The notes beneath the pieces were generated by a model. The model did no database searches. It was not told the DNA's origin and was given only the letters and a program-made list of their open reading frames with translations. This document shows positions 1 through 64,000 of a stretch of DNA of 64,000 bases, piece by piece. The translations under genes and the position numbers were made by a program. Position 1 is the stretch's first letter; each line of letters begins with the position of its first letter. The DNA comes from Flavobacterium aquaticum (lineage in GTDB: Bacteria; Bacteroidota; Bacteroidia; Flavobacteriales; Flavobacteriaceae): positions 124,001 through 188,000 of the forward strand of contig NZ_QLMI01000001.1 of assembly GCF_003259835.1 (NCBI RefSeq), given 5' to 3'.

Positions 1-1073
1 AAAGTGGTCAGTTTGAAATTGTTTCTTCTTTAGATGGAAAAAACTTAACAGAAAATTCAGCAAAAGAAGCTGTTTTTAAAGGAAAATTTCAGCTAGCTAT
101 CATTATACCAGAAAATCTAAGTAAAGATTTGCAATTAAAAGTAAATCAAAACGTAGATAAAATAATTTCAAATTTTGGAATTGGTGATCTTTCGGAAGAG
201 CCAAAAAAAGATTCACTTCCACAAATAATAAACAAAAAAGAAGTCCGACTTTATTTTGATCCTGCTACGCAAGCCACGTTTAAAAGTAATGTAAAAAGTA
301 GTATTGATAAAATGATTTCTCAAATTGAAACCAAATCCATTTACGCTACTTTTCAAGAGCAATTAGGAGAAGGAGAAGAACCTATTTTTGAGCAGGAAAG
401 TTTCATTACGTTTAAAGAAATTGTTCCAACGGTTGATAATAAAGAAATTTTACCAAATTCGGTGCAACATAACGTTCCGGCTTGGACTTTATTTGCCATC
501 TTTTTTATAATTGTTCCGCTTTCTATTAATATTGTTAAAGAAAAAGGACAAGGAACACAAATTCGATTACTAACCAATCCAGTTCCATATTCTATAGTGA
601 TTGCTGGAAAAACAATTACGTATTTGGTAATTTGTATGATTCAGTTTTATCTAATGGTTTTAGTTGGAATGTATTTATTTCCCTATTTAAGTTTACCAAC
701 ATTAGATTTAGATGGAAAATTTTTTCTAATGAGTGTTGTTGCATTATTCTCAGGATTAGCAGCAATTGGATTCGGAATTTTACTTGGAACTATTGCTAAA
801 ACTCAAGAACAATCAGCACCTTTTGGAGCAACTTCGGTAGTAATTTTAGCTGCTATTGGTGGCGTTTGGGTTCCCGTATTTGCTATGCCAAAAGTAATGC
901 AAGTTATTTCGCATATTTCACCTATGAATTGGGGATTAAACGCATTTTATGATGTTTTACTACGTAAAGCTGATGCTGTAGAAATTCTTCCCGAAATATT
1001 TTTACTACTTTTGTTCTTTATAATTACAATTTTTATTGCCATCCAATATGATAAAAAGAAAAGAGCAGTATAA
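1..1073 (+). CDS. ABC-2 type transporter permease, 5' end outside window
   Basis: The frame is open from base 3 to the TAA at 1071-1073, so the gene starts left of the window; the first in-frame TTG at 129 is probably not the true start. The visible part has a long extracytoplasmic stretch and then about six membrane segments, from the VPAWTLFAIFF region to the final IITIFIAIQY. This is the usual layout of ABC-2 permeases that carry a large periplasmic loop after the first helix. The ATPase partner is not visible and is presumably upstream. It is the first gene seen of the pigment operon and overlaps the next gene by 26 bases. Export or membrane placement of the pigment or a precursor is inferred from context only. 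Confidence 0.85.
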   Translation, partial: SGQFEIVSSLDGKNLTENSAKEAVFKGKFQLAIIIPENLSKDLQLKVNQNVDKIISNFGIGDLSEEPKKDSLPQIINKKEVRLYFDPATQATFKSNVKSSIDKMISQIETKSIYATFQEQLGEGEEPIFEQESFITFKEIVPTVDNKEILPNSVQHNVPAWTLFAIFFIIVPLSINIVKEKGQGTQIRLLTNPVPYSIVIAGKTITYLVICMIQFYLMVLVGMYLFPYLSLPTLDLDGKFFLMSVVALFSGLAAIGFGILLGTIAKTQEQSAPFGATSVVILAAIGGVWVPVFAMPKVMQVISHISPMNWGLNAFYDVLLRKADAVEILPEIFLLLLFFIITIFIAIQYDKKKRAV

Positions 1074-1497
1074 CGAGGCTTCTCATTTAAGCGTTTCTAA
1101 AGATATTAGAGTTCGATTTAACGAAACAGATCCATTAGGAATTGTTTGGCACGGTTATTACATCACTTATTTTGAAGATGGAAGAGAAGCTTTTGGAAGA
1201 TTGCACGGTATATCTTATCTAGATGTTCAAAAACACGGTTATACAACTCCAATTGTAAAATCGGTATGTGAACATAAGTTGTCATTAAAATATGGCGATG
1301 TGGCTCGTATTGAAACTACAATTGTAGATTCTCCAGCAGCTAAAATGATTTTTAGATATGTAATTTACGATAGCAATAATGAAATAGCTTGTACAGGTGA
1401 AACCGTTCAAGTGTTTTTAGATAGTGATGGAAATTTAGTTTTAAATGCACCTTCTTTTTATGAAGAATGGAAAAAAAGCGTTGGATTATTAAAATGA
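1048..1497 (+). CDS. acyl-CoA/acyl-ACP thioesterase, 4-hydroxybenzoyl-CoA thioesterase-like hot-dog fold
   Basis: About 149 residues, typical of YbgC/FadM-like hot-dog thioesterases. Near the N-terminus is IRVRFNETDPLGIVWHGYY, matching the family motif in which the Asp of the TDPLGIVWH segment is catalytic. I chose ATG 1048 because this puts that motif about 20 residues from the start; an upstream TTG at 1036 is possible. It overlaps the upstream permease and shares ATGA with the next ketosynthase, so translational coupling is likely. In aryl-polyene and flexirubin clusters such a thioesterase is thought to release or edit acyl chains on the carrier protein; that role is inferred. Confidence 0.85.
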   Translation: MIKRKEQYNEASHLSVSKDIRVRFNETDPLGIVWHGYYITYFEDGREAFGRLHGISYLDVQKHGYTTPIVKSVCEHKLSLKYGDVARIETTIVDSPAAKMIFRYVIYDSNNEIACTGETVQVFLDSDGNLVLNAPSFYEEWKKSVGLLK

Positions 1498-2630
1498 TAG
1501 CAAATAAAACAATTTATATTTCCGATGCGAACTGCGTAACTCCGTTAGGTTTTGATTTAGAAGCCAATTGGAAGGCGCTCGTAAAAGGGCAATCAGGTAT
1601 TCAATTTCAAGAAAAATACGGAAATCTTTCTTCTATCTATGCTTCTATAATTGAAGATGAAAAGTTAAATGAAAGTTTTCTAAAAGTTTCTAATGAAAAC
1701 ACGTTTACCAAATTAGAAAAGATGCTCATTTTAGCATTGCACCCAATTATAAATAAAAATAAAGTTACCGAAAAATCAGTTTTAATTCTTTCTACAACAA
1801 AAGGAAATATTTCGTTATTAGAAAATCAAGAATTACCAATTGAAGAAGCGCAGTTAGCAACATTAGCAAAAAAAATAAATACTTTTTTCGGATTTAAAAC
1901 AGAACCAATCGTGGTTTCAAACGCCTGTGTTTCTGGAGTTTTAGCGGTTTCAGTTGCTAAACGAATGATTCAGTTTGGCGCTTATGAAAACGCATTTGTA
2001 ATTGCTGGAGATGAAATTTCCGAATTTGTTTTGTCTGGTTTTAATTCGTTTCAAGCGATGAGTAGTTTGCCTTGTGCTCCTTATGATGAATCTCGAAATG
2101 GAGTAACTCTTGGCGAAGCAGCAGCAGCGGTTTATATTTCTTCGGAAAAACCAACTGAAAACGCTGTAGCAATCATTGGTGATGGAGCTATAAACGATGC
2201 CAATCATATTTCTGGACCATCAAGAACAGGTGAAGGCTTGTTTAAAAGTATTGAAAGTGCTTTCAAAGATGCAAATATTAGTAAAGATAAGTTAGATTAC
2301 ATTTCGGCTCACGGAACTGCCACTTTATACAATGACGAAATGGAAGCAACTGCTTTTTCTCGTTCCCATATTGATACTGTTGCCATAAATAGTTTAAAAG
2401 GCTATTACGGACACACATTAGGCGCTTCTGGATTGTTAGAAATTGTAATCGGATTGCAATCGGTTTATAACGAAGAATTATTAGCATCAAAAGGATTTAA
2501 AAACTCTGGAGTTTCTATTCCAATTGCTATTTTAAAAGAAAATAGAAAAAAAGAAATCAAATATTTCTTAAAAACAGCATCAGGCTTTGGCGGATGTAAT
2601 ACAGCAATACTGTTTGAAAAAATAAATTAA
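1494..2630 (+). CDS. beta-ketoacyl-ACP synthase, FabF-like
   Basis: About 378 residues, the usual KAS I/II length. All three catalytic residues are visible: Cys145 in NACVSG, His273 in SAHGTAT and His307 in [11 protein letters not shown]. It should therefore perform decarboxylative Claisen condensation of malonyl-ACP with a growing acyl or aryl chain. ATG 1494 overlaps the thioesterase stop (ATGA) and gives the normal N-terminus ([13 protein letters not shown]), so I prefer it to the upstream ATG at 1467. It is followed by a ketosynthase-like fragment, an ACP, a second ketosynthase and a chain-length-factor-like protein, the classic type II polyene set. Its division of labour with the second ketosynthase cannot be read from the sequence. 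Confidence 0.9.
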
Positions 2631-2632
2631 AA

Positions 2633-3247
2633 TTGACGACAAATTATCACATATCAAGCTATTGCAAAATAGAAAATAATACACTTCAACTAAACGGAGC
2701 AACTGTTTTAGAAATGAACGATGTATTATTTCCTGAATTTATTAAAAATGCATCAAAAACAATCGGCTTAGAATATCCAAAATTTTTTAAAATGGATAAT
2801 TTAAGTAAATTAGCCTTTTTAGGAGCAGAAGCAATCTTGAAAGACAACATCGATTTAGAAAATGAAAACGATATTGCGCTTGTATTTGCTAATAAATCTT
2901 CAAGTTTAGATACCGATGTAAAATATCAAGATTCAATTTCTGATTCCGAAAATTATTTTCCAAGTCCTGCCGTTTTTGTGTACACATTACCTAATATTTG
3001 CGTGGGTGAAATAAGTATCAAACATCAATTAAAAACAGAAAACGCATTTTTTGTGTTTGATGATTTTAAACCCGATTTTATGTCAAATTACGCATCGTAT
3101 TTGTTAGAAAGCGGTAAAACACAAAAAGTACTTTGCGGTTGGGTAGAATATTATAAAAACGAATACAAAGCTTTTGTTTACCTAGTAGAAAAATCAGGAA
3201 CAATTGCACACGATAAACAAAATATACAAACATTATACAATCAATAA
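2633..3247 (+). CDS. short ketosynthase-like protein of the pigment cluster, no complete active site
   Basis: A 204-residue product starting at TTG 2633, two bases after the preceding stop, and followed two bases later by the ACP gene. It resembles the N-terminal part of a ketosynthase: the segment with [11 protein letters not shown] and [15 protein letters not shown] has the spacing of the region around a KAS nucleophile. It lacks the C-terminal half with the HGTAT and GHT histidines, so independent condensation is unlikely. Proteins of this size are commonly called 3-oxoacyl-ACP synthase in flavobacterial pigment clusters. It may be a structural partner of one of the full ketosynthases. The assignment rests on weak similarity and context. 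Confidence 0.6.
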
Positions 3248-3249
3248 TT

Positions 3250-3507
3250 ATGGAAGCTTTAAAACAAGAATTAAAATCAAAAATCATTGAAGTTTTAAAT
3301 TTAGAAGATATTGCAATTGAAGATATTAACGATAACGATCCTTTATTTGGAGATGGTTTAGGTTTAGATTCAATTGATGCTTTAGAATTAATTGTGCTTT
3401 TAGATAAAGAATACGGAATTAGATTAGCTGATCCAAAACAAGGAAAAGCAATTTTCGAATCAATTGAAACTATGGCAGCTTATATTGCTGAAAACAGAAC
3501 TAAATAA
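3250..3507 (+). CDS. acyl carrier protein
   Basis: An 85-residue acidic protein with the carrier motif GLDSIDALELIVLLD; Ser41 of DSID is the expected 4'-phosphopantetheine site. The length is that of a free-standing type II ACP. The phosphopantetheinyl transferase at the right end of the cluster is the obvious activating enzyme. The gene lies between the ketosynthase-like fragment and the second ketosynthase with 2- and 10-base gaps, so it is co-transcribed and should carry the growing polyene chain. Only one ACP gene is visible, whereas aryl-polyene clusters often have two; another may lie to the left. Confidence 0.93.
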   Translation: MEALKQELKSKIIEVLNLEDIAIEDINDNDPLFGDGLGLDSIDALELIVLLDKEYGIRLADPKQGKAIFESIETMAAYIAENRTK

Positions 3508-3517
3508 TACAATCTAA

Positions 3518-4708
3518 ATGAAAGTTGCAATTACAGGCATGGGAATTATATCTTCAATAGGAAATACTGTTGAAGAGAACTTCCATTCATTAGTTTCCCT
3601 AAAAACGGGACTTTCTACAATTTCAAACATTGAAACGATTCATAAAGACATCATTAAAGTGGGAGAAATTAAACTGACTAATGAGCAATTAGCCAAGCAA
3701 CTTAATTTACCAAGTGATAATAATTATTCTCGTACCGCATTATTAGGTGCTATTGCAGCTAAACAAGCAGTTGAAAATGCAAAAATTAGCGATATGAATG
3801 CATATAAGTCAGGATTGATTTCAGCAACAAGCGTTGGTGGAATGGATATGACTGAAAAATATTATTACGAATATTTTGAAAACGAAGCTTGCCAAAAATA
3901 CATAACCAGTCACGATATTGGAGATAATTCTCAAAAAATCGCGAATTGTATCGGATTAAAAGGCATGGTTACTACAATTAGTACGGCTTGTTCTTCTGCA
4001 GCAAATGCAATTATGTTAGGCGCAAGATTAATTCAATCTGGCGAATTAGATAGAGTAGTGGTTGGAGGAACAGATGCTTTAGCAAAATTTACCATAAACG
4101 GATTTAAAACGTTGATGATTTTGTCTGATGACTACAACGCTCCGTTTGATAACAACAGAAAAGGATTAAATTTAGGTGAAGCCGCTGCGTTTTTAGTTTT
4201 AGAATCGGAGACGATTGTAAAAAAAGAAAATAGAGAAGTTTTGGCTTACGTTACCGGTTTTGGAAATGCAAATGATGCTTTTCATCAAACAGCTTCTTCG
4301 GAAAACGGCGATGGTGCTTTTTTAGCTATGAATAAAGCCTTCAAAATGGCTAAAATTCAACCAGGCGAAATTGATTACATAAACGCCCACGGAACGGCGA
4401 CACCAAACAACGATTTATCTGAAGGAAGAGCCATTATCAGAATATTTGGAGAAAATGTTCCTGATTTCAGTTCGACCAAGCCTTTTACAGGTCATACTTT
4501 AGCAGCAGCTGCGGGTATTGAAGCAGTTTATAGTATTTTGGCAATTCAGAATAATATTATTTTTCCTAATTTGAATTTTAAAACAAATATGGAAGAATTC
4601 AATTTAACGCCACAACTTACACTTAAAGAAAAAGAGATACATCATGTACTTTCAAATTCTTTCGGATTTGGAGGAAATTGTTCCACTTTAATATTTTCAA
4701 AGAACTAA
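3518..4708 (+). CDS. beta-ketoacyl-ACP synthase II, FabF-like
   Basis: A 396-residue ketosynthase with a complete triad: Cys158 in STACSSAAN, His291 in NAHGTAT and His326 in TGHTLAAAAG. The N-terminus MKVAITGMGIISSIG is canonical for KAS II, so the ATG at 3518 is secure. Its stop overlaps the start of the next gene by one base (TAATG). Since the neighbour is a ketosynthase homologue without catalytic residues, this protein is the likely catalytic half of a KS-CLF heterodimer that extends the polyene. That pairing is an inference from gene order. Confidence 0.92.
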   Translation: MKVAITGMGIISSIGNTVEENFHSLVSLKTGLSTISNIETIHKDIIKVGEIKLTNEQLAKQLNLPSDNNYSRTALLGAIAAKQAVENAKISDMNAYKSGLISATSVGGMDMTEKYYYEYFENEACQKYITSHDIGDNSQKIANCIGLKGMVTTISTACSSAANAIMLGARLIQSGELDRVVVGGTDALAKFTINGFKTLMILSDDYNAPFDNNRKGLNLGEAAAFLVLESETIVKKENREVLAYVTGFGNANDAFHQTASSENGDGAFLAMNKAFKMAKIQPGEIDYINAHGTATPNNDLSEGRAIIRIFGENVPDFSSTKPFTGHTLAAAAGIEAVYSILAIQNNIIFPNLNFKTNMEEFNLTPQLTLKEKEIHHVLSNSFGFGGNCSTLIFSKN

Positions 4709-5769
4709 TGCAAAAGTGCTACATTAACGGAATGGGATGCGTCTCTTCTCAAGAAACATATGATACTTCTTTCTTAGAATCGGTTGAAATTAATACAACC
4801 GAAAACATAGTTTATGCTAAACAACCTTCATACAAAGAATTAATTCCGCCAGCCGCAGCAAGACGAATGGCAAAAGGAGTTAAAATGGGCTTAGCCGCAT
4901 CAACAAAAGCGTTAAAAGAAGCAAATGTTGAGGTTCCAGACGCTATAATTACTGGAACGGGAATGGGTTGTATTGAAGATTCTGAAAAATTCTTAAAAGC
5001 TTTAATTGATAATAACGAAGAATACTTAACACCAACTAATTTTATTCAATCTACACACAATACTGTTGGTGCACAAATTGCCTTAGGATTAGGTTGTAAA
5101 GGTTATAATTTCACGTATGTTAATGGTTCAATTTCTTTTGAATCAGCTTTGCTTGATGCAAAATTACAACTTGAAAATGAAGAAGAAAACACGATTTTAG
5201 TTGGTGCTGCCGATGAAACATCATCGCATACAATGGAGTTGTTTAAACTGGTTAACATCATTAAAAAAGAAAGCGATCAACCTTATTCTGTTTTAGATTC
5301 AAATTCTTCAGGAGTAGTTTACAGTGAAGGTGCAACTTTTGTAACTTTAGAAAATGTAAAAAAAGAAAATTCTTATGCCGTTTTAGAAGCATTACAAATT
5401 CAAAACGAATTGAATATTGACGAGGTTGAAAGTTTCATTAGTAGCTTTTTAGAAAAGAATAATTTAAAAATTCAAGATATTGATGTTGTTGTTTTAGGAA
5501 ATAACGGAGATATTAGTTTTGATACTTATTACACAGCTGTTGATTCATTATTTGATCAAATTCCGCAAGTTTATTACAAACATCTAAGTGGGGAATTCAA
5601 TACCGCTTCTGCATTTGGATTTTGGGTTGCAGCATCGATTCTTAAAAATCAAGCAATTCCGCAAGTTGTAAAAATGAACTCTTTTGAAAAAGCTAATTTT
5701 TCAAAAGTATTACTTTATAATCAGTTTCAAGGAAAAGACCATAGCTTAGTACTTTTATCAAAATGTTAA
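4708..5769 (+). CDS. chain-length-factor-like ketosynthase homologue, catalytically degenerate
   Basis: About 353 residues from ATG 4708; the upstream TTG at 4678 would lie inside the previous gene. The fold is ketosynthase-like (INGMGCVSS, GTGMGCIEDSE), but the residue aligned with the nucleophilic Cys is Gly or Ser (TYVNGSISFESAL), the usual HGTAT histidine falls at NNGDISFD, and the GHT histidine is replaced in LSGEFNTASAFG. All three catalytic positions are therefore missing, as expected for a chain-length factor in type II systems. Its coupling to the catalytic ketosynthase just upstream supports a KS-CLF pair. The role in setting chain length is inferred. Confidence 0.8.
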   Translation: MQKCYINGMGCVSSQETYDTSFLESVEINTTENIVYAKQPSYKELIPPAAARRMAKGVKMGLAASTKALKEANVEVPDAIITGTGMGCIEDSEKFLKALIDNNEEYLTPTNFIQSTHNTVGAQIALGLGCKGYNFTYVNGSISFESALLDAKLQLENEEENTILVGAADETSSHTMELFKLVNIIKKESDQPYSVLDSNSSGVVYSEGATFVTLENVKKENSYAVLEALQIQNELNIDEVESFISSFLEKNNLKIQDIDVVVLGNNGDISFDTYYTAVDSLFDQIPQVYYKHLSGEFNTASAFGFWVAASILKNQAIPQVVKMNSFEKANFSKVLLYNQFQGKDHSLVLLSKC

Positions 5770-6527
5770 AACATAAATATTCTGTATTTATATTTTTTGT
5801 ACTGCTTGCTATTTTGTTTTTCACTAAAGCAAGTATACTTTTTTATGTTTTACTTTTTTTGTCTTTTTTAGCCATAACAACTTGGGGTGCTTTTGATATA
5901 AGATTGAACTATTTTACTAAAGCTATTTGCAAAAGTAATGCTACTAATAAAAAAAATATAGCCATTACATTTGACGATGGTCCGCATGAAAAAACTCCTG
6001 AAATTTTAGATGTTTTAATGGAATACAATGCAAAAGCCACTTTTTTTTGCATTGGGAAACAAATTGAAAAACATCCTGAAATTCTTAAACGCATTTTAAA
6101 CGAAGGTCATATTATAGGAAATCATTCCTACTCGCATTCTAAATGGAATGGTTTTTTTTCTACCCAAAAAATGGTTTCAGAAATTGAACAAACCAATATT
6201 TTAGTATCGAAACTCGTTAATAAAAAAGTTAGACTTTTTAGACCGCCTTTTGGAGTTACAAATCCTAATATAGCAAGAGCTGTTGTTAAAACAAATCAAA
6301 TAGTTGTAGGTTGGAATATTCGCTCATTAGATACTGTTATTGAAAGTGAAAATGCTATTTTAAATCGAATTAAAAACAGATTAAAACCAGGAGGAATTAT
6401 TCTATTACATGATACTTCTGCTAAAACTGTATCTGTTTTGGAACAGTTATTGCTATTTTTGCAATCAGAAGGTTATCAAACAGTAACAATTGAAGAATTA
6501 TTAGAAATCTCTGCTTATGAAAACTAA
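5763..6527 (+). CDS. polysaccharide deacetylase family protein, membrane-anchored NodB domain
   Basis: 254 residues. Two N-terminal hydrophobic segments (about 8-40) precede a NodB homology domain. The metal and catalytic motifs are intact: TFDDGPH with Asp71/Asp72, HSYSH with His121/His125, RPPFG at 160-164 and LLHDT with His216. An active metal-dependent carbohydrate esterase facing the periplasm is therefore likely. It overlaps the CLF-like gene by 7 bases and the LolA-like gene by 11, so it belongs to the same operon. Deacetylase-family genes recur in flexirubin-type clusters; the natural substrate is unknown to me. Confidence 0.85.
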   Translation: MLKHKYSVFIFFVLLAILFFTKASILFYVLLFLSFLAITTWGAFDIRLNYFTKAICKSNATNKKNIAITFDDGPHEKTPEILDVLMEYNAKATFFCIGKQIEKHPEILKRILNEGHIIGNHSYSHSKWNGFFSTQKMVSEIEQTNILVSKLVNKKVRLFRPPFGVTNPNIARAVVKTNQIVVGWNIRSLDTVIESENAILNRIKNRLKPGGIILLHDTSAKTVSVLEQLLLFLQSEGYQTVTIEELLEISAYEN

Positions 6528-7143
6528 ATTTTTAGTGCTGATTATTTTAATTTGTAGCTTTAAAATGAACGCACAAGAGCAAAAAATGTCGGCTCAGGAA
6601 ATAGTTAAATTTAAAGAAACGATAGAGAATCAGTCAAAAAATATTAAAACAATTAAAACTGATTTTGTTCAAATAAAACATATGGATTTTTTAACGAAAG
6701 ACATTGAAACTTCTGGAAAAATGTACTTCAAATCTCCGAATTTGTTAAATTGGCAATACACAAAGCCTTACCAATATAGTATTATTTTTAAGAATAATAA
6801 AGTCTATATAAATGATCAAGGCAATAAAAGTACGGTTGATGCAAAAAGTAAAATTTTTGAGAAAATCAATAAACTTATCGTAGGAAGCGTTAGCGGTAAT
6901 ATGTTTGACGATAAAGAATTTGATATTTCGTATTTCAAAACTAAGGAACATTACATCACTAAATTGATTCCAAAAACTGCCTCGATAAAAAAGATGATTA
7001 AACAAATTGATTTGTATTTTCCTTTAAAAGATGCTACGGTTTCTGAAGTTAAATTAATTGAATCATCTGGAGATTACACAAAAATTATATTCAAAAATAA
7101 AGTAATTAATACAAAAATTGATGATTCGGTATTTACTAATTAG
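6517..7143 (+). CDS. LolA-like outer-membrane lipoprotein carrier
   Basis: 208 residues with a signal peptide ending near KMNAQEQ. The rest is a LolA-type beta sheet: IKTIKTDFVQIKHMDFL followed by SGKMYFKSPNLLNWQYTKP, the stretch most typical of LolA relatives. In the Lol system LolA shuttles lipoproteins across the periplasm; cluster-linked LolA homologues in aryl-polyene loci are thought to move the hydrophobic pigment or its lipid conjugate. It overlaps its neighbours on both sides (11 and 23 bases). It is probably a dedicated paralogue; the chromosomal LolA is not visible. Confidence 0.82.
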   Translation: MKTKFLVLIILICSFKMNAQEQKMSAQEIVKFKETIENQSKNIKTIKTDFVQIKHMDFLTKDIETSGKMYFKSPNLLNWQYTKPYQYSIIFKNNKVYINDQGNKSTVDAKSKIFEKINKLIVGSVSGNMFDDKEFDISYFKTKEHYITKLIPKTASIKKMIKQIDLYFPLKDATVSEVKLIESSGDYTKIIFKNKVINTKIDDSVFTN

Positions 7144-7732
7144 TGCTTTCTTTAGCCTGTTTATTTCATGTAAATCGTATCAAATAAAAGATGCTGTTTC
7201 TGTAGATAATTCTTTGCAATTTGTTCAAAATCAATATTTTTCGGATGTTTCATTAGATTATGTCTATAAAACACACATCGAGATTTATGGAAACAAAATG
7301 GGCGGAATTTTCATTGCAAAACGAATTAACGATACCATCCACAGAATGGTTTTAACAACTGATTTTGGAAATAAACTATTAGATTTTGAAGTTTCTGAAA
7401 ACAGTTTTAAAGTAAATTTTGTAATTGATAATCTAGATAAAAAAATAATCCTCAATACACTAAGAGACGACTTTAGAACGTTGTTACAAGTGAATAGTAA
7501 AGTCTTCAAAACTTATAAAAGAAATAAAGAAGTAATTTATCAAACAGAAAACAATGCATATTACTATTTTGATGAGGTTTCAAGCAACTTAACCAAGATA
7601 ATTAAAACGAATAAAAGAAAGGAAAAGGTTATTTTTACATTTAACCCAAAAAAAACTACTTTTGCAGAAAATATCAATATTCAACATAATAACATTAAAC
7701 TTAAAATAGATTTTAATCAAATAAACAATTAA
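7121..7732 (+). CDS. pigment-cluster lipoprotein, unknown function
   Basis: 204 residues or slightly fewer depending on start. ATG 7121 gives a lipoprotein signal with lipobox FISC (Cys17); an adjacent TTG at 7118 is equally in frame. The mature part is beta-rich and basic with no domain I recognise. It overlaps the LolA-like gene by 23 bases and is followed one base later by a beta-barrel gene, so it sits in the export part of the operon. A role as an outer-membrane acceptor working with the LolA-like carrier is plausible by analogy with LolA/LolB, but the sequence alone does not establish LolB homology. Confidence 0.7.
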   Translation: MIRYLLISAFFSLFISCKSYQIKDAVSVDNSLQFVQNQYFSDVSLDYVYKTHIEIYGNKMGGIFIAKRINDTIHRMVLTTDFGNKLLDFEVSENSFKVNFVIDNLDKKIILNTLRDDFRTLLQVNSKVFKTYKRNKEVIYQTENNAYYYFDEVSSNLTKIIKTNKRKEKVIFTFNPKKTTFAENINIQHNNIKLKIDFNQINN

Positions 7733-7733
7733 C

Positions 7734-8330
7734 ATGAAAAAAGCATTTTATTTATTAGCCATTTTATTTGGATGTGTAACTTTTAGTAACGCACAAGTTT
7801 CTTTTAAGCCAGGATTTAGAGCAGGTTTAAATGTTTCTCACTTCTCAAAAGGAGATGATGCTTATTACAATGATGGATTTACTAGCAATAGAGATTTTGG
7901 TTCAAGAACAGATTTTTATGTTGGTTTTTTTGGTGATTTGAAACTTACAAAATATTATTCATTACAACCAGAAATTAACTATTCAAGACAAGGTTCAAAA
8001 TACGATTACTATGATGAAGCTTTAATGAGAAACCAATCTACAGATTTAGAAGTATCTTATTTAGCAGTTGGAATTGCTAATAAATTTACCTTTAATAAAC
8101 TTAACGTTCACGTTGGACCAACATTTGAATTTTTAGTTGATCAAAATTTTGACACGGATGCTGATATAGATTTAGCATTCTTCTTAGGTTTAGGATATGA
8201 TATTACACCAAATTTTGGAGTTGAAGCAAGAATTAAAAAAGGAATTGTACCTGTATTAGATTATTCTGATGGAAATCATACAAATGTTGTGTTTTCTGTT
8301 GGAGGATTTTATAAATTTGACGTAAAATAA
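7734..8330 (+). CDS. outer-membrane beta-barrel protein, PorT-like
   Basis: 198 residues with a clear signal peptide ending near SNAQVSFKPG. The mature part alternates aromatic and polar residues and has the pattern FRAGLNVSHF, DFYVGFFGDLKL and SLQPEINYSRQGSKY, typical of the outer-membrane beta-barrel (OMP_b-brl/PorT) family of Bacteroidota, and ends in an aromatic-rich strand. It follows the lipoprotein gene by one base. Barrel homologues of this size usually have eight strands and no wide pore. In this cluster it may anchor or organise the pigment in the outer membrane, which is inference from location. Confidence 0.8.
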   Translation: MKKAFYLLAILFGCVTFSNAQVSFKPGFRAGLNVSHFSKGDDAYYNDGFTSNRDFGSRTDFYVGFFGDLKLTKYYSLQPEINYSRQGSKYDYYDEALMRNQSTDLEVSYLAVGIANKFTFNKLNVHVGPTFEFLVDQNFDTDADIDLAFFLGLGYDITPNFGVEARIKKGIVPVLDYSDGNHTNVVFSVGGFYKFDVK

Positions 8331-8343
8331 TAATACAAAACTT

Positions 8344-8721
8344 ATGTTGTTACAGGATTTTTATAGCGTAGATACATTAAATTCAGTTAGCGAAGGGAAA
8401 TATATTGCTTCAATAACATTAAATAAAGATCACGCCATTTTTAAAGGACATTTTCCAGGAAATCCTGTAACACCAGGAGTTTGTATGATGCAAATAATTA
8501 AAGAAATAACAGAAAGTATTTTGAAAGTTTCTTTAACTATGGTGAGCACATCAAACGTAAAGTTTATGGCATTAATTAATCCAGAAGTTAATGCTAAACT
8601 AACTTTAGATTTAGAAATTTCTGAAAATGAAGCTTCAGAAATAAAAGTAAAAAACACTACAAGTTTTGACGAAACTGTAGCTTTAAAACTTTCAAATACC
8701 TATAAAAAAATAGCTTCTTGA
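8344..8721 (+). CDS. 3-hydroxyacyl-ACP dehydratase-like hot-dog protein
   Basis: 125 residues with the FabZ/FabA-type motif FKGHFPGNPVTPGV, including catalytic His36. In FabZ a Glu follows six positions after the PGV Pro (PGVLILE); here the aligned residue is Gln50 (PGVCMMQ), so the acid partner may be missing or supplied elsewhere. Dehydration of each beta-hydroxyacyl intermediate is required to form a conjugated polyene, which fits the cluster. The stop overlaps the next start by four bases. A non-catalytic or specialised hot-dog subunit is the alternative reading. Confidence 0.8.
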   Translation: MLLQDFYSVDTLNSVSEGKYIASITLNKDHAIFKGHFPGNPVTPGVCMMQIIKEITESILKVSLTMVSTSNVKFMALINPEVNAKLTLDLEISENEASEIKVKNTTSFDETVALKLSNTYKKIAS

Positions 8722-9209
8722 AACTAATTTCATCAATAGTATTTTTAATAACTTTCTTTTCATTTCAAAGTTATAATGTAACAGACATTAGAAAAATGTA
8801 TGTTGAATCTTCGGTTTCTAAAACCAATGCGATGAAGTTCCATGATTTTATGAGTAATTATTCAAAAAATGATGAAACTTTATTAGCTTATAAAGGAGCT
8901 TCAATAGCTTTAAAAGCAAAACATACAACTGGAATTAAACAAAAGAAAGAAGAGTTTATCAAAGGAATTACTATTTTAGAATCGGTAATTAAATCGAATC
9001 CCAATAATATTGAAGCGCGTTTGATTCGGTTAAGTATTCAAGAAAATACACCAAAAATACTTAAGTACAAAGGAAATATTGAAGCTGATAAAAAACAAAT
9101 TGTACTTTTGTTTAACAAGCAATCAGTTGATTTAAAAGAATATATACGAGATTTTGTAAATCAGTCAAAAGTTTTTACGGAAGCTGAAAAACAACAATTA
9201 AAAAAATAG
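8718..9209 (+). CDS. secreted hypothetical protein of the pigment cluster
   Basis: 163 residues, probably starting at TTG 8718, which overlaps the dehydratase stop. The N-terminus is hydrophobic like a signal peptide (LISSIVFLITFFSF). The remainder is helical and lysine-rich and contains a TPR-like stretch around ILESVIKSNPNNIEARLIRLS. I do not recognise a family. Tight packing before the glycosyltransferase shows it belongs to the operon, and its predicted export suggests work alongside the LolA-like, lipoprotein and barrel proteins. Confidence 0.65.
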   Translation: MKLISSIVFLITFFSFQSYNVTDIRKMYVESSVSKTNAMKFHDFMSNYSKNDETLLAYKGASIALKAKHTTGIKQKKEEFIKGITILESVIKSNPNNIEARLIRLSIQENTPKILKYKGNIEADKKQIVLLFNKQSVDLKEYIRDFVNQSKVFTEAEKQQLKK

Positions 9210-9210
9210 A

Positions 9211-10389
9211 ATGCTTTCAAATTCTACTATTTCAGAAACAATGAATCTAAAAAAGGTTTGTGTTATTATTCCAACTTATAATAACCACAAAACTTTAAAA
9301 AGAGTTATAGATGGTGTATTACAATATACAACAAATGTCATTGTTGTGAATGATGGTTCTACTGATAGCACTTCTGAAATTATAAATTCATATGCTACTA
9401 TAGATTCTATTTCAATTCCCAAAAATCAAGGAAAAGGAAACGCACTCCGATTAGGATTTAAAAAAGCAATTGAAAACGGATTTCATTATGCCATTACAAT
9501 AGATTCAGACGGACAACATTTTCCTGATGATATTCCTGTTTTTTTAGAGGAATTAGAAAAAAGCGATAGTAATATTTTACTAATTGGTAGCCGAAATATG
9601 AATCAAGAAGGCGTACCAAAGAAAAGTAGTTTTGGGAATAAATTTTCTAACTTTTGGTTTTGGTTTGAAACCGGAATTCAATTAGAAGACACTCAATCAG
9701 GTTATCGATTGTATCCGTTATTACACATTCCAAAGAAATATTTTACCAAAAAATTTGAGTTTGAAATCGAAGTTATTGTTCGTTCTGCATGGAAAGGTGC
9801 TGTCGTGAAAAATATTCCTGTAAAAATTTTATACGATCCAACCGAACGCGTAACGCATTTTAGACCTTTTAAAGATTTTACAAGAATTAGTATTCTAAAC
9901 ACCGTTTTAGTGCTAATAACCCTTTTATATATTAAACCAAGAGATTTTTTTAGAAGTTTCCAAAAAAAAAAAATAAAGCAATTCATACAAGATGAAATTT
10001 TAGAAAGTAACGATTCTAATTTAGTAAAATCATTGTCAATTGCATTAGGAGTTTTCATTGGAATTGCACCCTTTTGGGGATTTCAAACTGTCTTAGTTAT
10101 CTTTTTTGCAGTTTTATTTCGATGGAATAAAATATTAGCGTTTACCTTTTCTAATATTAGTATTCCACCCATGATTCCTTTTATTATTTTCGCATCTTTA
10201 CAAATAGGTTCTTATTTTGTTGGAGGTGATGTGTTTTTTAACGAAAATCAAGAATTTTCTTTTGAAATGATTAAAAATCACACAACTCAATACCTTGTTG
10301 GAAGTTTTATTTTAGCTACAATTACAGCATTTGTTTTCGGATTTTCTAGTTATTTCTTACTTTCGCTGACGGGAAAATCAAAAAAATAA
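9211..10389 (+). CDS. family 2 glycosyltransferase fused to a DUF2062 membrane domain
   Basis: 392 residues if started at ATG 9211, or 382 from ATG 9241, which begins directly at the GT2 fold (VCVIIPTYNN). The N-terminal domain has VVNDGSTD and the nucleotide-sugar motif DSDGQHFPDD, the dolichyl-phosphate-mannose-synthase-like type. The C-terminal ~130 residues are a DUF2062 domain (SIALGVFIGIAPFWGFQT) with about three to four membrane helices. The two-domain architecture is common in flexirubin and aryl-polyene clusters. It may glycosylate a lipid or the pigment head group at the inner membrane; the acceptor is not known. Confidence 0.88.
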   Translation: MLSNSTISETMNLKKVCVIIPTYNNHKTLKRVIDGVLQYTTNVIVVNDGSTDSTSEIINSYATIDSISIPKNQGKGNALRLGFKKAIENGFHYAITIDSDGQHFPDDIPVFLEELEKSDSNILLIGSRNMNQEGVPKKSSFGNKFSNFWFWFETGIQLEDTQSGYRLYPLLHIPKKYFTKKFEFEIEVIVRSAWKGAVVKNIPVKILYDPTERVTHFRPFKDFTRISILNTVLVLITLLYIKPRDFFRSFQKKKIKQFIQDEILESNDSNLVKSLSIALGVFIGIAPFWGFQTVLVIFFAVLFRWNKILAFTFSNISIPPMIPFIIFASLQIGSYFVGGDVFFNENQEFSFEMIKNHTTQYLVGSFILATITAFVFGFSSYFLLSLTGKSKK

Positions 10390-10396
10390 AATTAAA

Positions 10397-13300
10397 ATGC
10401 ACAAGTTTTTTATTAGGGTTCATTATTTTGTTCAGAATAATAGATTGCTCTCATTAGCAACGGCATTTTTGTTTTTAATAGTGTTTGGTTTTTTTGCTTC
10501 AAAAATTAGATTTGAAGAAGATATTACCCGAATTATTCCAAAAAACGAAAACGCAGATGTTGCCGCAAAAGTTTTAAAACAATTAAATTTTTCGGATAAA
10601 ATTACTGTCATTATTGAAAAAGATAAAAATGGCTCAATTGATGATTTAACGCAAACCGCTACTGATTTTATTGATAGTTTACACACGTGCGAACCTTACA
10701 TAAAAAATATTCAAGGAAAGGTTGACGATGAGAATATTCAACAAACTTTTGATTTTGTTTACCAAAACTTGCCTTACTTTTTAGATGAAAACGACTATGC
10801 AACTTTAGATAAAAAGTTAACCAACGATAGCATTTCGAAACAAGTTGAAAGCAATTATAGAACTTTAATTTCTCCAACCGGAATAATTGCAAAAGATTTC
10901 ATCGTGAACGATCCTTTAGGAATTTCGTTCATCGCACTAAAAAAGCTTCAGCAATTAAGCATTGGCGATGATTTTATTTTAAAAGATGGATTCATAATCA
11001 CAAAAGACGAATCCACACTTTTACTATTTATCAATCCAAAATTAAGCGGAAGCGAAACAGAAAAAAACACGCTATTTGTTGATGAATTAAACCAAATAAA
11101 ATCAAAATTCAATGAAGTAAATAGAGGTAAAGTTACTTTAGACTATTTTGGTTCTTCATTCATTGCAGTTGCAAATGCTAAGCAAATTAAAACCGATATT
11201 TTGACTACCATTTTAGTTTCATTAGGAACTTTAATGCTTATTCTAATTGTCTTTTATCGAAAATTACTTATTCCGGTTATTATTTTTATTCCAACCATTT
11301 TTGGAGTAGTTACGGCAATTGCTTGCTTGTATTTTATTAGAGGAACTATTTCTGCAATTTCGTTAAGTGTTGGAGCCGTTTTGTTAGGAGTTACAATCGA
11401 TTATTCGCTTCACATTCTCACGCATTATAAGAATAATAACGATTTAAAAACCGTTTATAAAGATATTACAATGCCATTAGTAATGAGTAGTACAACTACA
11501 GCTGTGGCATTTTTATGTTTACTTTTTGTAAATTCAGAAGCATTAAAAGATTTAGGAATTTTTGCAGCAATTAGCGTTGTTGTATCTGCTTTTTTCTCTC
11601 TTTTACTAATTCCACATTTGTATAAACCTAAAAACAATACAATTCCAAAGGAAAATGTACTCGATAAATTAGCGGCTTTTTCTTTTGAAAACAATAAGAT
11701 TTTAATTGGTATAACAACTGTTGTTATTATCATTTCGTTTTTTACGTTTGGAAAAGTTTCTTTCAACAACAATTTATCAGAATTAAATTTTATTCCAGAT
11801 GAAATTAAGAAAACAGAAGAAAAGCTTGAAAAACGAACCAATCTAACTTCAAAATCTATTTATTTAGCTGCTTATGGAAATTCTATTGAAGAAGCCATTC
11901 AAAATAACAGCAAACTTTTTGATAAACTTACACTTGAAAAATCAGAGAACAAGATAATCAACTTTAGTTCTATTGGCGGAATTGTTTTATCTAAAGAAGC
12001 TCAAACTGAAAAACTACAATTGTGGAATAGTTTCTGGACAGAAAATAAAAAACAATTTGTTCAAAATGCACTTGTTTCTAACGGAAATGAGATTGGTTTT
12101 AAGCCAACTATGCATCAAAGTTTTTACGATTTGTTAAATCAAAAATTTGAATTATTAAGTTTTGAAGATTACAAACAATTAAATGCACTTTTTTTAGATG
12201 AATTCGTTGCTTCTAAAAACGGATTTTATACGATAACTTCAGTTGCAAAAGTTTCTGACAAGCAACGCGATAAATTTGTGAATTCAATTGATAGTAAATC
12301 CAATGTTTTAGCAATTGACAGGCAACAAATGAATGAAACGTTTTTAGGTAAACTTCGAGACGATTTTAATTCATTGGTAAACTATTCTTTTATTGCCGTT
12401 GTTTTGATTCTTTTTGTATTTTTTAGAAGAGCAGAATTAGTTATAGTAAGTACAATTCCAATTGTATTAACAGGTGTTGTAACAGCAGGTGTAATGTGGT
12501 TTTTTGACATTCAGCTGAACATTTTCAGTACAATCGTTTGTACGCTAATTTTTGGTCATGGTGTCGATTTTAGTATTTTCATGACTAGCGCTTTACAAAA
12601 AGAATATACAACAGGTAAAAACGAAATGCCAACGTATAGAACTTCTATCATTTTAGCAGCTTTAACTACCATTTTGGCTATTGGAGCTTTGGTTTTTGCA
12701 AAACATCCTGCTTTAAAATCAATTTCATCAGTTTCGTTAATTGGTGTTTTTGCTGCGTTGTTAATTACGTTTATTTTCTATCCAATATTATTCCGTATTT
12801 GCTTTTTTAATCGGGTAAAAAAAGGGAAATCACCTATATCGTTGCGATTGTTAGTACATTCAACTTTATCGTTTTTATATTACGGTTTAGGTGGATTGTT
12901 TTTTTCGTTAATTGGGAAAATTATTCTTTTCTTAATTCCTGTTAACAAAGAAAAGAAAATGATGTGGTTTAGAATAATTATATCCAATTTCATGAAATCG
13001 GTTTTATATTCTAATCCTTTTGTGAAGAAAAAAATTGTGAATAATTATAATGAAGATTTTAGCAAACCAGCAGTTATCATTTCAAATCATACTTCGTTTT
13101 TAGATATTTTAGCAGTTGGAATGATAACACCAAAAATGATTTATTTAGTGAATGATTGGGTTTATAATTCGCCAATATTTGGAAGAGTTGTAAAATTAGC
13201 GGGTTATTATCCAGCATCGCAAGGAATTGAAGGAAGTGTGGAACATTTGCGAGATAAAATCGAAAAAGGCTATTCGTTAATGATTTTTCCTGAAGGAACA

Positions 13301-14062
13301 CGTTCGAGTACGAATGAAATTGGACGTTTTTATAAAGGAGCGTTCTATTTAGCCGAACATTTTAATATTGATGTTTTACCTGTTTACATTCACGGAAATT
13401 CAGAAACTTTACCAAAAGGTGATCATATTATTTACGACGAAAGCATAACCGTTGTAATTGATAAAAGAATAAAAGCAGATGATACATCTTTCGGTGAAAA
13501 TTATTCGCAACGAACAAAAGCTATCAATAAATATTTTAGAACCGAATTCAATAAATTACGTTCAGAATTTGAAGACGAAAACTATTTTGAAAATAAATTG
13601 TTTCTAAGTTTCTTATATAAAGAAAGAGAAATTATTTCGGAAGTAAAATCAGATTTTTCAGCGAATAAGAGCAATTATTATAAGCTAAATTCGTATATTA
13701 ATCCAGAAGCAAAAGTAGTTCATATAGCTTCAGATTATGGTCAAATGGATTTTCTTTTAAGTATGCAAGAACCTAAAAGAAAAGTAAAATCTTTTATTTT
13801 AGACATAGAAAAAAGAGAAATTGCAAGTTCAAATTATTTGGTAAAAAAATACAACATCAACTATGTTGATAATATGGATACAAGTATTAATGATACGTTA
13901 TTAATTTCTAATCCAGATTTTAATTTTGAAAACATTCTGAATAGCGTAAATAATTTTCAAACCGTAATTTTGTTCAATTGTTCTATATTATTGCATAAAT
14001 TTGAACAAACTGGTTTTAAAATTAGTTCAAACGATGATAAAATTATTGTTTTAAAAAAATAA
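10397..14062 (+). CDS. trifunctional MMPL-type exporter / lysophospholipid acyltransferase / methyltransferase-like fusion
   Basis: 1221 residues. Residues 1 to about 830 form an MMPL/RND transporter: an N-terminal helix, a large periplasmic loop, a first bundle near 270-410 and a second near 660-800. Residues about 850-1090 are a PlsC-type acyltransferase with the catalytic pair His898/Asp903 in NHTSFLD and the FPEGTRS motif at 964-970. The last ~115 residues look like a reduced class I methyltransferase fold (VVHIASDYGQMDFLL) whose glycine-rich SAM motif is not canonical. Fusing a hydrophobic-molecule exporter to an acyltransferase suggests esterification of the polyene with a lipid coupled to transport; this is inference. 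It lies seven bases after the glycosyltransferase gene. Confidence 0.88.
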   Translation: MHKFFIRVHYFVQNNRLLSLATAFLFLIVFGFFASKIRFEEDITRIIPKNENADVAAKVLKQLNFSDKITVIIEKDKNGSIDDLTQTATDFIDSLHTCEPYIKNIQGKVDDENIQQTFDFVYQNLPYFLDENDYATLDKKLTNDSISKQVESNYRTLISPTGIIAKDFIVNDPLGISFIALKKLQQLSIGDDFILKDGFIITKDESTLLLFINPKLSGSETEKNTLFVDELNQIKSKFNEVNRGKVTLDYFGSSFIAVANAKQIKTDILTTILVSLGTLMLILIVFYRKLLIPVIIFIPTIFGVVTAIACLYFIRGTISAISLSVGAVLLGVTIDYSLHILTHYKNNNDLKTVYKDITMPLVMSSTTTAVAFLCLLFVNSEALKDLGIFAAISVVVSAFFSLLLIPHLYKPKNNTIPKENVLDKLAAFSFENNKILIGITTVVIIISFFTFGKVSFNNNLSELNFIPDEIKKTEEKLEKRTNLTSKSIYLAAYGNSIEEAIQNNSKLFDKLTLEKSENKIINFSSIGGIVLSKEAQTEKLQLWNSFWTENKKQFVQNALVSNGNEIGFKPTMHQSFYDLLNQKFELLSFEDYKQLNALFLDEFVASKNGFYTITSVAKVSDKQRDKFVNSIDSKSNVLAIDRQQMNETFLGKLRDDFNSLVNYSFIAVVLILFVFFRRAELVIVSTIPIVLTGVVTAGVMWFFDIQLNIFSTIVCTLIFGHGVDFSIFMTSALQKEYTTGKNEMPTYRTSIILAALTTILAIGALVFAKHPALKSISSVSLIGVFAALLITFIFYPILFRICFFNRVKKGKSPISLRLLVHSTLSFLYYGLGGLFFSLIGKIILFLIPVNKEKKMMWFRIIISNFMKSVLYSNPFVKKKIVNNYNEDFSKPAVIISNHTSFLDILAVGMITPKMIYLVNDWVYNSPIFGRVVKLAGYYPASQGIEGSVEHLRDKIEKGYSLMIFPEGTRSSTNEIGRFYKGAFYLAEHFNIDVLPVYIHGNSETLPKGDHIIYDESITVVIDKRIKADDTSFGENYSQRTKAINKYFRTEFNKLRSEFEDENYFENKLFLSFLYKEREIISEVKSDFSANKSNYYKLNSYINPEAKVVHIASDYGQMDFLLSMQEPKRKVKSFILDIEKREIASSNYLVKKYNINYVDNMDTSINDTLLISNPDFNFENILNSVNNFQTVILFNCSILLHKFEQTGFKISSNDDKIIVLKK

Positions 14063-14067
14063 GATAA

Positions 14068-15585
14068 GTGAAAGATAAATACGACATAGTAATTGTAGGA
14101 AGTGGTTTAGGCGGATTAGTTTCATCTATTATCTTAGCAAAAGAAGGATACAAAGTTTGTGTCTTAGAAAAGAACAATCAGTTTGGTGGAAATTTGCAAA
14201 CTTTTGTGCGCGATAAAACCATTTTTGATACCGGAATTCATTACATCGGAGGTTTATCCGAAGGTCAAAATTTGTACAAATACTTCAAGTACTTAGGTAT
14301 AATGGATGAACTACGATTGCACAAAATGGATGAAGATGCATTTGATGTTATTTCTTTTGAAGATTCAAATGAAGAATATCCGCATGCGCAAGGTTATGAA
14401 AATTTTGTAAATCAATTGCTTAAAAGTTTTCCTGATGAAAAAGAAGCTTTAGAAAAATATTGCAAATTAGTAGTAGACGTTTGTGATACTTTTCCACTTT
14501 ATAATTTAAATGCTGATGGTAAATATCAAAGCGAAATATTAACGTTAAATGCCAAAGATTCCATTGCTGAAATTACTCAAAACGAAAAATTACAAGCAGT
14601 TTTAGCCGGAACCAACTTTTTATATGCAGGAATTCCTGATAAATCGCCTTTTTACGTTCATGCGTTATCTGTAAATTCATACATACAAAGTTCGTGGCGT
14701 TGTGTTAATGGTGGTAGTCAAATTACCAAACAATTAATCAAGCAACTTAAAAAGTATGGTGGCGAAATCTACAAATACAAAGATGTTGCTAAGTTTGAAG
14801 TTGAAGATAATAAAGTAGTATCAGTAGTAACAAAAGCAAATGAAGTAATAAAAGCAGATTTATTTATCTCTAATATAGATCCAAAAGCTACTTTGAAAAT
14901 GGTTGGGTTGTCTCATTTTAGAAAATCATACTATGAGCGAATTGATAAGTTAGAAAGCGTAATTTCGGCCTTTAGTTTATATATTGTTTTTAAACCTAAT
15001 ACATTCAAATATTTGAATTATAATTACTATCATTTTAAAAATTCGAATGATGTTTGGACAGCATACGAATATGATGAAAATTCTTGGCCAAAAGCGTATA
15101 TGGCTTCTATGAATTACTCAGGAAAAAATGTTGAATGGGCAGAAGGAATGACTTTTATTACTTACATGAAATATGAAGATGTAAAAGAATGGGAAGAAAC
15201 CTTTAACACAACTGCAGAAAAAAGCGATAGAGGAATAAGCTACGAAGAATTTAAAACACAAAAAACTGAAAAATTTCTAAACGAAATTGAAATAAAGTTT
15301 CCAAATATTAGAAGTTGCATTCAATCCATTCATACTTCAACTCCGTTATCTTACAGAGATTACATTGGTGGAAATAGCGGAAATATGTACGGATACGTTA
15401 AAGATTGTAATAATCCGATGTTAACGTTTATTGCACCTAAAACCAAATTAGACAATTTATATCTAACAGGGCAAAGTATTAATATGCATGGTGTTTTGGG
15501 TGTTACTATTGGAGCTGTTTTAACGTGTTCGGAAATTGTTGGGAAAGAATATTTGGTAGATAAAATAAATCAAGAAACGAAGTAA
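14068..15585 (+). CDS. CrtI/phytoene-desaturase-like FAD-dependent oxidoreductase
   Basis: 505 residues starting at GTG 14068. The N-terminus is a Rossmann FAD-binding motif (VIVGSGLGGLVSS, then VLEKNNQFGGN), and the C-terminus has the second FAD contact seen in CrtI and FAD-retinol saturase relatives (LYLTGQSINMHGVLGV). Such enzymes oxidise, saturate or isomerise conjugated chains. In a flexirubin-type cluster it may act on the polyene or on the alkylresorcinol side. It lies five bases after the exporter fusion gene and five before the C45 gene, within the operon. Substrate and direction of reaction cannot be told from the sequence. Confidence 0.87.
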   Translation: MKDKYDIVIVGSGLGGLVSSIILAKEGYKVCVLEKNNQFGGNLQTFVRDKTIFDTGIHYIGGLSEGQNLYKYFKYLGIMDELRLHKMDEDAFDVISFEDSNEEYPHAQGYENFVNQLLKSFPDEKEALEKYCKLVVDVCDTFPLYNLNADGKYQSEILTLNAKDSIAEITQNEKLQAVLAGTNFLYAGIPDKSPFYVHALSVNSYIQSSWRCVNGGSQITKQLIKQLKKYGGEIYKYKDVAKFEVEDNKVVSVVTKANEVIKADLFISNIDPKATLKMVGLSHFRKSYYERIDKLESVISAFSLYIVFKPNTFKYLNYNYYHFKNSNDVWTAYEYDENSWPKAYMASMNYSGKNVEWAEGMTFITYMKYEDVKEWEETFNTTAEKSDRGISYEEFKTQKTEKFLNEIEIKFPNIRSCIQSIHTSTPLSYRDYIGGNSGNMYGYVKDCNNPMLTFIAPKTKLDNLYLTGQSINMHGVLGVTIGAVLTCSEIVGKEYLVDKINQETK

Positions 15586-15590
15586 GCATT

Positions 15591-17264
15591 ATGAAGAGTA
15601 GAATTGCTTTTCTTTTTTATTCAGCGGTTGTTTTTTTATTGATGGTTTCTTGCGGAATTTCAAAATCTTTAAAACATCAACCAATTACTGCTGGATATGA
15701 CCAAACAATTCCGGTTGTAGATAAAAAAGCAGCTACATTATTTGTGTCTGGAAACAATTCGTTACTTAAAAATAAACACCAACTTTGGGAACTATATGTA
15801 GAAGGCGATCCATTGCAAGTTGGATTAATTTCAGGAGCATTAACTGATTCTTTATTAAAAAAGCAAGAAACTATTTTCTTCTCAAAAATCAAAGATTTAG
15901 TTCCATCAGAATCTAAACAAAAGTTTCTGCGTTTCTTTTTAAAATGGTACAATCGAAAGTTATATCTAAATATTCCTGAAGAATACAAAACAGAAATTTA
16001 CGGTTATTCAAGATATTCTTCAAAAGATTTTGATGCCATTGCGCCCGCATATTTGCGCAGTTTGTATTTGCACGGCGCACACGATATTGGTCACGCTTTG
16101 CAAGATTTAGCATTAGTAGGCTGTTCTTCTTTTGCCGCTTGGGATTCAAAATCCGAAGACGGAAATTTAATTTTAGGAAGAAATTTCGATTTCTATGCCG
16201 GAGATGATTTTGCCAAAGACAAAGTAATTGCTTTTATAAAACCCACTCAAGGAAATCCGTTTATGATATACACTTGGGCAGGAATGACAGGAGCAGTTTC
16301 GGGAATGAATACAAAAGGATTAACGATTACGATAAATGCAGGAAAATCAAAAATTCCTTTAATTGCCAAAACACCTATTTCGGTTTTAGCACGCGAAATT
16401 TTACAATACGCAACTAATATTGAAGAGGCCATTGCCATTGCTAAAAAGCGAAAAGTTTTTGTTTCTGAATCAATAATGGTCGGAAGCGCGGCTGATAACA
16501 AAGCAATTCTTATTGAAGTTTCGCCTAATAATTTTGGAGTTTTTGATGTTCCAAATAGCAATCAAATTATTTGTTCTAATCATTTTCAAAGTGAAGAATT
16601 AAAAAACGATAAACGAAATAAAGACCAAATTAGAGACAGTCATTCAAAATATCGATTTGATAAAATGACGGAATTATTTGATAATAATCCGAAAATTAAT
16701 CCAACAATTGCTGCAGAAATTTTAAGAAATACCAAAGGCTTAAACGATAAAGAAATTGGATACGGAAATGAAAAAGCGCTCAATCAGTTATTAGCGCATC
16801 ATGGAATTATCTTTAAACCAAAGGAATTATTGGTTTGGGTATCGGCTAATCCATATCAATTAGGCGAATTTGTTTGTTACGATTTAAATCAAATTTTCAA
16901 TGAAACTAGAGATGAAAATAGCTTTGAATCGTTTGAACGCGCTGATTTATCAATAGCAAAAGACCCATTTTTAGAAACAGAAGCATACAAAAAATACGAA
17001 CAATTTAGAATTGAAGATGCCAAAATGGATTCAGCTTTAAATGAAAAGAAATTCATTGATGCAAATCAAATTAAGGAATATCAGTCTTTAAATCCGTATT
17101 TTTGGGTAGTTTATTACAAAGCAGGTTTATACTTTTACAACAATAAAGATTTCGGTCAAGCTAAAACTCAATTTGAAAAGGCTTTACAATGCGAAATTAC
17201 GACCTTAACAAGTAAAGTTCAGGTTGAAAAATATTTAAAAAAATCAATAAAGAAACTGAAATGA
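15591..17264 (+). CDS. C45-type Ntn-hydrolase lipoprotein, acyl-CoA:6-aminopenicillanate acyltransferase-like
   Basis: 557 residues with a lipoprotein signal and lipobox MVSC (Cys21). The central domain has GCSSFAAWD followed by LILGRNFDFY, the hallmark of C45/choloylglycine-type Ntn hydrolases; Cys178 would become the N-terminal nucleophile after self-cleavage. A TPR-like region with YYKAGLYFYNNKDFGQAKTQFEKAL closes the protein. The C45 class makes or breaks amide and ester bonds, so this could be the acyltransferase that joins pigment parts on the periplasmic side, or a hydrolase. Its stop overlaps the next gene (ATGA). Confidence 0.85.
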   Translation: MKSRIAFLFYSAVVFLLMVSCGISKSLKHQPITAGYDQTIPVVDKKAATLFVSGNNSLLKNKHQLWELYVEGDPLQVGLISGALTDSLLKKQETIFFSKIKDLVPSESKQKFLRFFLKWYNRKLYLNIPEEYKTEIYGYSRYSSKDFDAIAPAYLRSLYLHGAHDIGHALQDLALVGCSSFAAWDSKSEDGNLILGRNFDFYAGDDFAKDKVIAFIKPTQGNPFMIYTWAGMTGAVSGMNTKGLTITINAGKSKIPLIAKTPISVLAREILQYATNIEEAIAIAKKRKVFVSESIMVGSAADNKAILIEVSPNNFGVFDVPNSNQIICSNHFQSEELKNDKRNKDQIRDSHSKYRFDKMTELFDNNPKINPTIAAEILRNTKGLNDKEIGYGNEKALNQLLAHHGIIFKPKELLVWVSANPYQLGEFVCYDLNQIFNETRDENSFESFERADLSIAKDPFLETEAYKKYEQFRIEDAKMDSALNEKKFIDANQIKEYQSLNPYFWVVYYKAGLYFYNNKDFGQAKTQFEKALQCEITTLTSKVQVEKYLKKSIKKLK

Positions 17265-18550
17265 TACCACATATTGAAAAACAAACAACAGCTGAAATTA
17301 AAGCATTTCAAGAATTGAAATTGCAGGAAGTTTTGCAATATGTAAGTGCAAATTCGGTTTATTATCAAAATTTATTTCAAGAGCATAACATTGATATTTC
17401 TAAAATAAATACGTTAGAAGATTTACAACAAATTCCAACAACAACTAAGGAAGATTTACAACGAAATAATGATGATTTTTTGTGTGTTCCAACACATAAA
17501 ATTATTGATTTTGCAACAACTTCTGGGACTTTAGGTGATCCTGTAACTTTTGGATTAACCGATAACGATTTAGATAGATTAGCTTACAATGAAGCCATTT
17601 CGTTTGATTGTGCTGGAATAAAAGAAGGCGACATTGTGCAACTCATGACCACAATGGACAGAAGGTTTATGGCTGGTTTAGCTTACTTTCTTGGTCTTAG
17701 AAAAATGAAAGTTGGCGTAATTAGAGTAGGAGCAGGCATACCAGAATTACAATGGGATTCTATTTTGAAATACAAGCCAACGTATTTAATTACAGTTCCA
17801 TCATTTCTTTTAAAACTTATTGAATACGCAGATTCTCATGGAATCGATTATAATGATTTAGGAATTAAAGGTGCAATTTGTATTGGAGAATCGTTGCGTA
17901 ATCAAGATTTTTCAAATTCTATTCTAGCAGATAAAATTACCAGTAAATGGAATATTAAATTATTCTCAACTTACGCATCTACCGAAATGAGCACCGCTTT
18001 TACTGAATGCGAACATGGAGTAGGAGGTCATCATCATCCAGAATTGATTATTGTTGAAGTTTTAGATGACGAAAACAAGCCTGTTAAAGAAGGAGAAAGT
18101 GGCGAACTCACAATTACTACCATTGGCGTTGAAGCAATGCCTTTAATTCGCTTTAAAACAGGTGATATCGTTAAGTTGCATACAAACTCTTGTGCGTGTG
18201 GTAGAAATACACTTCGTGTAGGACCAGTTGTAGGAAGAAAACAGCAAATGATAAAATACAAAGGCACTACTTTGTATCCGCCAGCAATGAATGATGTATT
18301 GAATGATTTTGGAGCTATTGATAATTACTTAATCCAAATTTATACCAATGATTTAGGTACGGATGAAATTGTAATTAAAATAGCAGTTAATTCGCCTACA
18401 GAAGAATTTTTAACTGAAGTTAAAGATCATTTTAGAGCTAAACTACGTGTTACGCCAAAAATTGAATTTGTTTCCAAAGAAATTTTAAATCCAATTGTCT
18501 TTAATCCGATGAACAGAAAACCAACACGTTTTGTAGATTTAAGGAAATAA
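17261..18550 (+). CDS. adenylate-forming ligase, phenylacetate-CoA ligase-like
   Basis: 429 residues. It has the P-loop-like TSGTLGDPVTFG near residues 86-97, the YASTEMS adenine-binding segment and the RFKTGDIVKLH motif, matching PaaK-like AMP-dependent ligases, which are shorter than acyl-CoA synthetases. In aryl polyene and flexirubin pathways an adenylation enzyme activates the aryl acid (4-hydroxycinnamate type) for loading on the ACP or CoA; that is the most likely job here. It shares ATGA with the C45 gene and is the last plus-strand gene of the operon, converging on the phosphopantetheinyl transferase seven bases away. Confidence 0.87.
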   Translation: MIPHIEKQTTAEIKAFQELKLQEVLQYVSANSVYYQNLFQEHNIDISKINTLEDLQQIPTTTKEDLQRNNDDFLCVPTHKIIDFATTSGTLGDPVTFGLTDNDLDRLAYNEAISFDCAGIKEGDIVQLMTTMDRRFMAGLAYFLGLRKMKVGVIRVGAGIPELQWDSILKYKPTYLITVPSFLLKLIEYADSHGIDYNDLGIKGAICIGESLRNQDFSNSILADKITSKWNIKLFSTYASTEMSTAFTECEHGVGGHHHPELIIVEVLDDENKPVKEGESGELTITTIGVEAMPLIRFKTGDIVKLHTNSCACGRNTLRVGPVVGRKQQMIKYKGTTLYPPAMNDVLNDFGAIDNYLIQIYTNDLGTDEIVIKIAVNSPTEEFLTEVKDHFRAKLRVTPKIEFVSKEILNPIVFNPMNRKPTRFVDLRK

Positions 18551-18557
18551 CTTTTTT

Positions 18558-19187
18558 TTATTCAATTACATAAGCTAAAACATAGTTTTCTATGGTTTCA
18601 AGATGGATTGTATAACTAGTTTTTTTGTTATTAATCTCAACATTTGCAATGCATGAATTTGCATTTACTTGAAAAGGTTGTATTGAAATGTTTTCTTTAA
18701 AACTAACATCGTTTTCTGGAATTAACTTAAATAAAGCTTCTTTTATTGCCCATGCAAAAGTGGTTAGTGTAATTGCACTTTCCTTATTTTCTTTAGTATT
18801 CAGAATAAAATCTTCATTAAAGAGAAGAGAAATGTTTTTTAGGATTTTTTCGCTCTTCATTTCAATGTCAATCCCAACATTATTATCACTAATAATTATA
18901 CAAGCAAACTCATGAGAGTGTGAAATCGATATGTTTTTACCGTTCTTTAGAAGTGGTTTTCCAAAAGAATCATAATATAAATCAGAATCTGTATAGTTGA
19001 TTTCATTTAATAGCCTTCTAACAGCTAAAAAGCCTTTTATATGGTTTTCAGATTTCATTTTAACCAATCGATTGGTAGAAATTTCATTAAGAAGAAGATG
19101 TTGTTTTAAATCGGAAATTTCTTCATTTATTTTCCATAAATAAACAGAAGTATTGTTTGGAAGTAAAATTTCTTTAAAAAATGGCAT
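18558..19187 (-). CDS. 4'-phosphopantetheinyl transferase, Sfp type
   Basis: 209 residues. The two family motifs are present: VGIDIEMKS (Mg2+-binding) and FAWAIKEALFKL (the WxxKEAxxK motif). It transfers phosphopantetheine from CoA to the Ser of carrier proteins. Lying tail to tail with the pigment operon, seven bases from the ligase stop, it is the natural activator of the cluster ACP (Ser41 at 3250-3507). Enzymes of this kind often accompany secondary-metabolite clusters while AcpS serves fatty-acid synthesis. ATG 19187 gives a normal N-terminus. Confidence 0.9.
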   Translation of the reverse strand: MPFFKEILLPNNTSVYLWKINEEISDLKQHLLLNEISTNRLVKMKSENHIKGFLAVRRLLNEINYTDSDLYYDSFGKPLLKNGKNISISHSHEFACIIISDNNVGIDIEMKSEKILKNISLLFNEDFILNTKENKESAITLTTFAWAIKEALFKLIPENDVSFKENISIQPFQVNANSCIANVEINNKKTSYTIHLETIENYVLAYVIE

Positions 19188-19213
19188 TAAACGTATTATT
19201 TAAAGATTAAAAG

Positions 19214-19296
19214 TGACCAAGGAGGGATTTGAACCCTCACGCCCTTACGAGCACCACCCCCTCAAGATGGCGAGTCTACCGTTTCTCCACTTGGCC
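19214..19296 (-). tRNA. tRNA-Leu (anticodon GAG)
   Basis: Read on the minus strand, the 83-base molecule starts GGCCAAGTGG and ends CTTGGTC plus discriminator A. It has a class II long variable arm (GTGGTGCTCGTAAGGGCGT), a T arm with GGTTCAAATCC, and an anticodon stem CCATC/GGTGG around TTGAGGG, giving anticodon GAG. It is the last gene of a tRNA-Lys, tRNA-Lys, tRNA-Leu unit; a strong hairpin separates it from the second tRNA-Lys. CCA is not encoded. Confidence 0.92.
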
Positions 19297-19305
19297 TTAA
19301 ACAAC

Positions 19306-19330
19306 AAAGACGTTGCACTGCAACGTCTTT
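19306..19330 (-). terminator. 11-bp perfect hairpin between tRNA-Lys and tRNA-Leu
   Basis: AAAGACGTTGC, a three-base loop, then GCAACGTCTTT. On the minus strand the stem is followed by GTTGTTT, a weak U tract; on the plus strand it is followed by a longer T-rich run. It may terminate part of tRNA-operon transcription before tRNA-Leu, or be a processing signal. Direction is uncertain. Confidence 0.5.
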
Positions 19331-19341
19331 TAAATTTTTTG

Positions 19342-19414
19342 TGACCTGGCTGGGATTCGAACCCAGGACCCCATCATTAAAAGTGATGTGCTCTACCAGC
19401 TGAGCTACCAAGTC
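19342..19414 (-). tRNA. tRNA-Lys (anticodon TTT), copy 2
   Basis: 73 bases on the minus strand. Acceptor GACTTGG pairs with CCAGGTC with discriminator A; D arm GCTCAGCTGGTAGAGC; anticodon loop CTTTTAA (anticodon TTT) on stem CATCA/TGATG; T arm GGGTTCGAATCCC. It appears identical in sequence to the copy at 19444-19516 and is second in the tandem unit. Confidence 0.95.
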
Positions 19415-19443
19415 AATGCGTTCAAGAAATAAGTTTTATGTAG

Positions 19444-19516
19444 TGACCTGGCTGGGATTCGAACCCAGGACCCCATCATTAAAAGTGATGTGCTCTACCA
19501 GCTGAGCTACCAAGTC
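19444..19516 (-). tRNA. tRNA-Lys (anticodon TTT), copy 1
   Basis: The same 73-base tRNA-Lys as the copy at 19342-19414. The two lie 29 bases apart, suggesting recent duplication or gene conversion. This copy is first in the transcript: a good Bacteroidota promoter lies just upstream, with its -7 box 25 bases before the tRNA. Confidence 0.95.
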
Positions 19517-19540
19517 ATTTTATTTCCTTGAATGCGGGTG

Positions 19541-19570
19541 CAAATATATAAACATTTATTTATTTTGCAA
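19541..19570 (-). promoter_or_regulatory. Bacteroidota-type promoter of the tRNA unit
   Basis: On the minus strand, TTG at 19570-19568 (-33) and TATATTTG at 19548-19541 (-7, consensus TAnnTTTG) are separated by 19 bases. Start of transcription would fall about 20 bases before the first tRNA-Lys. The match is by eye. Confidence 0.65.
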
Positions 19571-19583
19571 TGGGAATTTCTTA

Positions 19584-19591
19584 TAAATTTG
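19584..19591 (+). promoter_or_regulatory. possible -7 box of aroK
   Basis: TAAATTTG fits TAnnTTTG and lies 54 bases before the aroK ATG. An upstream TTTG at 19564-19567 is only 16 bases away, shorter than the usual 19-21, so the -33 part is doubtful. Confidence 0.4.
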
Positions 19592-19645
19592 TCTTTTTTT
19601 ACAATTAATTTCTTAACCCTTTAATTTATAAGGGATTATTTATTT

Positions 19646-20161
19646 ATGAAAATAATATTATTAGGGTACATGGGTTGCGGTAAGTCGGTAATAGGTACTT
19701 TTTTAGCGGAAAAGCTTCAAATTCCTTTCTACGATTTAGATCGAGAAATTGAAAAAGAAACTCAAAAATCGATTGCTGAATTGTTTCAAACAAAAGGTGA
19801 AATTTATTTTCGTAAAATAGAAAATGAAGTTTTGAAAACCTTTTTAGCGAAAGATAATGACTTTGTTTTAAGTTTAGGAGGAGGAACACCTTGTTATTAC
19901 AGTAATCATGAATTATTACTTCAAGAGGATGTGTTTTCTATTTATTTAAAAGCTTCAGTTGATACATTGGTAAGTCGATTGATAAACGAGAAAGCCCAAC
20001 GTCCTTTGCTTCACAATCAAGATGAGGTTAGTTTGAAAGATTTTATCAATAAACATTTATTCGACCGAAACTTTTATTATCATCAGGTCACGAAAATAGT
20101 TACTGTTGATGACAAGTCGGTCGAACAAATTGCAGATGAAATTAAGGCTTTATTAGCTTAA
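19646..20161 (+). CDS. aroK: shikimate kinase
   Basis: 171 residues, the standard size. It has Walker A GYMGCGKS at residues 7-14, the shikimate-binding DLDREIE segment, FRKIENEVL with the conserved Arg, and the GGGTPCY glycine loop. It phosphorylates shikimate at O3 with ATP in the chorismate pathway, which also feeds the aromatic precursors needed for aryl pigments. Its 3' end overlaps the convergent phosphoribosyltransferase gene by 9 bases. The ATG at 19646 is secure because the P-loop follows at once. Confidence 0.95.
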   Translation: MKIILLGYMGCGKSVIGTFLAEKLQIPFYDLDREIEKETQKSIAELFQTKGEIYFRKIENEVLKTFLAKDNDFVLSLGGGTPCYYSNHELLLQEDVFSIYLKASVDTLVSRLINEKAQRPLLHNQDEVSLKDFINKHLFDRNFYYHQVTKIVTVDDKSVEQIADEIKALLA

Positions 20162-20647
20162 ATAAGCATAAGAGTTATTCTCTTCAAAAACAACTTGAAT
20201 GTGTTCTTGTAAGGAAGTCGACAATGATAATCCTTTGAAATCAGCCTTTACAGGATATTTTTTATGATTTCTGTCTACTAAAACTGCTGTTTTAAATTTG
20301 CTTAATGGTACTTCTAAAAAGTGTTTTACACCATAGATTAAGGTAGTTCCAGAACTCAAAACATCATCAATTAAGATTAAAGCTTTGTTTTGATAATATT
20401 CTGAAGATAAGGAAGTGGTTACAACATCTTGTGGGTTTTGTTTATTGATTTTAACTTCACAAAGTGTCACTTTTAAATCGGAAATCAGTGCCAATTCTGC
20501 TGCTACTTTTTGAGCAAAAATATAGCCGTTATTTGCAATTCCAGCCAAAATTACTTCCTCTTCATTAACAAAGGTTTCGTAAATTTGGTAAGCAATTCGT
20601 TTGGTTTTGTGTGTAATTTCTTTATGCGTTAAAATAATATTTTCCAT
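20153..20647 (-). CDS. phosphoribosyltransferase, type I PRTase fold (PyrR/hypoxanthine PRT-like)
   Basis: 164 residues with the PRPP-binding motif ALILIDDVLSSGTT and an upstream ILAGIANNGYIFA loop, the pattern of the PyrR/Hpt branch. It probably salvages a purine or pyrimidine base using PRPP; a pure regulator is less likely. It is the last gene of a minus-strand operon after the methyltransferase (8-base gap whose sequence is A/C-rich) and overlaps aroK tail to tail. The substrate base is not decided by what I can see. Confidence 0.85.
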   Translation of the reverse strand: MENIILTHKEITHKTKRIAYQIYETFVNEEEVILAGIANNGYIFAQKVAAELALISDLKVTLCEVKINKQNPQDVVTTSLSSEYYQNKALILIDDVLSSGTTLIYGVKHFLEVPLSKFKTAVLVDRNHKKYPVKADFKGLSLSTSLQEHIQVVFEENNSYAYLS

Positions 20648-20655
20648 GTGTGTTG

Positions 20656-21222
20656 TTATTTGACTTCAAAGATAAAAAAGAGTTCCTTATTTTCTCGTGG
20701 CTTTATTGAATTATGTGCTTTTTCTAACGTTTTTATATTAAATTTATCCGAAAACAAATTCAGATATTCAGATGTTGAACCTCCAAATGGAGGACCTTCA
20801 GTAGTTAATGGAAAGTCAAATAATAATCCAGCAAGTTTCCCTTTCGGATTTAAAAGCGAAGCCATTTTTTCTGCATATTGCGGACGCATTTCAGGTGACA
20901 AGGCACAGAAAAACGTTTGCTCTAGAATTAAATCAAAATTCCTATCTAAAGTAAAAAAATCGGAATGAATTAAATGTGAAGCAAATTCTGGTTTCCTAAT
21001 TTTAATATTATTTAAAGGAGTTTCTGCAATATCGATTACATAAACATTTTGAAATCCGTTTTCAACTAAATAGTCAAATTCATATCCATTTCCGGCACCG
21101 GGGATTAAAATTTGGATGTTTTTATCGGTCAATTGATCAATGTATTCTTTTAAAGGAGTTGTTATTGTTCCAGCATCCCAACCTGTTTCCCCTTTTTTAT
21201 AGCGTTCTTCCCAGTAATTCAT
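20656..21222 (-). CDS. SAM-dependent methyltransferase, thiopurine S-methyltransferase family
   Basis: About 188 residues from ATG 21222, giving MNYWEERYKKG; the longer frame start would run into the upstream gene. Features of the TPMT branch: WEERYKKGETGWDAG, motif I LIPGAGNGYEFDYL, and DLILEQTFFCALSP. Relatives methylate thiols, selenium compounds or halides. It starts one base from the stop of the S4 gene and precedes the PRTase by 8 bases. The natural substrate is unknown. Confidence 0.87.
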   Translation of the reverse strand: MNYWEERYKKGETGWDAGTITTPLKEYIDQLTDKNIQILIPGAGNGYEFDYLVENGFQNVYVIDIAETPLNNIKIRKPEFASHLIHSDFFTLDRNFDLILEQTFFCALSPEMRPQYAEKMASLLNPKGKLAGLLFDFPLTTEGPPFGGSTSEYLNLFSDKFNIKTLEKAHNSIKPRENKELFFIFEVK

Positions 21223-21223
21223 T

Positions 21224-21613
21224 TTATTCAATTTCTTTAGTTTCAATATTGTCATCTAAATAATCGTCTATATCTCTACGTTCTTTTTTAGTTGGACGAC
21301 CAGTTCCGTTGGCTCTGTAATGTTCTTTAGAAAGTTTTAGTAATTCTAAATGCTCAAAAGCTTCTTTTGGCGTTTCGTCTTTTCGATACATATCCAATAG
21401 TTTAGCTCCTAAACGATTTTGCGGAACGTCTAAAATGGTTATTTTAAAGTTAATTTGGTCTTTGCGTAATGTAATTTTATCAGACGGAAAAACCTCTCTA
21501 GAAGCCTTTGCTACCTGACCATTAACGGTTATATGCCCTTTTTTTACAGCCTCTGTAGCTATGCTTCGAGTCTTGTAATAACGTAAACACCATAAAAGTT
21601 TGTCTATTCGCAT
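21224..21613 (-). CDS. S4-domain RNA-binding protein, HslR/Hsp15-like
   Basis: About 129 residues from ATG 21613 (MRIDKLLWCLRYYKTRS); an upstream TTG at 21625 is less likely. The N-terminal S4 fold has TRSIATEAVKKGHITVNGQ, followed by KASREVFPSDKI. The C-terminus is charged (TKKERRDIDDYLDD). Hsp15 homologues bind stalled 50S subunits carrying peptidyl-tRNA. It is first in the operon with the methyltransferase and PRTase. Confidence 0.88.
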   Translation of the reverse strand: MRIDKLLWCLRYYKTRSIATEAVKKGHITVNGQVAKASREVFPSDKITLRKDQINFKITILDVPQNRLGAKLLDMYRKDETPKEAFEHLELLKLSKEHYRANGTGRPTKKERRDIDDYLDDNIETKEIE

Positions 21614-21693
21614 AATATAATTCAAAAAACCATGTTAATATTTCTACAAAAATAAATGAAAATTGTATCTTGCGCCCATAAAAATTATAATTA

Positions 21694-22707
21694 ATGAAGA
21701 GTTTAATTAAAATAGCACTGGTTTTAGGTTTATTCGTTGGAGTTTATTCATGTCAAGATGATAACGAATCTACTACCATACCTGACCGTCCATATGAAGA
21801 AGTGTATTTGGAAGATATAGCTGAAATTGAAGATTTTTTACATACACATTATGCAACAGTAGATTCTGAATATAACGTTACTTTTACACAAATACCTGAA
21901 GGTGGTTCGCAACAACCAATCTGGGATATGCCTGAATTAGATACAATTCAAAGAAAAAGGCATGACATAACTTATACGATTTACTATTTAAATTTAAGAG
22001 AAGGAGTTGGTGAAAATGTTACAAGAGTAGATTCTTCTTTTGTCTCATATAAAGGCTTTACCGTGTCTAAAAAGACTGTTGATGGTGTAGATACTTATGA
22101 GCAAACTGTTTTTGATGAGGCTCAGTCTCCATATTGGTTTCCTTTGGATGAGGTTATTAGAGGTTGGGGAGAAGTAATACCAAAATTTAAAACAGGAACT
22201 TTTACGGCTATGTCAGATGGAACCATTTCATTTAATAATTTTGGAGCTGGTGTAATGTTTATTCCTTCTGGTTTGGGTTATTTCAGTTCTGGTTCTTCAA
22301 AAATTTCGTCTTATACACCATTAATTTTTTCTTTTAAATTGCTTAGTTTAAGAAGAATGGATCATGATAGAGATGGTATTTTATCAATGGATGAATATGG
22401 AGACCCGTTAGATAATGACAGATTTAGTAAAGATCCAATTGATACAGATGAAGATGGAAGACCTGATTATTTAGATGTTGACGATGATGGAGATGGTGTT
22501 TTAACAAAAGTTGAAAGATCTTTTACATATTTAGATGGTTCTGAAACTAAGACAGCATATTATCCTTATTTTGGCGCTTTAGTAGATGACCTTTCTACTC
22601 CTTATGATGAGACCAGAGGGATACCAAGTTGCTCTGGAGATTTTTCATCTTCAAATAGAGTAAGAAGGCATTTGGATAAAACATGTAAGCCACCTTATAC
22701 AAACTAA
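21694..22707 (+). CDS. FKBP-like lipoprotein with a C-terminal calcium-binding acidic repeat region
   Basis: 337 residues with lipobox VYSC (Cys20). The middle has FKBP landmarks in order: SFVSYKG, VIRGWGEVIPKFKTG, the VMFIPSGLGYFSSGS segment and TPLIFSFKLL, as in flavobacterial periplasmic peptidyl-prolyl isomerases. After the FKBP part come acidic repeats of the EF-hand/thrombospondin type 3 kind (DHDRDGILSMDEYGDP, DTDEDGRPDYLDVDDDGDG). It likely acts in the periplasm or outer membrane as a folding factor whose tail binds calcium. It is monocistronic and ends in two hairpins. Confidence 0.82.
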   Translation: MKSLIKIALVLGLFVGVYSCQDDNESTTIPDRPYEEVYLEDIAEIEDFLHTHYATVDSEYNVTFTQIPEGGSQQPIWDMPELDTIQRKRHDITYTIYYLNLREGVGENVTRVDSSFVSYKGFTVSKKTVDGVDTYEQTVFDEAQSPYWFPLDEVIRGWGEVIPKFKTGTFTAMSDGTISFNNFGAGVMFIPSGLGYFSSGSSKISSYTPLIFSFKLLSLRRMDHDRDGILSMDEYGDPLDNDRFSKDPIDTDEDGRPDYLDVDDDGDGVLTKVERSFTYLDGSETKTAYYPYFGALVDDLSTPYDETRGIPSCSGDFSSSNRVRRHLDKTCKPPYTN

Positions 22708-22710
22708 AAA

Positions 22711-22738
22711 ATAAAGCCGCTATTTCTAGCGGCTTTAT
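22711..22738 (+). terminator. hairpin terminator after the FKBP-like gene
   Basis: ATAAAGCCGCTA, loop TTTC, TAGCGGCTTTAT: a 12-bp perfect stem four bases after the stop codon. T-rich sequence flanks it modestly. Confidence 0.8.
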
Positions 22739-22749
22739 TGTATAAAAAA

Positions 22750-22777
22750 ACTCCGATTTGCATCGGAGTGATTTTTT
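22750..22777 (+). terminator. second hairpin terminator after the FKBP-like gene
   Basis: ACTCCGAT, loop TTGC, ATCGGAGT, then GATTTTTTC: an 8-bp stem with a clear T tract. The remaining bases to 22936 are AT-rich; I see nothing else in them except a small GAGAAACTTTCTC palindrome. Confidence 0.75.
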
Positions 22778-22936
22778 CTAAACTAACCCTAACTAAATGA
22801 GAAACTTTCTCTTATTACAATGCAAATATCCGATGATTTTTTGAATTCTAATGTTAAGGATGTGTTATTCTTATGTTATTGATTGCTAAATTTTTACAAA
22901 AACTTTTTTTCTGTAAATAAAGAATTATAAAAACAA

Positions 22937-23647
22937 TTATTTTTTGTCTTGTAAAGCAAAAACTTTCTTTAATAAATCAGAACTTCTGGATGATAAATTA
23001 GTTCTGATATCTTTCTCTTCTACAGCAATCATTTTGAAAACACCTTCCATTGCTTTGTTGGTTGTGTAATCCGTTAAATCAGGATTCACTTTTTTAACTA
23101 ACGGAATCGAATTGTATTTGGTAATAATTTGACTCCAAACTTTATCTGCACCAACTTTCGTGTACGAATTTTTAATAACGGGATTAAATTTTGCATACAA
23201 AGCAGTTGAAGTCGTGTTTTGTAAATATGTTGTTGCCGAACTTTCATTACCCATTAAGATGTTTTTGGCGTCGTTAAAAGTCATTTGTTTTACTGCGTCC
23301 ACAAAAATAGGTGTCGCTTCTTTAACAGCATCTTCCGCAGCACGATTGATGACTTTTAAACCTTCATCGGCTAATTTACTCATTCCTATTTGACGAAGCT
23401 TTTTATCAACGGTTTGAAGTTCTTCGGGTAATAAAATTTTTACAGCTTCATTCTTAAAAAAGCCATCTGTCGCTGTTAATTTTGAAACTTGCTTGGTAAT
23501 TCCATTATTCAAAGCTTCTTTTAATCCGCTACCAATTTCTGCCTGACTCAAAACGCCAGTTCCTTGTGGTAATTGATCTAAAACTTGTTGCATTTCGGCA
23601 CAGCCAAATAAACTAAAGGCAAATAAACTAAGTATTATTTTTTTCAT
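22937..23647 (-). CDS. DUF4197 lipoprotein
   Basis: About 236 residues from ATG 23647, which gives a lipoprotein signal ending LFGC (Cys16); the longer frame would add 16 residues before it. The mature protein matches DUF4197: ALNNGITKQVSKL, KLRQIGMSKLADEG and FNPVIKNSYTKVGADKVW. It is helical and probably sits in the periplasm attached to a membrane. Function is unknown. It is divergent from icmF with about 130 bases between the starts. Confidence 0.85.
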   Translation of the reverse strand: MKKIILSLFAFSLFGCAEMQQVLDQLPQGTGVLSQAEIGSGLKEALNNGITKQVSKLTATDGFFKNEAVKILLPEELQTVDKKLRQIGMSKLADEGLKVINRAAEDAVKEATPIFVDAVKQMTFNDAKNILMGNESSATTYLQNTTSTALYAKFNPVIKNSYTKVGADKVWSQIITKYNSIPLVKKVNPDLTDYTTNKAMEGVFKMIAVEEKDIRTNLSSRSSDLLKKVFALQDKK

Positions 23648-23775
23648 GGTTTTATATTTTGTTAACGTAATTACAAAGATAGTGCCATTTTTCATTCGAA
23701 TTTATTCTAAAATTTGAATGAAATAAAATTATTAAATTCGTAAATTGCACCCTTTAAAACGAACAAAAATTACAC

Positions 23776-26700
23776 ATGGAACTACAAACTCCTTATATTC
23801 CTAAAAATAAAGTAAGAATTGTGACCGCAGCGTCACTTTTTGATGGACACGATGCAGCCATTAATATCATGCGTAGAATTATTCAAGCTACTGGTGTTGA
23901 GGTTATTCACCTTGGACATGATAGAAGTGTGGAAGAAGTAGTAAATACGGCTATCCAAGAAGATGCTAATGCAATTGCAATGACATCTTACCAAGGTGGT
24001 CATAACGAATATTTCAAATACATGTATGATTTGCTTAAGGAAAAAGGAGCAGGTCACATTAAAATATTTGGTGGAGGTGGAGGTGTAATTTTACCTTCTG
24101 AAATCTCAGAATTACACGAATACGGAATCGAAAGAATTTATTCTCCAGATGATGGTCGTGCTCTAGGATTACAAGGTATGATTAACGATTTAGTACAACG
24201 TTCAGATTATCCAATTGGAGATAAACTTACGGGCGAATTATCGCATATCGAAGAGAAAAATCCAACGGCAATTGCAAGATTGATTTCGGCAGCTGAGAAT
24301 TTTCCAGAAATTGCAAAATCGGTTTTTGATGAAATTCACCAAAAGAATGAAACATCAAAAATTCCAGTTTTAGGTATTACGGGGACAGGTGGCGCAGGAA
24401 AATCATCATTAGTAGATGAATTGGTAAGAAGATTTTTGATTGATTTCCCTGAAAAAACGATAGGATTAATTTCGGTGGATCCATCAAAACGTAAAACGGG
24501 TGGTGCTTTATTAGGTGATAGAATTCGTATGAATGCCATCAACAATTCACGTGTTTACATGCGTTCGTTAGCAACTCGTCAATCAAATTTAGCTTTATCG
24601 AAATATGTAGCGGAAGCGATTCAAGTATTGAAAGCGGCCAAATATGATTTGATCATCTTAGAAACTTCAGGAATCGGACAATCCGATACTGAAATTTTGG
24701 ATCATTCAGATGTTTCTTTGTACGTAATGACGCCAGAATTCGGAGCGGCAACTCAGTTAGAAAAAATCGACATGTTGGATTTCGCTGATTTAGTAGCGCT
24801 AAATAAATTCGACAAACGTGGTGCTTTAGATGCGATTCGTGATGTGAAAAAACAATACCAACGCAATCACAATCTTTGGGATGTAGATACCGATAAAATG
24901 CCAATTTTTGGAACTATCGCATCACAATTCAACGATCCAGGAATGAATACGCTTTACAAATCTATCATGGATAAGATTGTAGCGAAAACTGGAGCGGATT
25001 TAAAATCGACTTTTGAAATTACACGTGAAATGAGCGAGAAAATTTTCGTAATTCCGCCTCACAGAACTCGTTATTTATCTGAAATTGCAGAAAACAATAG
25101 AAAATACGATGAAACAGCACTTTCTCAGGTAGAAGTAGCTCAAAAATTATACGGAATTTTCAAAACCGTTGAATCGGTTAACGGAAATGTACCGCAATTA
25201 GACAAAGCCGGAATTGTTGAAAGTTCTTTAAAAATTACTGCTGATAACAAAGATTTCGTTTCGTTATTAACTAAAGAATTCGACCGAGTAAAAATGAACC
25301 TTGACCCATACAACTGGGAAATCATTTTAACTTGGGACGAAAAAGTAAACAAATACAAAAATCCAGTTTACAGTTTCAAAGTTCGTGATAAAGAAATCAA
25401 AATTGCAACGCATACCGAATCGTTATCACATTCTCAAATTCCAAAAGTCGCGTTACCAAAATACCAAGCTTGGGGCGATATCTTAAAATGGAATTTACAA
25501 GAAAACGTTCCAGGAGAATTCCCATTCGCATCAGGATTATATCCATTCAAACGCGAAGGAGAAGATCCAAGTAGAATGTTTGCCGGAGAAGGTGGACCAG
25601 AAAGAACTAACAAACGTTTCCATTATGTGTCAGCAGGATTACCAGCAAAACGTTTATCAACAGCTTTTGATTCGGTAACTTTATACGGAAATGACCCACA
25701 CGTTCGACCAGATATTTATGGGAAAATTGGAAATGCGGGAGTTTCGATTTGTTGTTTAGACGACGCTAAGAAATTATATTCAGGTTTCGATTTAAGTCAT
25801 CCGTTAACTTCGGTTTCGATGACAATTAATGGTCCAGCACCAATGTTGTTAGGATTCTTTATGAATGCTGCCATCGATCAAAACTGTGAAAAATATATCA
25901 TTGAGAATGGTTTACAAGATGAAGTTGAAGCTAAAATCAATGAAATTTACAAGAAAAAAGGAGTAGAGCGTCCAAGATATCAAGGCGCTTTACCAGAAGG
26001 AAATAATGGTTTAGGTTTGATGCTTTTAGGAGTAACAGGTGACCAAGTTTTACCTTTAGACGTTTACCAAGATATCAAAGTAAAAACGTTAGCACAAGTT
26101 CGTGGAACGGTTCAAGCCGATATTTTAAAAGAAGATCAAGCGCAAAATACTTGTATTTTCTCTACGGAATTTGCTTTACGTTTAATGGGTGATGTTCAAG
26201 AATATTTCATCAAGCAAAATGTTCGTAATTTCTATTCAGTTTCAATTTCTGGATATCATATTGCTGAAGCAGGAGCTAATCCAATTACGCAGTTAGCTTT
26301 CACGTTAGCAAATGGTTTCACTTACGTAGAATACTATTTAAGTAGAGGAATGAACATCAATGATTTCGGTCCGAATTTATCGTTCTTCTTCTCAAACGGA
26401 ATTGATCCGGAATATGCGGTAATTGGTCGTGTGGCGCGTAAAATTTGGGCGAAAGCATTGAAAAATAAATACGGAGCTAACGAAAGAGCACAAATGTTGA
26501 AATACCACATTCAAACTTCTGGACGTTCATTACACGCACAAGAGATTGATTTCAATGACATTCGTACGACTTTACAAGCGTTATATGCAATTTACGATAA
26601 CTGTAACTCGTTACACACGAATGCGTATGACGAAGCGATTACAACACCAACAGAAGAATCAGTGCGTAGAGCAATGGCAATTCAGTTGATTATTAATAAA

Positions 26701-27201
26701 GAATTAGGTTTAGCGAAAAACGAAAACCCTATTCAAGGTTCGTTCATTATTGAAGAATTAACGGATTTAGTAGAAGAAGCCGTTTTACAAGAATTCGACA
26801 GAATCACAGAGCGTGGTGGAGTTCTTGGTGCAATGGAAACAATGTACCAAAGAAGTAAAATCCAAGAAGAATCATTGTATTACGAAACTTTAAAACATAC
26901 AGGAGAATTCCCAATTATTGGTGTAAATACATTCTTGAGTTCTAAAGGTTCGCCAACAGTTATTCCAGCTGAGGTTATTCGTGCAACTGAAGAAGAAAAA
27001 CAATATCAAATTGATATGTTAAACAATCTTCATAAAACAAGTGCAGAAAAAGTAGCAGAACAATTGAATATTATTCAAGATGCAGCCATCAACAACCAAA
27101 ACATTTTCGAAAAATTAATGGATGCAACTAAGGTTTGTTCGTTAGGACAAATTACAAGTGCGTTGTTTGAGGTTGGTGGTCAGTATCGACGAAATATGTA
27201 A
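23776..27201 (+). CDS. icmF: fused isobutyryl-CoA mutase IcmF (B12-binding, G-protein chaperone and mutase domains)
   Basis: 1141 residues in the IcmF order. An N-terminal cobalamin-binding domain has the DGHD motif near residue 24 (His is the lower axial ligand); a MeaB-like GTPase follows with GTGGAGKSS; the TIM-barrel mutase domain makes up the rest. Active-site His828 lies in SGYHIAEAG. At the position of the methylmalonyl-binding Arg of methylmalonyl-CoA mutase there is Gln790 (QNTCIF), which indicates an isobutyryl/butyryl-type substrate rather than methylmalonyl-CoA. It interconverts branched and linear acyl-CoAs with built-in repair of the cofactor. The gene stands alone and ends at a REP-like hairpin. 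Confidence 0.93.
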
Positions 27202-27223
27202 TATTTCAAATAAATATATTTCC

Positions 27224-27251
27224 TGTAGAGACAAGGCAATGCTTTGTCTCT
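27224..27251 (+). repeat. REP-like hairpin with GTAG foot, copy 1
   Basis: TGTAGAGACAAGGCA followed by ATGCTTTGTCTCT, an imperfect palindrome with one mismatch, then eight T residues. It lies between icmF and the RAYT gene, and the T run lets it double as the icmF terminator. The GTAG tetranucleotide next to the stem is typical of REPs handled by RAYT transposases. Copies 2 and 3 are at 27640-27668 and 40711-40737. Confidence 0.75.
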
Positions 27252-27339
27252 TTTTTTTGAATTAATTCAAAAAAAATCAAAATCATTTCCAATTCCCAAA
27301 ATATTTTCATTATTTAGTAACATCATAACATTCAAAGCC

Positions 27340-27912
27340 ATGCAAAATAAATTTAAAAACAAATACCGCATATCTTCTGCGCGTTTACAAACCTGGGATT
27401 ATTCTAATAATGGTGCCTATTTCATCACCATTTGTACCCAAAATCGACATCATTTTTTTGGAAATATTAATAACGGAATTATGCAATTATCTGAGATAGG
27501 TAAATTGGCAGAACAATTTTGGTACGAAATACCCAATCATTTTCCAATGGTTGAATTAGGAAATTTTGTGGTTATGCCAAATCATGTTCATGGAATTTTG
27601 ATTGTTGATAAAACGAATGATGAATCGTTTTCCGAATCCGTAGAGACAAGGCAATGCCTTGTCTCTACAATCCATTCCAATACAATTATAGGTTCATCCC
27701 GTTTTCAAAATCAGGGGAAAAATACCATTTCATCGATTGTAGGTTCGTATAAATCAATTGTTAGCAAAATATCACGACAAATCAACCCCAATTTCGGTTG
27801 GCAATCCCGATTTCATGATCATATTATTCGTGATTCGAAATCATTTGATAATATTCAGAATTATATTGAACAAAATCCGTTAAATTGGTCCAACGATAAA
27901 TTTCATACCTAA
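27340..27912 (+). CDS. REP-associated tyrosine transposase (RAYT, Y1/TnpA_REP family)
   Basis: 190 residues from ATG 27340; the frame extends up to 27244 but that part shows no family similarity. Family features: GAYFITICTQNRHHFFG, the HUH motif PNHVHGIL with His82/His84, and Tyr175 in IQNYIEQNP as the candidate nucleophile. RAYTs cut and join single-stranded REP hairpins. REP-like hairpins are found just upstream and, unusually, inside the frame (residues 101-110), encoding VETRQCLVST without breaking it. It overlaps the next gene by one base (TAATG). Confidence 0.9.
   Translation: MQNKFKNKYRISSARLQTWDYSNNGAYFITICTQNRHHFFGNINNGIMQLSEIGKLAEQFWYEIPNHFPMVELGNFVVMPNHVHGILIVDKTNDESFSESVETRQCLVSTIHSNTIIGSSRFQNQGKNTISSIVGSYKSIVSKISRQINPNFGWQSRFHDHIIRDSKSFDNIQNYIEQNPLNWSNDKFHT
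27640..27668 (+). repeat. REP-like hairpin inside the RAYT coding sequence, copy 2
   Basis: GTAGAGACAAGGCA, one base, TGCCTTGTCTCTAC: 14-bp perfect arms. It lies in frame within the transposase gene, in the stretch between the HUH motif and the C-terminal Tyr. It is the most symmetric of the three copies. Confidence 0.8.
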
Positions 27913-28388
27913 TGCAACCAATAATTAAAACATTTCCAACAACAAAATTCATCGGAATAAATAGTCAATTTTCGTATTCAGATTATCGAATAGGAGAATT
28001 GTGGGGAAAATTTATGCCAAGACGAAATGAAATTCGAAATGCCTTAGGAACTGATTTATTCAACATTCAAATCAATCCCGAAAATTTTGATTTCAATCCG
28101 CAAACTGAATTTGTAAAATGGGCTGTAGTTCCTGTATCAGATTTTGATTTTCTTCCTGAAGGAATGCAGTCATTAATTGTTGAGGAAGGTTTGTATGCTG
28201 TTTTCAATCATATTGGAGATGCTTCAAAAGCAAGAGAAACATTTGGTTATATTTTTGGAGTTTGGTTGCCTAATTCGGAATATGAATTGGATAATCGACC
28301 TCATTTTGAAATTTTAGGAGAAAAATATAAAAATAATGCTCCCGATTCTGAAGAGGAAATTTGGATTCCAATCAAAAAGAGAATTTAA
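27912..28388 (+). CDS. GyrI-like / AraC effector-binding domain protein
   Basis: 158 residues forming one GyrI-like (SOUL-type ligand-binding) domain: FIGINSQFSY, KWAVVPVSDFDFLPEGM, LPNSEYELDNRPHFEILGE and the terminal PDSEEEIWIPI, all typical of this fold. There is no DNA-binding domain, so it is a stand-alone small-molecule binder. Related proteins bind or hydrolyse hydrophobic compounds. It overlaps the RAYT stop by one base and the convergent YchJ-like gene by 4. Co-transcription with the transposase is probably accidental. Confidence 0.85.
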   Translation: MQPIIKTFPTTKFIGINSQFSYSDYRIGELWGKFMPRRNEIRNALGTDLFNIQINPENFDFNPQTEFVKWAVVPVSDFDFLPEGMQSLIVEEGLYAVFNHIGDASKARETFGYIFGVWLPNSEYELDNRPHFEILGEKYKNNAPDSEEEIWIPIKKRI

Positions 28389-28756
28389 TATTCTCCATCT
28401 ACATAAAACCATTTATCATTTTCCAATTTAAAAGTAGAGTGTTCGTAATGTACTTGTGCTTTTAAATTTTCGTCTAAATAATACGCTTTGAAAGTTACGG
28501 TAGTTTCAGTTGAAGCTAAAACTTCTAATTTTAACCATTTATTGGCTTGACTCCAGGCTAAAATATCCTTTTTGTTATGGAATCTTCTCTTTGAAATATG
28601 TGTTGTGTTTACTAAATAATCAGCCGCACCAGTTGCAAAAGCACTATAACGAGAACGCATTAATTTTTCGGCAGTTGAAGCATTTGTAATTCCTTTAATA
28701 TAAGGTTCGCAACAGTCTTGAAAAGGAATGGAATTTCCGCAATAACAATTCGACAT
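28385..28756 (-). CDS. YchJ-family SEC-C metal-binding protein
   Basis: 123 residues. The N-terminal CYCGNSIPFQDCC is a SEC-C type zinc motif, followed by the YchJ signature AEKLMRSRYSAFATG and DYLVNTTHIS. The fold is NTF2-like. The cellular role of YchJ proteins is not established. It starts 2 bases downstream of a 46-residue basic protein gene on the same strand, with which it is likely co-transcribed, and overlaps the GyrI-like gene tail to tail by 4 bases. Confidence 0.88.
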   Translation of the reverse strand: MSNCYCGNSIPFQDCCEPYIKGITNASTAEKLMRSRYSAFATGAADYLVNTTHISKRRFHNKKDILAWSQANKWLKLEVLASTETTVTFKAYYLDENLKAQVHYEHSTFKLENDKWFYVDGEY

Positions 28757-28758
28757 AA

Positions 28759-28899
28759 TTACGATTTTGATTCGTTAAATTTTCTAGCAATTTCTTTCAA
28801 TTTTTCGGCGCGAGCATTCTTTTTAGCTTTTTCTTTTGCTTGCTCTTTGTGTAATTTGTCGTTATGTGCTTTGATGTTTTTTGGATTATTTCTTCCCAT
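28759..28899 (-). CDS. small basic protein, 46 residues, upstream of the YchJ-like gene
   Basis: The minus strand reads ATG at 28899 to TAA at 28761-28759. The product begins MGRNNPKNIKAHNDK and continues as a lysine-, alanine- and glutamate-rich helix (KEQAKEKAKKNARAEKLKE) with strong coiled-coil character. The two-base gap to the YchJ-like gene and the clean start support a real gene. I do not recognise a family. High charge suggests nucleic-acid or ribosome contact, which is only a guess. Confidence 0.6.
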   Translation of the reverse strand: MGRNNPKNIKAHNDKLHKEQAKEKAKKNARAEKLKEIARKFNESKS

Positions 28900-29005
28900 T
28901 TTATTGACTTAATTGCTATTCAAAGATACTAATTTTTAATTGTATAAAAGTTTGGCACAACAATTGGTTATATTTACATAGGAAAACATTTAAAAAATTA
29001 AGATT

Positions 29006-29512
29006 ATGAAGAAAATTACTTTATTGATAGCTTTTATCGGGATGATAACACTACAAAGTTGTACGGTTAATGAAGTTCAAGATAATGTGGATAATGATAC
29101 AATTTCAGAAGTTTTTGAAGTTACTCGTTCTTTTAATACAGGAAATAACTTTAGCACTTTTGTAGATTTAGGTACGCCAATTTATTCATCAGATATGATT
29201 TTAGTGTATCATTTATATGATGTTGTAGGAGGTGAAGATGTTTGGAGATTAATGCCTCAAACCTACTATTTTAATGATGGAGGAGAATTAGATTATAATT
29301 TTGATTTTACTAGAAATGACGTAAGTATTTTTCTAGATGCTAACTTTCCGTTAATTGATTTATCATCAGCTTGGACACAAAATCAAACCTTTAGAATAGT
29401 AATTATTCCAGGTTATTTTTCTAATAGAAGTGCGCAACAAATCGATTTTAATGATTACGATGCGGTATTACAAGCCTACGGAATTAATCCAGCAAGTATA
29501 AAAAGAATATAA
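29006..29512 (+). CDS. hypothetical lipoprotein
   Basis: 168 residues with lipobox LQSC (Cys19). The mature protein is acidic and rich in Asn, Asp and aromatic residues, with predicted beta strands (MILVYHLYDVV, TFRIVIIPGYF). I cannot assign a domain; similar short secreted proteins are common and poorly described in flavobacteria. It is monocistronic, with a clear terminator 8 bases after the stop. Confidence 0.7.
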   Translation: MKKITLLIAFIGMITLQSCTVNEVQDNVDNDTISEVFEVTRSFNTGNNFSTFVDLGTPIYSSDMILVYHLYDVVGGEDVWRLMPQTYYFNDGGELDYNFDFTRNDVSIFLDANFPLIDLSSAWTQNQTFRIVIIPGYFSNRSAQQIDFNDYDAVLQAYGINPASIKRI

Positions 29513-29520
29513 ACTAAAAA

Positions 29521-29549
29521 GAGCTATCCAATCCGATAGCTCTTTTTTT
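29521..29549 (+). terminator. terminator between convergent genes
   Basis: GAGCTATC, loop CAATCC, GATAGCTC, then seven T residues; an A run on the other side lets it work in both directions. It separates the hypothetical lipoprotein gene from the convergent DUF1543 gene. Confidence 0.85.
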
Positions 29550-30111
29550 ATATCGATATTTTATCCAACTTTAAATAACCAATGTGTTTTTCGTCTTCCG
29601 AAATCGCATTGGTTTTTGTTATTTTCAAACGATACTGCGATTTGAATTTATCCAAAAGAATATCTTCAATATTATGAATATCATCAACATCAACTCCATA
29701 TTTATCATCAATATGCGATTCTGCTCCTTTGAAACCACAATGTTTATAGAAGGTAGTTTGCTTTGCTTTTTTGATAGCTTCAGCTTTTGTTTTGGCGACT
29801 ACTAATACTTTATAATGGTATTCTTCAAACTCTCCTTCTTTATATCCGCCTAAGTTCAAAAAGAACAATTGTTCTTCTTGTTCTAATTTTTCCTCATTAG
29901 AAACTATTTCAATAGCAAATCCATCAACAATAGTTACTTTTTGCCACGCATCAATATGGATTCTTCCTTTTGCTTCGGGCCAAAAAGCATTCATGTCTGG
30001 AACTAATTCTTTTAAACTACTTCCAATGCCAAAAAAGATATCGTGTTGTTCGGTAAAACGACCTTTTGGGGTGCAACCTAACATTATCATGTATAAATTT
30101 GATGTTTTCAT
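29548..30111 (-). CDS. DUF1543 domain protein
   Basis: About 187 residues from ATG 30111; the upstream frame (to 30195) is low-complexity Phe/Tyr-rich and untranslated in all likelihood. It begins NLYMIMLGCTPKGRFTEQHDIFFG and has ELVPDMNAFWPEAKGRIHIDAW, the signature of DUF1543. The C-terminal half contains a second similar segment (LFFLNLGGYKEGEFEEYHY). Function is unknown. It is divergent from the glutamine synthetase gene; the 120-base spacer holds a nested inverted repeat. Confidence 0.82.
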   Translation of the reverse strand: MKTSNLYMIMLGCTPKGRFTEQHDIFFGIGSSLKELVPDMNAFWPEAKGRIHIDAWQKVTIVDGFAIEIVSNEEKLEQEEQLFFLNLGGYKEGEFEEYHYKVLVVAKTKAEAIKKAKQTTFYKHCGFKGAESHIDDKYGVDVDDIHNIEDILLDKFKSQYRLKITKTNAISEDEKHIGYLKLDKISI

Positions 30112-30128
30112 AATGTAAAAGTAATAAA

Positions 30129-30174
30129 AAATATTTTTACCCCTAAAAAAATAGGGGTATTTGTAAAAATATTT
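30129..30174. promoter_or_regulatory. nested inverted repeat upstream of glutamine synthetase III, candidate operator
   Basis: The inner arms are TACCCCTA (30138-30145) and TAGGGGTA (30152-30159), separated by six A residues. The outer arms are AAATATTTTTAC (30129-30140) and GTAAAAATATTT (30163-30174). The whole block touches the -33 element of the glutamine synthetase promoter. It could bind a repressor or activator for nitrogen control, or serve the divergent DUF1543 gene. Confidence 0.5.
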
Positions 30175-30192
30175 AAAAAAGTTATATATTTG
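30160..30192 (+). promoter_or_regulatory. Bacteroidota-type promoter of glutamine synthetase III
   Basis: TTTG at 30160-30163 and TATATTTG at 30185-30192 are spaced by 21 bases. The ATG is 40 bases further on, after a leader that ends in A/C-rich sequence and contains ATAACTTT twice. Confidence 0.65.
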
Positions 30193-30232
30193 CATAACTT
30201 TTCAAGGGTATAACTTTAAACACACACAACTT

Positions 30233-32419
30233 ATGTCAACATTTCGTTTTCAAGCTTTAAGAAAGGCAACCGACAGAAAACCAGTTCACGTAGAGGAATT
30301 GGACAGAAAATCAGCTATTTTTGGTAGTAATGTTTTTGGAGATAAAGCGATGCGACAGTTTTTAACACCAGAGGCTTACAAAGCCGTTAAAGCTGCTGCT
30401 GAAGGAGTAAAAATCGACCGAAAAATTGCCGATTATATCGCTTTGGGAATGAAAGAGTGGGCATTATCTAAAGGAGTAACTCATTACACGCACTGGTTCC
30501 AACCTTTAACCGGAACCACTGCGGAAAAGCACGATGCTTTCTTTGAAACATTTCCTGATGGAAGTGATCCAGTAGAAAAATTCGGAGGAAGTCAATTGGT
30601 ACAACAAGAACCAGATGCGTCTTCTTTTCCAAATGGAGGAATCAGAAATACATTTGAAGCTAGAGGATATACCGCTTGGGATCCAACATCACCAGCATTT
30701 ATCTTTGGAACTACTTTATGTATTCCAACAGTTTTCGTTTCTTATACAGGAGAAGCTTTAGATAACAAAACGCCTTTATTAAGAGCGTTACATGCTATCG
30801 ATTCTGCTGCGATTGACGTTGCAAGATATTTCGATAAAAACGTAAAAAGAGTAACACCAACTTTAGGTTGGGAACAAGAATATTTCTTAGTTGACACAGC
30901 TTTAGCCAACTCAAGACCCGATTTATTAGCAACTGGAAGAACGTTATTAGGTCACACTGCAGCTAAGGGACAACAATTAGACGACCATTATTTTGGTTCG
31001 ATTCCAACACGAGTTTTAACGTATATGCGTGATTTAGAAAACGAATGTATGTTATTAGGAATTCCAGTTAAAACACGTCATAATGAAGTAGCACCAAACC
31101 AATTTGAGTTAGCACCAATCTTCGAAGAAACGAATTTAGCGGTAGACCACAACTCATTATTAATGGATGTGATGCAAAAAGTGGGAGAACGTCACGATTT
31201 TAAAGTGTTATTCCATGAAAAACCATTCAAAGGAGTTAATGGTTCGGGTAAACATAACAACTGGTCATTAGCAACAGATACTGGAATTAACTTATTATCT
31301 CCAGGAAAAACGCCAATGAGCAACTTACAATTCTTAACTTTTTTCATCAATACGATTAAGGCGGTTCATGATTACGAAGAATTATTAAGAGCCTCAATTG
31401 CATCGGCAAGTAACGACCACCGTTTAGGAGCGAATGAAGCGCCACCAGCAATTATTTCGGTTTTCATTGGACAACAATTGACTAAAGTGTTAGCGGAATT
31501 AGAAGGGGTTTCTCAAGGAAAATTATCGCCAGAAGAAAAAACAGATTTAAAATTAAACGTAGTAGGAAAATTACCAGACGTTTTATTAGACAATACCGAT
31601 AGAAATAGAACTTCACCATTTGCTTTTACTGGAAACAAATTTGAGTTCAGAGCCGTTGGTTCTTCTGCAAACTGTGCCGTTTCTATGACGACTTTAAATA
31701 CAATCGTTGCAAAACAATTAAAAGATTTCAAAATTGAAGTGGATGCTTTAATTGAGAAAAAAGATTTAAAGAAAGACGAAGCAATTTTTAATGTATTGAG
31801 AGAATATATCAAGCAAACAAAAACTATCCTTTTTGAAGGTGATGGTTATAGCGAAGCTTGGGAAAAAGAAGCTAAAAAACGTGGTTTAAGCAATCATAAA
31901 ACAACTCCAAAAGCATTAAAAGCAAAAGTTTCTAAAAAAGCAATTGAGTTGTTTGGAGAAATGGGCGTAATGAATCATGTTGAGGTAGAATCACGTTACG
32001 AAATTGAATTGGAAGAATACGTGAAAAAAATCCAAATCGAAGGTCGTGTTTTAGGTGATATTGCTCGTAATCATGTGGTTCCAACAGCAATTAAATACCA
32101 AAATGTGTTAATTGAAAACGTAAAAGGTTTAAAAGAAATTTTCGGAAAAGACTTTGAGAAAATTGCAAAAGAGCAAATTTCGTTAATCAAAGAAATTTCA
32201 GAACACATCGAAGGCATTAATACGAAAGTAGAAAAAATGACCGAAGAGCGTAAAAAAGCAAATGCTTTAACTAGCACAGAAAAAATGGCAGATGCGTATT
32301 GCGATAAAGTAAAACCTTACTTCGAAGAAATTCGTTACCATGCTGACAAATTAGAATTGTTAGTAGACGACGAACTTTGGACACTAACAAAATACAGAGA
32401 ATTGTTATTTACTAAGTAA
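30233..32419 (+). CDS. glnN: glutamine synthetase type III
   Basis: 728 residues, the length of GSIII, much longer than GSI (about 470). GSIII landmarks are visible: the LTPEAYKAVKAA region, ATLGWEQEYFLVD with the metal-binding Glu residues, HNEVAPNQFELAP, FHEKPFKGVNGSGKHNNWS and the late ENRTSP-like stretch NRTSPFAFTGN. It makes glutamine from glutamate, ammonia and ATP. It is monocistronic with its own promoter and terminator. The nested inverted repeat upstream suggests nitrogen-linked control, unproven. Confidence 0.95.
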   Translation: MSTFRFQALRKATDRKPVHVEELDRKSAIFGSNVFGDKAMRQFLTPEAYKAVKAAAEGVKIDRKIADYIALGMKEWALSKGVTHYTHWFQPLTGTTAEKHDAFFETFPDGSDPVEKFGGSQLVQQEPDASSFPNGGIRNTFEARGYTAWDPTSPAFIFGTTLCIPTVFVSYTGEALDNKTPLLRALHAIDSAAIDVARYFDKNVKRVTPTLGWEQEYFLVDTALANSRPDLLATGRTLLGHTAAKGQQLDDHYFGSIPTRVLTYMRDLENECMLLGIPVKTRHNEVAPNQFELAPIFEETNLAVDHNSLLMDVMQKVGERHDFKVLFHEKPFKGVNGSGKHNNWSLATDTGINLLSPGKTPMSNLQFLTFFINTIKAVHDYEELLRASIASASNDHRLGANEAPPAIISVFIGQQLTKVLAELEGVSQGKLSPEEKTDLKLNVVGKLPDVLLDNTDRNRTSPFAFTGNKFEFRAVGSSANCAVSMTTLNTIVAKQLKDFKIEVDALIEKKDLKKDEAIFNVLREYIKQTKTILFEGDGYSEAWEKEAKKRGLSNHKTTPKALKAKVSKKAIELFGEMGVMNHVEVESRYEIELEEYVKKIQIEGRVLGDIARNHVVPTAIKYQNVLIENVKGLKEIFGKDFEKIAKEQISLIKEISEHIEGINTKVEKMTEERKKANALTSTEKMADAYCDKVKPYFEEIRYHADKLELLVDDELWTLTKYRELLFTK

Positions 32420-32428
32420 TTAAAATAG

Positions 32429-32458
32429 AAATCCCAATCGAAAGATTGGGATTTTTTG
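32429..32458 (+). terminator. terminator of glutamine synthetase III
   Basis: AAATCCCAATC, loop GAAA, GATTGGGATTT, continuing into a T tract and TTGTTTT. An 11-bp stem with a stable GAAA tetraloop. Confidence 0.85.
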
Positions 32459-32499
32459 TTTTGACACGCGGAATTAGATTCTGTGTTTTCAAGATTATT

Positions 32500-33003
32500 T
32501 TAATACTGTTTTTTAATTTCAATCCGACTAATTGAATTTAAAAAATTTGAATGTTTTTTAAAGGTATTCAAGATTACATTTTCAGGATAATTTAAATCTT
32601 CTAAATGTATCGTTTTTGGAGTGAAGTTATTTTTTTTATAAATCAAAAGTCCTTTTCCTTTGGAGTGTTTTGTATATTTTACTATTTTTAATTCAACAAA
32701 GTCAATTTCATTCCATTCTAGATGACTTAATGGTAAAAAAGGCAAAAAACGACTTCTGTAAAAAACACCATTATCATTAATTTTTAAAATAGGCTTATCA
32801 TCAAAAATCCTAATACAACTAAAAATAAATAAAATGATTAAAAGTGCCAAAATTGCAATAATTATTAAATTTTGATTGCTCTCGTAATAATTTAAGTCAT
32901 CAATTTCTATTTTTAATCCTATGCCTAATATTAAAGCGAAAAAAATTAATATTGATGTGAATTTATCAAGAATAGATATTTTATGAATTATTTCTGTATT
33001 CAA
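32500..33003 (-). CDS. membrane protein with PH-like domain, STM3941-like
   Basis: 167 residues. Two membrane helices (about 15-30 and 45-65) are followed by a soluble beta-rich domain with LKINDNGVFYRS, LEWNEIDFVEL and an isolated strand pattern that resembles the STM3941/bacterial PH-like group. Function is unknown. It stands alone on the minus strand between the glutamine synthetase terminator and another minus-strand gene 104 bases upstream. The assignment is by general resemblance. Confidence 0.6.
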   Translation of the reverse strand: MNTEIIHKISILDKFTSILIFFALILGIGLKIEIDDLNYYESNQNLIIIAILALLIILFIFSCIRIFDDKPILKINDNGVFYRSRFLPFLPLSHLEWNEIDFVELKIVKYTKHSKGKGLLIYKKNNFTPKTIHLEDLNYPENVILNTFKKHSNFLNSISRIEIKKQY

Positions 33004-33107
33004 TTTATTTAAAAGTTTTTTTTCATCATAGTTATTTACAAATATACCTAAAAGATTAAAAGCAAAACATTCTTAAATTAAAGAATACTATCATTACGTT
33101 TAAATTC

Positions 33108-33668
33108 TCAACAACCATCATTCTTACTCAAATCACGTTCAAAAAGTACTTTATTGTTGTGTTCGATATAGTCGCTCGATAAAATCAAATAAGGATGATT
33201 GTTTGAAAAACCAGCGCTTCTGCTTTTAATAATTATTTTGTCGTAAACTTTTAGATTATTTAATTTCTCAAAATCATTTGGAATAAATTGCATCATGTAA
33301 TCTTCGCCATTAATCTTTACAACTAACCATTTTGGGCTTGATGGGTTTGTAGTTGGAAGTTGAAAAGTTACCGATGTAACCACAGCTTCCATTTCAGTAT
33401 ACGCTTCTATTTCTTTTTTTATTTTTTCATAACTACTTTGCACTTTTTTACCTTCTGGCGAGTTTTTCCAATCATTAAATTTTCTGCCATCTGGTGAAGC
33501 TTCCCATTTTTTTCTTTTCTCTAAATTGGATAACGGTTTTGAAGAAATTGTAGTGTCGTTTTTAATTTCACGATTAACATGTAAGCCATTGGCAAAAGTT
33601 GAAAAGCTAAATACAAATCCACTTATCACAACCAATGAAAAGATTAGAACATAAATTGTTTTTTTCAT
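33108..33668 (-). CDS. secreted hypothetical protein divergent from a membrane regulator
   Basis: About 186 residues from ATG 33668 (MKKTIYVLIFSLV); the longer frame start at 33710 is unlikely. A hydrophobic N-terminus is followed by a charged helical segment (EASPDGRKFNDWKNSPEGKKV) and a beta-rich C-terminus that looks OB-like (AVVTSVTFQL, WLVVKINGEDYMMQF, KVYDKIIIKSRSAGF). I do not recognise a family. It is divergently placed 109 bases from the ToxR-like regulator, so it is a good candidate for a regulated target. Confidence 0.65.
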   Translation of the reverse strand: MKKTIYVLIFSLVVISGFVFSFSTFANGLHVNREIKNDTTISSKPLSNLEKRKKWEASPDGRKFNDWKNSPEGKKVQSSYEKIKKEIEAYTEMEAVVTSVTFQLPTTNPSSPKWLVVKINGEDYMMQFIPNDFEKLNNLKVYDKIIIKSRSAGFSNNHPYLILSSDYIEHNNKVLFERDLSKNDGC

Positions 33669-33777
33669 AATTTTCACTTTTTTAAATTGATTACACGAAT
33701 TTACATTCATAATTTTTTGTTAGAACAATTGGGATTGTAAATAAAAATGTAAACTTTGTAAATAATTAATTGACACT

Positions 33778-34656
33778 ATGAATAATAGAAAAGAACTCCT
33801 TTCTGGGAAAACTAAATATGTAATTGCATTGCTATTACTGGTGTTATTTTCATTGGTTTTCTTTGTAAATACGAATAGCGATTTTGATCTTTCCAGAAGA
33901 GAAGTTTTACTGCGAAGAATAGGTCATGAAGTACTTTTGCAATCGGGAGATAGTACTTCGAGAGTGCTTCCGATAAAAAAGATAGCTGAAAATGAATATC
34001 AAATTAGTTTTGAAAAAGAATTTTCATTTGTAACCGATTCGTTAGTAAATACTACCCAACGTTTACTAGTCAAAGATTATCACGTTTCCGATTATATTGT
34101 TAATGTAATTAATTGTGATAATTCGAGTGTTGCTTATGGATATGCTATTTCCAAAAATAAAAAAGAGGATATTTTAGCCTGTGTTGGAAGAAAACAACCT
34201 ATTGCTTGTTACAAGATAAATATCAAATTTAAACCAAGCGATGTAGTTACAGCAAATTATAAATATTATTTAGGAGGTTTAGCGTTTTTACTATTGATTG
34301 GATTTGTTTTTTGGAAATTAAAACCTAAAAAACAATTACCTAAAATTGATAATAATAAACTGTTTACTTTTGGTTCAGTTATGTTTGATGCACAAAAGCG
34401 TCAACTAGAAATTAATAAGGAAACCATAGATTTAACAGCAACCGAAACACGTTTATTGCTCATTTTTGCCTCATCGCCTAACGAAACAATAGAAAGAAGC
34501 CGACTTCAAAAAGAAATTTGGGAAGACGAAGGCGTTATTGTAGGGCGTAGTTTAGACATGTTCATATCAAAACTTAGAAAAAAACTAGAACTTGACCCAA
34601 ATATTAATATTGTAGTGGTTCGTGGAAAAGGGTATAAGCTTGAGGTTGATTCTTAA
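33778..34656 (+). CDS. ToxR-like one-component membrane regulator with C-terminal winged helix
   Basis: 292 residues. Membrane helix at 14-30, a periplasmic domain at about 31-162 holding Cys113, Cys135 and Cys144, a second membrane helix at 163-180, and an OmpR/PhoB-type winged helix at about 195-290 (TATETRLLLIFASSPNE, RSLDMFISKLRKKLEL, VRGKGYKLE). There is no receiver domain, so the DNA-binding part is coupled directly to a periplasmic sensor. The orientation (sensor first, DNA-binding domain last) is the reverse of classic ToxR. It faces a secreted-protein gene, a likely target, and ends in a strong terminator. Confidence 0.82.
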   Translation: MNNRKELLSGKTKYVIALLLLVLFSLVFFVNTNSDFDLSRREVLLRRIGHEVLLQSGDSTSRVLPIKKIAENEYQISFEKEFSFVTDSLVNTTQRLLVKDYHVSDYIVNVINCDNSSVAYGYAISKNKKEDILACVGRKQPIACYKINIKFKPSDVVTANYKYYLGGLAFLLLIGFVFWKLKPKKQLPKIDNNKLFTFGSVMFDAQKRQLEINKETIDLTATETRLLLIFASSPNETIERSRLQKEIWEDEGVIVGRSLDMFISKLRKKLELDPNINIVVVRGKGYKLEVDS

Positions 34657-34669
34657 GTGTAAGTAAAAT

Positions 34670-34700
34670 AAAAGTCCCAATTGAAAGATTGGGACTTTTT
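34670..34700 (+). terminator. terminator of the membrane regulator gene
   Basis: AAAAGTCCCAAT, loop TGAAAG, ATTGGGACTTTTT: a 12-bp stem. It may also limit transcription coming from the convergent ATPase gene. Confidence 0.85.
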
Positions 34701-34737
34701 GTGAGTAAGAATGGGAATCAAAGTTAACACAGATCTA

Positions 34738-36210
34738 CTAATATGTATATAGACCTTTAATTATCCCTGAATGAATTACTGCTTTCATTTTTGGGTCATA
34801 CTTTGATTTTTCATTTCGAATAATTGAATATATACCTGCTCCATTTTTACCAAATTGAATATTACTTATTATGCCTAATTCATATAAATATCTTAAAAGA
34901 GCCTCAGGACTTTTATTTATATTTTTATTTCCTGTCTCAAAATATATTTGTTTAAAATATTCTGATGTAAAACTCTCTGTGCCTAAAGTTCTTAATAAGG
35001 CAAATAAAGTTTCTGTTGCTGGAATAATAGGGGATATCTCATTTTTTAACTCATCAATTAGCCAAGAAGAATATTCTTTTTCTGCTGCATTTATTGTATG
35101 ATAGTCTAATTTATTCAATATGTCTGCTTGCTCTTTAATTTTTATGCAAAATTGTACCAGGTCTCTAGGTCGATGAAAAGTTCTATGAATTATATATTTA
35201 AAAGGATCAATATTTTTTCCGTTTTCATGAAGTAAAATAAATTTTTTGTTAAATATATAATTGAATGAACCTTTACCTCTCAATTCATTTACACTGTTTT
35301 CAATTCTAATGTTCATGAGTTGTAATAAAGCAGGGTTTGCCCAGTCATTTTTATTAATTATGGCCCAATTTAATTTATAAGTATGATAGTCAAATTTTGC
35401 ACTATCTGGGTCATGACTACTAAATTGATTATATATATCAGATCTTAAATATGCAACTATTTTGGTATTTTTGTTATATGAAAGAATAGTAGAGTTTAAA
35501 GAGTAAATTATTTTGAAAAGACTTATGAGAGATTCAAAATATTTTTTATTGTCTATATATAATGTATAATTATCATCTAATTGGTCAAATTGTATTAAAT
35601 ATGGTCTTTGAGTTTCTGCTAAATTGTCTAAGACCAATTCTTCTAATCTTTCATTAATTTCATTAATGTTTTCTATTTCATCACCTAATTGAACGGATTT
35701 TTCAACACTTGTTTTTGGACCAATACCTCTGAACTGTAGTCCCAGTTCAGTTTTATTAGTATTCGTTGTAATTTTAGAATGCAAATCTTTTAAGTTTTTA
35801 CCAAACTTATAATTTACAAAATCATATAGTTCTATATAATGTGGAAGTAATTTATTTCGTTCATCAAGAACAATTTGTTTAGCAAATTCACTCAGAATTA
35901 TATATTTCCAAATACTTTGATATTGATTTGGTCTTGTAAAATCATCATCACTCAATTTTAATAGTTTTTGGAAAGGAAAACTTTTAAATGATAAATTGCT
36001 TATTATCATCCCGTTTTCAACTTCACGATTTTTTATCCAATTATATACAGCTGATTTTCCTGTTCCTTTTCTGCCAATAATGAAGTAAGCAGGTTCTTGA
36101 ACTATTTTTTTCCAATATTCATTGTCATAAAAATAATTTTCAAGATTTATATCATATAAACCATCTGGATTTCCAAAGTCAGTTTTTAAAAGTGCTGTTA
36201 TTGCATTCAT
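34738..36210 (-). CDS. P-loop ATPase, Sll1717-family-like
   Basis: 490 residues. Walker A is GRKGTGKS at 46-53 and a Walker-B-like strand is YLIQFDQLDD at 204-213. The C-terminal part has FHRPRDLVQFCIKIKEQA, an arrangement seen in KAP/STAND-like ATPases that end in a winged helix, and a last domain resembling one (LLRYLYELGIISNIQFGKNGAGIYSI). It stands alone, is very AT-rich, and has no metabolic neighbour. Members of this group are scattered among genomes, sometimes near defence genes; a defence role here is a hypothesis. Confidence 0.75.
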   Translation of the reverse strand: MNAITALLKTDFGNPDGLYDINLENYFYDNEYWKKIVQEPAYFIIGRKGTGKSAVYNWIKNREVENGMIISNLSFKSFPFQKLLKLSDDDFTRPNQYQSIWKYIILSEFAKQIVLDERNKLLPHYIELYDFVNYKFGKNLKDLHSKITTNTNKTELGLQFRGIGPKTSVEKSVQLGDEIENINEINERLEELVLDNLAETQRPYLIQFDQLDDNYTLYIDNKKYFESLISLFKIIYSLNSTILSYNKNTKIVAYLRSDIYNQFSSHDPDSAKFDYHTYKLNWAIINKNDWANPALLQLMNIRIENSVNELRGKGSFNYIFNKKFILLHENGKNIDPFKYIIHRTFHRPRDLVQFCIKIKEQADILNKLDYHTINAAEKEYSSWLIDELKNEISPIIPATETLFALLRTLGTESFTSEYFKQIYFETGNKNINKSPEALLRYLYELGIISNIQFGKNGAGIYSIIRNEKSKYDPKMKAVIHSGIIKGLYTY

Positions 36211-36360
36211 TTTTTTTTAAGAGTATTAGTTTTATATTGTTTAAACTTGTTACATGGCTTAGAAGGAACAGTTTGTTTTTCAAAAATATAAAAAAAAGTG
36301 TACAAAAACCATAATTTATCGACGAAAAAATACTATTTTCGATAAACTAAAACCTATCGA

Positions 36361-37134
36361 ATGAAAAAAATACTTTTTATTTTTTTATTGTTGTCTTCTA
36401 TTTCTTTTGGGCAAAACAAGTTCACGGTGTATTTTGATACCGATTCTGATCAATTAAAATTAAATGAATTAATTCGTTTTGATGATTTTTTTAGAAATAA
36501 AAAGGTAAAATTCACCAAGCTGATAGGCTATTGCGATTATCGTGCTTCTAATGGTTATAATGATACTTTGGCTTTCAATAGAGCTAAATTTGTATCGCAA
36601 ATTATCGAAAAAGTTACTGACCAAAAGCAAATCGAAATTGAAAGTAAAGGCGAAAATTTCGAACAAAATTCCAATTTAAAACTGAACAGAAAAGTAGAGA
36701 TTTTCTATGAAGAATTGGTAACAGAAAAAATACTTCCAAAAGAAGATAAAAAGGAGTTGTCTCAACAAGTTTCAACAGCAAAAGTTGGAGATAAGTTGGT
36801 TTTGAAAAATTTACATTTCTACAATCGTTCTGGAATTTTTGTTCCTGAATCGCGATCTATTTTAGAGGAATTATTGAAAATCATGTTGGCTAATCCTAAT
36901 TTAAAAATAGAAATTCAAGGTCACATTTGTTGTCAAAAAGGCACCGATGTAGAAGATACGGCAAAAGTTAGAGCTTTAGCAGTTTACAATTATTTGATTA
37001 ACAACGGAATTAATAAAAACCGATTGAGTTACAAAAGCTTTGGAAGCACGAAACCGATTCATACAATTCCAGAAAACAACGAAGACGAGCGCAATGAAAA
37101 TCGCAGAGTAGAAATTCAAATTGTAGCCAACTAG
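36361..37134 (+). CDS. OmpA-like periplasmic protein with two OmpA-type domains, paralogue 1
   Basis: 257 residues with a signal peptide (FLLLSSISFGQ). An N-terminal degenerate OmpA-like domain (about 21-117; GYCDYRASNGYNDTLAFNRA) is followed by a linker and a C-terminal OmpA domain (about 140-257; KIEIQGHICCQ, YKSFGSTKPI, ENRRVEIQIV). The usual GHTD of peptidoglycan-binding domains is GHICC here (Cys190/Cys191). The C-terminal Arg-rich NRRVEI segment is kept. It is first of three tandem paralogues. Confidence 0.85.
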   Translation: MKKILFIFLLLSSISFGQNKFTVYFDTDSDQLKLNELIRFDDFFRNKKVKFTKLIGYCDYRASNGYNDTLAFNRAKFVSQIIEKVTDQKQIEIESKGENFEQNSNLKLNRKVEIFYEELVTEKILPKEDKKELSQQVSTAKVGDKLVLKNLHFYNRSGIFVPESRSILEELLKIMLANPNLKIEIQGHICCQKGTDVEDTAKVRALAVYNYLINNGINKNRLSYKSFGSTKPIHTIPENNEDERNENRRVEIQIVAN

Positions 37135-37252
37135 TTTTTGATTTTTAAATAATTGTAAATGAGTTTGTTATGTGAAAAATAGAAGTTCTTTCTGTGAATA
37201 AGTTTTTTTACTACGTTTTATTTTTTATATTCGTTACATTAAAATACCCCAA

Positions 37253-38146
37253 ATGAAATACGTATTACTGCTGTTTGGATTTTTACTTTCAGCACAAGAA
37301 AAAGCGAGTTTTTATTTTGATTTTGATCAAGATGCGTTTAACCCAAAACAAAACGAATTGTTTTTGTCTTGGTTAAACAAAGCCGAAAACCGCGAAATTC
37401 TAGTAATCAGCGGGTATTGCGATTGGTATGGAACGTATGATTATAACGATACTTTAGCTTACAAACGAATTCATACCGTTCATGAACAACTTAAAACAAA
37501 AGTAAATTCCTCAGTATTTTTTAGCGAAGATTTAAAAATTAAAGGTTTTGGAGAACGAGTTCAAACCCGAAAAGAAAGAAAATATAACAGAAGAGTTGAT
37601 GTTTTTTACAACGTAATTCCAAACAAAATAATTAAAGAAGAAACAGTAGTTTACGATGATCCAGTGGTTTATACAGGACAAAAAATTTCGGATAATCCTA
37701 AACCAGTTAAAGAAATAGTTGCAGAATTACAACCCGTTGATCCAGAAGAATTAGTGCATCTTGAAGCGATTCCTAATCGTTATGCAAATGCAAAAGTAGG
37801 AGATAAGTTGGTGATGAAAAACTTGTATTTTTATGACCGTTCCGGAATTTTCGTACCCGAATCGTTACCGGTTATGGAAGAACTTTTAGCGTTTATGGTA
37901 AGTAATCCGAAAGCAAAAATTGAAATTCAAGGTCATATTTGCTGTCAATTAGGCGAAGATCCTGAAGATATTGCTTTAATACGTGCTATTGCGGTTCATA
38001 ATTATTTGGTTGCCAATGATATCGATGATAGTAGATTGCAATATAAAAGCTTTGGAAGTACGCAACCACTTCACAAAATTCCAGAAAAAAACGAAAAAGA
38101 AAGAAACGAAAATCGTAGAGTAGAAATTCTTATCTTAGAGAATTAA
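37253..38146 (+). CDS. OmpA-like periplasmic protein with two OmpA-type domains, paralogue 2
   Basis: 297 residues; the extra length against paralogue 1 is a longer linker between the domains (about 123-178). Signal peptide MKYVLLLFGFLLSAQ. The N-terminal domain again has GYCDWYGTYDYNDTLAYKR; the C-terminal domain has KVGDKLVMKNLYFYDRSGI, GHICCQ with Cys230/Cys231, and ENRRVEILI. It is very similar to paralogue 1 over the C-terminal half, showing tandem duplication. It lies 118 bases after paralogue 1, in a spacer with no terminator that I can see. Confidence 0.85.
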   Translation: MKYVLLLFGFLLSAQEKASFYFDFDQDAFNPKQNELFLSWLNKAENREILVISGYCDWYGTYDYNDTLAYKRIHTVHEQLKTKVNSSVFFSEDLKIKGFGERVQTRKERKYNRRVDVFYNVIPNKIIKEETVVYDDPVVYTGQKISDNPKPVKEIVAELQPVDPEELVHLEAIPNRYANAKVGDKLVMKNLYFYDRSGIFVPESLPVMEELLAFMVSNPKAKIEIQGHICCQLGEDPEDIALIRAIAVHNYLVANDIDDSRLQYKSFGSTQPLHKIPEKNEKERNENRRVEILILEN

Positions 38147-38188
38147 TTTTTGGCATAATTTTTCGTTTTATTTTATAAACATGATTTC

Positions 38189-39007
38189 ATGAAATATTTA
38201 TATTCCTTTATAGTTGTTGTATGGTTTCAAATAACATTCGCGCAAGAACAAGCCGTCTTTTATTTTGATAACAATAAATTTGAACTGAACAAAACAGAAG
38301 CTGCCAAACTCCAAAAATGGATAACTGAAAATGCGACTTCAAAAATTCTTTCTATCACAGGTTCAACAGACGAAGTAGGAACTTCGGGCTACAACGATAC
38401 GTTATCGCAAAAACGCGTGAGCCATATTTTTAATCAAATCAAGGGAAAAGTAAACATTAGACCCGATTTTAAAAGTATTTCTCTTGGCGAAAAAGGAGCT
38501 ACTTCTACCAACAAAGCAGAAAATAGAAAAGCCATCATTCATTATTTATTGGAGAAAGATTTAGATAAGGAGAATGAAGTTTTAGGAATAAAAGAAGAAC
38601 CCGAAGTTGTAATTCCAGATGATGCACCGCTAGCTGAAAAAGTAAAATTGGCAAAAGTTGGTACGAAAATCACTTTGAAAAACATTAATTTCTATCAAAA
38701 CACCTTTGCAACAATGCCAGAATCGCAAGGAACTTTGTATGATTTGTTGTTTGTAATGCAAAATAATCCCGAGTTAAAAATCGAAATTCAAGGGCATATT
38801 TGTTGTATTGATAAAGATTATCGAAATTTGTCTACCGATAGAGCAAAACAAATTAAGCGTTTTCTCGTTTATAATGGTATTCAGGAATATCGTGTAAAAA
38901 CGAAAGGATTTGGTGTTTCGCAACCTATTTATCCCATTCCAGAAGCAACGCCTGAGCAAGCCGCAGCAAATCGAAGGGTAGAAATTGAAATTTTAAGTAA
39001 AAAATAA
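38189..39007 (+). CDS. OmpA-like periplasmic protein with two OmpA-type domains, paralogue 3
   Basis: 272 residues with a signal peptide ending ITFAQ. The N-terminal domain has GSTDEVGTSGYNDTLSQKR, closer to canonical OmpA (TD in place of CD). The C-terminal domain has KVGTKITLKNINFYQ, GHICC with Cys205/Cys206, and NRRVEIEIL. It is the most diverged of the three. Its stop overlaps the start of the following lipoprotein gene by one base, so that gene is co-transcribed. Confidence 0.85.
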   Translation: MKYLYSFIVVVWFQITFAQEQAVFYFDNNKFELNKTEAAKLQKWITENATSKILSITGSTDEVGTSGYNDTLSQKRVSHIFNQIKGKVNIRPDFKSISLGEKGATSTNKAENRKAIIHYLLEKDLDKENEVLGIKEEPEVVIPDDAPLAEKVKLAKVGTKITLKNINFYQNTFATMPESQGTLYDLLFVMQNNPELKIEIQGHICCIDKDYRNLSTDRAKQIKRFLVYNGIQEYRVKTKGFGVSQPIYPIPEATPEQAAANRRVEIEILSKK

Positions 39008-39453
39008 TGAGAAATATACTTGGCTTTTTTTTAATAGTTATAACAGCTTCGTTAGTGAGTTGTAATGATAAATGCGATGAAGGAAATCAAGCAACACCAG
39101 CATCGTTTTTTGTTGAAATTGTTGATGAAACTTCAGGGGAAAATGTTTTTGAAAATGAAACTTATACTTCCCAACAAATAACGATTCAAGATTTAGACGA
39201 AGCAACAATTCCGTATGAGTTCATCGAAAATTTAAATGTCATTCAGATATTTCCACCTGTTACCAATGCTACAGGAAATTCATTAGTCATCAAATTAAAC
39301 AACGAAATAACCTTACAAATGGATGAAATTGATGTCAATTACGATGTTTCGTCTAGCGCAGGAGAATGTTTTACAACTTTTAAAATTGAGAATATTTTGT
39401 TCCCAAACAATACATCAGAATTGGTTGAAAGTGTTCATGTTATAAAAATTTAA
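39007..39453 (+). CDS. hypothetical lipoprotein coupled to the OmpA-like paralogues
   Basis: 148 residues with lipobox LVSC (Cys19). The mature part is acidic and beta-rich, with two further Cys after the lipobox region (NDKCDEG and AGECFTTF) that could form a disulphide. I do not recognise a family. The one-base overlap with paralogue 3 suggests it works with the OmpA-like proteins, for example as an outer-membrane anchor. Confidence 0.7.
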   Translation: MRNILGFFLIVITASLVSCNDKCDEGNQATPASFFVEIVDETSGENVFENETYTSQQITIQDLDEATIPYEFIENLNVIQIFPPVTNATGNSLVIKLNNEITLQMDEIDVNYDVSSSAGECFTTFKIENILFPNNTSELVESVHVIKI

Positions 39454-39494
39454 CAAATTCTAAATTCATACTTCTAAATTCTAAATTTTAGAAC

Positions 39495-39502
39495 TATCTT
39501 TG
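39495..39502 (+). promoter_or_regulatory. -7 box of purM
   Basis: TATCTTTG fits TAnnTTTG and is followed by a leader of A/C-only character (CCACAACAACAACACAC) running up to the ATG. No convincing -33 TTTG was seen upstream, where TTCTAAATT repeats instead. Confidence 0.5.
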
Positions 39503-39528
39503 CGCCACAACAACAACACACTACATAC

Positions 39529-40707
39529 ATGAGTTCTGATACGAGCAAACGCTACAATTTAAGAGGAGTTTCGGCTTCTAAAGAAGATGTGCACCAAGCT
39601 ATCAAAAACATCGACAAAGGCTTATTTCCACAAGCATTTTGTAAAATCATCCCAGATTATTTAACAAACGACGACCAATATTGCATTATTATGCATGCGG
39701 ATGGCGCAGGAACAAAATCTTCCTTAGCCTACATGTATTGGAAGGAAACAGGCGATATTTCGGTTTGGAAAGGAATTGCTCAAGACGCTTTAATCATGAA
39801 TATTGATGATTTATTATGTGTTGGAGCAACTGATAATATTCTACTTTCATCAACAATCGGAAGAAATAAAAATTTAATTCCAGGCGAAGTTATTTCTGCC
39901 ATCATCAACGGAACAGAAGAATTAATTGCAGATTTAAAAAATCACGGAGTTACCATACATTCAACTGGTGGAGAAACTGCTGATGTTGGTGATTTAGTAC
40001 GTACCATTATTGTAGATTCAACAGTTACAGCTCGAATGAAACGTGCTGACGTAATTGATAATGCTAACATTCAAGCTGGAGATGTAATTGTAGGATTGGC
40101 TTCTTTTGGTCAAGCTACTTACGAAAAAGAATATAACGGCGGAATGGGAAGCAACGGCTTAACTTCGGCTCGTCATGATGTTTTTGCAAAATATTTGGCT
40201 GAGAAATATCCAGAAAGTTTTGATGCTTCAGTTCCAAATGAATTAGTGTATTCAGGTCAAACGAATTTAACGGATTCAGTTGAAAATAGCCCAATTGACG
40301 CTGGAAAATTAGTGCTTTCTCCAACGAGAACATACGCTCCAGTTGTTAAAAAGATTTTATCAAAATACAATTCAAATCAAATTCACGGAATGGTTCATTG
40401 TTCTGGTGGTGCACAAACCAAAGTGCTTCACTTCGTTGACAATGTTCACGTGATTAAAGATAATTTATTTCCAGTACCACCATTATTTAAACTGATTCAA
40501 GAAAATTCTAAAACGGATTGGAAAGAAATGTACCAAGTATTCAATTGTGGTCACCGCATGGAATTATATGTTCCAGCCGAAGTAGCACAAGACATTATCG
40601 AAATTTCAAAATCCTTCAACATCGAGGCACAAATCGTAGGAAGAGTTGAAAAATCAGAAAGTAAGAAATTAACAATTACATCTGAATACGGAGTTTTTGA
40701 GTATTAA
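39529..40707 (+). CDS. purM: phosphoribosylformylglycinamidine cyclo-ligase (AIR synthetase)
   Basis: 392 residues, the longer Bacteroidota form (E. coli PurM has about 345). Landmarks: MHADGAGTKSSLAYMYW, DALIMNIDDLLCVGATDNI, TGGETADVGD and the MVHCSGGAQTKVL region. It closes the imidazole ring of purines, turning FGAM plus ATP into AIR. It has its own promoter and an A/C-rich leader, and is followed by a REP-like hairpin and then guaA, also a purine gene. Confidence 0.9.
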   Translation: MSSDTSKRYNLRGVSASKEDVHQAIKNIDKGLFPQAFCKIIPDYLTNDDQYCIIMHADGAGTKSSLAYMYWKETGDISVWKGIAQDALIMNIDDLLCVGATDNILLSSTIGRNKNLIPGEVISAIINGTEELIADLKNHGVTIHSTGGETADVGDLVRTIIVDSTVTARMKRADVIDNANIQAGDVIVGLASFGQATYEKEYNGGMGSNGLTSARHDVFAKYLAEKYPESFDASVPNELVYSGQTNLTDSVENSPIDAGKLVLSPTRTYAPVVKKILSKYNSNQIHGMVHCSGGAQTKVLHFVDNVHVIKDNLFPVPPLFKLIQENSKTDWKEMYQVFNCGHRMELYVPAEVAQDIIEISKSFNIEAQIVGRVEKSESKKLTITSEYGVFEY

Positions 40708-40710
40708 TCT

Positions 40711-40737
40711 GTAGAGACAAGTCATGACTTGTCTTTC
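40711..40737 (+). repeat. REP-like hairpin with GTAG foot, copy 3
   Basis: GTAGAGACAAGTCATGACTTGTCTTT. The core GACAAGTCATGACTTGTC is a perfect 18-base palindrome. It differs from copies 1 and 2 by a compensated pair (G to T on one arm, C to A on the other), so the stem is preserved. It lies 3 bases after the purM stop. Confidence 0.7.
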
Positions 40738-40779
40738 TGTTTTTAATGAAATTAAAATTTACAACACAACAACAATAAA

Positions 40780-42312
40780 ATGCAACACAACGTATTAATT
40801 TTAGATTTCGGTTCGCAATACACCCAATTAATTGCCCGAAGAGTTAGAGAATTAAACATTTTCTGCGAGATTTTTCCATTCGATAAAATTCCAGCAGATT
40901 TATCATCATACAAAGCCGTAATTTTAGGCGGAAGTCCATGTTCGGTGCGTTCAGAAGAAGCACTTCACCCAGATTTATCTCAAATTAGAGGTAAAATGCC
41001 ATTGTTAGCCGTTTGTTACGGAGCGCAATATTTAGCCCATTTTTCAGGTGGAGAAGTTGCGGCTTCAAACACAAGAGAATACGGAAGAGCAAATCTTTCG
41101 TACATCAAAGAAAATGAAGTGTTTTTAGAAGGTGTTTCTGAAAATAGCCAAGTTTGGATGTCGCATTCAGATTCTATAAAGAAATTACCGACAAATGGTG
41201 TAATGATTGCGAGTACTAAAGACGTAGAAAACGCAGCTTACAAAATTGAAGGAGAAACTACTTATGCGATTCAATTCCACCCAGAAGTATATCATTCAAC
41301 AGATGGAAAACAAATGTTGGAAAATTTCTTAGTGAAAATTGCTCAAGTGCCACAAAATTTTACACCAAACGCTTTCGTAGAGGAAGTAGTAGCCGAAATG
41401 AAAGCTAAAATCGGAAACGATAAAGTAGTTTTAGGACTTTCTGGTGGTGTAGATTCAACAGTAGCAGCGGTTTTATTGAATAAAGCAATCGGTGAAAACT
41501 TATATTGTATTTTCGTAAATAACGGATTATTACGTAAAAACGAATTCCAAAATGTACTAAATCAGTACAAAGGAATGGGCTTAAATGTAAAAGGAGTGGA
41601 TGCTTCGGCACGCTTTTTGGATGCATTAGCTGGGTTAGATGATCCAGAAGCAAAACGTAAAGCTATTGGAAAAGCGTTCATTGAAGTTTTTGATGATGAA
41701 GCACACCAATTAACCGATGTAAAATGGTTAGGTCAAGGTACTATTTATCCTGATGTGATTGAGTCGGTTTCGGCAACTGGCGGACCATCGGCAACGATTA
41801 AATCGCATCATAACGTTGGTGGATTGCCTGATTTTATGAAATTGCAAGTGGTAGAGCCTTTACGAATGTTATTCAAAGATGAAGTACGTAGAGTAGGTAG
41901 AAGTTTAGGAATCGACGAAGAATTATTAGGTCGTCATCCCTTCCCTGGACCAGGATTAGCGATTCGTATTTTAGGAGATATTACGCCAGAAAAAGTAGCT
42001 ATTTTGCAAGAAGTAGACGCCGTTTTCATCAACGGATTAAAAGAACACGGATTATACGATAAAGTATGGCAAGCAGGGGCCATCTTGTTACCAGTAAATA
42101 GCGTAGGAGTAATGGGCGATGAGCGTACCTATGAAAAAGTAGTTGCACTTCGTGCTGTAGAATCTACAGATGGTATGACAGCAGACTGGGTACATTTACC
42201 GTATGAGTTTTTAATGAAAATTTCTAATGAAATTATAAATAACGTTAGAGGTGTTAATAGAGTAGTTTATGATATTAGCTCAAAACCGCCTGCAACGATA
42301 GAATGGGAATAA
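40780..42312 (+). CDS. guaA: GMP synthase, glutamine-hydrolysing
   Basis: 510 residues. The N-terminal class I glutamine amidotransferase has the nucleophile in [10 protein letters not shown] and the catalytic His/Glu in FHPEVYHS; the ATP-pyrophosphatase has the PP-loop [12 protein letters not shown]; the C-terminal dimerisation domain ends [11 protein letters not shown], the universal GMP synthase terminus. It converts XMP to GMP. It is preceded by an A/C-rich leader like that of purM and follows a REP-like hairpin. Confidence 0.97.
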
Positions 42313-42337
42313 AATAAATTTTTCAAATTCAACATAT

Positions 42338-42396
42338 AAATTTCAATAGCAATTATTTTTATTCTATTTTTACGATATAAATTGCTATTGAAATTT
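42338..42396. repeat. 17-bp perfect inverted repeat between guaA and the LysM gene
   Basis: AAATTTCAATAGCAATT (42338-42354) and AATTGCTATTGAAATTT (42380-42396) with a 25-base T-rich spacer, followed by TTGTTTAG. It can form a long AT-rich hairpin and may end guaA transcription, but the loop is larger than in the other terminators of this window. Confidence 0.6.
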
Positions 42397-42425
42397 TTGT
42401 TTAGTATTGTTTTTAAATTAAGATT

Positions 42426-44312
42426 ATGATAAAAAGAGTTGTTTTTCTTTTCAGTTTGATTTTTCTTTTCGCTTTGCCAGTTCAATCTCAGATTAAACAT
42501 GTAGTAGCTAAAGGGGAAACCGTTTTTCAAATCGCAAAAAAATACGAGGTTACACCTTTTGATATTTACCGATTAAATCCAGATGCGAAAAATGGCGTTC
42601 AGGAAAACACTACTTTATTAATTCCAAAAACTACTTCTGGAAAATCAGTAGTTCATGTAGTAGGCGAAAAAGAAACCCTTTTTGGAATTGCAAAAAAATA
42701 CAATGTTTCAGTTGCTGATTTGGAAACTTGGAATAAAGCTAAGCTTCAAAATGGTTTGAAAAAAGGACAAGAAATTTTTGTTTCAAAACCTTCTGCTGCC
42801 GATTTAAAATCAGTTCCAACTCCTTTTGTTTCAAAACCTAAACCAGTTTCAAATGTAACAACTCACTTAGTAGAAGCAAAAGAAACAAAATATGGAATTG
42901 CAACAAGATATGGCTTAACGGTTACCGAATTAGAACAGTTAAATCCACAAATTGTTGGGGGATTAAATATTGGACAAACCTTAATTTTAAAACCAGGAGT
43001 TCAAGTTAAAAAGCCATCGAATGTTACCTTAGTTGATTATGAAGTGCAACCAAAAGAAACGCTTTACAGTCTTTCTAAAAAATTTGATATTGCACAAGGC
43101 GATTTAATTACGTTAAATCCTGATTTACAAGATGGATTGAAAATAGGAATGATTTTAAAAGTTCCTTCAAACGGAACTGTTGTTACGAAAGTAAAAGATT
43201 CAGTTTTAGTAGCTAAAAACAAAGTGAATTTAATTACTTCGGTAGATAAATCGCAACAAAAAAACATGGTATTGTTATTGCCTTTCAACTTAACGAAAAT
43301 CGAAACGGATTCGGTTAAAACCAAAACAGAGCAATTAAAAACGAATAAATTTTTAAACCTTACTTTAGATTTTTACGCAGGAGCACAAATGGCGATTGAT
43401 TCAGCAAAAGTGTTAGGATTACCTGTAAATGTTAAGGTTTACGATGTAGAAAGCACGAAATATTCATCGAATGTAGCTTCAATTATTTCTAAAAATAATT
43501 TTGAAAATGTTGATGTTGTAGTTGGACCATTTCAAAACACTGTAGTGGAAACGACGGCGCAATTGTTAGCAAAATATAATGTTCCCGTAATTTCTCCATT
43601 ATCGAAAGAACGTGGTTTGCCAATGGATAATTTATATTACTCGATTCCCTCAGAAGATTTGTTAAAAGCTTCAATGTTTAACTATTTCAAAGCGAAAAAC
43701 GGAAATGTTGTTGCGATTATCAGTTCAAAGAAAATGACTTCAAAAGAATATATTTCGGCGAATCATCCCGAAGTGAAGCATGCAGCATTTAACGATAAAG
43801 GCGCTTTAGATGTGGCACTTTTGAAAGCACAATTGGTAAAAGGACAAAAGAATTTTGTATTGATGGAAATTGAAAAAGCGAGTACCATTTTGAATATTAC
43901 CAATATTTTAAAAGGATTACAAAAAGAATACGATATTCAGTTGGCTGTTTTCGAATTGTATGATGCGTTGAATTTTGAGGAAATTCCAATGAAGAATTTA
44001 ACCGATTTAAAAATGCTATTCCCATCGGCAACTAAAGTAGCTGAAACGCCGGAAGAAAAAATTTTTGAAAAACAATTCAAAAAAATCAACAATATTTATC
44101 CAAATGCTGCAGCTAAAAAAGGTTTTGATGTAACGTTTGATGCCATGTTGCGTATTTGCCAACCAGAAGGTTTTGTAAAATCAGCAGCAACAACCAAAAC
44201 AGAATATATTGAAAACGCGTTTGATTACAGTTCAAATAACGGAATGATTACCAATAACGCAACCTATTTATTGTATTACGACAGCGATTTAACGATTAAA
44301 CAAGCACAATAA
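42426..44312 (+). CDS. LysM-repeat protein fused to a type 1 periplasmic-binding-protein-like domain
   Basis: 628 residues with a signal peptide (LFALPVQSQ). Four LysM domains lie at about 22-67, 75-120, 145-190 and 200-245 (for example KGETVFQIAKKYEVTPFDI and KETLYSLSKKFDIAQGDL), which bind peptidoglycan glycans. From about 285 comes a Leu/Ile/Val-binding-protein-like domain (VLLLPFNL, TLDFYAGAQMAIDSAK, VDVVVGPFQNTVVETTAQLL). Such fusions are found in Bacteroidota near guaA. The role is probably cell-wall-linked sensing or assembly; the ligand is unknown. Its stop overlaps the OsmC start by one base. Confidence 0.88.
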   Translation: MIKRVVFLFSLIFLFALPVQSQIKHVVAKGETVFQIAKKYEVTPFDIYRLNPDAKNGVQENTTLLIPKTTSGKSVVHVVGEKETLFGIAKKYNVSVADLETWNKAKLQNGLKKGQEIFVSKPSAADLKSVPTPFVSKPKPVSNVTTHLVEAKETKYGIATRYGLTVTELEQLNPQIVGGLNIGQTLILKPGVQVKKPSNVTLVDYEVQPKETLYSLSKKFDIAQGDLITLNPDLQDGLKIGMILKVPSNGTVVTKVKDSVLVAKNKVNLITSVDKSQQKNMVLLLPFNLTKIETDSVKTKTEQLKTNKFLNLTLDFYAGAQMAIDSAKVLGLPVNVKVYDVESTKYSSNVASIISKNNFENVDVVVGPFQNTVVETTAQLLAKYNVPVISPLSKERGLPMDNLYYSIPSEDLLKASMFNYFKAKNGNVVAIISSKKMTSKEYISANHPEVKHAAFNDKGALDVALLKAQLVKGQKNFVLMEIEKASTILNITNILKGLQKEYDIQLAVFELYDALNFEEIPMKNLTDLKMLFPSATKVAETPEEKIFEKQFKKINNIYPNAAAKKGFDVTFDAMLRICQPEGFVKSAATTKTEYIENAFDYSSNNGMITNNATYLLYYDSDLTIKQAQ

Positions 44313-44716
44313 TGGCAACTTCAAAAGTAACTTATTTAGGTGATTTACGCACCTCTTCAATACATTTACAATCGGGTTCTGAAATAATTTCGGATGCACC
44401 GCTAGACAACAACGGAAAAGGAGAAGCCTTTTCTCCAACCGACACAGTTGCCAACGGATTAGCTAGTTGTATGTTTACTGTTATGGGAATCAAAGCTCGC
44501 GATTTAGACGTAGATTTTTCAGGTTCCACTGCAGAAGTTACTAAAATCATGGGAACTGAACCAAGAAGAATAACCGAAATTCACGTAACTTTCCATTTCT
44601 CTATTAATCCCGATGAAAAAACAAAAACTATCTTAGAAAGAACCGCAATGACTTGTCCAGTTTTCTACAGTTTGCATCCGGATATTAAAAAAGAGATTGT
44701 TTTTAATTGGAAGTAA
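44312..44716 (+). CDS. OsmC family protein
   Basis: 134 residues with the two conserved cysteines of the OsmC/Ohr fold: Cys53 in LASCMFTVMG and Cys115 in MTCPVFYSLHP. In the family these reduce organic peroxides. The length and TPTDTVANGL-like region fit the OsmC branch better than Ohr. The start overlaps the stop of the LysM gene, and a possible terminator follows. An active peroxidase is likely, the physiological substrate not shown. Confidence 0.9.
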   Translation: MATSKVTYLGDLRTSSIHLQSGSEIISDAPLDNNGKGEAFSPTDTVANGLASCMFTVMGIKARDLDVDFSGSTAEVTKIMGTEPRRITEIHVTFHFSINPDEKTKTILERTAMTCPVFYSLHPDIKKEIVFNWK

Positions 44717-44737
44717 ATAGATAAAAGAACAAAGATC

Positions 44738-44792
44738 AAAGAGAAAAGAAATATAGACAATCTTAAAAAGTCTTTCTTCTTTTCTCTTTTTT
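44738..44792 (+). terminator. 13-bp inverted repeat after the OsmC gene, possible terminator
   Basis: AAAGAGAAAAGAA (44738-44750) and TTCTTTTCTCTTT (44777-44789), followed by more T residues. The 26-base spacer is long, so this could be a low-complexity purine/pyrimidine tract and not a terminator. Confidence 0.4.
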
Positions 44793-44807
44793 CTATCCTC
44801 TCAAAAA

Positions 44808-45035
44808 ATGACCAACCACGAACTCCTCATTAAACTAGCACATACCAAAATGCCATTTGGTAAATACGAAGGCTATTATTTAATCGACCTTCCAGAGTAT
44901 TATGTGGTTTGGTATGCCAATAAAGGTTTCCCTAAAGGACAATTAGGCGAACAATTAAAATTGGTCCACGAACTCAAGCTAAACGGCTTAGAAGAACTCG
45001 TTCGAAAAATCCGTAGAAACTTTCCAAAAAAGTAA
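44808..45035 (+). CDS. DUF3820 family protein
   Basis: 75 residues, complete for this family, with the signature AHTKMPFGKYEGYYLIDLPEYYVVWY. The domain resembles the MPFGKYKG segment found in some exonucleases. Function is unknown. It is not coupled to its neighbours: 91 bases separate it from OsmC and 246 from pyrG. Confidence 0.85.
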   Translation: MTNHELLIKLAHTKMPFGKYEGYYLIDLPEYYVVWYANKGFPKGQLGEQLKLVHELKLNGLEELVRKIRRNFPKK

Positions 45036-45045
45036 TCTATTTTTT

Positions 45046-45102
45046 GCCACAGATTAAAGGATTCTCGCGGATTAATCCGTGTTAATCTGTGTAATCCGTG
45101 GC
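45046..45102. repeat. imperfect palindromic repeat built of AATCCGTG-like units
   Basis: It begins GCCACAGATTA and ends TAATCCGTGGC, with three near-direct units in the right half: TTAATCCGTG, TTAATCTGTG, TAATCCGTGG. Interspersed repeats of this style occur in many Bacteroidota genomes. It fills much of the DUF3820-pyrG spacer. Confidence 0.6.
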
Positions 45103-45193
45103 TCTAAAATTTCGATTTATGGAATATTTTATCTTTTCATTATTAGATAGAATCATCTTTACAATTTAATTACAAAATTGATACATCGACTAA

Positions 45194-46895
<1,702 letters not shown>

Positions 46896-46931
46896 ACTGT
46901 TCAATTAAGAACACTGAACACTAATAAGTAG

Positions 46932-48821
46932 ATGGAAGAAAAAAAATTAGACCTTAATTCGATTATCGGATTTGTATTGATTTCTGGAATTTTGATTTGG
47001 ATGTTATATTCAAATGCTCCAACACCAGAAGAACAAAAGGAAAAAGAGAAAAAAGAGCAATTAGACAAACAAGCCAAAGAAGTTAAAACTGAAAATTCTA
47101 CCGTTGCCGCAACTCCAGTAGCAGATTCTACTAAAAATGCTGCAGCTCAAGCACAATTAGGTTCGTTTGGATATTCTGCAACACTTCCATCGGCTACAGA
47201 TGCTGTCACCGAAATCAAAAATGAAGTTTTATCGCTTAAAATTTCTAATAAAGGAGGATATATCGTTGATGCAACTGTTTTAGGATTTGATCAATTTGAG
47301 AAAAATTCGAAAAAAGCAGTTCAAATCATTAAAGATAAAAACGCTTCTTTAGACATCGCTTTAAATACTACAGACAACAGAACGTTGCATACAAAAGATA
47401 TGTATTTTGAACCTAAGTTAACTACTGAGGGTAAAAATCAAGTTTTAACCTTACAATTAAAAGCGGGACCAGATCAGTTTTTAGAATACCGTTATGTGTT
47501 GAAGCCTAATGAATATATGTTAGATTTTGCTATCCGTTCTCAAGGTTTAGAAAAAGTAGTCAATACTTCAAAACCATTAGATTTAGAATGGCAATTAAAA
47601 TCATACAGAAACGAGAAAAGTGTTTCTTATGAAAACAGATATACAGAGCTAGTTTTCGAATATGAAGATGGAAAAGACGATTATTTAAACGCTGCTAAAG
47701 ATTCTGAAGACGAAGCTAATGACGTTTCTTACATCGCTTTCAAACAACATTTGTTTACCTCTATTTTATTGACAGATACGAAATTCAAAACGGCTAAATT
47801 TAAATCAGATAATTTAGTGGATGATGAAAAAGTTGACACCGTTTTTACTAAAAATTTCACAGCTCAAGTTCCTTTAGAATTTAAAAATGGCGCTTTAAAC
47901 TATAATATGAATTGGTATTATGGTCCAGCGAAATATGAAATTTTAAATGATTACGATAGAAATCTAGACGAAATCATGCCATTAGGTTGGGGAATTTTCG
48001 GATGGATCAACCGTTACATTTTTATTCCAGTTTTCGGATTTATTTCAGCATTAGGAATTGGTTACGGAATGGCAATTATTTTATTTACGATTTTAGTTCG
48101 TATTGTAATGTCGCCAGTTACCTATAAATCCTACTTGTCTCAAGCAAAAATGAAGGTTTTACGTCCTGAAATTGCAGAATTGAATGAAAAATTTAAAGAC
48201 AATCCAATGAAGAAACAACAAGAGACAATGAAGTTGTATTCAAAAGCAGGAGTAAATCCTATGGCGGGATGTTTACCAGCATTGATGCAATTACCAGTTT
48301 TCTATGCCTTGTTTCAATTGTTTCCATCGTTATTTGACTTAAGACAAAAATCATTCTTATGGGCAGACGATTTGTCTTCTTATGATAGTATTTTACAATT
48401 ACCATTCACTATTCCTTTTTATGGTAATCACGTGAGTTTATTCCCAATCTTAGCTTCTATTGCTATTTTCTTCTATATGAAAATGACAACTGGAGATCAA
48501 GCAATGAGTGCACCACCACAAGAAGGTATGCCAGATATGGGTAAAATCATGAAAATCATGATTTATTTATCACCTATAATGATGTTGTTTTTCTTTAATT
48601 CAAACGGATCTGGATTGAGTTTGTATTACTTTATCTCTAACTTAATTACTATCGGTATTATGTTGGTTATTAAAAACTATATCGTGAAAGAAGACAAAAT
48701 TCACGCTCAAATTCAGGAGAATAAAACAAAAGAGAAAAAGGAAAGTAAATTCCAAAGAAAAATGCGCGAAATGATGGAGCAAGCAGAAGCTCAAAAAGCA
48801 GCGCAACAAAAGAAAAAATAA
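46932..48821 (+). CDS. yidC: membrane protein insertase YidC
   Basis: 629 residues with the Gram-negative layout: an N-terminal helix (IIGFVLISGILIWMLY), a large periplasmic domain at about 60-350, then the conserved insertase core starting at LGWGIFGWINRY, with KSYLSQAKMKVLRPEI and NPMAGCLPALMQLPVFYALF. The C-terminal tail is very basic. It inserts inner-membrane proteins with or without Sec. The usual neighbours rnpA and rpmH are absent; pyrG-yidC pairing is common in flavobacteria. Confidence 0.97.
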   Translation: MEEKKLDLNSIIGFVLISGILIWMLYSNAPTPEEQKEKEKKEQLDKQAKEVKTENSTVAATPVADSTKNAAAQAQLGSFGYSATLPSATDAVTEIKNEVLSLKISNKGGYIVDATVLGFDQFEKNSKKAVQIIKDKNASLDIALNTTDNRTLHTKDMYFEPKLTTEGKNQVLTLQLKAGPDQFLEYRYVLKPNEYMLDFAIRSQGLEKVVNTSKPLDLEWQLKSYRNEKSVSYENRYTELVFEYEDGKDDYLNAAKDSEDEANDVSYIAFKQHLFTSILLTDTKFKTAKFKSDNLVDDEKVDTVFTKNFTAQVPLEFKNGALNYNMNWYYGPAKYEILNDYDRNLDEIMPLGWGIFGWINRYIFIPVFGFISALGIGYGMAIILFTILVRIVMSPVTYKSYLSQAKMKVLRPEIAELNEKFKDNPMKKQQETMKLYSKAGVNPMAGCLPALMQLPVFYALFQLFPSLFDLRQKSFLWADDLSSYDSILQLPFTIPFYGNHVSLFPILASIAIFFYMKMTTGDQAMSAPPQEGMPDMGKIMKIMIYLSPIMMLFFFNSNGSGLSLYYFISNLITIGIMLVIKNYIVKEDKIHAQIQENKTKEKKESKFQRKMREMMEQAEAQKAAQQKKK

Positions 48822-48835
48822 TTTTATCTCAATAC

Positions 48836-48868
48836 AAACCCTGTCTTCAATCGACAGGGTTTCTTTTT
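48836..48868 (+). terminator. terminator of yidC
   Basis: AAACCCTGTC, loop TTCAATC, GACAGGGTTT, then CTTTTTAT: a 10-bp GC-containing stem with T tract 15 bases after the stop. Confidence 0.88.
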
Positions 48869-48879
48869 ATATTTTAATA

Positions 48880-49680
48880 ATGAAAATAGCTATTATAGGA
48901 TTTGGTAATATGGGACAAACCTATGCCAACAGTTTTATGAGTTCGGGATTTGTAGGAGCTTCAGATATTTTAGTTTTGAACAAAACGAAAATTGAAGAAA
49001 AGAATGGTTTTGGAATTGACACTTCGAATTTTTATACCGAACCCAATCCTACTATTTTTGTATCCGATATTTTGATATTAGCTGTAAAACCTCAAGATTT
49101 TAAACAATTAGCATCAGAAATAAAGCCATTTCTAAATCTAGAACACGTTGTTTTGTCGGTAATGGCTGGAATTTCTATTGAAGCAATGCAAAAGCAATTA
49201 GGAGTTACTAAAATTGTTCGTTCTATGCCAAATATTCCAACACAAATAGGTGAGGGAATGACCGTTTTTTGCGCTTCAAATGCTGTGGATAGAAAAGAAC
49301 TGTTCATAGTGCAGAATTTAATTAACACTACAGGAAAATCAATTTATATCGAAAGAGAAGAAATGCTAAACGCAGCCACAGCTGTTTCAGGAAGTGGACC
49401 TGCTTATGTGTTTTATTTCATGCAAGCAATGATTGAATCGGCTGTTAAATTAGGTTTTTCGCCGTCTGAATCAGAGTTTTTGGTAAGTCAAACTTTTTCA
49501 GGTTCGGTACAGTTACAAAACAGGAGTAAATTATCAAACGAAAATTGGATTCAACGAGTAGCTTCAAAAGGAGGTACTACAGAAGCAGCTTTGTCTGTTT
49601 TTAATCAAAACAAGATTAAAGAAAATATTGTTGAAGGTATTGAAGCTGCAAATACTAGAGCCGTAGAATTAGGATCATAA
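48880..49680 (+). CDS. proC: pyrroline-5-carboxylate reductase
   Basis: 266 residues. The Rossmann motif is IIGFGNMGQTYANSF, followed by the family stretch VRSMPNIPTQIGEGMTVF and the signature ATAVSGSGPAYVFYF. It reduces pyrroline-5-carboxylate to proline. It starts right after the yidC terminator, so its promoter must lie in or near that hairpin or some read-through occurs. Confidence 0.95.
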   Translation: MKIAIIGFGNMGQTYANSFMSSGFVGASDILVLNKTKIEEKNGFGIDTSNFYTEPNPTIFVSDILILAVKPQDFKQLASEIKPFLNLEHVVLSVMAGISIEAMQKQLGVTKIVRSMPNIPTQIGEGMTVFCASNAVDRKELFIVQNLINTTGKSIYIEREEMLNAATAVSGSGPAYVFYFMQAMIESAVKLGFSPSESEFLVSQTFSGSVQLQNRSKLSNENWIQRVASKGGTTEAALSVFNQNKIKENIVEGIEAANTRAVELGS

Positions 49681-49711
49681 AAAAAACGCTTTCCATTAGA
49701 AAGCGTTTTTT
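49681..49711 (+). terminator. bidirectional terminator between proC and the fasciclin gene
   Basis: AAAAAACGCTTTC, loop CATTA, GAAAGCGTTTTTT. A and T tracts on the two sides let it serve both convergent genes. Confidence 0.9.
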
Positions 49712-49741
49712 GTTCATAGCAATTTTATTTATCGAAACGAA

Positions 49742-50671
49742 TTAATCTAAATTTGGTAATAAAACTTTGTTTACAGCATGTATTACACCATTTGAAGCTT
49801 GTACGTCTGTTGCAACAATATTTGTAGTTCTGTTTTGTTCATCTGTAATTACTGTTCCAGAAATTGTAAAAGTTCCTGTTTCAAAAGTGGTAATTGGACC
49901 TGATGGAATTGCATTAGATAAAACATTGGCACCAGCAACAACATGATAGGTTAATACCGCTGTTTTTTGTGTTGATGTTAATCCACTATATAAATTTAAT
50001 GTAGCAGTATCAAATGCACTGTTTAATGGAGCAAATACGGTAAAAGGTGAACTTGCAGTTCCGTCTAAAGTTCCAACTAATTCTTGCTGAGTTAATAATG
50101 AAGCCAAGGTGCTAAAATTTGGATTAGCAGTGGCATGTGTTACAATTGTAGGTAAACCAATAACAGCATCAACAACATGAATAACACCATTATTAGCTGT
50201 AATATCAGCTGTTGTTACACTAGAAACTCCATTTAATCTAACGCCAGATTCTGTGTTGATGAACATGCTTAAAGTGTTAGTTGACGAAGCGCTTCCTTTT
50301 GCTAAAGTTTTAACATAACCAGTGGTTAAACCTGTTGATAAATTTGTTCCACTCACTACATGATTTAATAATACTTGTGTTAATGTTGGTAGAGGAACAT
50401 CATCTAAAGATTCAAATCCATTGGCATCTAAAAAATCTAAAAATGCATCATTTGTTGGGGCAAAAACGGTATACGAACCTGCTTGATCAAGTGTTTCAGC
50501 TAAATCAGCACGACTTAAAGCATCAACAAGAATTGAAAAGTTTGGATTTCCTGATGCGATGTCAGTTATCGAATTGTTCTGTGGTGCGCTATCATCATCA
50601 GAACATGAAAACATTAACGTAGAACTTACTACTAATAACGTTAATTTGATTAATTTTGCATAGTTTTTCAT
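49742..50671 (-). CDS. lipoprotein with two fasciclin (FAS1) domains
   Basis: 309 residues with lipobox LMFSC (Cys23) followed by SDDD. Two FAS1 domains at about 38-170 and 172-309, each with the NPNFS-LVDAL start, the YTVFAPTNDAF or FTVFAPLNSAF core motif, and the final ASNGVIHAVNKVLL or NNGVIHVVDAVI strand. Such proteins are surface adhesion modules. It is divergent from the MORN-like gene; the promoter region contains a striking set of TTTGTTTAATC repeats. Confidence 0.92.
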   Translation of the reverse strand: MKNYAKLIKLTLLVVSSTLMFSCSDDDSAPQNNSITDIASGNPNFSILVDALSRADLAETLDQAGSYTVFAPTNDAFLDFLDANGFESLDDVPLPTLTQVLLNHVVSGTNLSTGLTTGYVKTLAKGSASSTNTLSMFINTESGVRLNGVSSVTTADITANNGVIHVVDAVIGLPTIVTHATANPNFSTLASLLTQQELVGTLDGTASSPFTVFAPLNSAFDTATLNLYSGLTSTQKTAVLTYHVVAGANVLSNAIPSGPITTFETGTFTISGTVITDEQNRTTNIVATDVQASNGVIHAVNKVLLPNLD

Positions 50672-50676
50672 AGTGT

Positions 50677-50778
50677 TTTATTTTTTGTTTAATCAAAATT
50701 AAAAAAGATTAAACAAATAAAAAACTATTTTGCTGCGTTATATAGCAGATTTAACTCACATTTATTTTTTGTTTAATC
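50677..50778. promoter_or_regulatory. direct and inverted TTTGTTTAATC repeats between divergent genes, candidate operator
   Basis: TTTATTTTTTGTTTAATC occurs at 50677-50694 and again at 50761-50778. The inverted form GATTAAACAAATAAA is at 50707-50721, making a GTTTAATC/GATTAAAC palindrome with the first copy. A minus-strand TAATTTTG (50701-50694), a candidate -7 box of the fasciclin gene, lies inside the palindrome. The binding protein is unknown. Confidence 0.6.
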
Positions 50779-50857
50779 AGTATTTGGTCTAATATTTGAT
50801 TTTTTCAATAGTTACTATGTGATTAAAAATTAATAAATTAAACAATAATTAAAAAAA

Positions 50858-51622
50858 ATGAAGCAATTATTTCTTGTTATTTTATTTTTAGGAACTTTTG
50901 TTGCTAATGCTCAGGATAAAATTAATCAATTAGACGACAAAGGGAATCGCCATGGTTTATGGAGAGGAACTCATAAAGAATCGAATCGTGTTCGATATGA
51001 AGGTACTTTTGACCATGGAAAAGAAACTGGTGTTTTCAAGTATTTTGATGATACAAAAGTAGGTACTGTTATTGCCACAAGAGATTTTTCAAAAGGAGAT
51101 GGTTCGTGTTATGCTGTTTTTTACGATCAAAAGAGCAATAAAGTAAGTGAAGGAAAATTGGTAAACAAACTTCCTGAAGGTGAATGGAAATATTATCATT
51201 TTGAATCGAAACAATTGATGTCGCAAGAATATTATAAAGATGGAAAACTTGATGGTATTCGAAAAGTATTTTATAAAGATGGAACTATTGCTGAAGAAAC
51301 TAATTACAAATTAGGTATTAAAGCAGGAGCTTCTAAAACCTATTCAGAGAAAGGACAATTGATAGATTCTCATATCTATAAAAATAATCAATATGATGGA
51401 GTTGCTTCCTACTATGATGGATTGGGTAATAAAATGTATGAAGGAAATTATGTAAACGGAAAGCGTGTAGGAACCTGGAAGTTTTTCGAAAAAAACAAGG
51501 TAATCAAACAAGTTAAAGCCGCTAAATTTGGTCAAGAATTGATAAAATATGAGCAAAGAAATGCCAAAGAAGCATCCAAAACATTGGAACAATTAAAAGA
51601 AGAAAAAGGAGGACAAGAATAA
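50858..51622 (+). CDS. secreted MORN-repeat variant protein, YwqK-like
   Basis: 254 residues with a signal peptide (GTFVANAQ). The body consists of MORN-variant repeats: KGNRHGLWRGTH, VRYEGTFDHGKETGVFKYF, LPEGEWKYYHFE, YKDGKLDGIRKVFYKDG and MYEGNYVNGKRVGTWKFF. Database names often call such proteins toxin-antitoxin antitoxins (YwqK), but a signal peptide and lack of a toxin partner argue against that here. The stop codon directly abuts the mnmA start, so both are probably co-transcribed. Confidence 0.85.
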   Translation: MKQLFLVILFLGTFVANAQDKINQLDDKGNRHGLWRGTHKESNRVRYEGTFDHGKETGVFKYFDDTKVGTVIATRDFSKGDGSCYAVFYDQKSNKVSEGKLVNKLPEGEWKYYHFESKQLMSQEYYKDGKLDGIRKVFYKDGTIAEETNYKLGIKAGASKTYSEKGQLIDSHIYKNNQYDGVASYYDGLGNKMYEGNYVNGKRVGTWKFFEKNKVIKQVKAAKFGQELIKYEQRNAKEASKTLEQLKEEKGGQE

Positions 51623-52810
51623 ATGAAAAGAGTTGTAGTAGGACTTTCGGGTGGAGTAGACTCGAGTGTTGCCGCTTATTTATTAAAAGAGCAAGGATAC
51701 GAAGTTATTGGGCTATTCATGAAGAATTGGCACGATGATTCTGTAACTATTTCCAATGAATGTCCGTGGTTAGAAGATAGTAATGATGCATTGTTAGTAG
51801 CTGAAAAATTAGGAATTCCTTTTCAAACGGTTGATTTATCGGAACAATACAAAGAGAAAATCGTTGATTATATGTTTAACGAATACGAAAAAGGAAGAAC
51901 TCCAAATCCTGACGTATTGTGTAACAGAGAAATCAAGTTTGATGTTTTTATGAAAATTGCGATGTCATTAGGTGCTGATTATGTAGCAACTGGGCATTAT
52001 TGCCGTAAAGGAACCATTGAAAAAGACGGAAAAGAAATTTACCAATTATTAGCGGGTAAAGATGGCAATAAAGATCAATCGTATTTTCTTTGTCAGTTAT
52101 CGCAGGAGCAACTTTCGAAAGCGTTATTTCCTATTGGTGAATTAACCAAACCTGAAGTTCGTGAAATCGCATCTAAATTAGATTTGATTACAGCCGAAAA
52201 GAAAGATTCACAAGGACTTTGTTTTATCGGTAAAGTACGCTTACCTGAATTTTTACAACAAAAATTACAACCAAAAGAAGGAGTAATTATTGAAATTCCA
52301 GCGGAATCCGAAATCTATCATCAAGAAAGACCCCAATTCAATTCTGAGGAAGAAGCTTTTGCTTACGAATCTAGAAGAATATATTATTTAAAAGTTCCTG
52401 GAAAAGTTGTAGGAAAGCATCAAGGCGCCCATTATTTTACAAAAGGACAACGTAAAGGTTTAAATGTTGGAGGAACAAAAGAACCTTTATTCATTATTGA
52501 AACGGATGTAGAAAAGAATATCGTATATACTGGACAAGGTAATCAACATCCTGGATTATTCAAAAAAGCATTATTTATTGCAAATGATGAAGTACACTGG
52601 ATAAGAGAAGATTTAGCTTTAAATGAGGGTGAGAAAATGGAGGTAATGGCAAGAATTCGTTACCGTCAACCTTTACAAAAAGCCACTTTGCATCAGTTTA
52701 AAGACGGAATGTATGTAGTGTTTGAAAATCCACAATCTGCTATTACTGAAGGACAGTTTGTTGCTTGGCATTTGAATGATGAAATTTTAGGAAGTGGTGT
52801 AATTGCATAA
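51623..52810 (+). CDS. mnmA: tRNA-specific 2-thiouridylase MnmA
   Basis: 395 residues. PP-loop [22 protein letters not shown], the nucleophilic Cys100 in [11 protein letters not shown] and the persulphide Cys200 in [15 protein letters not shown]. It installs 2-thiolation at U34 of tRNA-Lys, tRNA-Glu and tRNA-Gln; the tRNA-Lys (TTT) pair of this window is among its expected substrates. The start abuts the stop of the MORN-like gene. Confidence 0.96.
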
Positions 52811-52865
52811 CCTTTGGAAATCCGAACAAAAAAAGTAAATTGCAATAAAATAATGTATTTTTAAA

Positions 52866-53810
52866 ATGAATAAAATTACCCAACTCTTCAATATAAAATA
52901 CCCAATAATTCAAGGCGGAATGATTTGGAATAGCGGTTACAAATTAGCAAGTGCCGTGAGTAACGCTGGCGGTTTAGGCTTAATTGGTGCTGGTTCTATG
53001 TATCCAGAAGTGCTTAGAGAACACATCCAAAAATGCAAAAAAGCTACCGATAAACCTTTCGGAGTTAACGTTCCAATGTTATATCCTAACATTGAAGAAA
53101 TCATGCAAATTCTGAAAGAAGAAGGCGTGAAAATCGTTTTTACTTCGGCAGGAAATCCAAAAACTTGGACGTCGTTCCTTAAAGAAAATGGCATAACAGT
53201 TGTGCATGTTGTAAGTAGTTCTAAATTCGCATTAAAAGCACAAGAAGCAGGAGTAGATGCTGTGGTTGCAGAAGGTTTCGAAGCCGGCGGACACAATGGA
53301 AGAGAGGAAACGACAACGTTAACCTTAATTCCAATGGTGCGTGAACAAATTTCAATTCCATTAATTGCTGCAGGAGGAATAGCAACGGGTAGAGGAATGC
53401 TAGCCGCTATGACTTTAGGTGCCGATGGCGTTCAAATGGGAAGCCGTTTTGCTGCTTCAACTGAAAGTTCTGCACATGATGAATTCAAAAGAACGATTGT
53501 GGAAACCGGAGAAGGCGATACACAATTAACTTTGAAAGAATTAGCTCCTGTTCGACTAATCAAAAATAAATTCTATAATGATGTTCAGGAATTATATGCT
53601 AAATGTCCATCAAAAGAAGATTTAGTAGAATTATTAGGAAAAAGAAGAGCAAAAAGAGGTATGTTTGAAGGCGATTTAGTCGAAGGTGAATTGGAAATTG
53701 GTCAAATTGCGGGTTTAATTCACGATATTTTGCCTGTTGAAACTATTGTTGATAATATCATTACCGAATTTAACATTGCTAAAAAAGAGGTAACTACCTT
53801 TGAATTTTAA
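52866..53810 (+). CDS. nitronate monooxygenase family flavoprotein
   Basis: 314 residues forming a TIM barrel with FMN-binding features: YPIIQGGMIWNSGYKLASAV, GLGLIGAGSMYP, VAEGFEAGGHNGR with the catalytic His, and IAAGGIATGRGM plus GADGVQMGSRF for phosphate binding. It matches the 2-nitropropane dioxygenase/FabK superfamily. FabK (enoyl-ACP reductase) is an alternative, but the EGFEAGGHNG form is shared by both. Oxidation of propionate-3-nitronate or similar is the most likely role. Confidence 0.87.
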   Translation: MNKITQLFNIKYPIIQGGMIWNSGYKLASAVSNAGGLGLIGAGSMYPEVLREHIQKCKKATDKPFGVNVPMLYPNIEEIMQILKEEGVKIVFTSAGNPKTWTSFLKENGITVVHVVSSSKFALKAQEAGVDAVVAEGFEAGGHNGREETTTLTLIPMVREQISIPLIAAGGIATGRGMLAAMTLGADGVQMGSRFAASTESSAHDEFKRTIVETGEGDTQLTLKELAPVRLIKNKFYNDVQELYAKCPSKEDLVELLGKRRAKRGMFEGDLVEGELEIGQIAGLIHDILPVETIVDNIITEFNIAKKEVTTFEF

Positions 53811-53822
53811 TATAACAACGAA

Positions 53823-54251
53823 ATGAAGAGTTTAAAATACATACTATTGTTTTTGTTTTTTGCATCGGCTACCACTTATGCTCAAAAATTTAATTTCAAA
53901 ACTTCTGGATATATGGTAAGCCAGAAAGACAAAAAAGGAAATTGGGGGGAATGGTCAAAATTACAAAAATCAGAAATGACGGTGCTTTTGGACATGGAAA
54001 GTCACAGAATTGTGGTTTATTCAGAAATACTTCAGTTGTTTTCTATTATGAAATATGGTAATCAAGAAACAATTGGAGATGATGATGTAGTAAAATTTAA
54101 TTGTGTGGATAACAATGGAGTAGAATGCGTTTTGGCTATTTACACTAGAAAAAAACAAGGAGGCAGAAATCAATTGTATATCACTTATGAAGATATGATT
54201 ATTGCTTACAATATGACAGTTCTTGAAGATAAGCCTACAAAGAAGAAATAA
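53823..54251 (+). CDS. secreted hypothetical protein
   Basis: 142 residues with a signal peptide (FASATTYAQ). The mature protein is small, basic and beta-rich (MTVLLDMESHRIVVYSEI, QLYITYEDMIIAYNM). I cannot assign it to a family. It begins 12 bases after the monooxygenase gene, so it may be co-transcribed, and ends in a hairpin terminator. Confidence 0.65.
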   Translation: MKSLKYILLFLFFASATTYAQKFNFKTSGYMVSQKDKKGNWGEWSKLQKSEMTVLLDMESHRIVVYSEILQLFSIMKYGNQETIGDDDVVKFNCVDNNGVECVLAIYTRKKQGGRNQLYITYEDMIIAYNMTVLEDKPTKKK

Positions 54252-54266
54252 TTATAAACTATATTT

Positions 54267-54308
54267 AAAATGACTTTTTATTGAACACAATAGAAAGTCA
54301 TTTTTTTA
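54267..54308 (+). terminator. terminator after the secreted hypothetical gene
   Basis: AAAATGACTTTTTATTG, loop AACA, CAATAGAAAGTCATTTT with one mismatch, continued by more T residues. Confidence 0.75.
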
Positions 54309-54338
54309 TTTATTAACATTCCATTTACATCAAAAACG

Positions 54339-54346
54339 TACTTTTG
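54339..54346 (+). promoter_or_regulatory. -7 box of the PafA-like phosphatase gene
   Basis: TACTTTTG matches TAnnTTTG and lies 17 bases before the ATG, giving a very short leader. No good -33 element was seen. Confidence 0.45.
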
Positions 54347-54363
54347 TATAAAATAGTTTTAAA

Positions 54364-55974
54364 ATGAAAAAAGCTTTAGCCGTATCTGCATTAATTGTTT
54401 CTTCGCTACTTTCAGCACAAGAAAAACCTAAGTTAGTAGTAGGAATTGTAGTAGACCAAATGAAAATGGAATACTTATATCGTTTTTCAAACGACTTTTC
54501 CGAAAATGGTTTCAAGCGATTAATGAAAGAAGGTTACACGTTTCATAACACGCATTACAATTACATGCCAACTTACACTGCTCCTGGACACGCTTCAGTT
54601 TACACAGGAACAACGCCAGCAGTTCACGGAATTGTAGGTAATGAATGGTTCAATAAAGCTACTGGAAAAGAAATGTATTGTACCGATGATGAAACGGTTT
54701 CAACTATTGGAGATGATTCCAAAAAAGAAGGGAAAATGTCGCCTAAAAACTTACAAAGCTCTACCATTACAGATGAATTGAAATTATCAACCAATTTCAA
54801 AGGAAAAGTTATCGGAATCAGTATCAAAGATAGAGGTGCTATTTTGCCTGCGGGACATTTTGCGGATTGGGCATTTTGGTACAGCAAAACGGGAGCTTTT
54901 ATTTCGAGTACCTATTACGGAGAAAAACTTCCAGATTGGGCAACGCAGTTCAATTCAGAAAAGCATTATTTGAAATACGTAAATAAAGGTTGGGATTTAC
55001 TAAAACCAAAAGAAACCTACAACGAGAGCTTAACCGATAACAATCCATACGAAGGGAAATTGTATAAAAAAGCACCGTTTATGCCATACAATTTGCAAGA
55101 TATGTATGATGCAAACGATGCCGGAATTCTTCGTTCAACACCATTCGGAAATAATTTATTAGCTGATTTTGCTAAAAAAGCCATTGAAAGCGAAAATTTA
55201 GGAAAAGATAATATTACCGATTTCTTGGCAGTAAGTTTTTCTTCGACAGATTATATCGGACACGTTTTAGGTCCACGTTCGATTGAATTACAAGACACGT
55301 ATTTGCGTTTGGACGAAACGATTGCTGATTTCTTGACTTACTTAGACAAAACGGTTGGGAAAGGAAATTACTTAGTTTTCTTAACTGCCGATCACGCTGG
55401 AGCTGAAAATGTAACGTATTTGAAAGACAATAAGTACAAAGTTGATAACATTAATTACAAAAATATTCAAAAAGACTTAAAAGAGTTTTCAGAAACTACT
55501 TTTGGAGAAAACTTAGTATTAGATTACTCGAATTACAACTTGTTTTTTGATAAAGCGAAAGTAAAAGCAAAAGGCTTGAATTTACAAGATGTAAAACAAA
55601 CCTTCAAAGATTATTTACACAAGCAAGATTATATCAAACGTGTTTACACCGAAGAAGAAATCACCAACGGAAATCCAAGTGATTATTATTTAGACTTCAT
55701 CACAAAAGGTTACGACCCAACACAAAACGGAGAACTAATCATGATTTTCAAACCAGGTTATGTAGAATATTCTTCAACAGGAACAACGCATGGTTCGCCT
55801 TATTCTTATGACACACATGTTCCCTTAATTTTCTTTGGTTGGAACATTAAAAAAGGTCAAACCCACGATAGAAAAGAAATCACACAAATTGCACCAACCG
55901 TAACCCAAATGCTAAAAATCACTATGCCTAATAGTTCTGATGGTAAGGTTTTGTTGGAGGTTTTAGGAAAGTAA
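54364..55974 (+). CDS. pafA: PafA-like alkaline phosphatase
   Basis: 536 residues with a signal peptide (SSLLSAQ). It has the active-site layout of PafA: metal-binding Asp31 in VVDQMK, nucleophile Thr72 in YTAPGHAS, the Asn of GIVGNEW, the Lys/Arg pair in SIKDRGAILPAG, Asp/His in SSTDYIGH, ADHAG and the last His in THGSPYSYD. In flavobacteria PafA is a phosphate-insensitive periplasmic phosphatase that releases phosphate from many monoesters. The Lys-Arg pair supports monoesterase over diesterase activity. Confidence 0.92.
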   Translation: MKKALAVSALIVSSLLSAQEKPKLVVGIVVDQMKMEYLYRFSNDFSENGFKRLMKEGYTFHNTHYNYMPTYTAPGHASVYTGTTPAVHGIVGNEWFNKATGKEMYCTDDETVSTIGDDSKKEGKMSPKNLQSSTITDELKLSTNFKGKVIGISIKDRGAILPAGHFADWAFWYSKTGAFISSTYYGEKLPDWATQFNSEKHYLKYVNKGWDLLKPKETYNESLTDNNPYEGKLYKKAPFMPYNLQDMYDANDAGILRSTPFGNNLLADFAKKAIESENLGKDNITDFLAVSFSSTDYIGHVLGPRSIELQDTYLRLDETIADFLTYLDKTVGKGNYLVFLTADHAGAENVTYLKDNKYKVDNINYKNIQKDLKEFSETTFGENLVLDYSNYNLFFDKAKVKAKGLNLQDVKQTFKDYLHKQDYIKRVYTEEEITNGNPSDYYLDFITKGYDPTQNGELIMIFKPGYVEYSSTGTTHGSPYSYDTHVPLIFFGWNIKKGQTHDRKEITQIAPTVTQMLKITMPNSSDGKVLLEVLGK

Positions 55975-55975
55975 T

Positions 55976-56015
55976 AAAAAAAGCATCAAATAGGATTTAA
56001 TTTGATGCTTTTTTA
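55976..56015 (+). terminator. terminator of the PafA-like gene
   Basis: AAAAAAGCATCAAAT, loop AGGATTTA, ATTTGATGCTTTTTT: a long stem directly after the stop codon. Confidence 0.88.
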
Positions 56016-56051
56016 TTTGTCCTAATTCAGAAATTCGTATTAATTAAAATC

Positions 56052-56079
56052 AAAAAAACCGAATTAATAATTAATCCGG
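56052..56079 (-). terminator. terminator of lysA
   Basis: On the minus strand: CCGGATTAA, loop TTA, TTAATTCGG, then TTTTTTTG. A 9-bp stem with one G-U pair and a clear T tract about 25 bases after the lysA stop. Confidence 0.75.
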
Positions 56080-56102
56080 GCTTTTCTTTTTTAACCAAAA
56101 AA

Positions 56103-57308
56103 CTAAATTTCAATCATCACTTGATTTCTCAAAATATCATCAAACGTTTCACGTTCTCGGATTAAATGACCTTTTCCGTCTTTCCATAGCACTTCGGCTG
56201 GTTTTAGTCGTGAGTTGTAGTTAGATGCCATTGAAAAGCAATAAGCGCCTGCGTTTCTAAAACATAAAATATCACCTTCGTGAATTTCTGTAATTCTTCG
56301 GTTGCTAGCAAAAGTGTCGGTTTCGCAGATATAACCTACTACCGAGTAGTAACGCTCTTTTCCTTTAGGATTAGAAATATTTTCAATATGATGTTGCGCG
56401 CCATATAACATTGGACGAATCAGATGATTGAATCCAGAATCAATTCCAGCAAAAACCGTCGAAGTAGTTTGTTTTACTACATTTACTTTCGCTAAGAAAT
56501 ATCCTGCTTCACTCACTAAGAATTTTCCAGGCTCAAAAGCCAAAGTTAAAGGGCGACCATATTCTTTTTCGAAAGCTAAAAAGCGTTTTGTTAGTTTTCT
56601 TCCAAATTCTTCTACATTGGTTTCAATATCTCCTTTTTTGTAAGGCACTTTAAATCCACTTCCAAAATCGATAAAATCTAATGCTGGGAAATTTTTAGCC
56701 GTTTCAAATAAAATTTCGGCTGCATATAAAAACACTTCTACATCCAAAATATCCGAACCTGTATGCATGTGGATTCCGTTGATGTGCATTTTTGTATTTT
56801 CAATAATTCTCAAAATATGTGGCAGTTGATGAATCGAAATCCCAAATTTACTATCAATATGTCCTACAGAAATATTCGCATTTCCACCAGCCATCACATG
56901 TGGATTAATTCGAATACAAACGGGAATATTCGGATGTTTTGTACCAAATTGTTCCAAAATCGATAAATTATCAATGTTAATTTGAACACCTAATTGCGCT
57001 ACTTCTTCAATTTCTTCCATTGAAACACCATTAGGAGTGTAAATAATGTCTTTTGGTTCAATACCAGCGTGTAATCCCAATTGCACTTCTTGTAAAGAAA
57101 CAGTATCTAATCCAGAACCTAAACTTTTTAAGTATTTCAAAACAGATACATTCGATAAAGCTTTAACGGCATAATGCACCTTAAAACGTTCTACTTTGCT
57201 AAATGCATTTTGTAATCGGTTGTATTGAAAGGCAATTTTTTCCGCATCATAAACGTATAATGGACTCCCAAATTCTGTTGCTAATTGTTGTAATACTTCT
57301 GGTTTCAT
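56103..57308 (-). CDS. lysA: diaminopimelate decarboxylase
   Basis: About 401 residues from ATG 57308 (MKPEVLQQLATEFGSPLYVYD); the ORF continues upstream but without homology. PLP-binding Lys49 lies in VHYAVKALSN; other landmarks are GLDTVSLQEVQLG, HMHTGSDI, DFGSGFKVPY, FEPGKFLV and FRNAGAYCFSMASNYN. It removes CO2 from meso-diaminopimelate to give lysine. It is divergent from sucC with 237 bases between the starts. Confidence 0.95.
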   Translation of the reverse strand: MKPEVLQQLATEFGSPLYVYDAEKIAFQYNRLQNAFSKVERFKVHYAVKALSNVSVLKYLKSLGSGLDTVSLQEVQLGLHAGIEPKDIIYTPNGVSMEEIEEVAQLGVQINIDNLSILEQFGTKHPNIPVCIRINPHVMAGGNANISVGHIDSKFGISIHQLPHILRIIENTKMHINGIHMHTGSDILDVEVFLYAAEILFETAKNFPALDFIDFGSGFKVPYKKGDIETNVEEFGRKLTKRFLAFEKEYGRPLTLAFEPGKFLVSEAGYFLAKVNVVKQTTSTVFAGIDSGFNHLIRPMLYGAQHHIENISNPKGKERYYSVVGYICETDTFASNRRITEIHEGDILCFRNAGAYCFSMASNYNSRLKPAEVLWKDGKGHLIRERETFDDILRNQVMIEI

Positions 57309-57501
57309 TTTTGATTTAATTTGATGCAAAATTAATTCAATATTTACTTTATGCAATTTTTAAAACAATTATTAACAAAATGTAACAAAATGTTTTATTT
57401 GTAACATTTGTGTTTTTTTGAAGTTGCAGTTTTAATAGGATTATGTATATCAAATTCCCAAATTAAACGAAAAAAAGTTAGTCCATTAAAAATTACTTTG
57501 C

Positions 57502-57509
57502 TATTTTTG
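57502..57509 (+). promoter_or_regulatory. -7 box of sucC
   Basis: TATTTTTG fits TAnnTTTG, 36 bases before the ATG. The -33 region is unclear. The remaining divergent spacer is AT-rich and repeats TGTAACA and TTTGTAACATTTG, perhaps a shared regulatory site. Confidence 0.5.
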
Positions 57510-57545
57510 TGGCACTTTTTTAAACAAGATAAACGCATAACAATT

Positions 57546-58739
57546 ATGAACATACACGAATATCAGGGTAAAGAAATCCTAGCTAGTTATGGAGTACGTG
57601 TTCAACGTGGTATTGTTGCAAACAATCCAGTTGAGGCGGTAGCTGCAGCAAAACAATTAACTGCTGAAACAGGTACAAGTTGGTACGTAGTAAAAGCACA
57701 AATCCATGCTGGAGGTAGAGGAAAAGGTGGAGGAGTTAAGTTAGCTAAAAACTTAGACCAAGTAACTGAAATTTCTGAGCAAATCATCGGAATGCAGTTA
57801 ATTACACCACAAACTCCACCAGAAGGAAAAACAGTTCACAAAGTATTAATTGCTGAGGACGTTTATTATCCTGGTGAAAGCGAAACTTCTGAATTCTATG
57901 TTTCTGTATTATTAAACAGAGCAACAGGACGTAACATGATTATGTATTCTACTGAAGGTGGAATGGATATTGAAGAAGTTGCTGAGCACACACCACACTT
58001 AATTTTCACAGAAGAAATTGATCCTGCTTACGGATTACAAGGTTTCCAAGCTAGAAAAATTGCTTTCAATTTAGGTTTATCTGGTGAGGCTTTCAAAGAA
58101 ATGGTGAAATTTATCGATGCTTTATACAAAGCGTATATCGGTTCTGATTCTTCAATGTTTGAAATCAACCCAGTATTAAAAACATCTGATAACAAAATCT
58201 TAGCAGTTGATGCTAAAGTAAATATCGACGATAACGCTTTATTCAGACAAGCAAAATATGCTGAAATGAGAGACGTTAGAGAAGAAAATCCAATCGAAGT
58301 TGAAGCTAAAGAAGTAGGATTAAACTATGTAGATTTAGATGGAACTGTAGGTTGTATGGTAAACGGAGCTGGTTTAGCAATGGCTACTATGGACTTAATT
58401 AAGTATGCAGGTTTTGAGCCAGCTAACTTCTTAGACGTAGGTGGAACTGCTGATGCAAAACGTGTTGAAACAGCTTTCCGTATTATCTTAAAAGATCCAA
58501 ACGTAAAAGCTATTTTAATTAACATTTTTGGAGGAATCGTTCGTTGTGACCGTGTTGCTCAAGGTGTTGTTGACGCTTACAAAAACATGGGTGATGCTAT
58601 TCAAGTGCCAATCATTGTTCGTTTACAAGGAACAAATGCAGAAATTGCTAAAGAATTAATCGATAATTCTGGTATGCCAATTTTATCTGCAGTACAATTC
58701 CAAGAAGCAGCTGATCAAGTAAAAGCAGCTTTATCTTAA
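57546..58739 (+). CDS. sucC: succinyl-CoA ligase (ADP-forming) subunit beta
   Basis: 397 residues from ATG 57546 (MNIHEYQGKEILASYG), the universal SucC start; an in-frame extension back to 57408 is untranslated. The ATP-grasp region has KAQIHAGGRGKGGGVK; the phosphohistidine-facing segment is NIFGGIVRCD and PIIVRLQGTNAE. It forms succinyl-CoA synthetase with SucD in the TCA cycle. No sucD gene is nearby, as is usual in flavobacteria. Confidence 0.97.
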   Translation: MNIHEYQGKEILASYGVRVQRGIVANNPVEAVAAAKQLTAETGTSWYVVKAQIHAGGRGKGGGVKLAKNLDQVTEISEQIIGMQLITPQTPPEGKTVHKVLIAEDVYYPGESETSEFYVSVLLNRATGRNMIMYSTEGGMDIEEVAEHTPHLIFTEEIDPAYGLQGFQARKIAFNLGLSGEAFKEMVKFIDALYKAYIGSDSSMFEINPVLKTSDNKILAVDAKVNIDDNALFRQAKYAEMRDVREENPIEVEAKEVGLNYVDLDGTVGCMVNGAGLAMATMDLIKYAGFEPANFLDVGGTADAKRVETAFRIILKDPNVKAILINIFGGIVRCDRVAQGVVDAYKNMGDAIQVPIIVRLQGTNAEIAKELIDNSGMPILSAVQFQEAADQVKAALS

Positions 58740-58764
58740 TCGAATTTTAAATTCAATCATAAAG

Positions 58765-58795
58765 AAACTCTCAGATTTATCTGGGAGTTTTTTGT
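58765..58795 (+). terminator. terminator of sucC
   Basis: AAACTCTCAGA, a short TTTA loop, TCTGGGAGTTTTTT. The stem has one G-U pair and a strong T tract. Confidence 0.88.
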
Positions 58796-58862
58796 TTTTT
58801 ACGGGCTCAATATTTTTTAAACTTCAAAGGATTTCTTACATTAGCAATTCAATTTACAAACC

Positions 58863-59720
58863 ATGATTTCAGAAGCGCAATTTCAAAAAGAATTAGAATT
58901 AATCATTAGCAATGCCATTCGCGAAGATGTTGGAGATGGCGATCATAGTTCGTTAGCTTGTATTCCAGCTTCAGCACAAGGAAAAGCGAAGTTATTAGTT
59001 AAAGATGAGGGAATTATTGCAGGAGTAGAATTCGCTAAAATGATTTTTCATTATGTAGATAAAGACATGAAAGTGGAAACCTTTATCAATGATGGAGAAA
59101 GAGTGAAATATGGAGATGTTGTTTTTCATGTTTCAGGGAGTTCGCAATCTATTTTGAAAGCCGAGCGTTTGGTATTGAATTCAATGCAACGTATGAGCGC
59201 AATCGCAACGAAAACCAAAATGTTTGTTGATTTATTAGAAGGAACAAATACCAAAGTTTTAGATACAAGAAAAACCACACCAGGAATTCGTGCCATCGAA
59301 AAATGGGCAGTAAAAATTGGTGGTGGTGAAAATCATCGTTTTGCTTTGTACGATATGATTATGTTGAAAGACAATCACAACGATTTTGCTGGAGGAATTC
59401 CGCAAGCGATTGCAAAAACAAAGCAATATTTGATTGATAATAACAAAGATTTAAAAATCATTGTCGAAGCCAGAAATTTAGACGAAGTGCAACAAATTTT
59501 AGATGCTGGTGGTGTTTACAGAATTTTATTGGATAATTTCGATTACGAAACTACGAAGAAAGCAGTAGCTATGATTGGAGATCAAAGTTTGACAGAATCT
59601 TCAGGAAACATCAATGAAAAAACCATTCGCAATTATGCAGAATGTGGTGTGAATTATATTTCTTCTGGTGCATTAACGCATTCGGTTTATAATATGGATT
59701 TAAGTTTAAAAGCGATATAA
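58863..59720 (+). CDS. nadC: nicotinate-nucleotide diphosphorylase (carboxylating)
   Basis: 285 residues. Typical QPRTase sequence: AIREDVGDGDHSSLACIP, ERLVLNSMQRMSAIAT, VLDTRKTTPGIRAIEKWAV with the PRPP/quinolinate contacts, and LKDNHNDFAGG. It converts quinolinate and PRPP to nicotinate mononucleotide in de novo NAD synthesis. It precedes the YihY gene by 3 bases, so the pair is co-transcribed. Confidence 0.95.
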   Translation: MISEAQFQKELELIISNAIREDVGDGDHSSLACIPASAQGKAKLLVKDEGIIAGVEFAKMIFHYVDKDMKVETFINDGERVKYGDVVFHVSGSSQSILKAERLVLNSMQRMSAIATKTKMFVDLLEGTNTKVLDTRKTTPGIRAIEKWAVKIGGGENHRFALYDMIMLKDNHNDFAGGIPQAIAKTKQYLIDNNKDLKIIVEARNLDEVQQILDAGGVYRILLDNFDYETTKKAVAMIGDQSLTESSGNINEKTIRNYAECGVNYISSGALTHSVYNMDLSLKAI

Positions 59721-59723
59721 TAT

Positions 59724-60647
59724 ATGTCGGAAGAAATAGAAAATAAGCTCAATAAAATCCCAGTTGTAAAGCAATTAGTTTCGCTTACAAAAGCTATAAA
59801 GTTGAAATCTTTAGAAGGGTTATCACTTTATGATATTTTGGAGCTTTATGTGTTGGGAATTTTTAAAGGTGCTTTTTCATATAGGGCTAGTGCTATTGCG
59901 TTCAGTTTCTTTATGGCTTTATTTCCTTTTGCTTTATTTATTCTGAATTTAATTCCGTTTATTCCTTTAGAAAATTTCCAAGCCGATTTTTTAGAGTTTG
60001 TAGAAAATGGTGTTCCACCCAATACTTACGAAGCTATTGAAGCCATTTTGAAAGATATTATGGGAACGAGTCATCAAGGGTTGCTTTCATCAGGTTTTAT
60101 TCTTTCTATTTTGTTGATGACTAACGGAATCAATGCCATTTTAGGCGGATTTGAAATGTCGGCACATATTACCATTACAAGAGGTTTTTTTAGACAATAC
60201 TTTATTTCTTTAGCTATTTCTCTAGTGTTGTCGATGATTTTATTAATCACGGTTGCTGCGATTGTAATTGCTGAGGTAATGATTCAAAAGATTAATATTC
60301 GAGGTTATGTAGCAGATGTTTCGGTTATTGAATGGAGTCGATATGGATTCATTCTTTTAATGATTTTAATAACAACTTCTGTATTGTATAAGTTTGCTAC
60401 AAAAGAAACTTCAAGTATGGCATTTATTAGTTATGGTGCTGTTTTTACAACCATTTTAATCGTGATTTCTTCGTATGTTTTCGGAATTTACGTAACTAAA
60501 TTTGCTAAGTACAACGAGCTATATGGTTCAATTGGTACACTTCTTGTACTAATGTTCTATATTTGGATAAACTGCATGGTTTTATTATTAGGTTTTGAAC
60601 TAAATGCAACTATTTCAAAATTGAAAAGAAAAAATTTATATATTTAA
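59724..60647 (+). CDS. YihY/virulence factor BrkB family membrane protein
   Basis: 307 residues with about six membrane helices. Family features: FSYRASAIAFSFFMALFPFALF, the GAVFTTILIVISSYVFGIYVTKFA stretch and the terminal LYGSIGTLLVLMFYIWI. Once called RNase BN, the family is now treated as membrane proteins of uncertain function, perhaps in transport of lipids. It is coupled to nadC (3-base gap) and followed after 20 bases by the chalcone-isomerase-like gene. Confidence 0.9.
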   Translation: MSEEIENKLNKIPVVKQLVSLTKAIKLKSLEGLSLYDILELYVLGIFKGAFSYRASAIAFSFFMALFPFALFILNLIPFIPLENFQADFLEFVENGVPPNTYEAIEAILKDIMGTSHQGLLSSGFILSILLMTNGINAILGGFEMSAHITITRGFFRQYFISLAISLVLSMILLITVAAIVIAEVMIQKINIRGYVADVSVIEWSRYGFILLMILITTSVLYKFATKETSSMAFISYGAVFTTILIVISSYVFGIYVTKFAKYNELYGSIGTLLVLMFYIWINCMVLLLGFELNATISKLKRKNLYI

Positions 60648-60667
60648 CAAAACTAAAAAATCGAATT

Positions 60668-61231
60668 ATGAAAAAACAAGTTATTACTTTTTTAATGTTG
60701 ATTGCAACTGTGTTTACAGTAAATGCACAAAAAACAGTATCAGGGGTTAAAGTTGATGCAAAGTTAAATTTAGAGGGTCAATCTTTAGTTTTAAATGGCG
60801 CTGGAACTCGTGTTAAGATGTTTATGGACATGTACGTTGGTGCTTTATATTTAGAAAAAAAGAGTACTAATGCTTCTGAAATTATGAATAGTAAAGAAGG
60901 AGCTGCCATTAAATTAAACATCGTTTCAGGTTTGATTACTTCTGATAAAATGATTTCAGCTATTAATGAAGGTTTTGAGAATTCTACTGGAAAGAAAACA
61001 GCTCCATTAAAAGCAAAAATTGATAAGTTTAAAAGTTTCTTTAAAGAAGAAATTAAAAAAGGAGATGTTTTCATTATTATGAATGTTCCTGCTGAAGGAA
61101 TTGTAGTTTACAAAAACGGAACTAAAAAAGGAAGTATAGAAGGTCACGATTTTAAAAAAGCTATGTTTGGTATTTGGTTATGCGACAAACCAGCGGATAA
61201 AGACTTAAAAGATGAAATGTTAGGGAAATAA
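60668..61231 (+). CDS. secreted chalcone-isomerase-like protein
   Basis: 187 residues with a signal peptide (TVFTVNAQ). The mature domain matches the bacterial chalcone_3-like group: LVLNGAGTRVKMFMDMYVGALYL, KEGAAIKLNIVSG, INEGFENSTG and a C-terminal MFGIWLCDKPADKDLKDEMLG. Bacterial relatives are probably ligand binders rather than isomerases. It forms the end of the nadC-YihY unit and has a terminator. Confidence 0.85.
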   Translation: MKKQVITFLMLIATVFTVNAQKTVSGVKVDAKLNLEGQSLVLNGAGTRVKMFMDMYVGALYLEKKSTNASEIMNSKEGAAIKLNIVSGLITSDKMISAINEGFENSTGKKTAPLKAKIDKFKSFFKEEIKKGDVFIIMNVPAEGIVVYKNGTKKGSIEGHDFKKAMFGIWLCDKPADKDLKDEMLGK

Positions 61232-61250
61232 TTCCAACTAAATATAAAGT

Positions 61251-61280
61251 AAGCGTTCTCAATCGAGGGCGCTTTTTTTG
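61251..61280 (+). terminator. terminator after the chalcone-isomerase-like gene
   Basis: AAGCGTTCTC, loop AATC, GAGGGCGCTT, then seven T residues. The stem uses two G-U pairs. A pyrimidine-rich tract (CTTTTCTCTTTTTTC type) fills the rest up to priA. Confidence 0.82.
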
Positions 61281-61332
61281 TTGATGTATTTATCTTTTCT
61301 CTTTTTTCTTTTCTCTATTCTCTTTTTCAAAC

Positions 61333-61340
61333 TATATTTG
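61333..61340 (+). promoter_or_regulatory. -7 box directly before the priA start
   Basis: TATATTTG fits TAnnTTTG but ends only four bases before the ATG. If used, transcription would start at or beside the start codon, giving a leaderless mRNA. No convincing -33 element was seen. Confidence 0.45.
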
Positions 61341-61344
61341 TTCT

Positions 61345-63795
61345 ATGCTGTATTTTATCGAAGTCGTTTTACCTTTAGCAGTTTCTAAAACCTTTACCTA
61401 TCAGGTTTCGGAAGCAGAATTTCACTACATTCAAATTGGAATGCGAGTGGCAGTTCCATTTGGTAAAACTAAGATTTATACTGCTTTGGTGTTAGATAAA
61501 ACAAATACGCCACCTCAATTATACGAAGCAAAAGAAATTCATCAAATTTTAGATGAAAAACCTGTTGTGAATTTACATCAAATTGAACATTGGAAATGGA
61601 TTGCTTCTTATTATATGTGTTCGCTTGGTGAAGTGTTTCGAAGTGCATTGCCTTCGGGATATATTTTGGAAAGTGAAACGATTATTTCAGCAAGAGAAAA
61701 TGCGGAATTAGATTCGGATGATTTAAAGGATGATGAGTATCTAATCTTAGAAGCTTTAAAAAGTCAATCTTCGATTACAGTTCAAGAGGTAATTAAAATT
61801 TTAGGTAAGAAAACGGTTTTTCCAATTATCAATCGATTGTTAGCAAAAGGCGCTTTGGTTTTACAAGAAGAAATTTCGGAACAATACAAACCCAAGTTAG
61901 TTCGCTATATCAGATTGCAAGAAGAATTTCTACAACAAGAAAGATTAGCCGAATTATTAGAAATGTTATCCAAAGCCAAAAAGCAACGCGAATTGGTTCT
62001 ACATTATTTCCAATTACAAGCTCGTGAAAAAGCACCTATTTCAGTAAAAAAACTAATTGAAACTTCGGGAAGTTCTGCTGCAGTTGTAAAATCTTTAGTT
62101 GATAAAACAATTTTCGAAGAATATTACATCGTCCAAGATAGAGTAACTTTCGATAAAGATGATGATAGTCAATTCACGTTAAGTGAAGCCCAACAAGTAG
62201 CTTTTGAGAGCATTCAAGAAAATTTCAAATCGTTTGATGTAAATTTATTACACGGAGTTACAGCTTCAGGCAAAACCGAAATTTACATCAAACTTTTAGA
62301 ACAATATATTAAGGAAGGAAAGCAGGTATTGTTTTTATTGCCAGAAATCGCTCTAACCACACAATTAGTGCAACGATTAACGGCTTATTTCGGAAATGAA
62401 GTAGCAGTTTTTCATTCAAAATATACCAATAACGAACGCATAGAAGTTTGGAATCAAGTTTTAGAAAATTCACAAAAAGCTAAAGTGGTTATTGGTGTTC
62501 GAAGTGCTTTGTTTCTTCCGTTTTCTAATTTGGGATGTATTATCGTGGATGAAGAACACGAGCAAACTTTTAAACAACACGATCCAGCGCCAAGATATCA
62601 TGCACGTGACGCTGCGATTGTTTTAGCGAAGCAACACGGAGCAAAAGTGGTTTTAGGAAGCGCGACTCCGTCTTTGGAAACCTATTATAATGTGCAATCC
62701 AATAAATACAGTTTAACCGAATTAAAAGTACGCTATGGAAATGTAGTGTTGCCTGAAATTCAATTGGTCGATTTGAAAGATAAGTATTTCAGAAAGAAAA
62801 TGTCAGGCCATTTCTCGGATGAATTATTGGAGGAAATCACGGAGACCTTATCAAAAGGCGAACAAGTCATTTTATTTCAAAACCGCAGAGGATTTTCGCC
62901 TTATGTGGAATGTATGACGTGTGGTCATGTGCCGCATTGTCCAAGTTGCGATGTGAGTTTAACGTATTACAAATTCAAAAATCAATTGCGTTGTCATTAT
63001 TGTGGTCATTCGATTGCAAATCCTACTCATTGTCATAGTTGTCAATCGGTTGATGTTACTTCGAAAGGTTTCGGAACGGAACAAATTGAAATGGAATTGA
63101 AAACCCTTTTTCCAGAGAAAAATATCGGAAGAATGGATCAAGACACAACAAGAGGAAAATTCGGCTTTGAGAAAATTATCGATTCTTTTAAAAATAGAGA
63201 AATCGATGTTTTGGTAGGAACACAAATGCTAGCCAAAGGTTTAGATTTTGATAATGTAACTTTAGTTGGAATTTTAAACGCTGATAATTTATTGAACCAA
63301 CCTAATTTCAGAGCTTACGAAAGAGCGTATCAAATGATGATGCAAGTTTCGGGTAGGGCAGGACGTTCAGAGAAAAAAGGAAAAGTAGTGATTCAAACTT
63401 ATAACCCATATCATAATACTATTCAACAAGTTTTGGGTAATGATTATGCAGGAATGTATAAAGAGCAAATTTACGAACGCCAGAACTTTAAATATCCGCC
63501 TTTCTTTAGATTAGTAAAACTTACAATGAAACATCGCGATTTTGATAAATTGAAAGAAGGTTCAATGTGGCTATATAATGTATTATCTCAAAATTTAGAT
63601 ATGCCTGTTTTGGGTCCAGAAGAGCCAGCGATTAATAGAATTCGAAATGAATATATTCGAACGATTATGGTTAAGATTCCGGTTCAGCAACATTTGGGCA
63701 ATACCAAAAAAAATATTGCGAAAGTGCTCATGAGTTTTGAAGCAGTTCCACAATATCGTTCTATTAAGGTAAAAGTAGATGTAGATGTATATTAA
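61345..63795 (+). CDS. priA: primosomal protein N', PriA helicase
   Basis: 816 residues. N-terminal DNA-binding domain (FIEVVLPLAVSKTFTYQV), helicase motif I GVTASGKTEIY, motif II DEEHEQ, motif III LGSATPS, the zinc-binding cysteines between helicase halves (CMTCGHVPHCPSCDVS and CHYCGHSIANPTHCHSC, eight Cys), and VSGRAGRSEKKGKV. It restarts stalled replication forks by loading the primosome. The 3' end overlaps the convergent LytTR gene by 4 bases. Confidence 0.97.
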   Translation: MLYFIEVVLPLAVSKTFTYQVSEAEFHYIQIGMRVAVPFGKTKIYTALVLDKTNTPPQLYEAKEIHQILDEKPVVNLHQIEHWKWIASYYMCSLGEVFRSALPSGYILESETIISARENAELDSDDLKDDEYLILEALKSQSSITVQEVIKILGKKTVFPIINRLLAKGALVLQEEISEQYKPKLVRYIRLQEEFLQQERLAELLEMLSKAKKQRELVLHYFQLQAREKAPISVKKLIETSGSSAAVVKSLVDKTIFEEYYIVQDRVTFDKDDDSQFTLSEAQQVAFESIQENFKSFDVNLLHGVTASGKTEIYIKLLEQYIKEGKQVLFLLPEIALTTQLVQRLTAYFGNEVAVFHSKYTNNERIEVWNQVLENSQKAKVVIGVRSALFLPFSNLGCIIVDEEHEQTFKQHDPAPRYHARDAAIVLAKQHGAKVVLGSATPSLETYYNVQSNKYSLTELKVRYGNVVLPEIQLVDLKDKYFRKKMSGHFSDELLEEITETLSKGEQVILFQNRRGFSPYVECMTCGHVPHCPSCDVSLTYYKFKNQLRCHYCGHSIANPTHCHSCQSVDVTSKGFGTEQIEMELKTLFPEKNIGRMDQDTTRGKFGFEKIIDSFKNREIDVLVGTQMLAKGLDFDNVTLVGILNADNLLNQPNFRAYERAYQMMMQVSGRAGRSEKKGKVVIQTYNPYHNTIQQVLGNDYAGMYKEQIYERQNFKYPPFFRLVKLTMKHRDFDKLKEGSMWLYNVLSQNLDMPVLGPEEPAINRIRNEYIRTIMVKIPVQQHLGNTKKNIAKVLMSFEAVPQYRSIKVKVDVDVY

Positions 63796-64000
63796 GCGTT
63801 TTCGATAGCTTTTACAATTTCTTCTTTCTTGTTACGACTTAATGGTATTTTTGTATTTCCAATTTCAGCAAACTTACTATTGAATTTTTCTACTCGGTCT
63901 AAATTGATAATATACGATTTGTGTACACGTATGAATTTACCTTCTGGAAGTTCTTTTTCAAAACCTTTCATAGTAGATAACACTAAATGACTTTCATCAT
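63792..64000 (-). CDS. LytTR DNA-binding response regulator, C-terminal part only
   Basis: The frame is open to the right edge of the window, so only the last 69 or so residues are visible; GTG 63983 is not the true start. The sequence HLVLSTMKGFEKELP, then FIRVHKSYIINLDRVEKF and IPLSRNKKEEI, is typical of the LytTR domain that ends LytR/AlgR-type response regulators. The receiver domain is outside the window. Its stop overlaps the priA stop region by 4 bases. Confidence 0.88.
   Translation of the reverse strand, partial: DESHLVLSTMKGFEKELPEGKFIRVHKSYIINLDRVEKFNSKFAEIGNTKIPLSRNKKEEIVKAIENA

Follow-up and report, generated by a model that had tools for sequence, protein, structure and literature searches.

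Flexirubin biosynthesis has been described in C. pinensis, where FlxA turns tyrosine into 4-coumarate and FlxY makes 4-coumaroyl-CoA; the same paper reports that expression of darB with darA yields the dialkylresorcinol and that a darB mutant of F. johnsoniae is without flexirubin (PMC3992019). LolA2 and LolB2 are described in PMC11885536 as occurring only in flexirubin-type loci, and the cargo proposed there is either the pigment, a precursor of it, or lipoproteins that the locus encodes. Few gene clusters of the group are commoner than flexirubin loci, of which a survey of 2,680 genomes predicted 1,234 (PMC10734526). The locus described here, from a Flavobacterium genome of 2.82 Mb, is one more copy of this known, common gene cluster and adds little alone. 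Judged by its genes, from which the biosynthetic steps are also read, the region analysed is almost certainly the right part of a single Flavobacterium flexirubin locus that combines flx and dar genes, and flexirubin, a yellow-orange membrane pigment that is standard in chemotaxonomy, is very probably the product in this strain.

The window, by which we mean the whole 64,000-nt stretch analysed (bases 124001-188000 of contig 1), opens with 18 plus-strand ORFs, from base 3 to 18550, that overlap or are separated by gaps of at most 13 b. A facing minus-strand ORF closes this run. The ORFs, with start codons picked mechanically, are as follows:

3-1073, plus strand: ABC-2 permease, truncated at the window edge (PF12698, 99.8 bits; whole gene at contig 1 bases 123778-125073)
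1036-1497, plus strand: 4HBT thioesterase (PF13279; NETD motif)
1467-2630, plus strand: ketosynthase KS2, Cys and His motifs present (PF00109/PF02801)
2633-3247, plus strand: 204-aa protein, no Pfam or NCBIfam match, present in 74/74 full-length relatives
3250-3507, plus strand: acyl carrier protein (PF00550; NF006617, 88.5 bits, cut-off 70; DSID motif)
3518-4708, plus strand: ketosynthase KS3, Cys and His motifs present (PF00109/PF02801)
4678-5769, plus strand: ketosynthase-like, chain-length-factor-like protein without the active-site Cys (PF00109, weak)
5763-6527, plus strand: polysaccharide deacetylase (PF01522)
6517-7143, plus strand: LolA2, flexirubin-type carrier (Pfam LolA; NF053544, 270.7 bits, cut-off 125)
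7118-7732, plus strand: LolB2, flexirubin-type (NF053540, 247.1 bits, cut-off 60)
7734-8330, plus strand: outer-membrane beta-barrel protein (PF13568), present in 18/18 relatives
8344-8721, plus strand: FabA/FabZ-like dehydratase (PF07977; motif check)
8718-9209, plus strand: 163-aa protein, no family above cut-off in Pfam or NCBIfam, present in 18/18 relatives
9211-10389, plus strand: GT2 glycosyltransferase-DUF2062 fusion (PF00535, PF09835)
10397-14062, plus strand: MMPL exporter with fused C-terminal acyltransferase (PF03176, PF01553; HTSFLD and FPEG motifs)
14068-15585, plus strand: CrtI/CrtISO-like FAD enzyme (PF13450, PF01593)
15591-17264, plus strand: C45-type (C45/AAT) autoproteolytic acyltransferase/hydrolase (NF040521, 219.3 bits, cut-off 85)
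17261-18550, plus strand: FlxY 4-coumarate-CoA ligase (NF053551, 741.3 bits, cut-off 520)
18558-19187, minus strand: Sfp-type (ACPS) phosphopantetheinyl transferase, facing (PF01648, 29.7 bits, cut-off 25)

Past the Sfp-type transferase ORF, three tRNA genes lie at 19213-19516, and an Rfam scan of the window returned these three and nothing else. The ORF list and Pfam bear out the description, in an earlier note on this DNA, of 18 packed plus-strand genes with a facing Sfp-type transferase, and Pfam agrees with the classes named there (thioesterase, ketosynthases, ACP, dehydratase, LolA, MMPL fusion, GT2-DUF2062, CrtI-like, C45 and ligase). The note had also held that the cluster is cut at the left window edge, and indeed the operon runs on into the 20 kb of left flank that were read (contig 1 bases 104001-124000). 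The ABC-2 permease, polysaccharide deacetylase, LolB2 and beta-barrel protein had not been named before.

The left flank encodes an aromatic amino-acid lyase, a WG-repeat protein, a short-chain reductase, a ketosynthase, an ACP, an LpxL-type acyltransferase, a CrtI-like enzyme, a 300-aa protein, a KASIII-type protein, two small proteins that match FabZ weakly, a 134-aa protein, a BtrH-like protein and an ABC ATPase. Five of its proteins scored above the cut-offs of pathway-specific NCBIfam models:

flank stretch 7131-8648: FlxA tyrosine ammonia-lyase (NF053541, 900.3 bits, cut-off 700)
left flank: FlxB ketoreductase (NF053542, 416.8 bits, cut-off 340)
flank stretch 15579-16712: DarB, KASIII-type (NF053539, 684.4 bits, cut-off 550)
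left flank: DarG (NCBIfam, 213 bits, cut-off 170)
left flank: DarH (NCBIfam, 509.2 bits, cut-off 300)

With LolA2, LolB2 and FlxY in the window, the curated flexirubin/dialkylresorcinol models above cut-off number eight, in a scan that covered 30 of the 36 locus proteins. A second lyase in the genome, on contig 5, reached 351.9 bits, far under the FlxA cut-off. FlxA to FlxY spans 31.4 kb as one locus, part in the left flank and part in the window, and internal stops are absent from all 36 locus frames examined. The lyase, ketoreductase and DarB that had been predicted to lie to the left are thus all found there above cut-off, as FlxA, FlxB and DarB. The companion prediction of darAB stands for DarB (by NF053539), while DarA is a candidate by position, distant homology and fold, without an HMM match. 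The earlier note had said that its flexirubin-like product would be refuted if ketoreductase, lyase and darAB were missing on the left. Reading the flank showed otherwise, and such a product appears well supported by the flank genes, the eight NCBIfam models and the conserved gene order.

These genes suggest a route from tyrosine to an exported pigment. FlxA would deaminate tyrosine to 4-coumarate and FlxY would convert this to its CoA ester, both roles being assigned here by homology. The ketosynthases, ACPs, FlxB and dehydratases may then lengthen the 4-coumaroyl start into an aryl polyene. This polyene-building set is present (FlxB plus KS, ACP and DH by Pfam, the two further FabZ-like proteins matching weakly), and a motif check found catalytic motifs kept in three of the four ketosynthases, the ACP, FlxA, FlxB and the acyltransferases. 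The three ketosynthases with Cys and His motifs are divided between flank (one) and window (two); the fourth ketosynthase-like protein, at 4678-5769, looks like a chain-length factor. For this ORF the Pfam scan returned no C-terminal ketosynthase domain, and a PDB sequence search gave weak FabF-type matches only. The dialkylresorcinol would be made from fatty-acid intermediates by DarA and DarB, and an acyltransferase of the locus could esterify it with the aryl polyene, the candidates being DarH, the LpxL-type protein, the C45 protein and the MMPL-linked domain. Transport of the pigment to the outer membrane may fall to LolA2/LolB2, together with the barrel protein and the exporters of the MMPL and ABC types.

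The 300-aa, flavodoxin-like protein encoded directly upstream of DarB matched no family in Pfam or NCBIfam at E 0.001, and is very probably DarA. It precedes DarB in 80/80 loci (the best 80 of 193 confirmed), and a distant homologue, 27-29% identical, occurs on three Streptomyces plasmids. In the two plasmid regions examined the DarA-like gene adjoins an ACP and a KASIII-type gene, and the KASIII protein of one region, the sole one compared, is 37% identical to DarB here. Modelling on an alignment of 12 sequences gave a structure with a mean pLDDT of 89.8, whose best fold matches are WrbA and flavodoxins, at query-normalised TM-scores of only ~0.3-0.4, since nothing in these proteins corresponds to the C-terminal helices. 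GPCR entries among the fold matches are presumably flavodoxin-fusion crystals. A profile search returned a putative Trp-repressor-binding protein (E 0.00093). The assignment to DarA is favoured by the position, the Streptomyces homologue beside a DarB-like gene, the WrbA/flavodoxin-like model and the parallel in Azoarcus, whose darA is listed beside darB as DAR-aromatase (PMC3949708). As DarA, the protein would probably use a flavin in ring aromatisation.

A DarB scan of named genomes gave 193 confirmed loci, of which we compared the best 80, mostly Flavobacterium and without F. johnsoniae UW101 among them, so the set leans to near relatives. The nearest of these 80 is that of Flavobacterium sp. 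LMO8 (95%), whose FlxY is 99% identical. Gene counts were made on 74 of the 80 loci, six of less than 21,000 b having been left out. FlxA, FlxB, KS1, ACP1, the LpxL-type gene and the run from DarA to ACP2 stand in the same order in 74/74 full-length loci. Less constant are the WG-repeat gene (69), the first CrtI-like gene (36) and the halogenase-like gene (73), and the genes at the end of the locus are undercounted at locus ends (KS3 72, KS4 65, deacetylase 31 and LolA2 11 of 74). The right half was compared in 18 genomes chosen from the 80: all 18 keep the 13 genes between 3518 and 18550 in identical order, while KS2, the 204-aa gene and ACP2, undercounted at the stretch edge, were found in 12, 16 and 17. 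Within the stretch compared, an Sfp-type transferase follows FlxY in 3/18 relatives. Chance packing of genes is ruled out by the order kept in relatives. Relatives also carry extra ORFs, looked for in 14 of the 80 left loci and in every one of the 18 right loci; the two whose sequences were inspected resemble lipoproteins.

Read alone, the window part of the locus could belong to a plain aryl-polyene locus of the E. coli/Vibrio type, with a product without dialkylresorcinol, given that ketosynthases, ACP, dehydratase, LolA, MMPL and GT2 genes are common to both kinds of locus according to PMC3949708. However, DarB, DarG, DarH and the DarA candidate share the operon, and FlxA and FlxY provide a coumarate start; we reject this alternative because dar genes are present, and give it a very slim chance. 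Slimmer still is the chance that the flexirubin locus is silent or damaged and the strain pigment-free, against which stand 36 stop-free frames, the retained catalytic motifs and the conserved order; a decayed locus is rejected by the lack of stops inside frames. The reading we favour remains an ordinary, conserved flexirubin locus, since its gene order is kept across relatives.

Less familiar is a halogenase-like FAD enzyme whose gene, divergent from flxA, is found in the left flank rather than in the window (flank stretch 5776-7014, minus strand). Its closest solved relative is 3nix, named a flavoprotein/dehydrogenase (488 bits), and the next is the halogenase 3e1t (132 bits). A WxWxIP motif and a conserved lysine mark flavin-dependent halogenases; in the enzyme encoded here both align with those of 3e1t, and both are at the expected place in 91/91 orthologue rows that reach 380 aa (of these, 90 distinct; 15 rows <380 aa were left out, the strain's own protein is present twice and some genomes may have two loci). 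Among 149 Flavobacteriaceae genomes (148 genera), the halogenase-like gene was found in exactly the 34 with FlxA and in 0/115 others, taking the family cut-off for FlxA and E 1e-60 for the halogenase-like enzyme, and the two genes lie within 500 b of each other in 32/34. Across 395 Bacteroidota genomes (E 1e-150 for FlxA, E 1e-40 for the halogenase-like enzyme), FlxA occurred in 33 and the enzyme in 30 of those, never without FlxA; the paired scans are taken as the same genome draw, since their numbers agree. In three distant genomes the halogenase-like gene is flanked by homologues of genes 1467-2630 and 2633-3247; a fourth has it beside a homologue of gene 2633-3247.

The halogenase-like enzyme very likely belongs to the flexirubin pathway. 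A more specific role, less likely than not, can be proposed tentatively: as a fixed pathway part in this order of bacteria, it may chlorinate the aryl ring beside the hydroxyl on a carrier- or CoA-bound coumaroyl or polyene. Chlorinated flexirubins exist, and ring chlorination is described as part of flexirubin chemistry in PMC3992019; the literature searched yielded no gene assigned to this step, and Tables S4/S5 of that paper could list one. Alternatively, the link to FlxA could as readily reflect an obligate redox step as optional chlorination. Several observations weigh against a simple reading of this link: three genomes with FlxA (G263, G398 and G550) are without the enzyme at E 1e-40, 1/74 full-length loci is without the gene at this place, the copy in G078 contains a stop codon in frame, and the C. 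pinensis pigment, C43H54O4, is without chlorine. Moreover, the co-occurrence counts come from related genomes, which are not independent samples, and the same co-occurrence would be expected of other pathway genes. The tight FlxA/halogenase-like gene link points to a candidate for the ring chlorination of flexirubins that is simple to test and, if the enzyme is a chlorinase, presence of the gene would predict which bacteria make chloro-flexirubins.

Among known pigment clusters, the flexirubin cluster of F. johnsoniae UW101 covers 37 kb (darB Fjoh_1102; lolB2/lolA2 Fjoh_1084/1085). As in that strain, dar and flx genes are joined here in one locus (PMC3992019) and LolA2 and LolB2 are neighbours in the operon (PMC11885536). 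The distance from LolA2 to DarB is about 17 steps in UW101 versus 14 here, judged by locus tags only, so the small genes differ and there are probably a few more in UW101. In C. pinensis, by contrast, the flx cluster (Cpin_1853-1877) and the dar cluster (Cpin_6850-6851) are apart, although FlxA, FlxB, FlxY, DarA (a candidate here), DarB, LolA, a deacetylase, a glycosyltransferase and an exporter are common to both (PMC3992019). The C. pinensis pigment is reported to be ring-methylated (PMC3992019), whereas no methyltransferase family matched among the 36 locus proteins here (Pfam, E 0.01/0.001), and for this reason our guess is that the flexirubin ring of this strain would be without the methyl group.

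A further comparison is offered by the arcuflavin clusters of Azoarcus sp. BH72. Their start is described as chorismate via a XanB2-type enzyme, with several loci (PMC3949708), whereas a tyrosine lyase and one locus are found here; Pfam returned no XanB2-type chorismatase family among the 36 locus proteins, and an arcuflavin-type start is rejected on this ground and on the presence of FlxA and FlxY. The two systems nevertheless share the logic of a polyene plus a dialkylresorcinol, and the arcuflavin clusters also have darA (a candidate here), darB, a BtrH-like protein, LolA, an exporter and a gene annotated as a halogenase (PMC3949708).

Several genes accompany flxA (tyrosine ammonia-lyase), flxB (ketoreductase), DarB and the DarA candidate in L006, the 20 kb directly left of the window (G000:C1:104001-124000):

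L006:74-3354, minus strand: phytoene synthase, CrtI-type desaturase and MerR/B12-binding regulator
L006:5776-7014 (G000:C1:109776-111014), minus strand: halogenase-like flavoprotein gene, left of the window and divergent from flxA
L006:8717-9823, plus strand: WG-repeat protein, between flxA and flxB
L006:12997-14652, plus strand: second FAD enzyme of CrtI-like type, encoded upstream of the DarA candidate

Of 149 Flavobacteriaceae genomes, 34 have FlxA, and exactly these 34 also have the halogenase-like flavoprotein gene. Among the 74 full-length relatives (from the best 80 of 193 loci), the WG-repeat gene is present in 69; the second CrtI-like gene is variable (36/74). The phytoene synthase, desaturase and regulator genes lie a few kb to the left of the flexirubin locus, which places genes for carotenoids close to those for flexirubin.

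Three loci are collinear with that of F. aquaticum, yet are titled Chitinophagaceae (L009; DarB 94% identical to the F. aquaticum protein), Chryseobacterium gleum (L012; DarB 86%) and Bifidobacterium breve (L035; DarB 74%); these bins look wrongly labelled or contaminated.

Two Streptomyces plasmids, NZ_CP108315.1 (L126) and NZ_CP109562.1 (L127), carry consecutive ACP, DarB-like and DarA-like genes, the DarA-like protein being annotated as hypothetical. FAD oxygenase, SCP2, FabF, P450 and FabG genes are their neighbors, and each region may be a dialkylresorcinol-type cluster.
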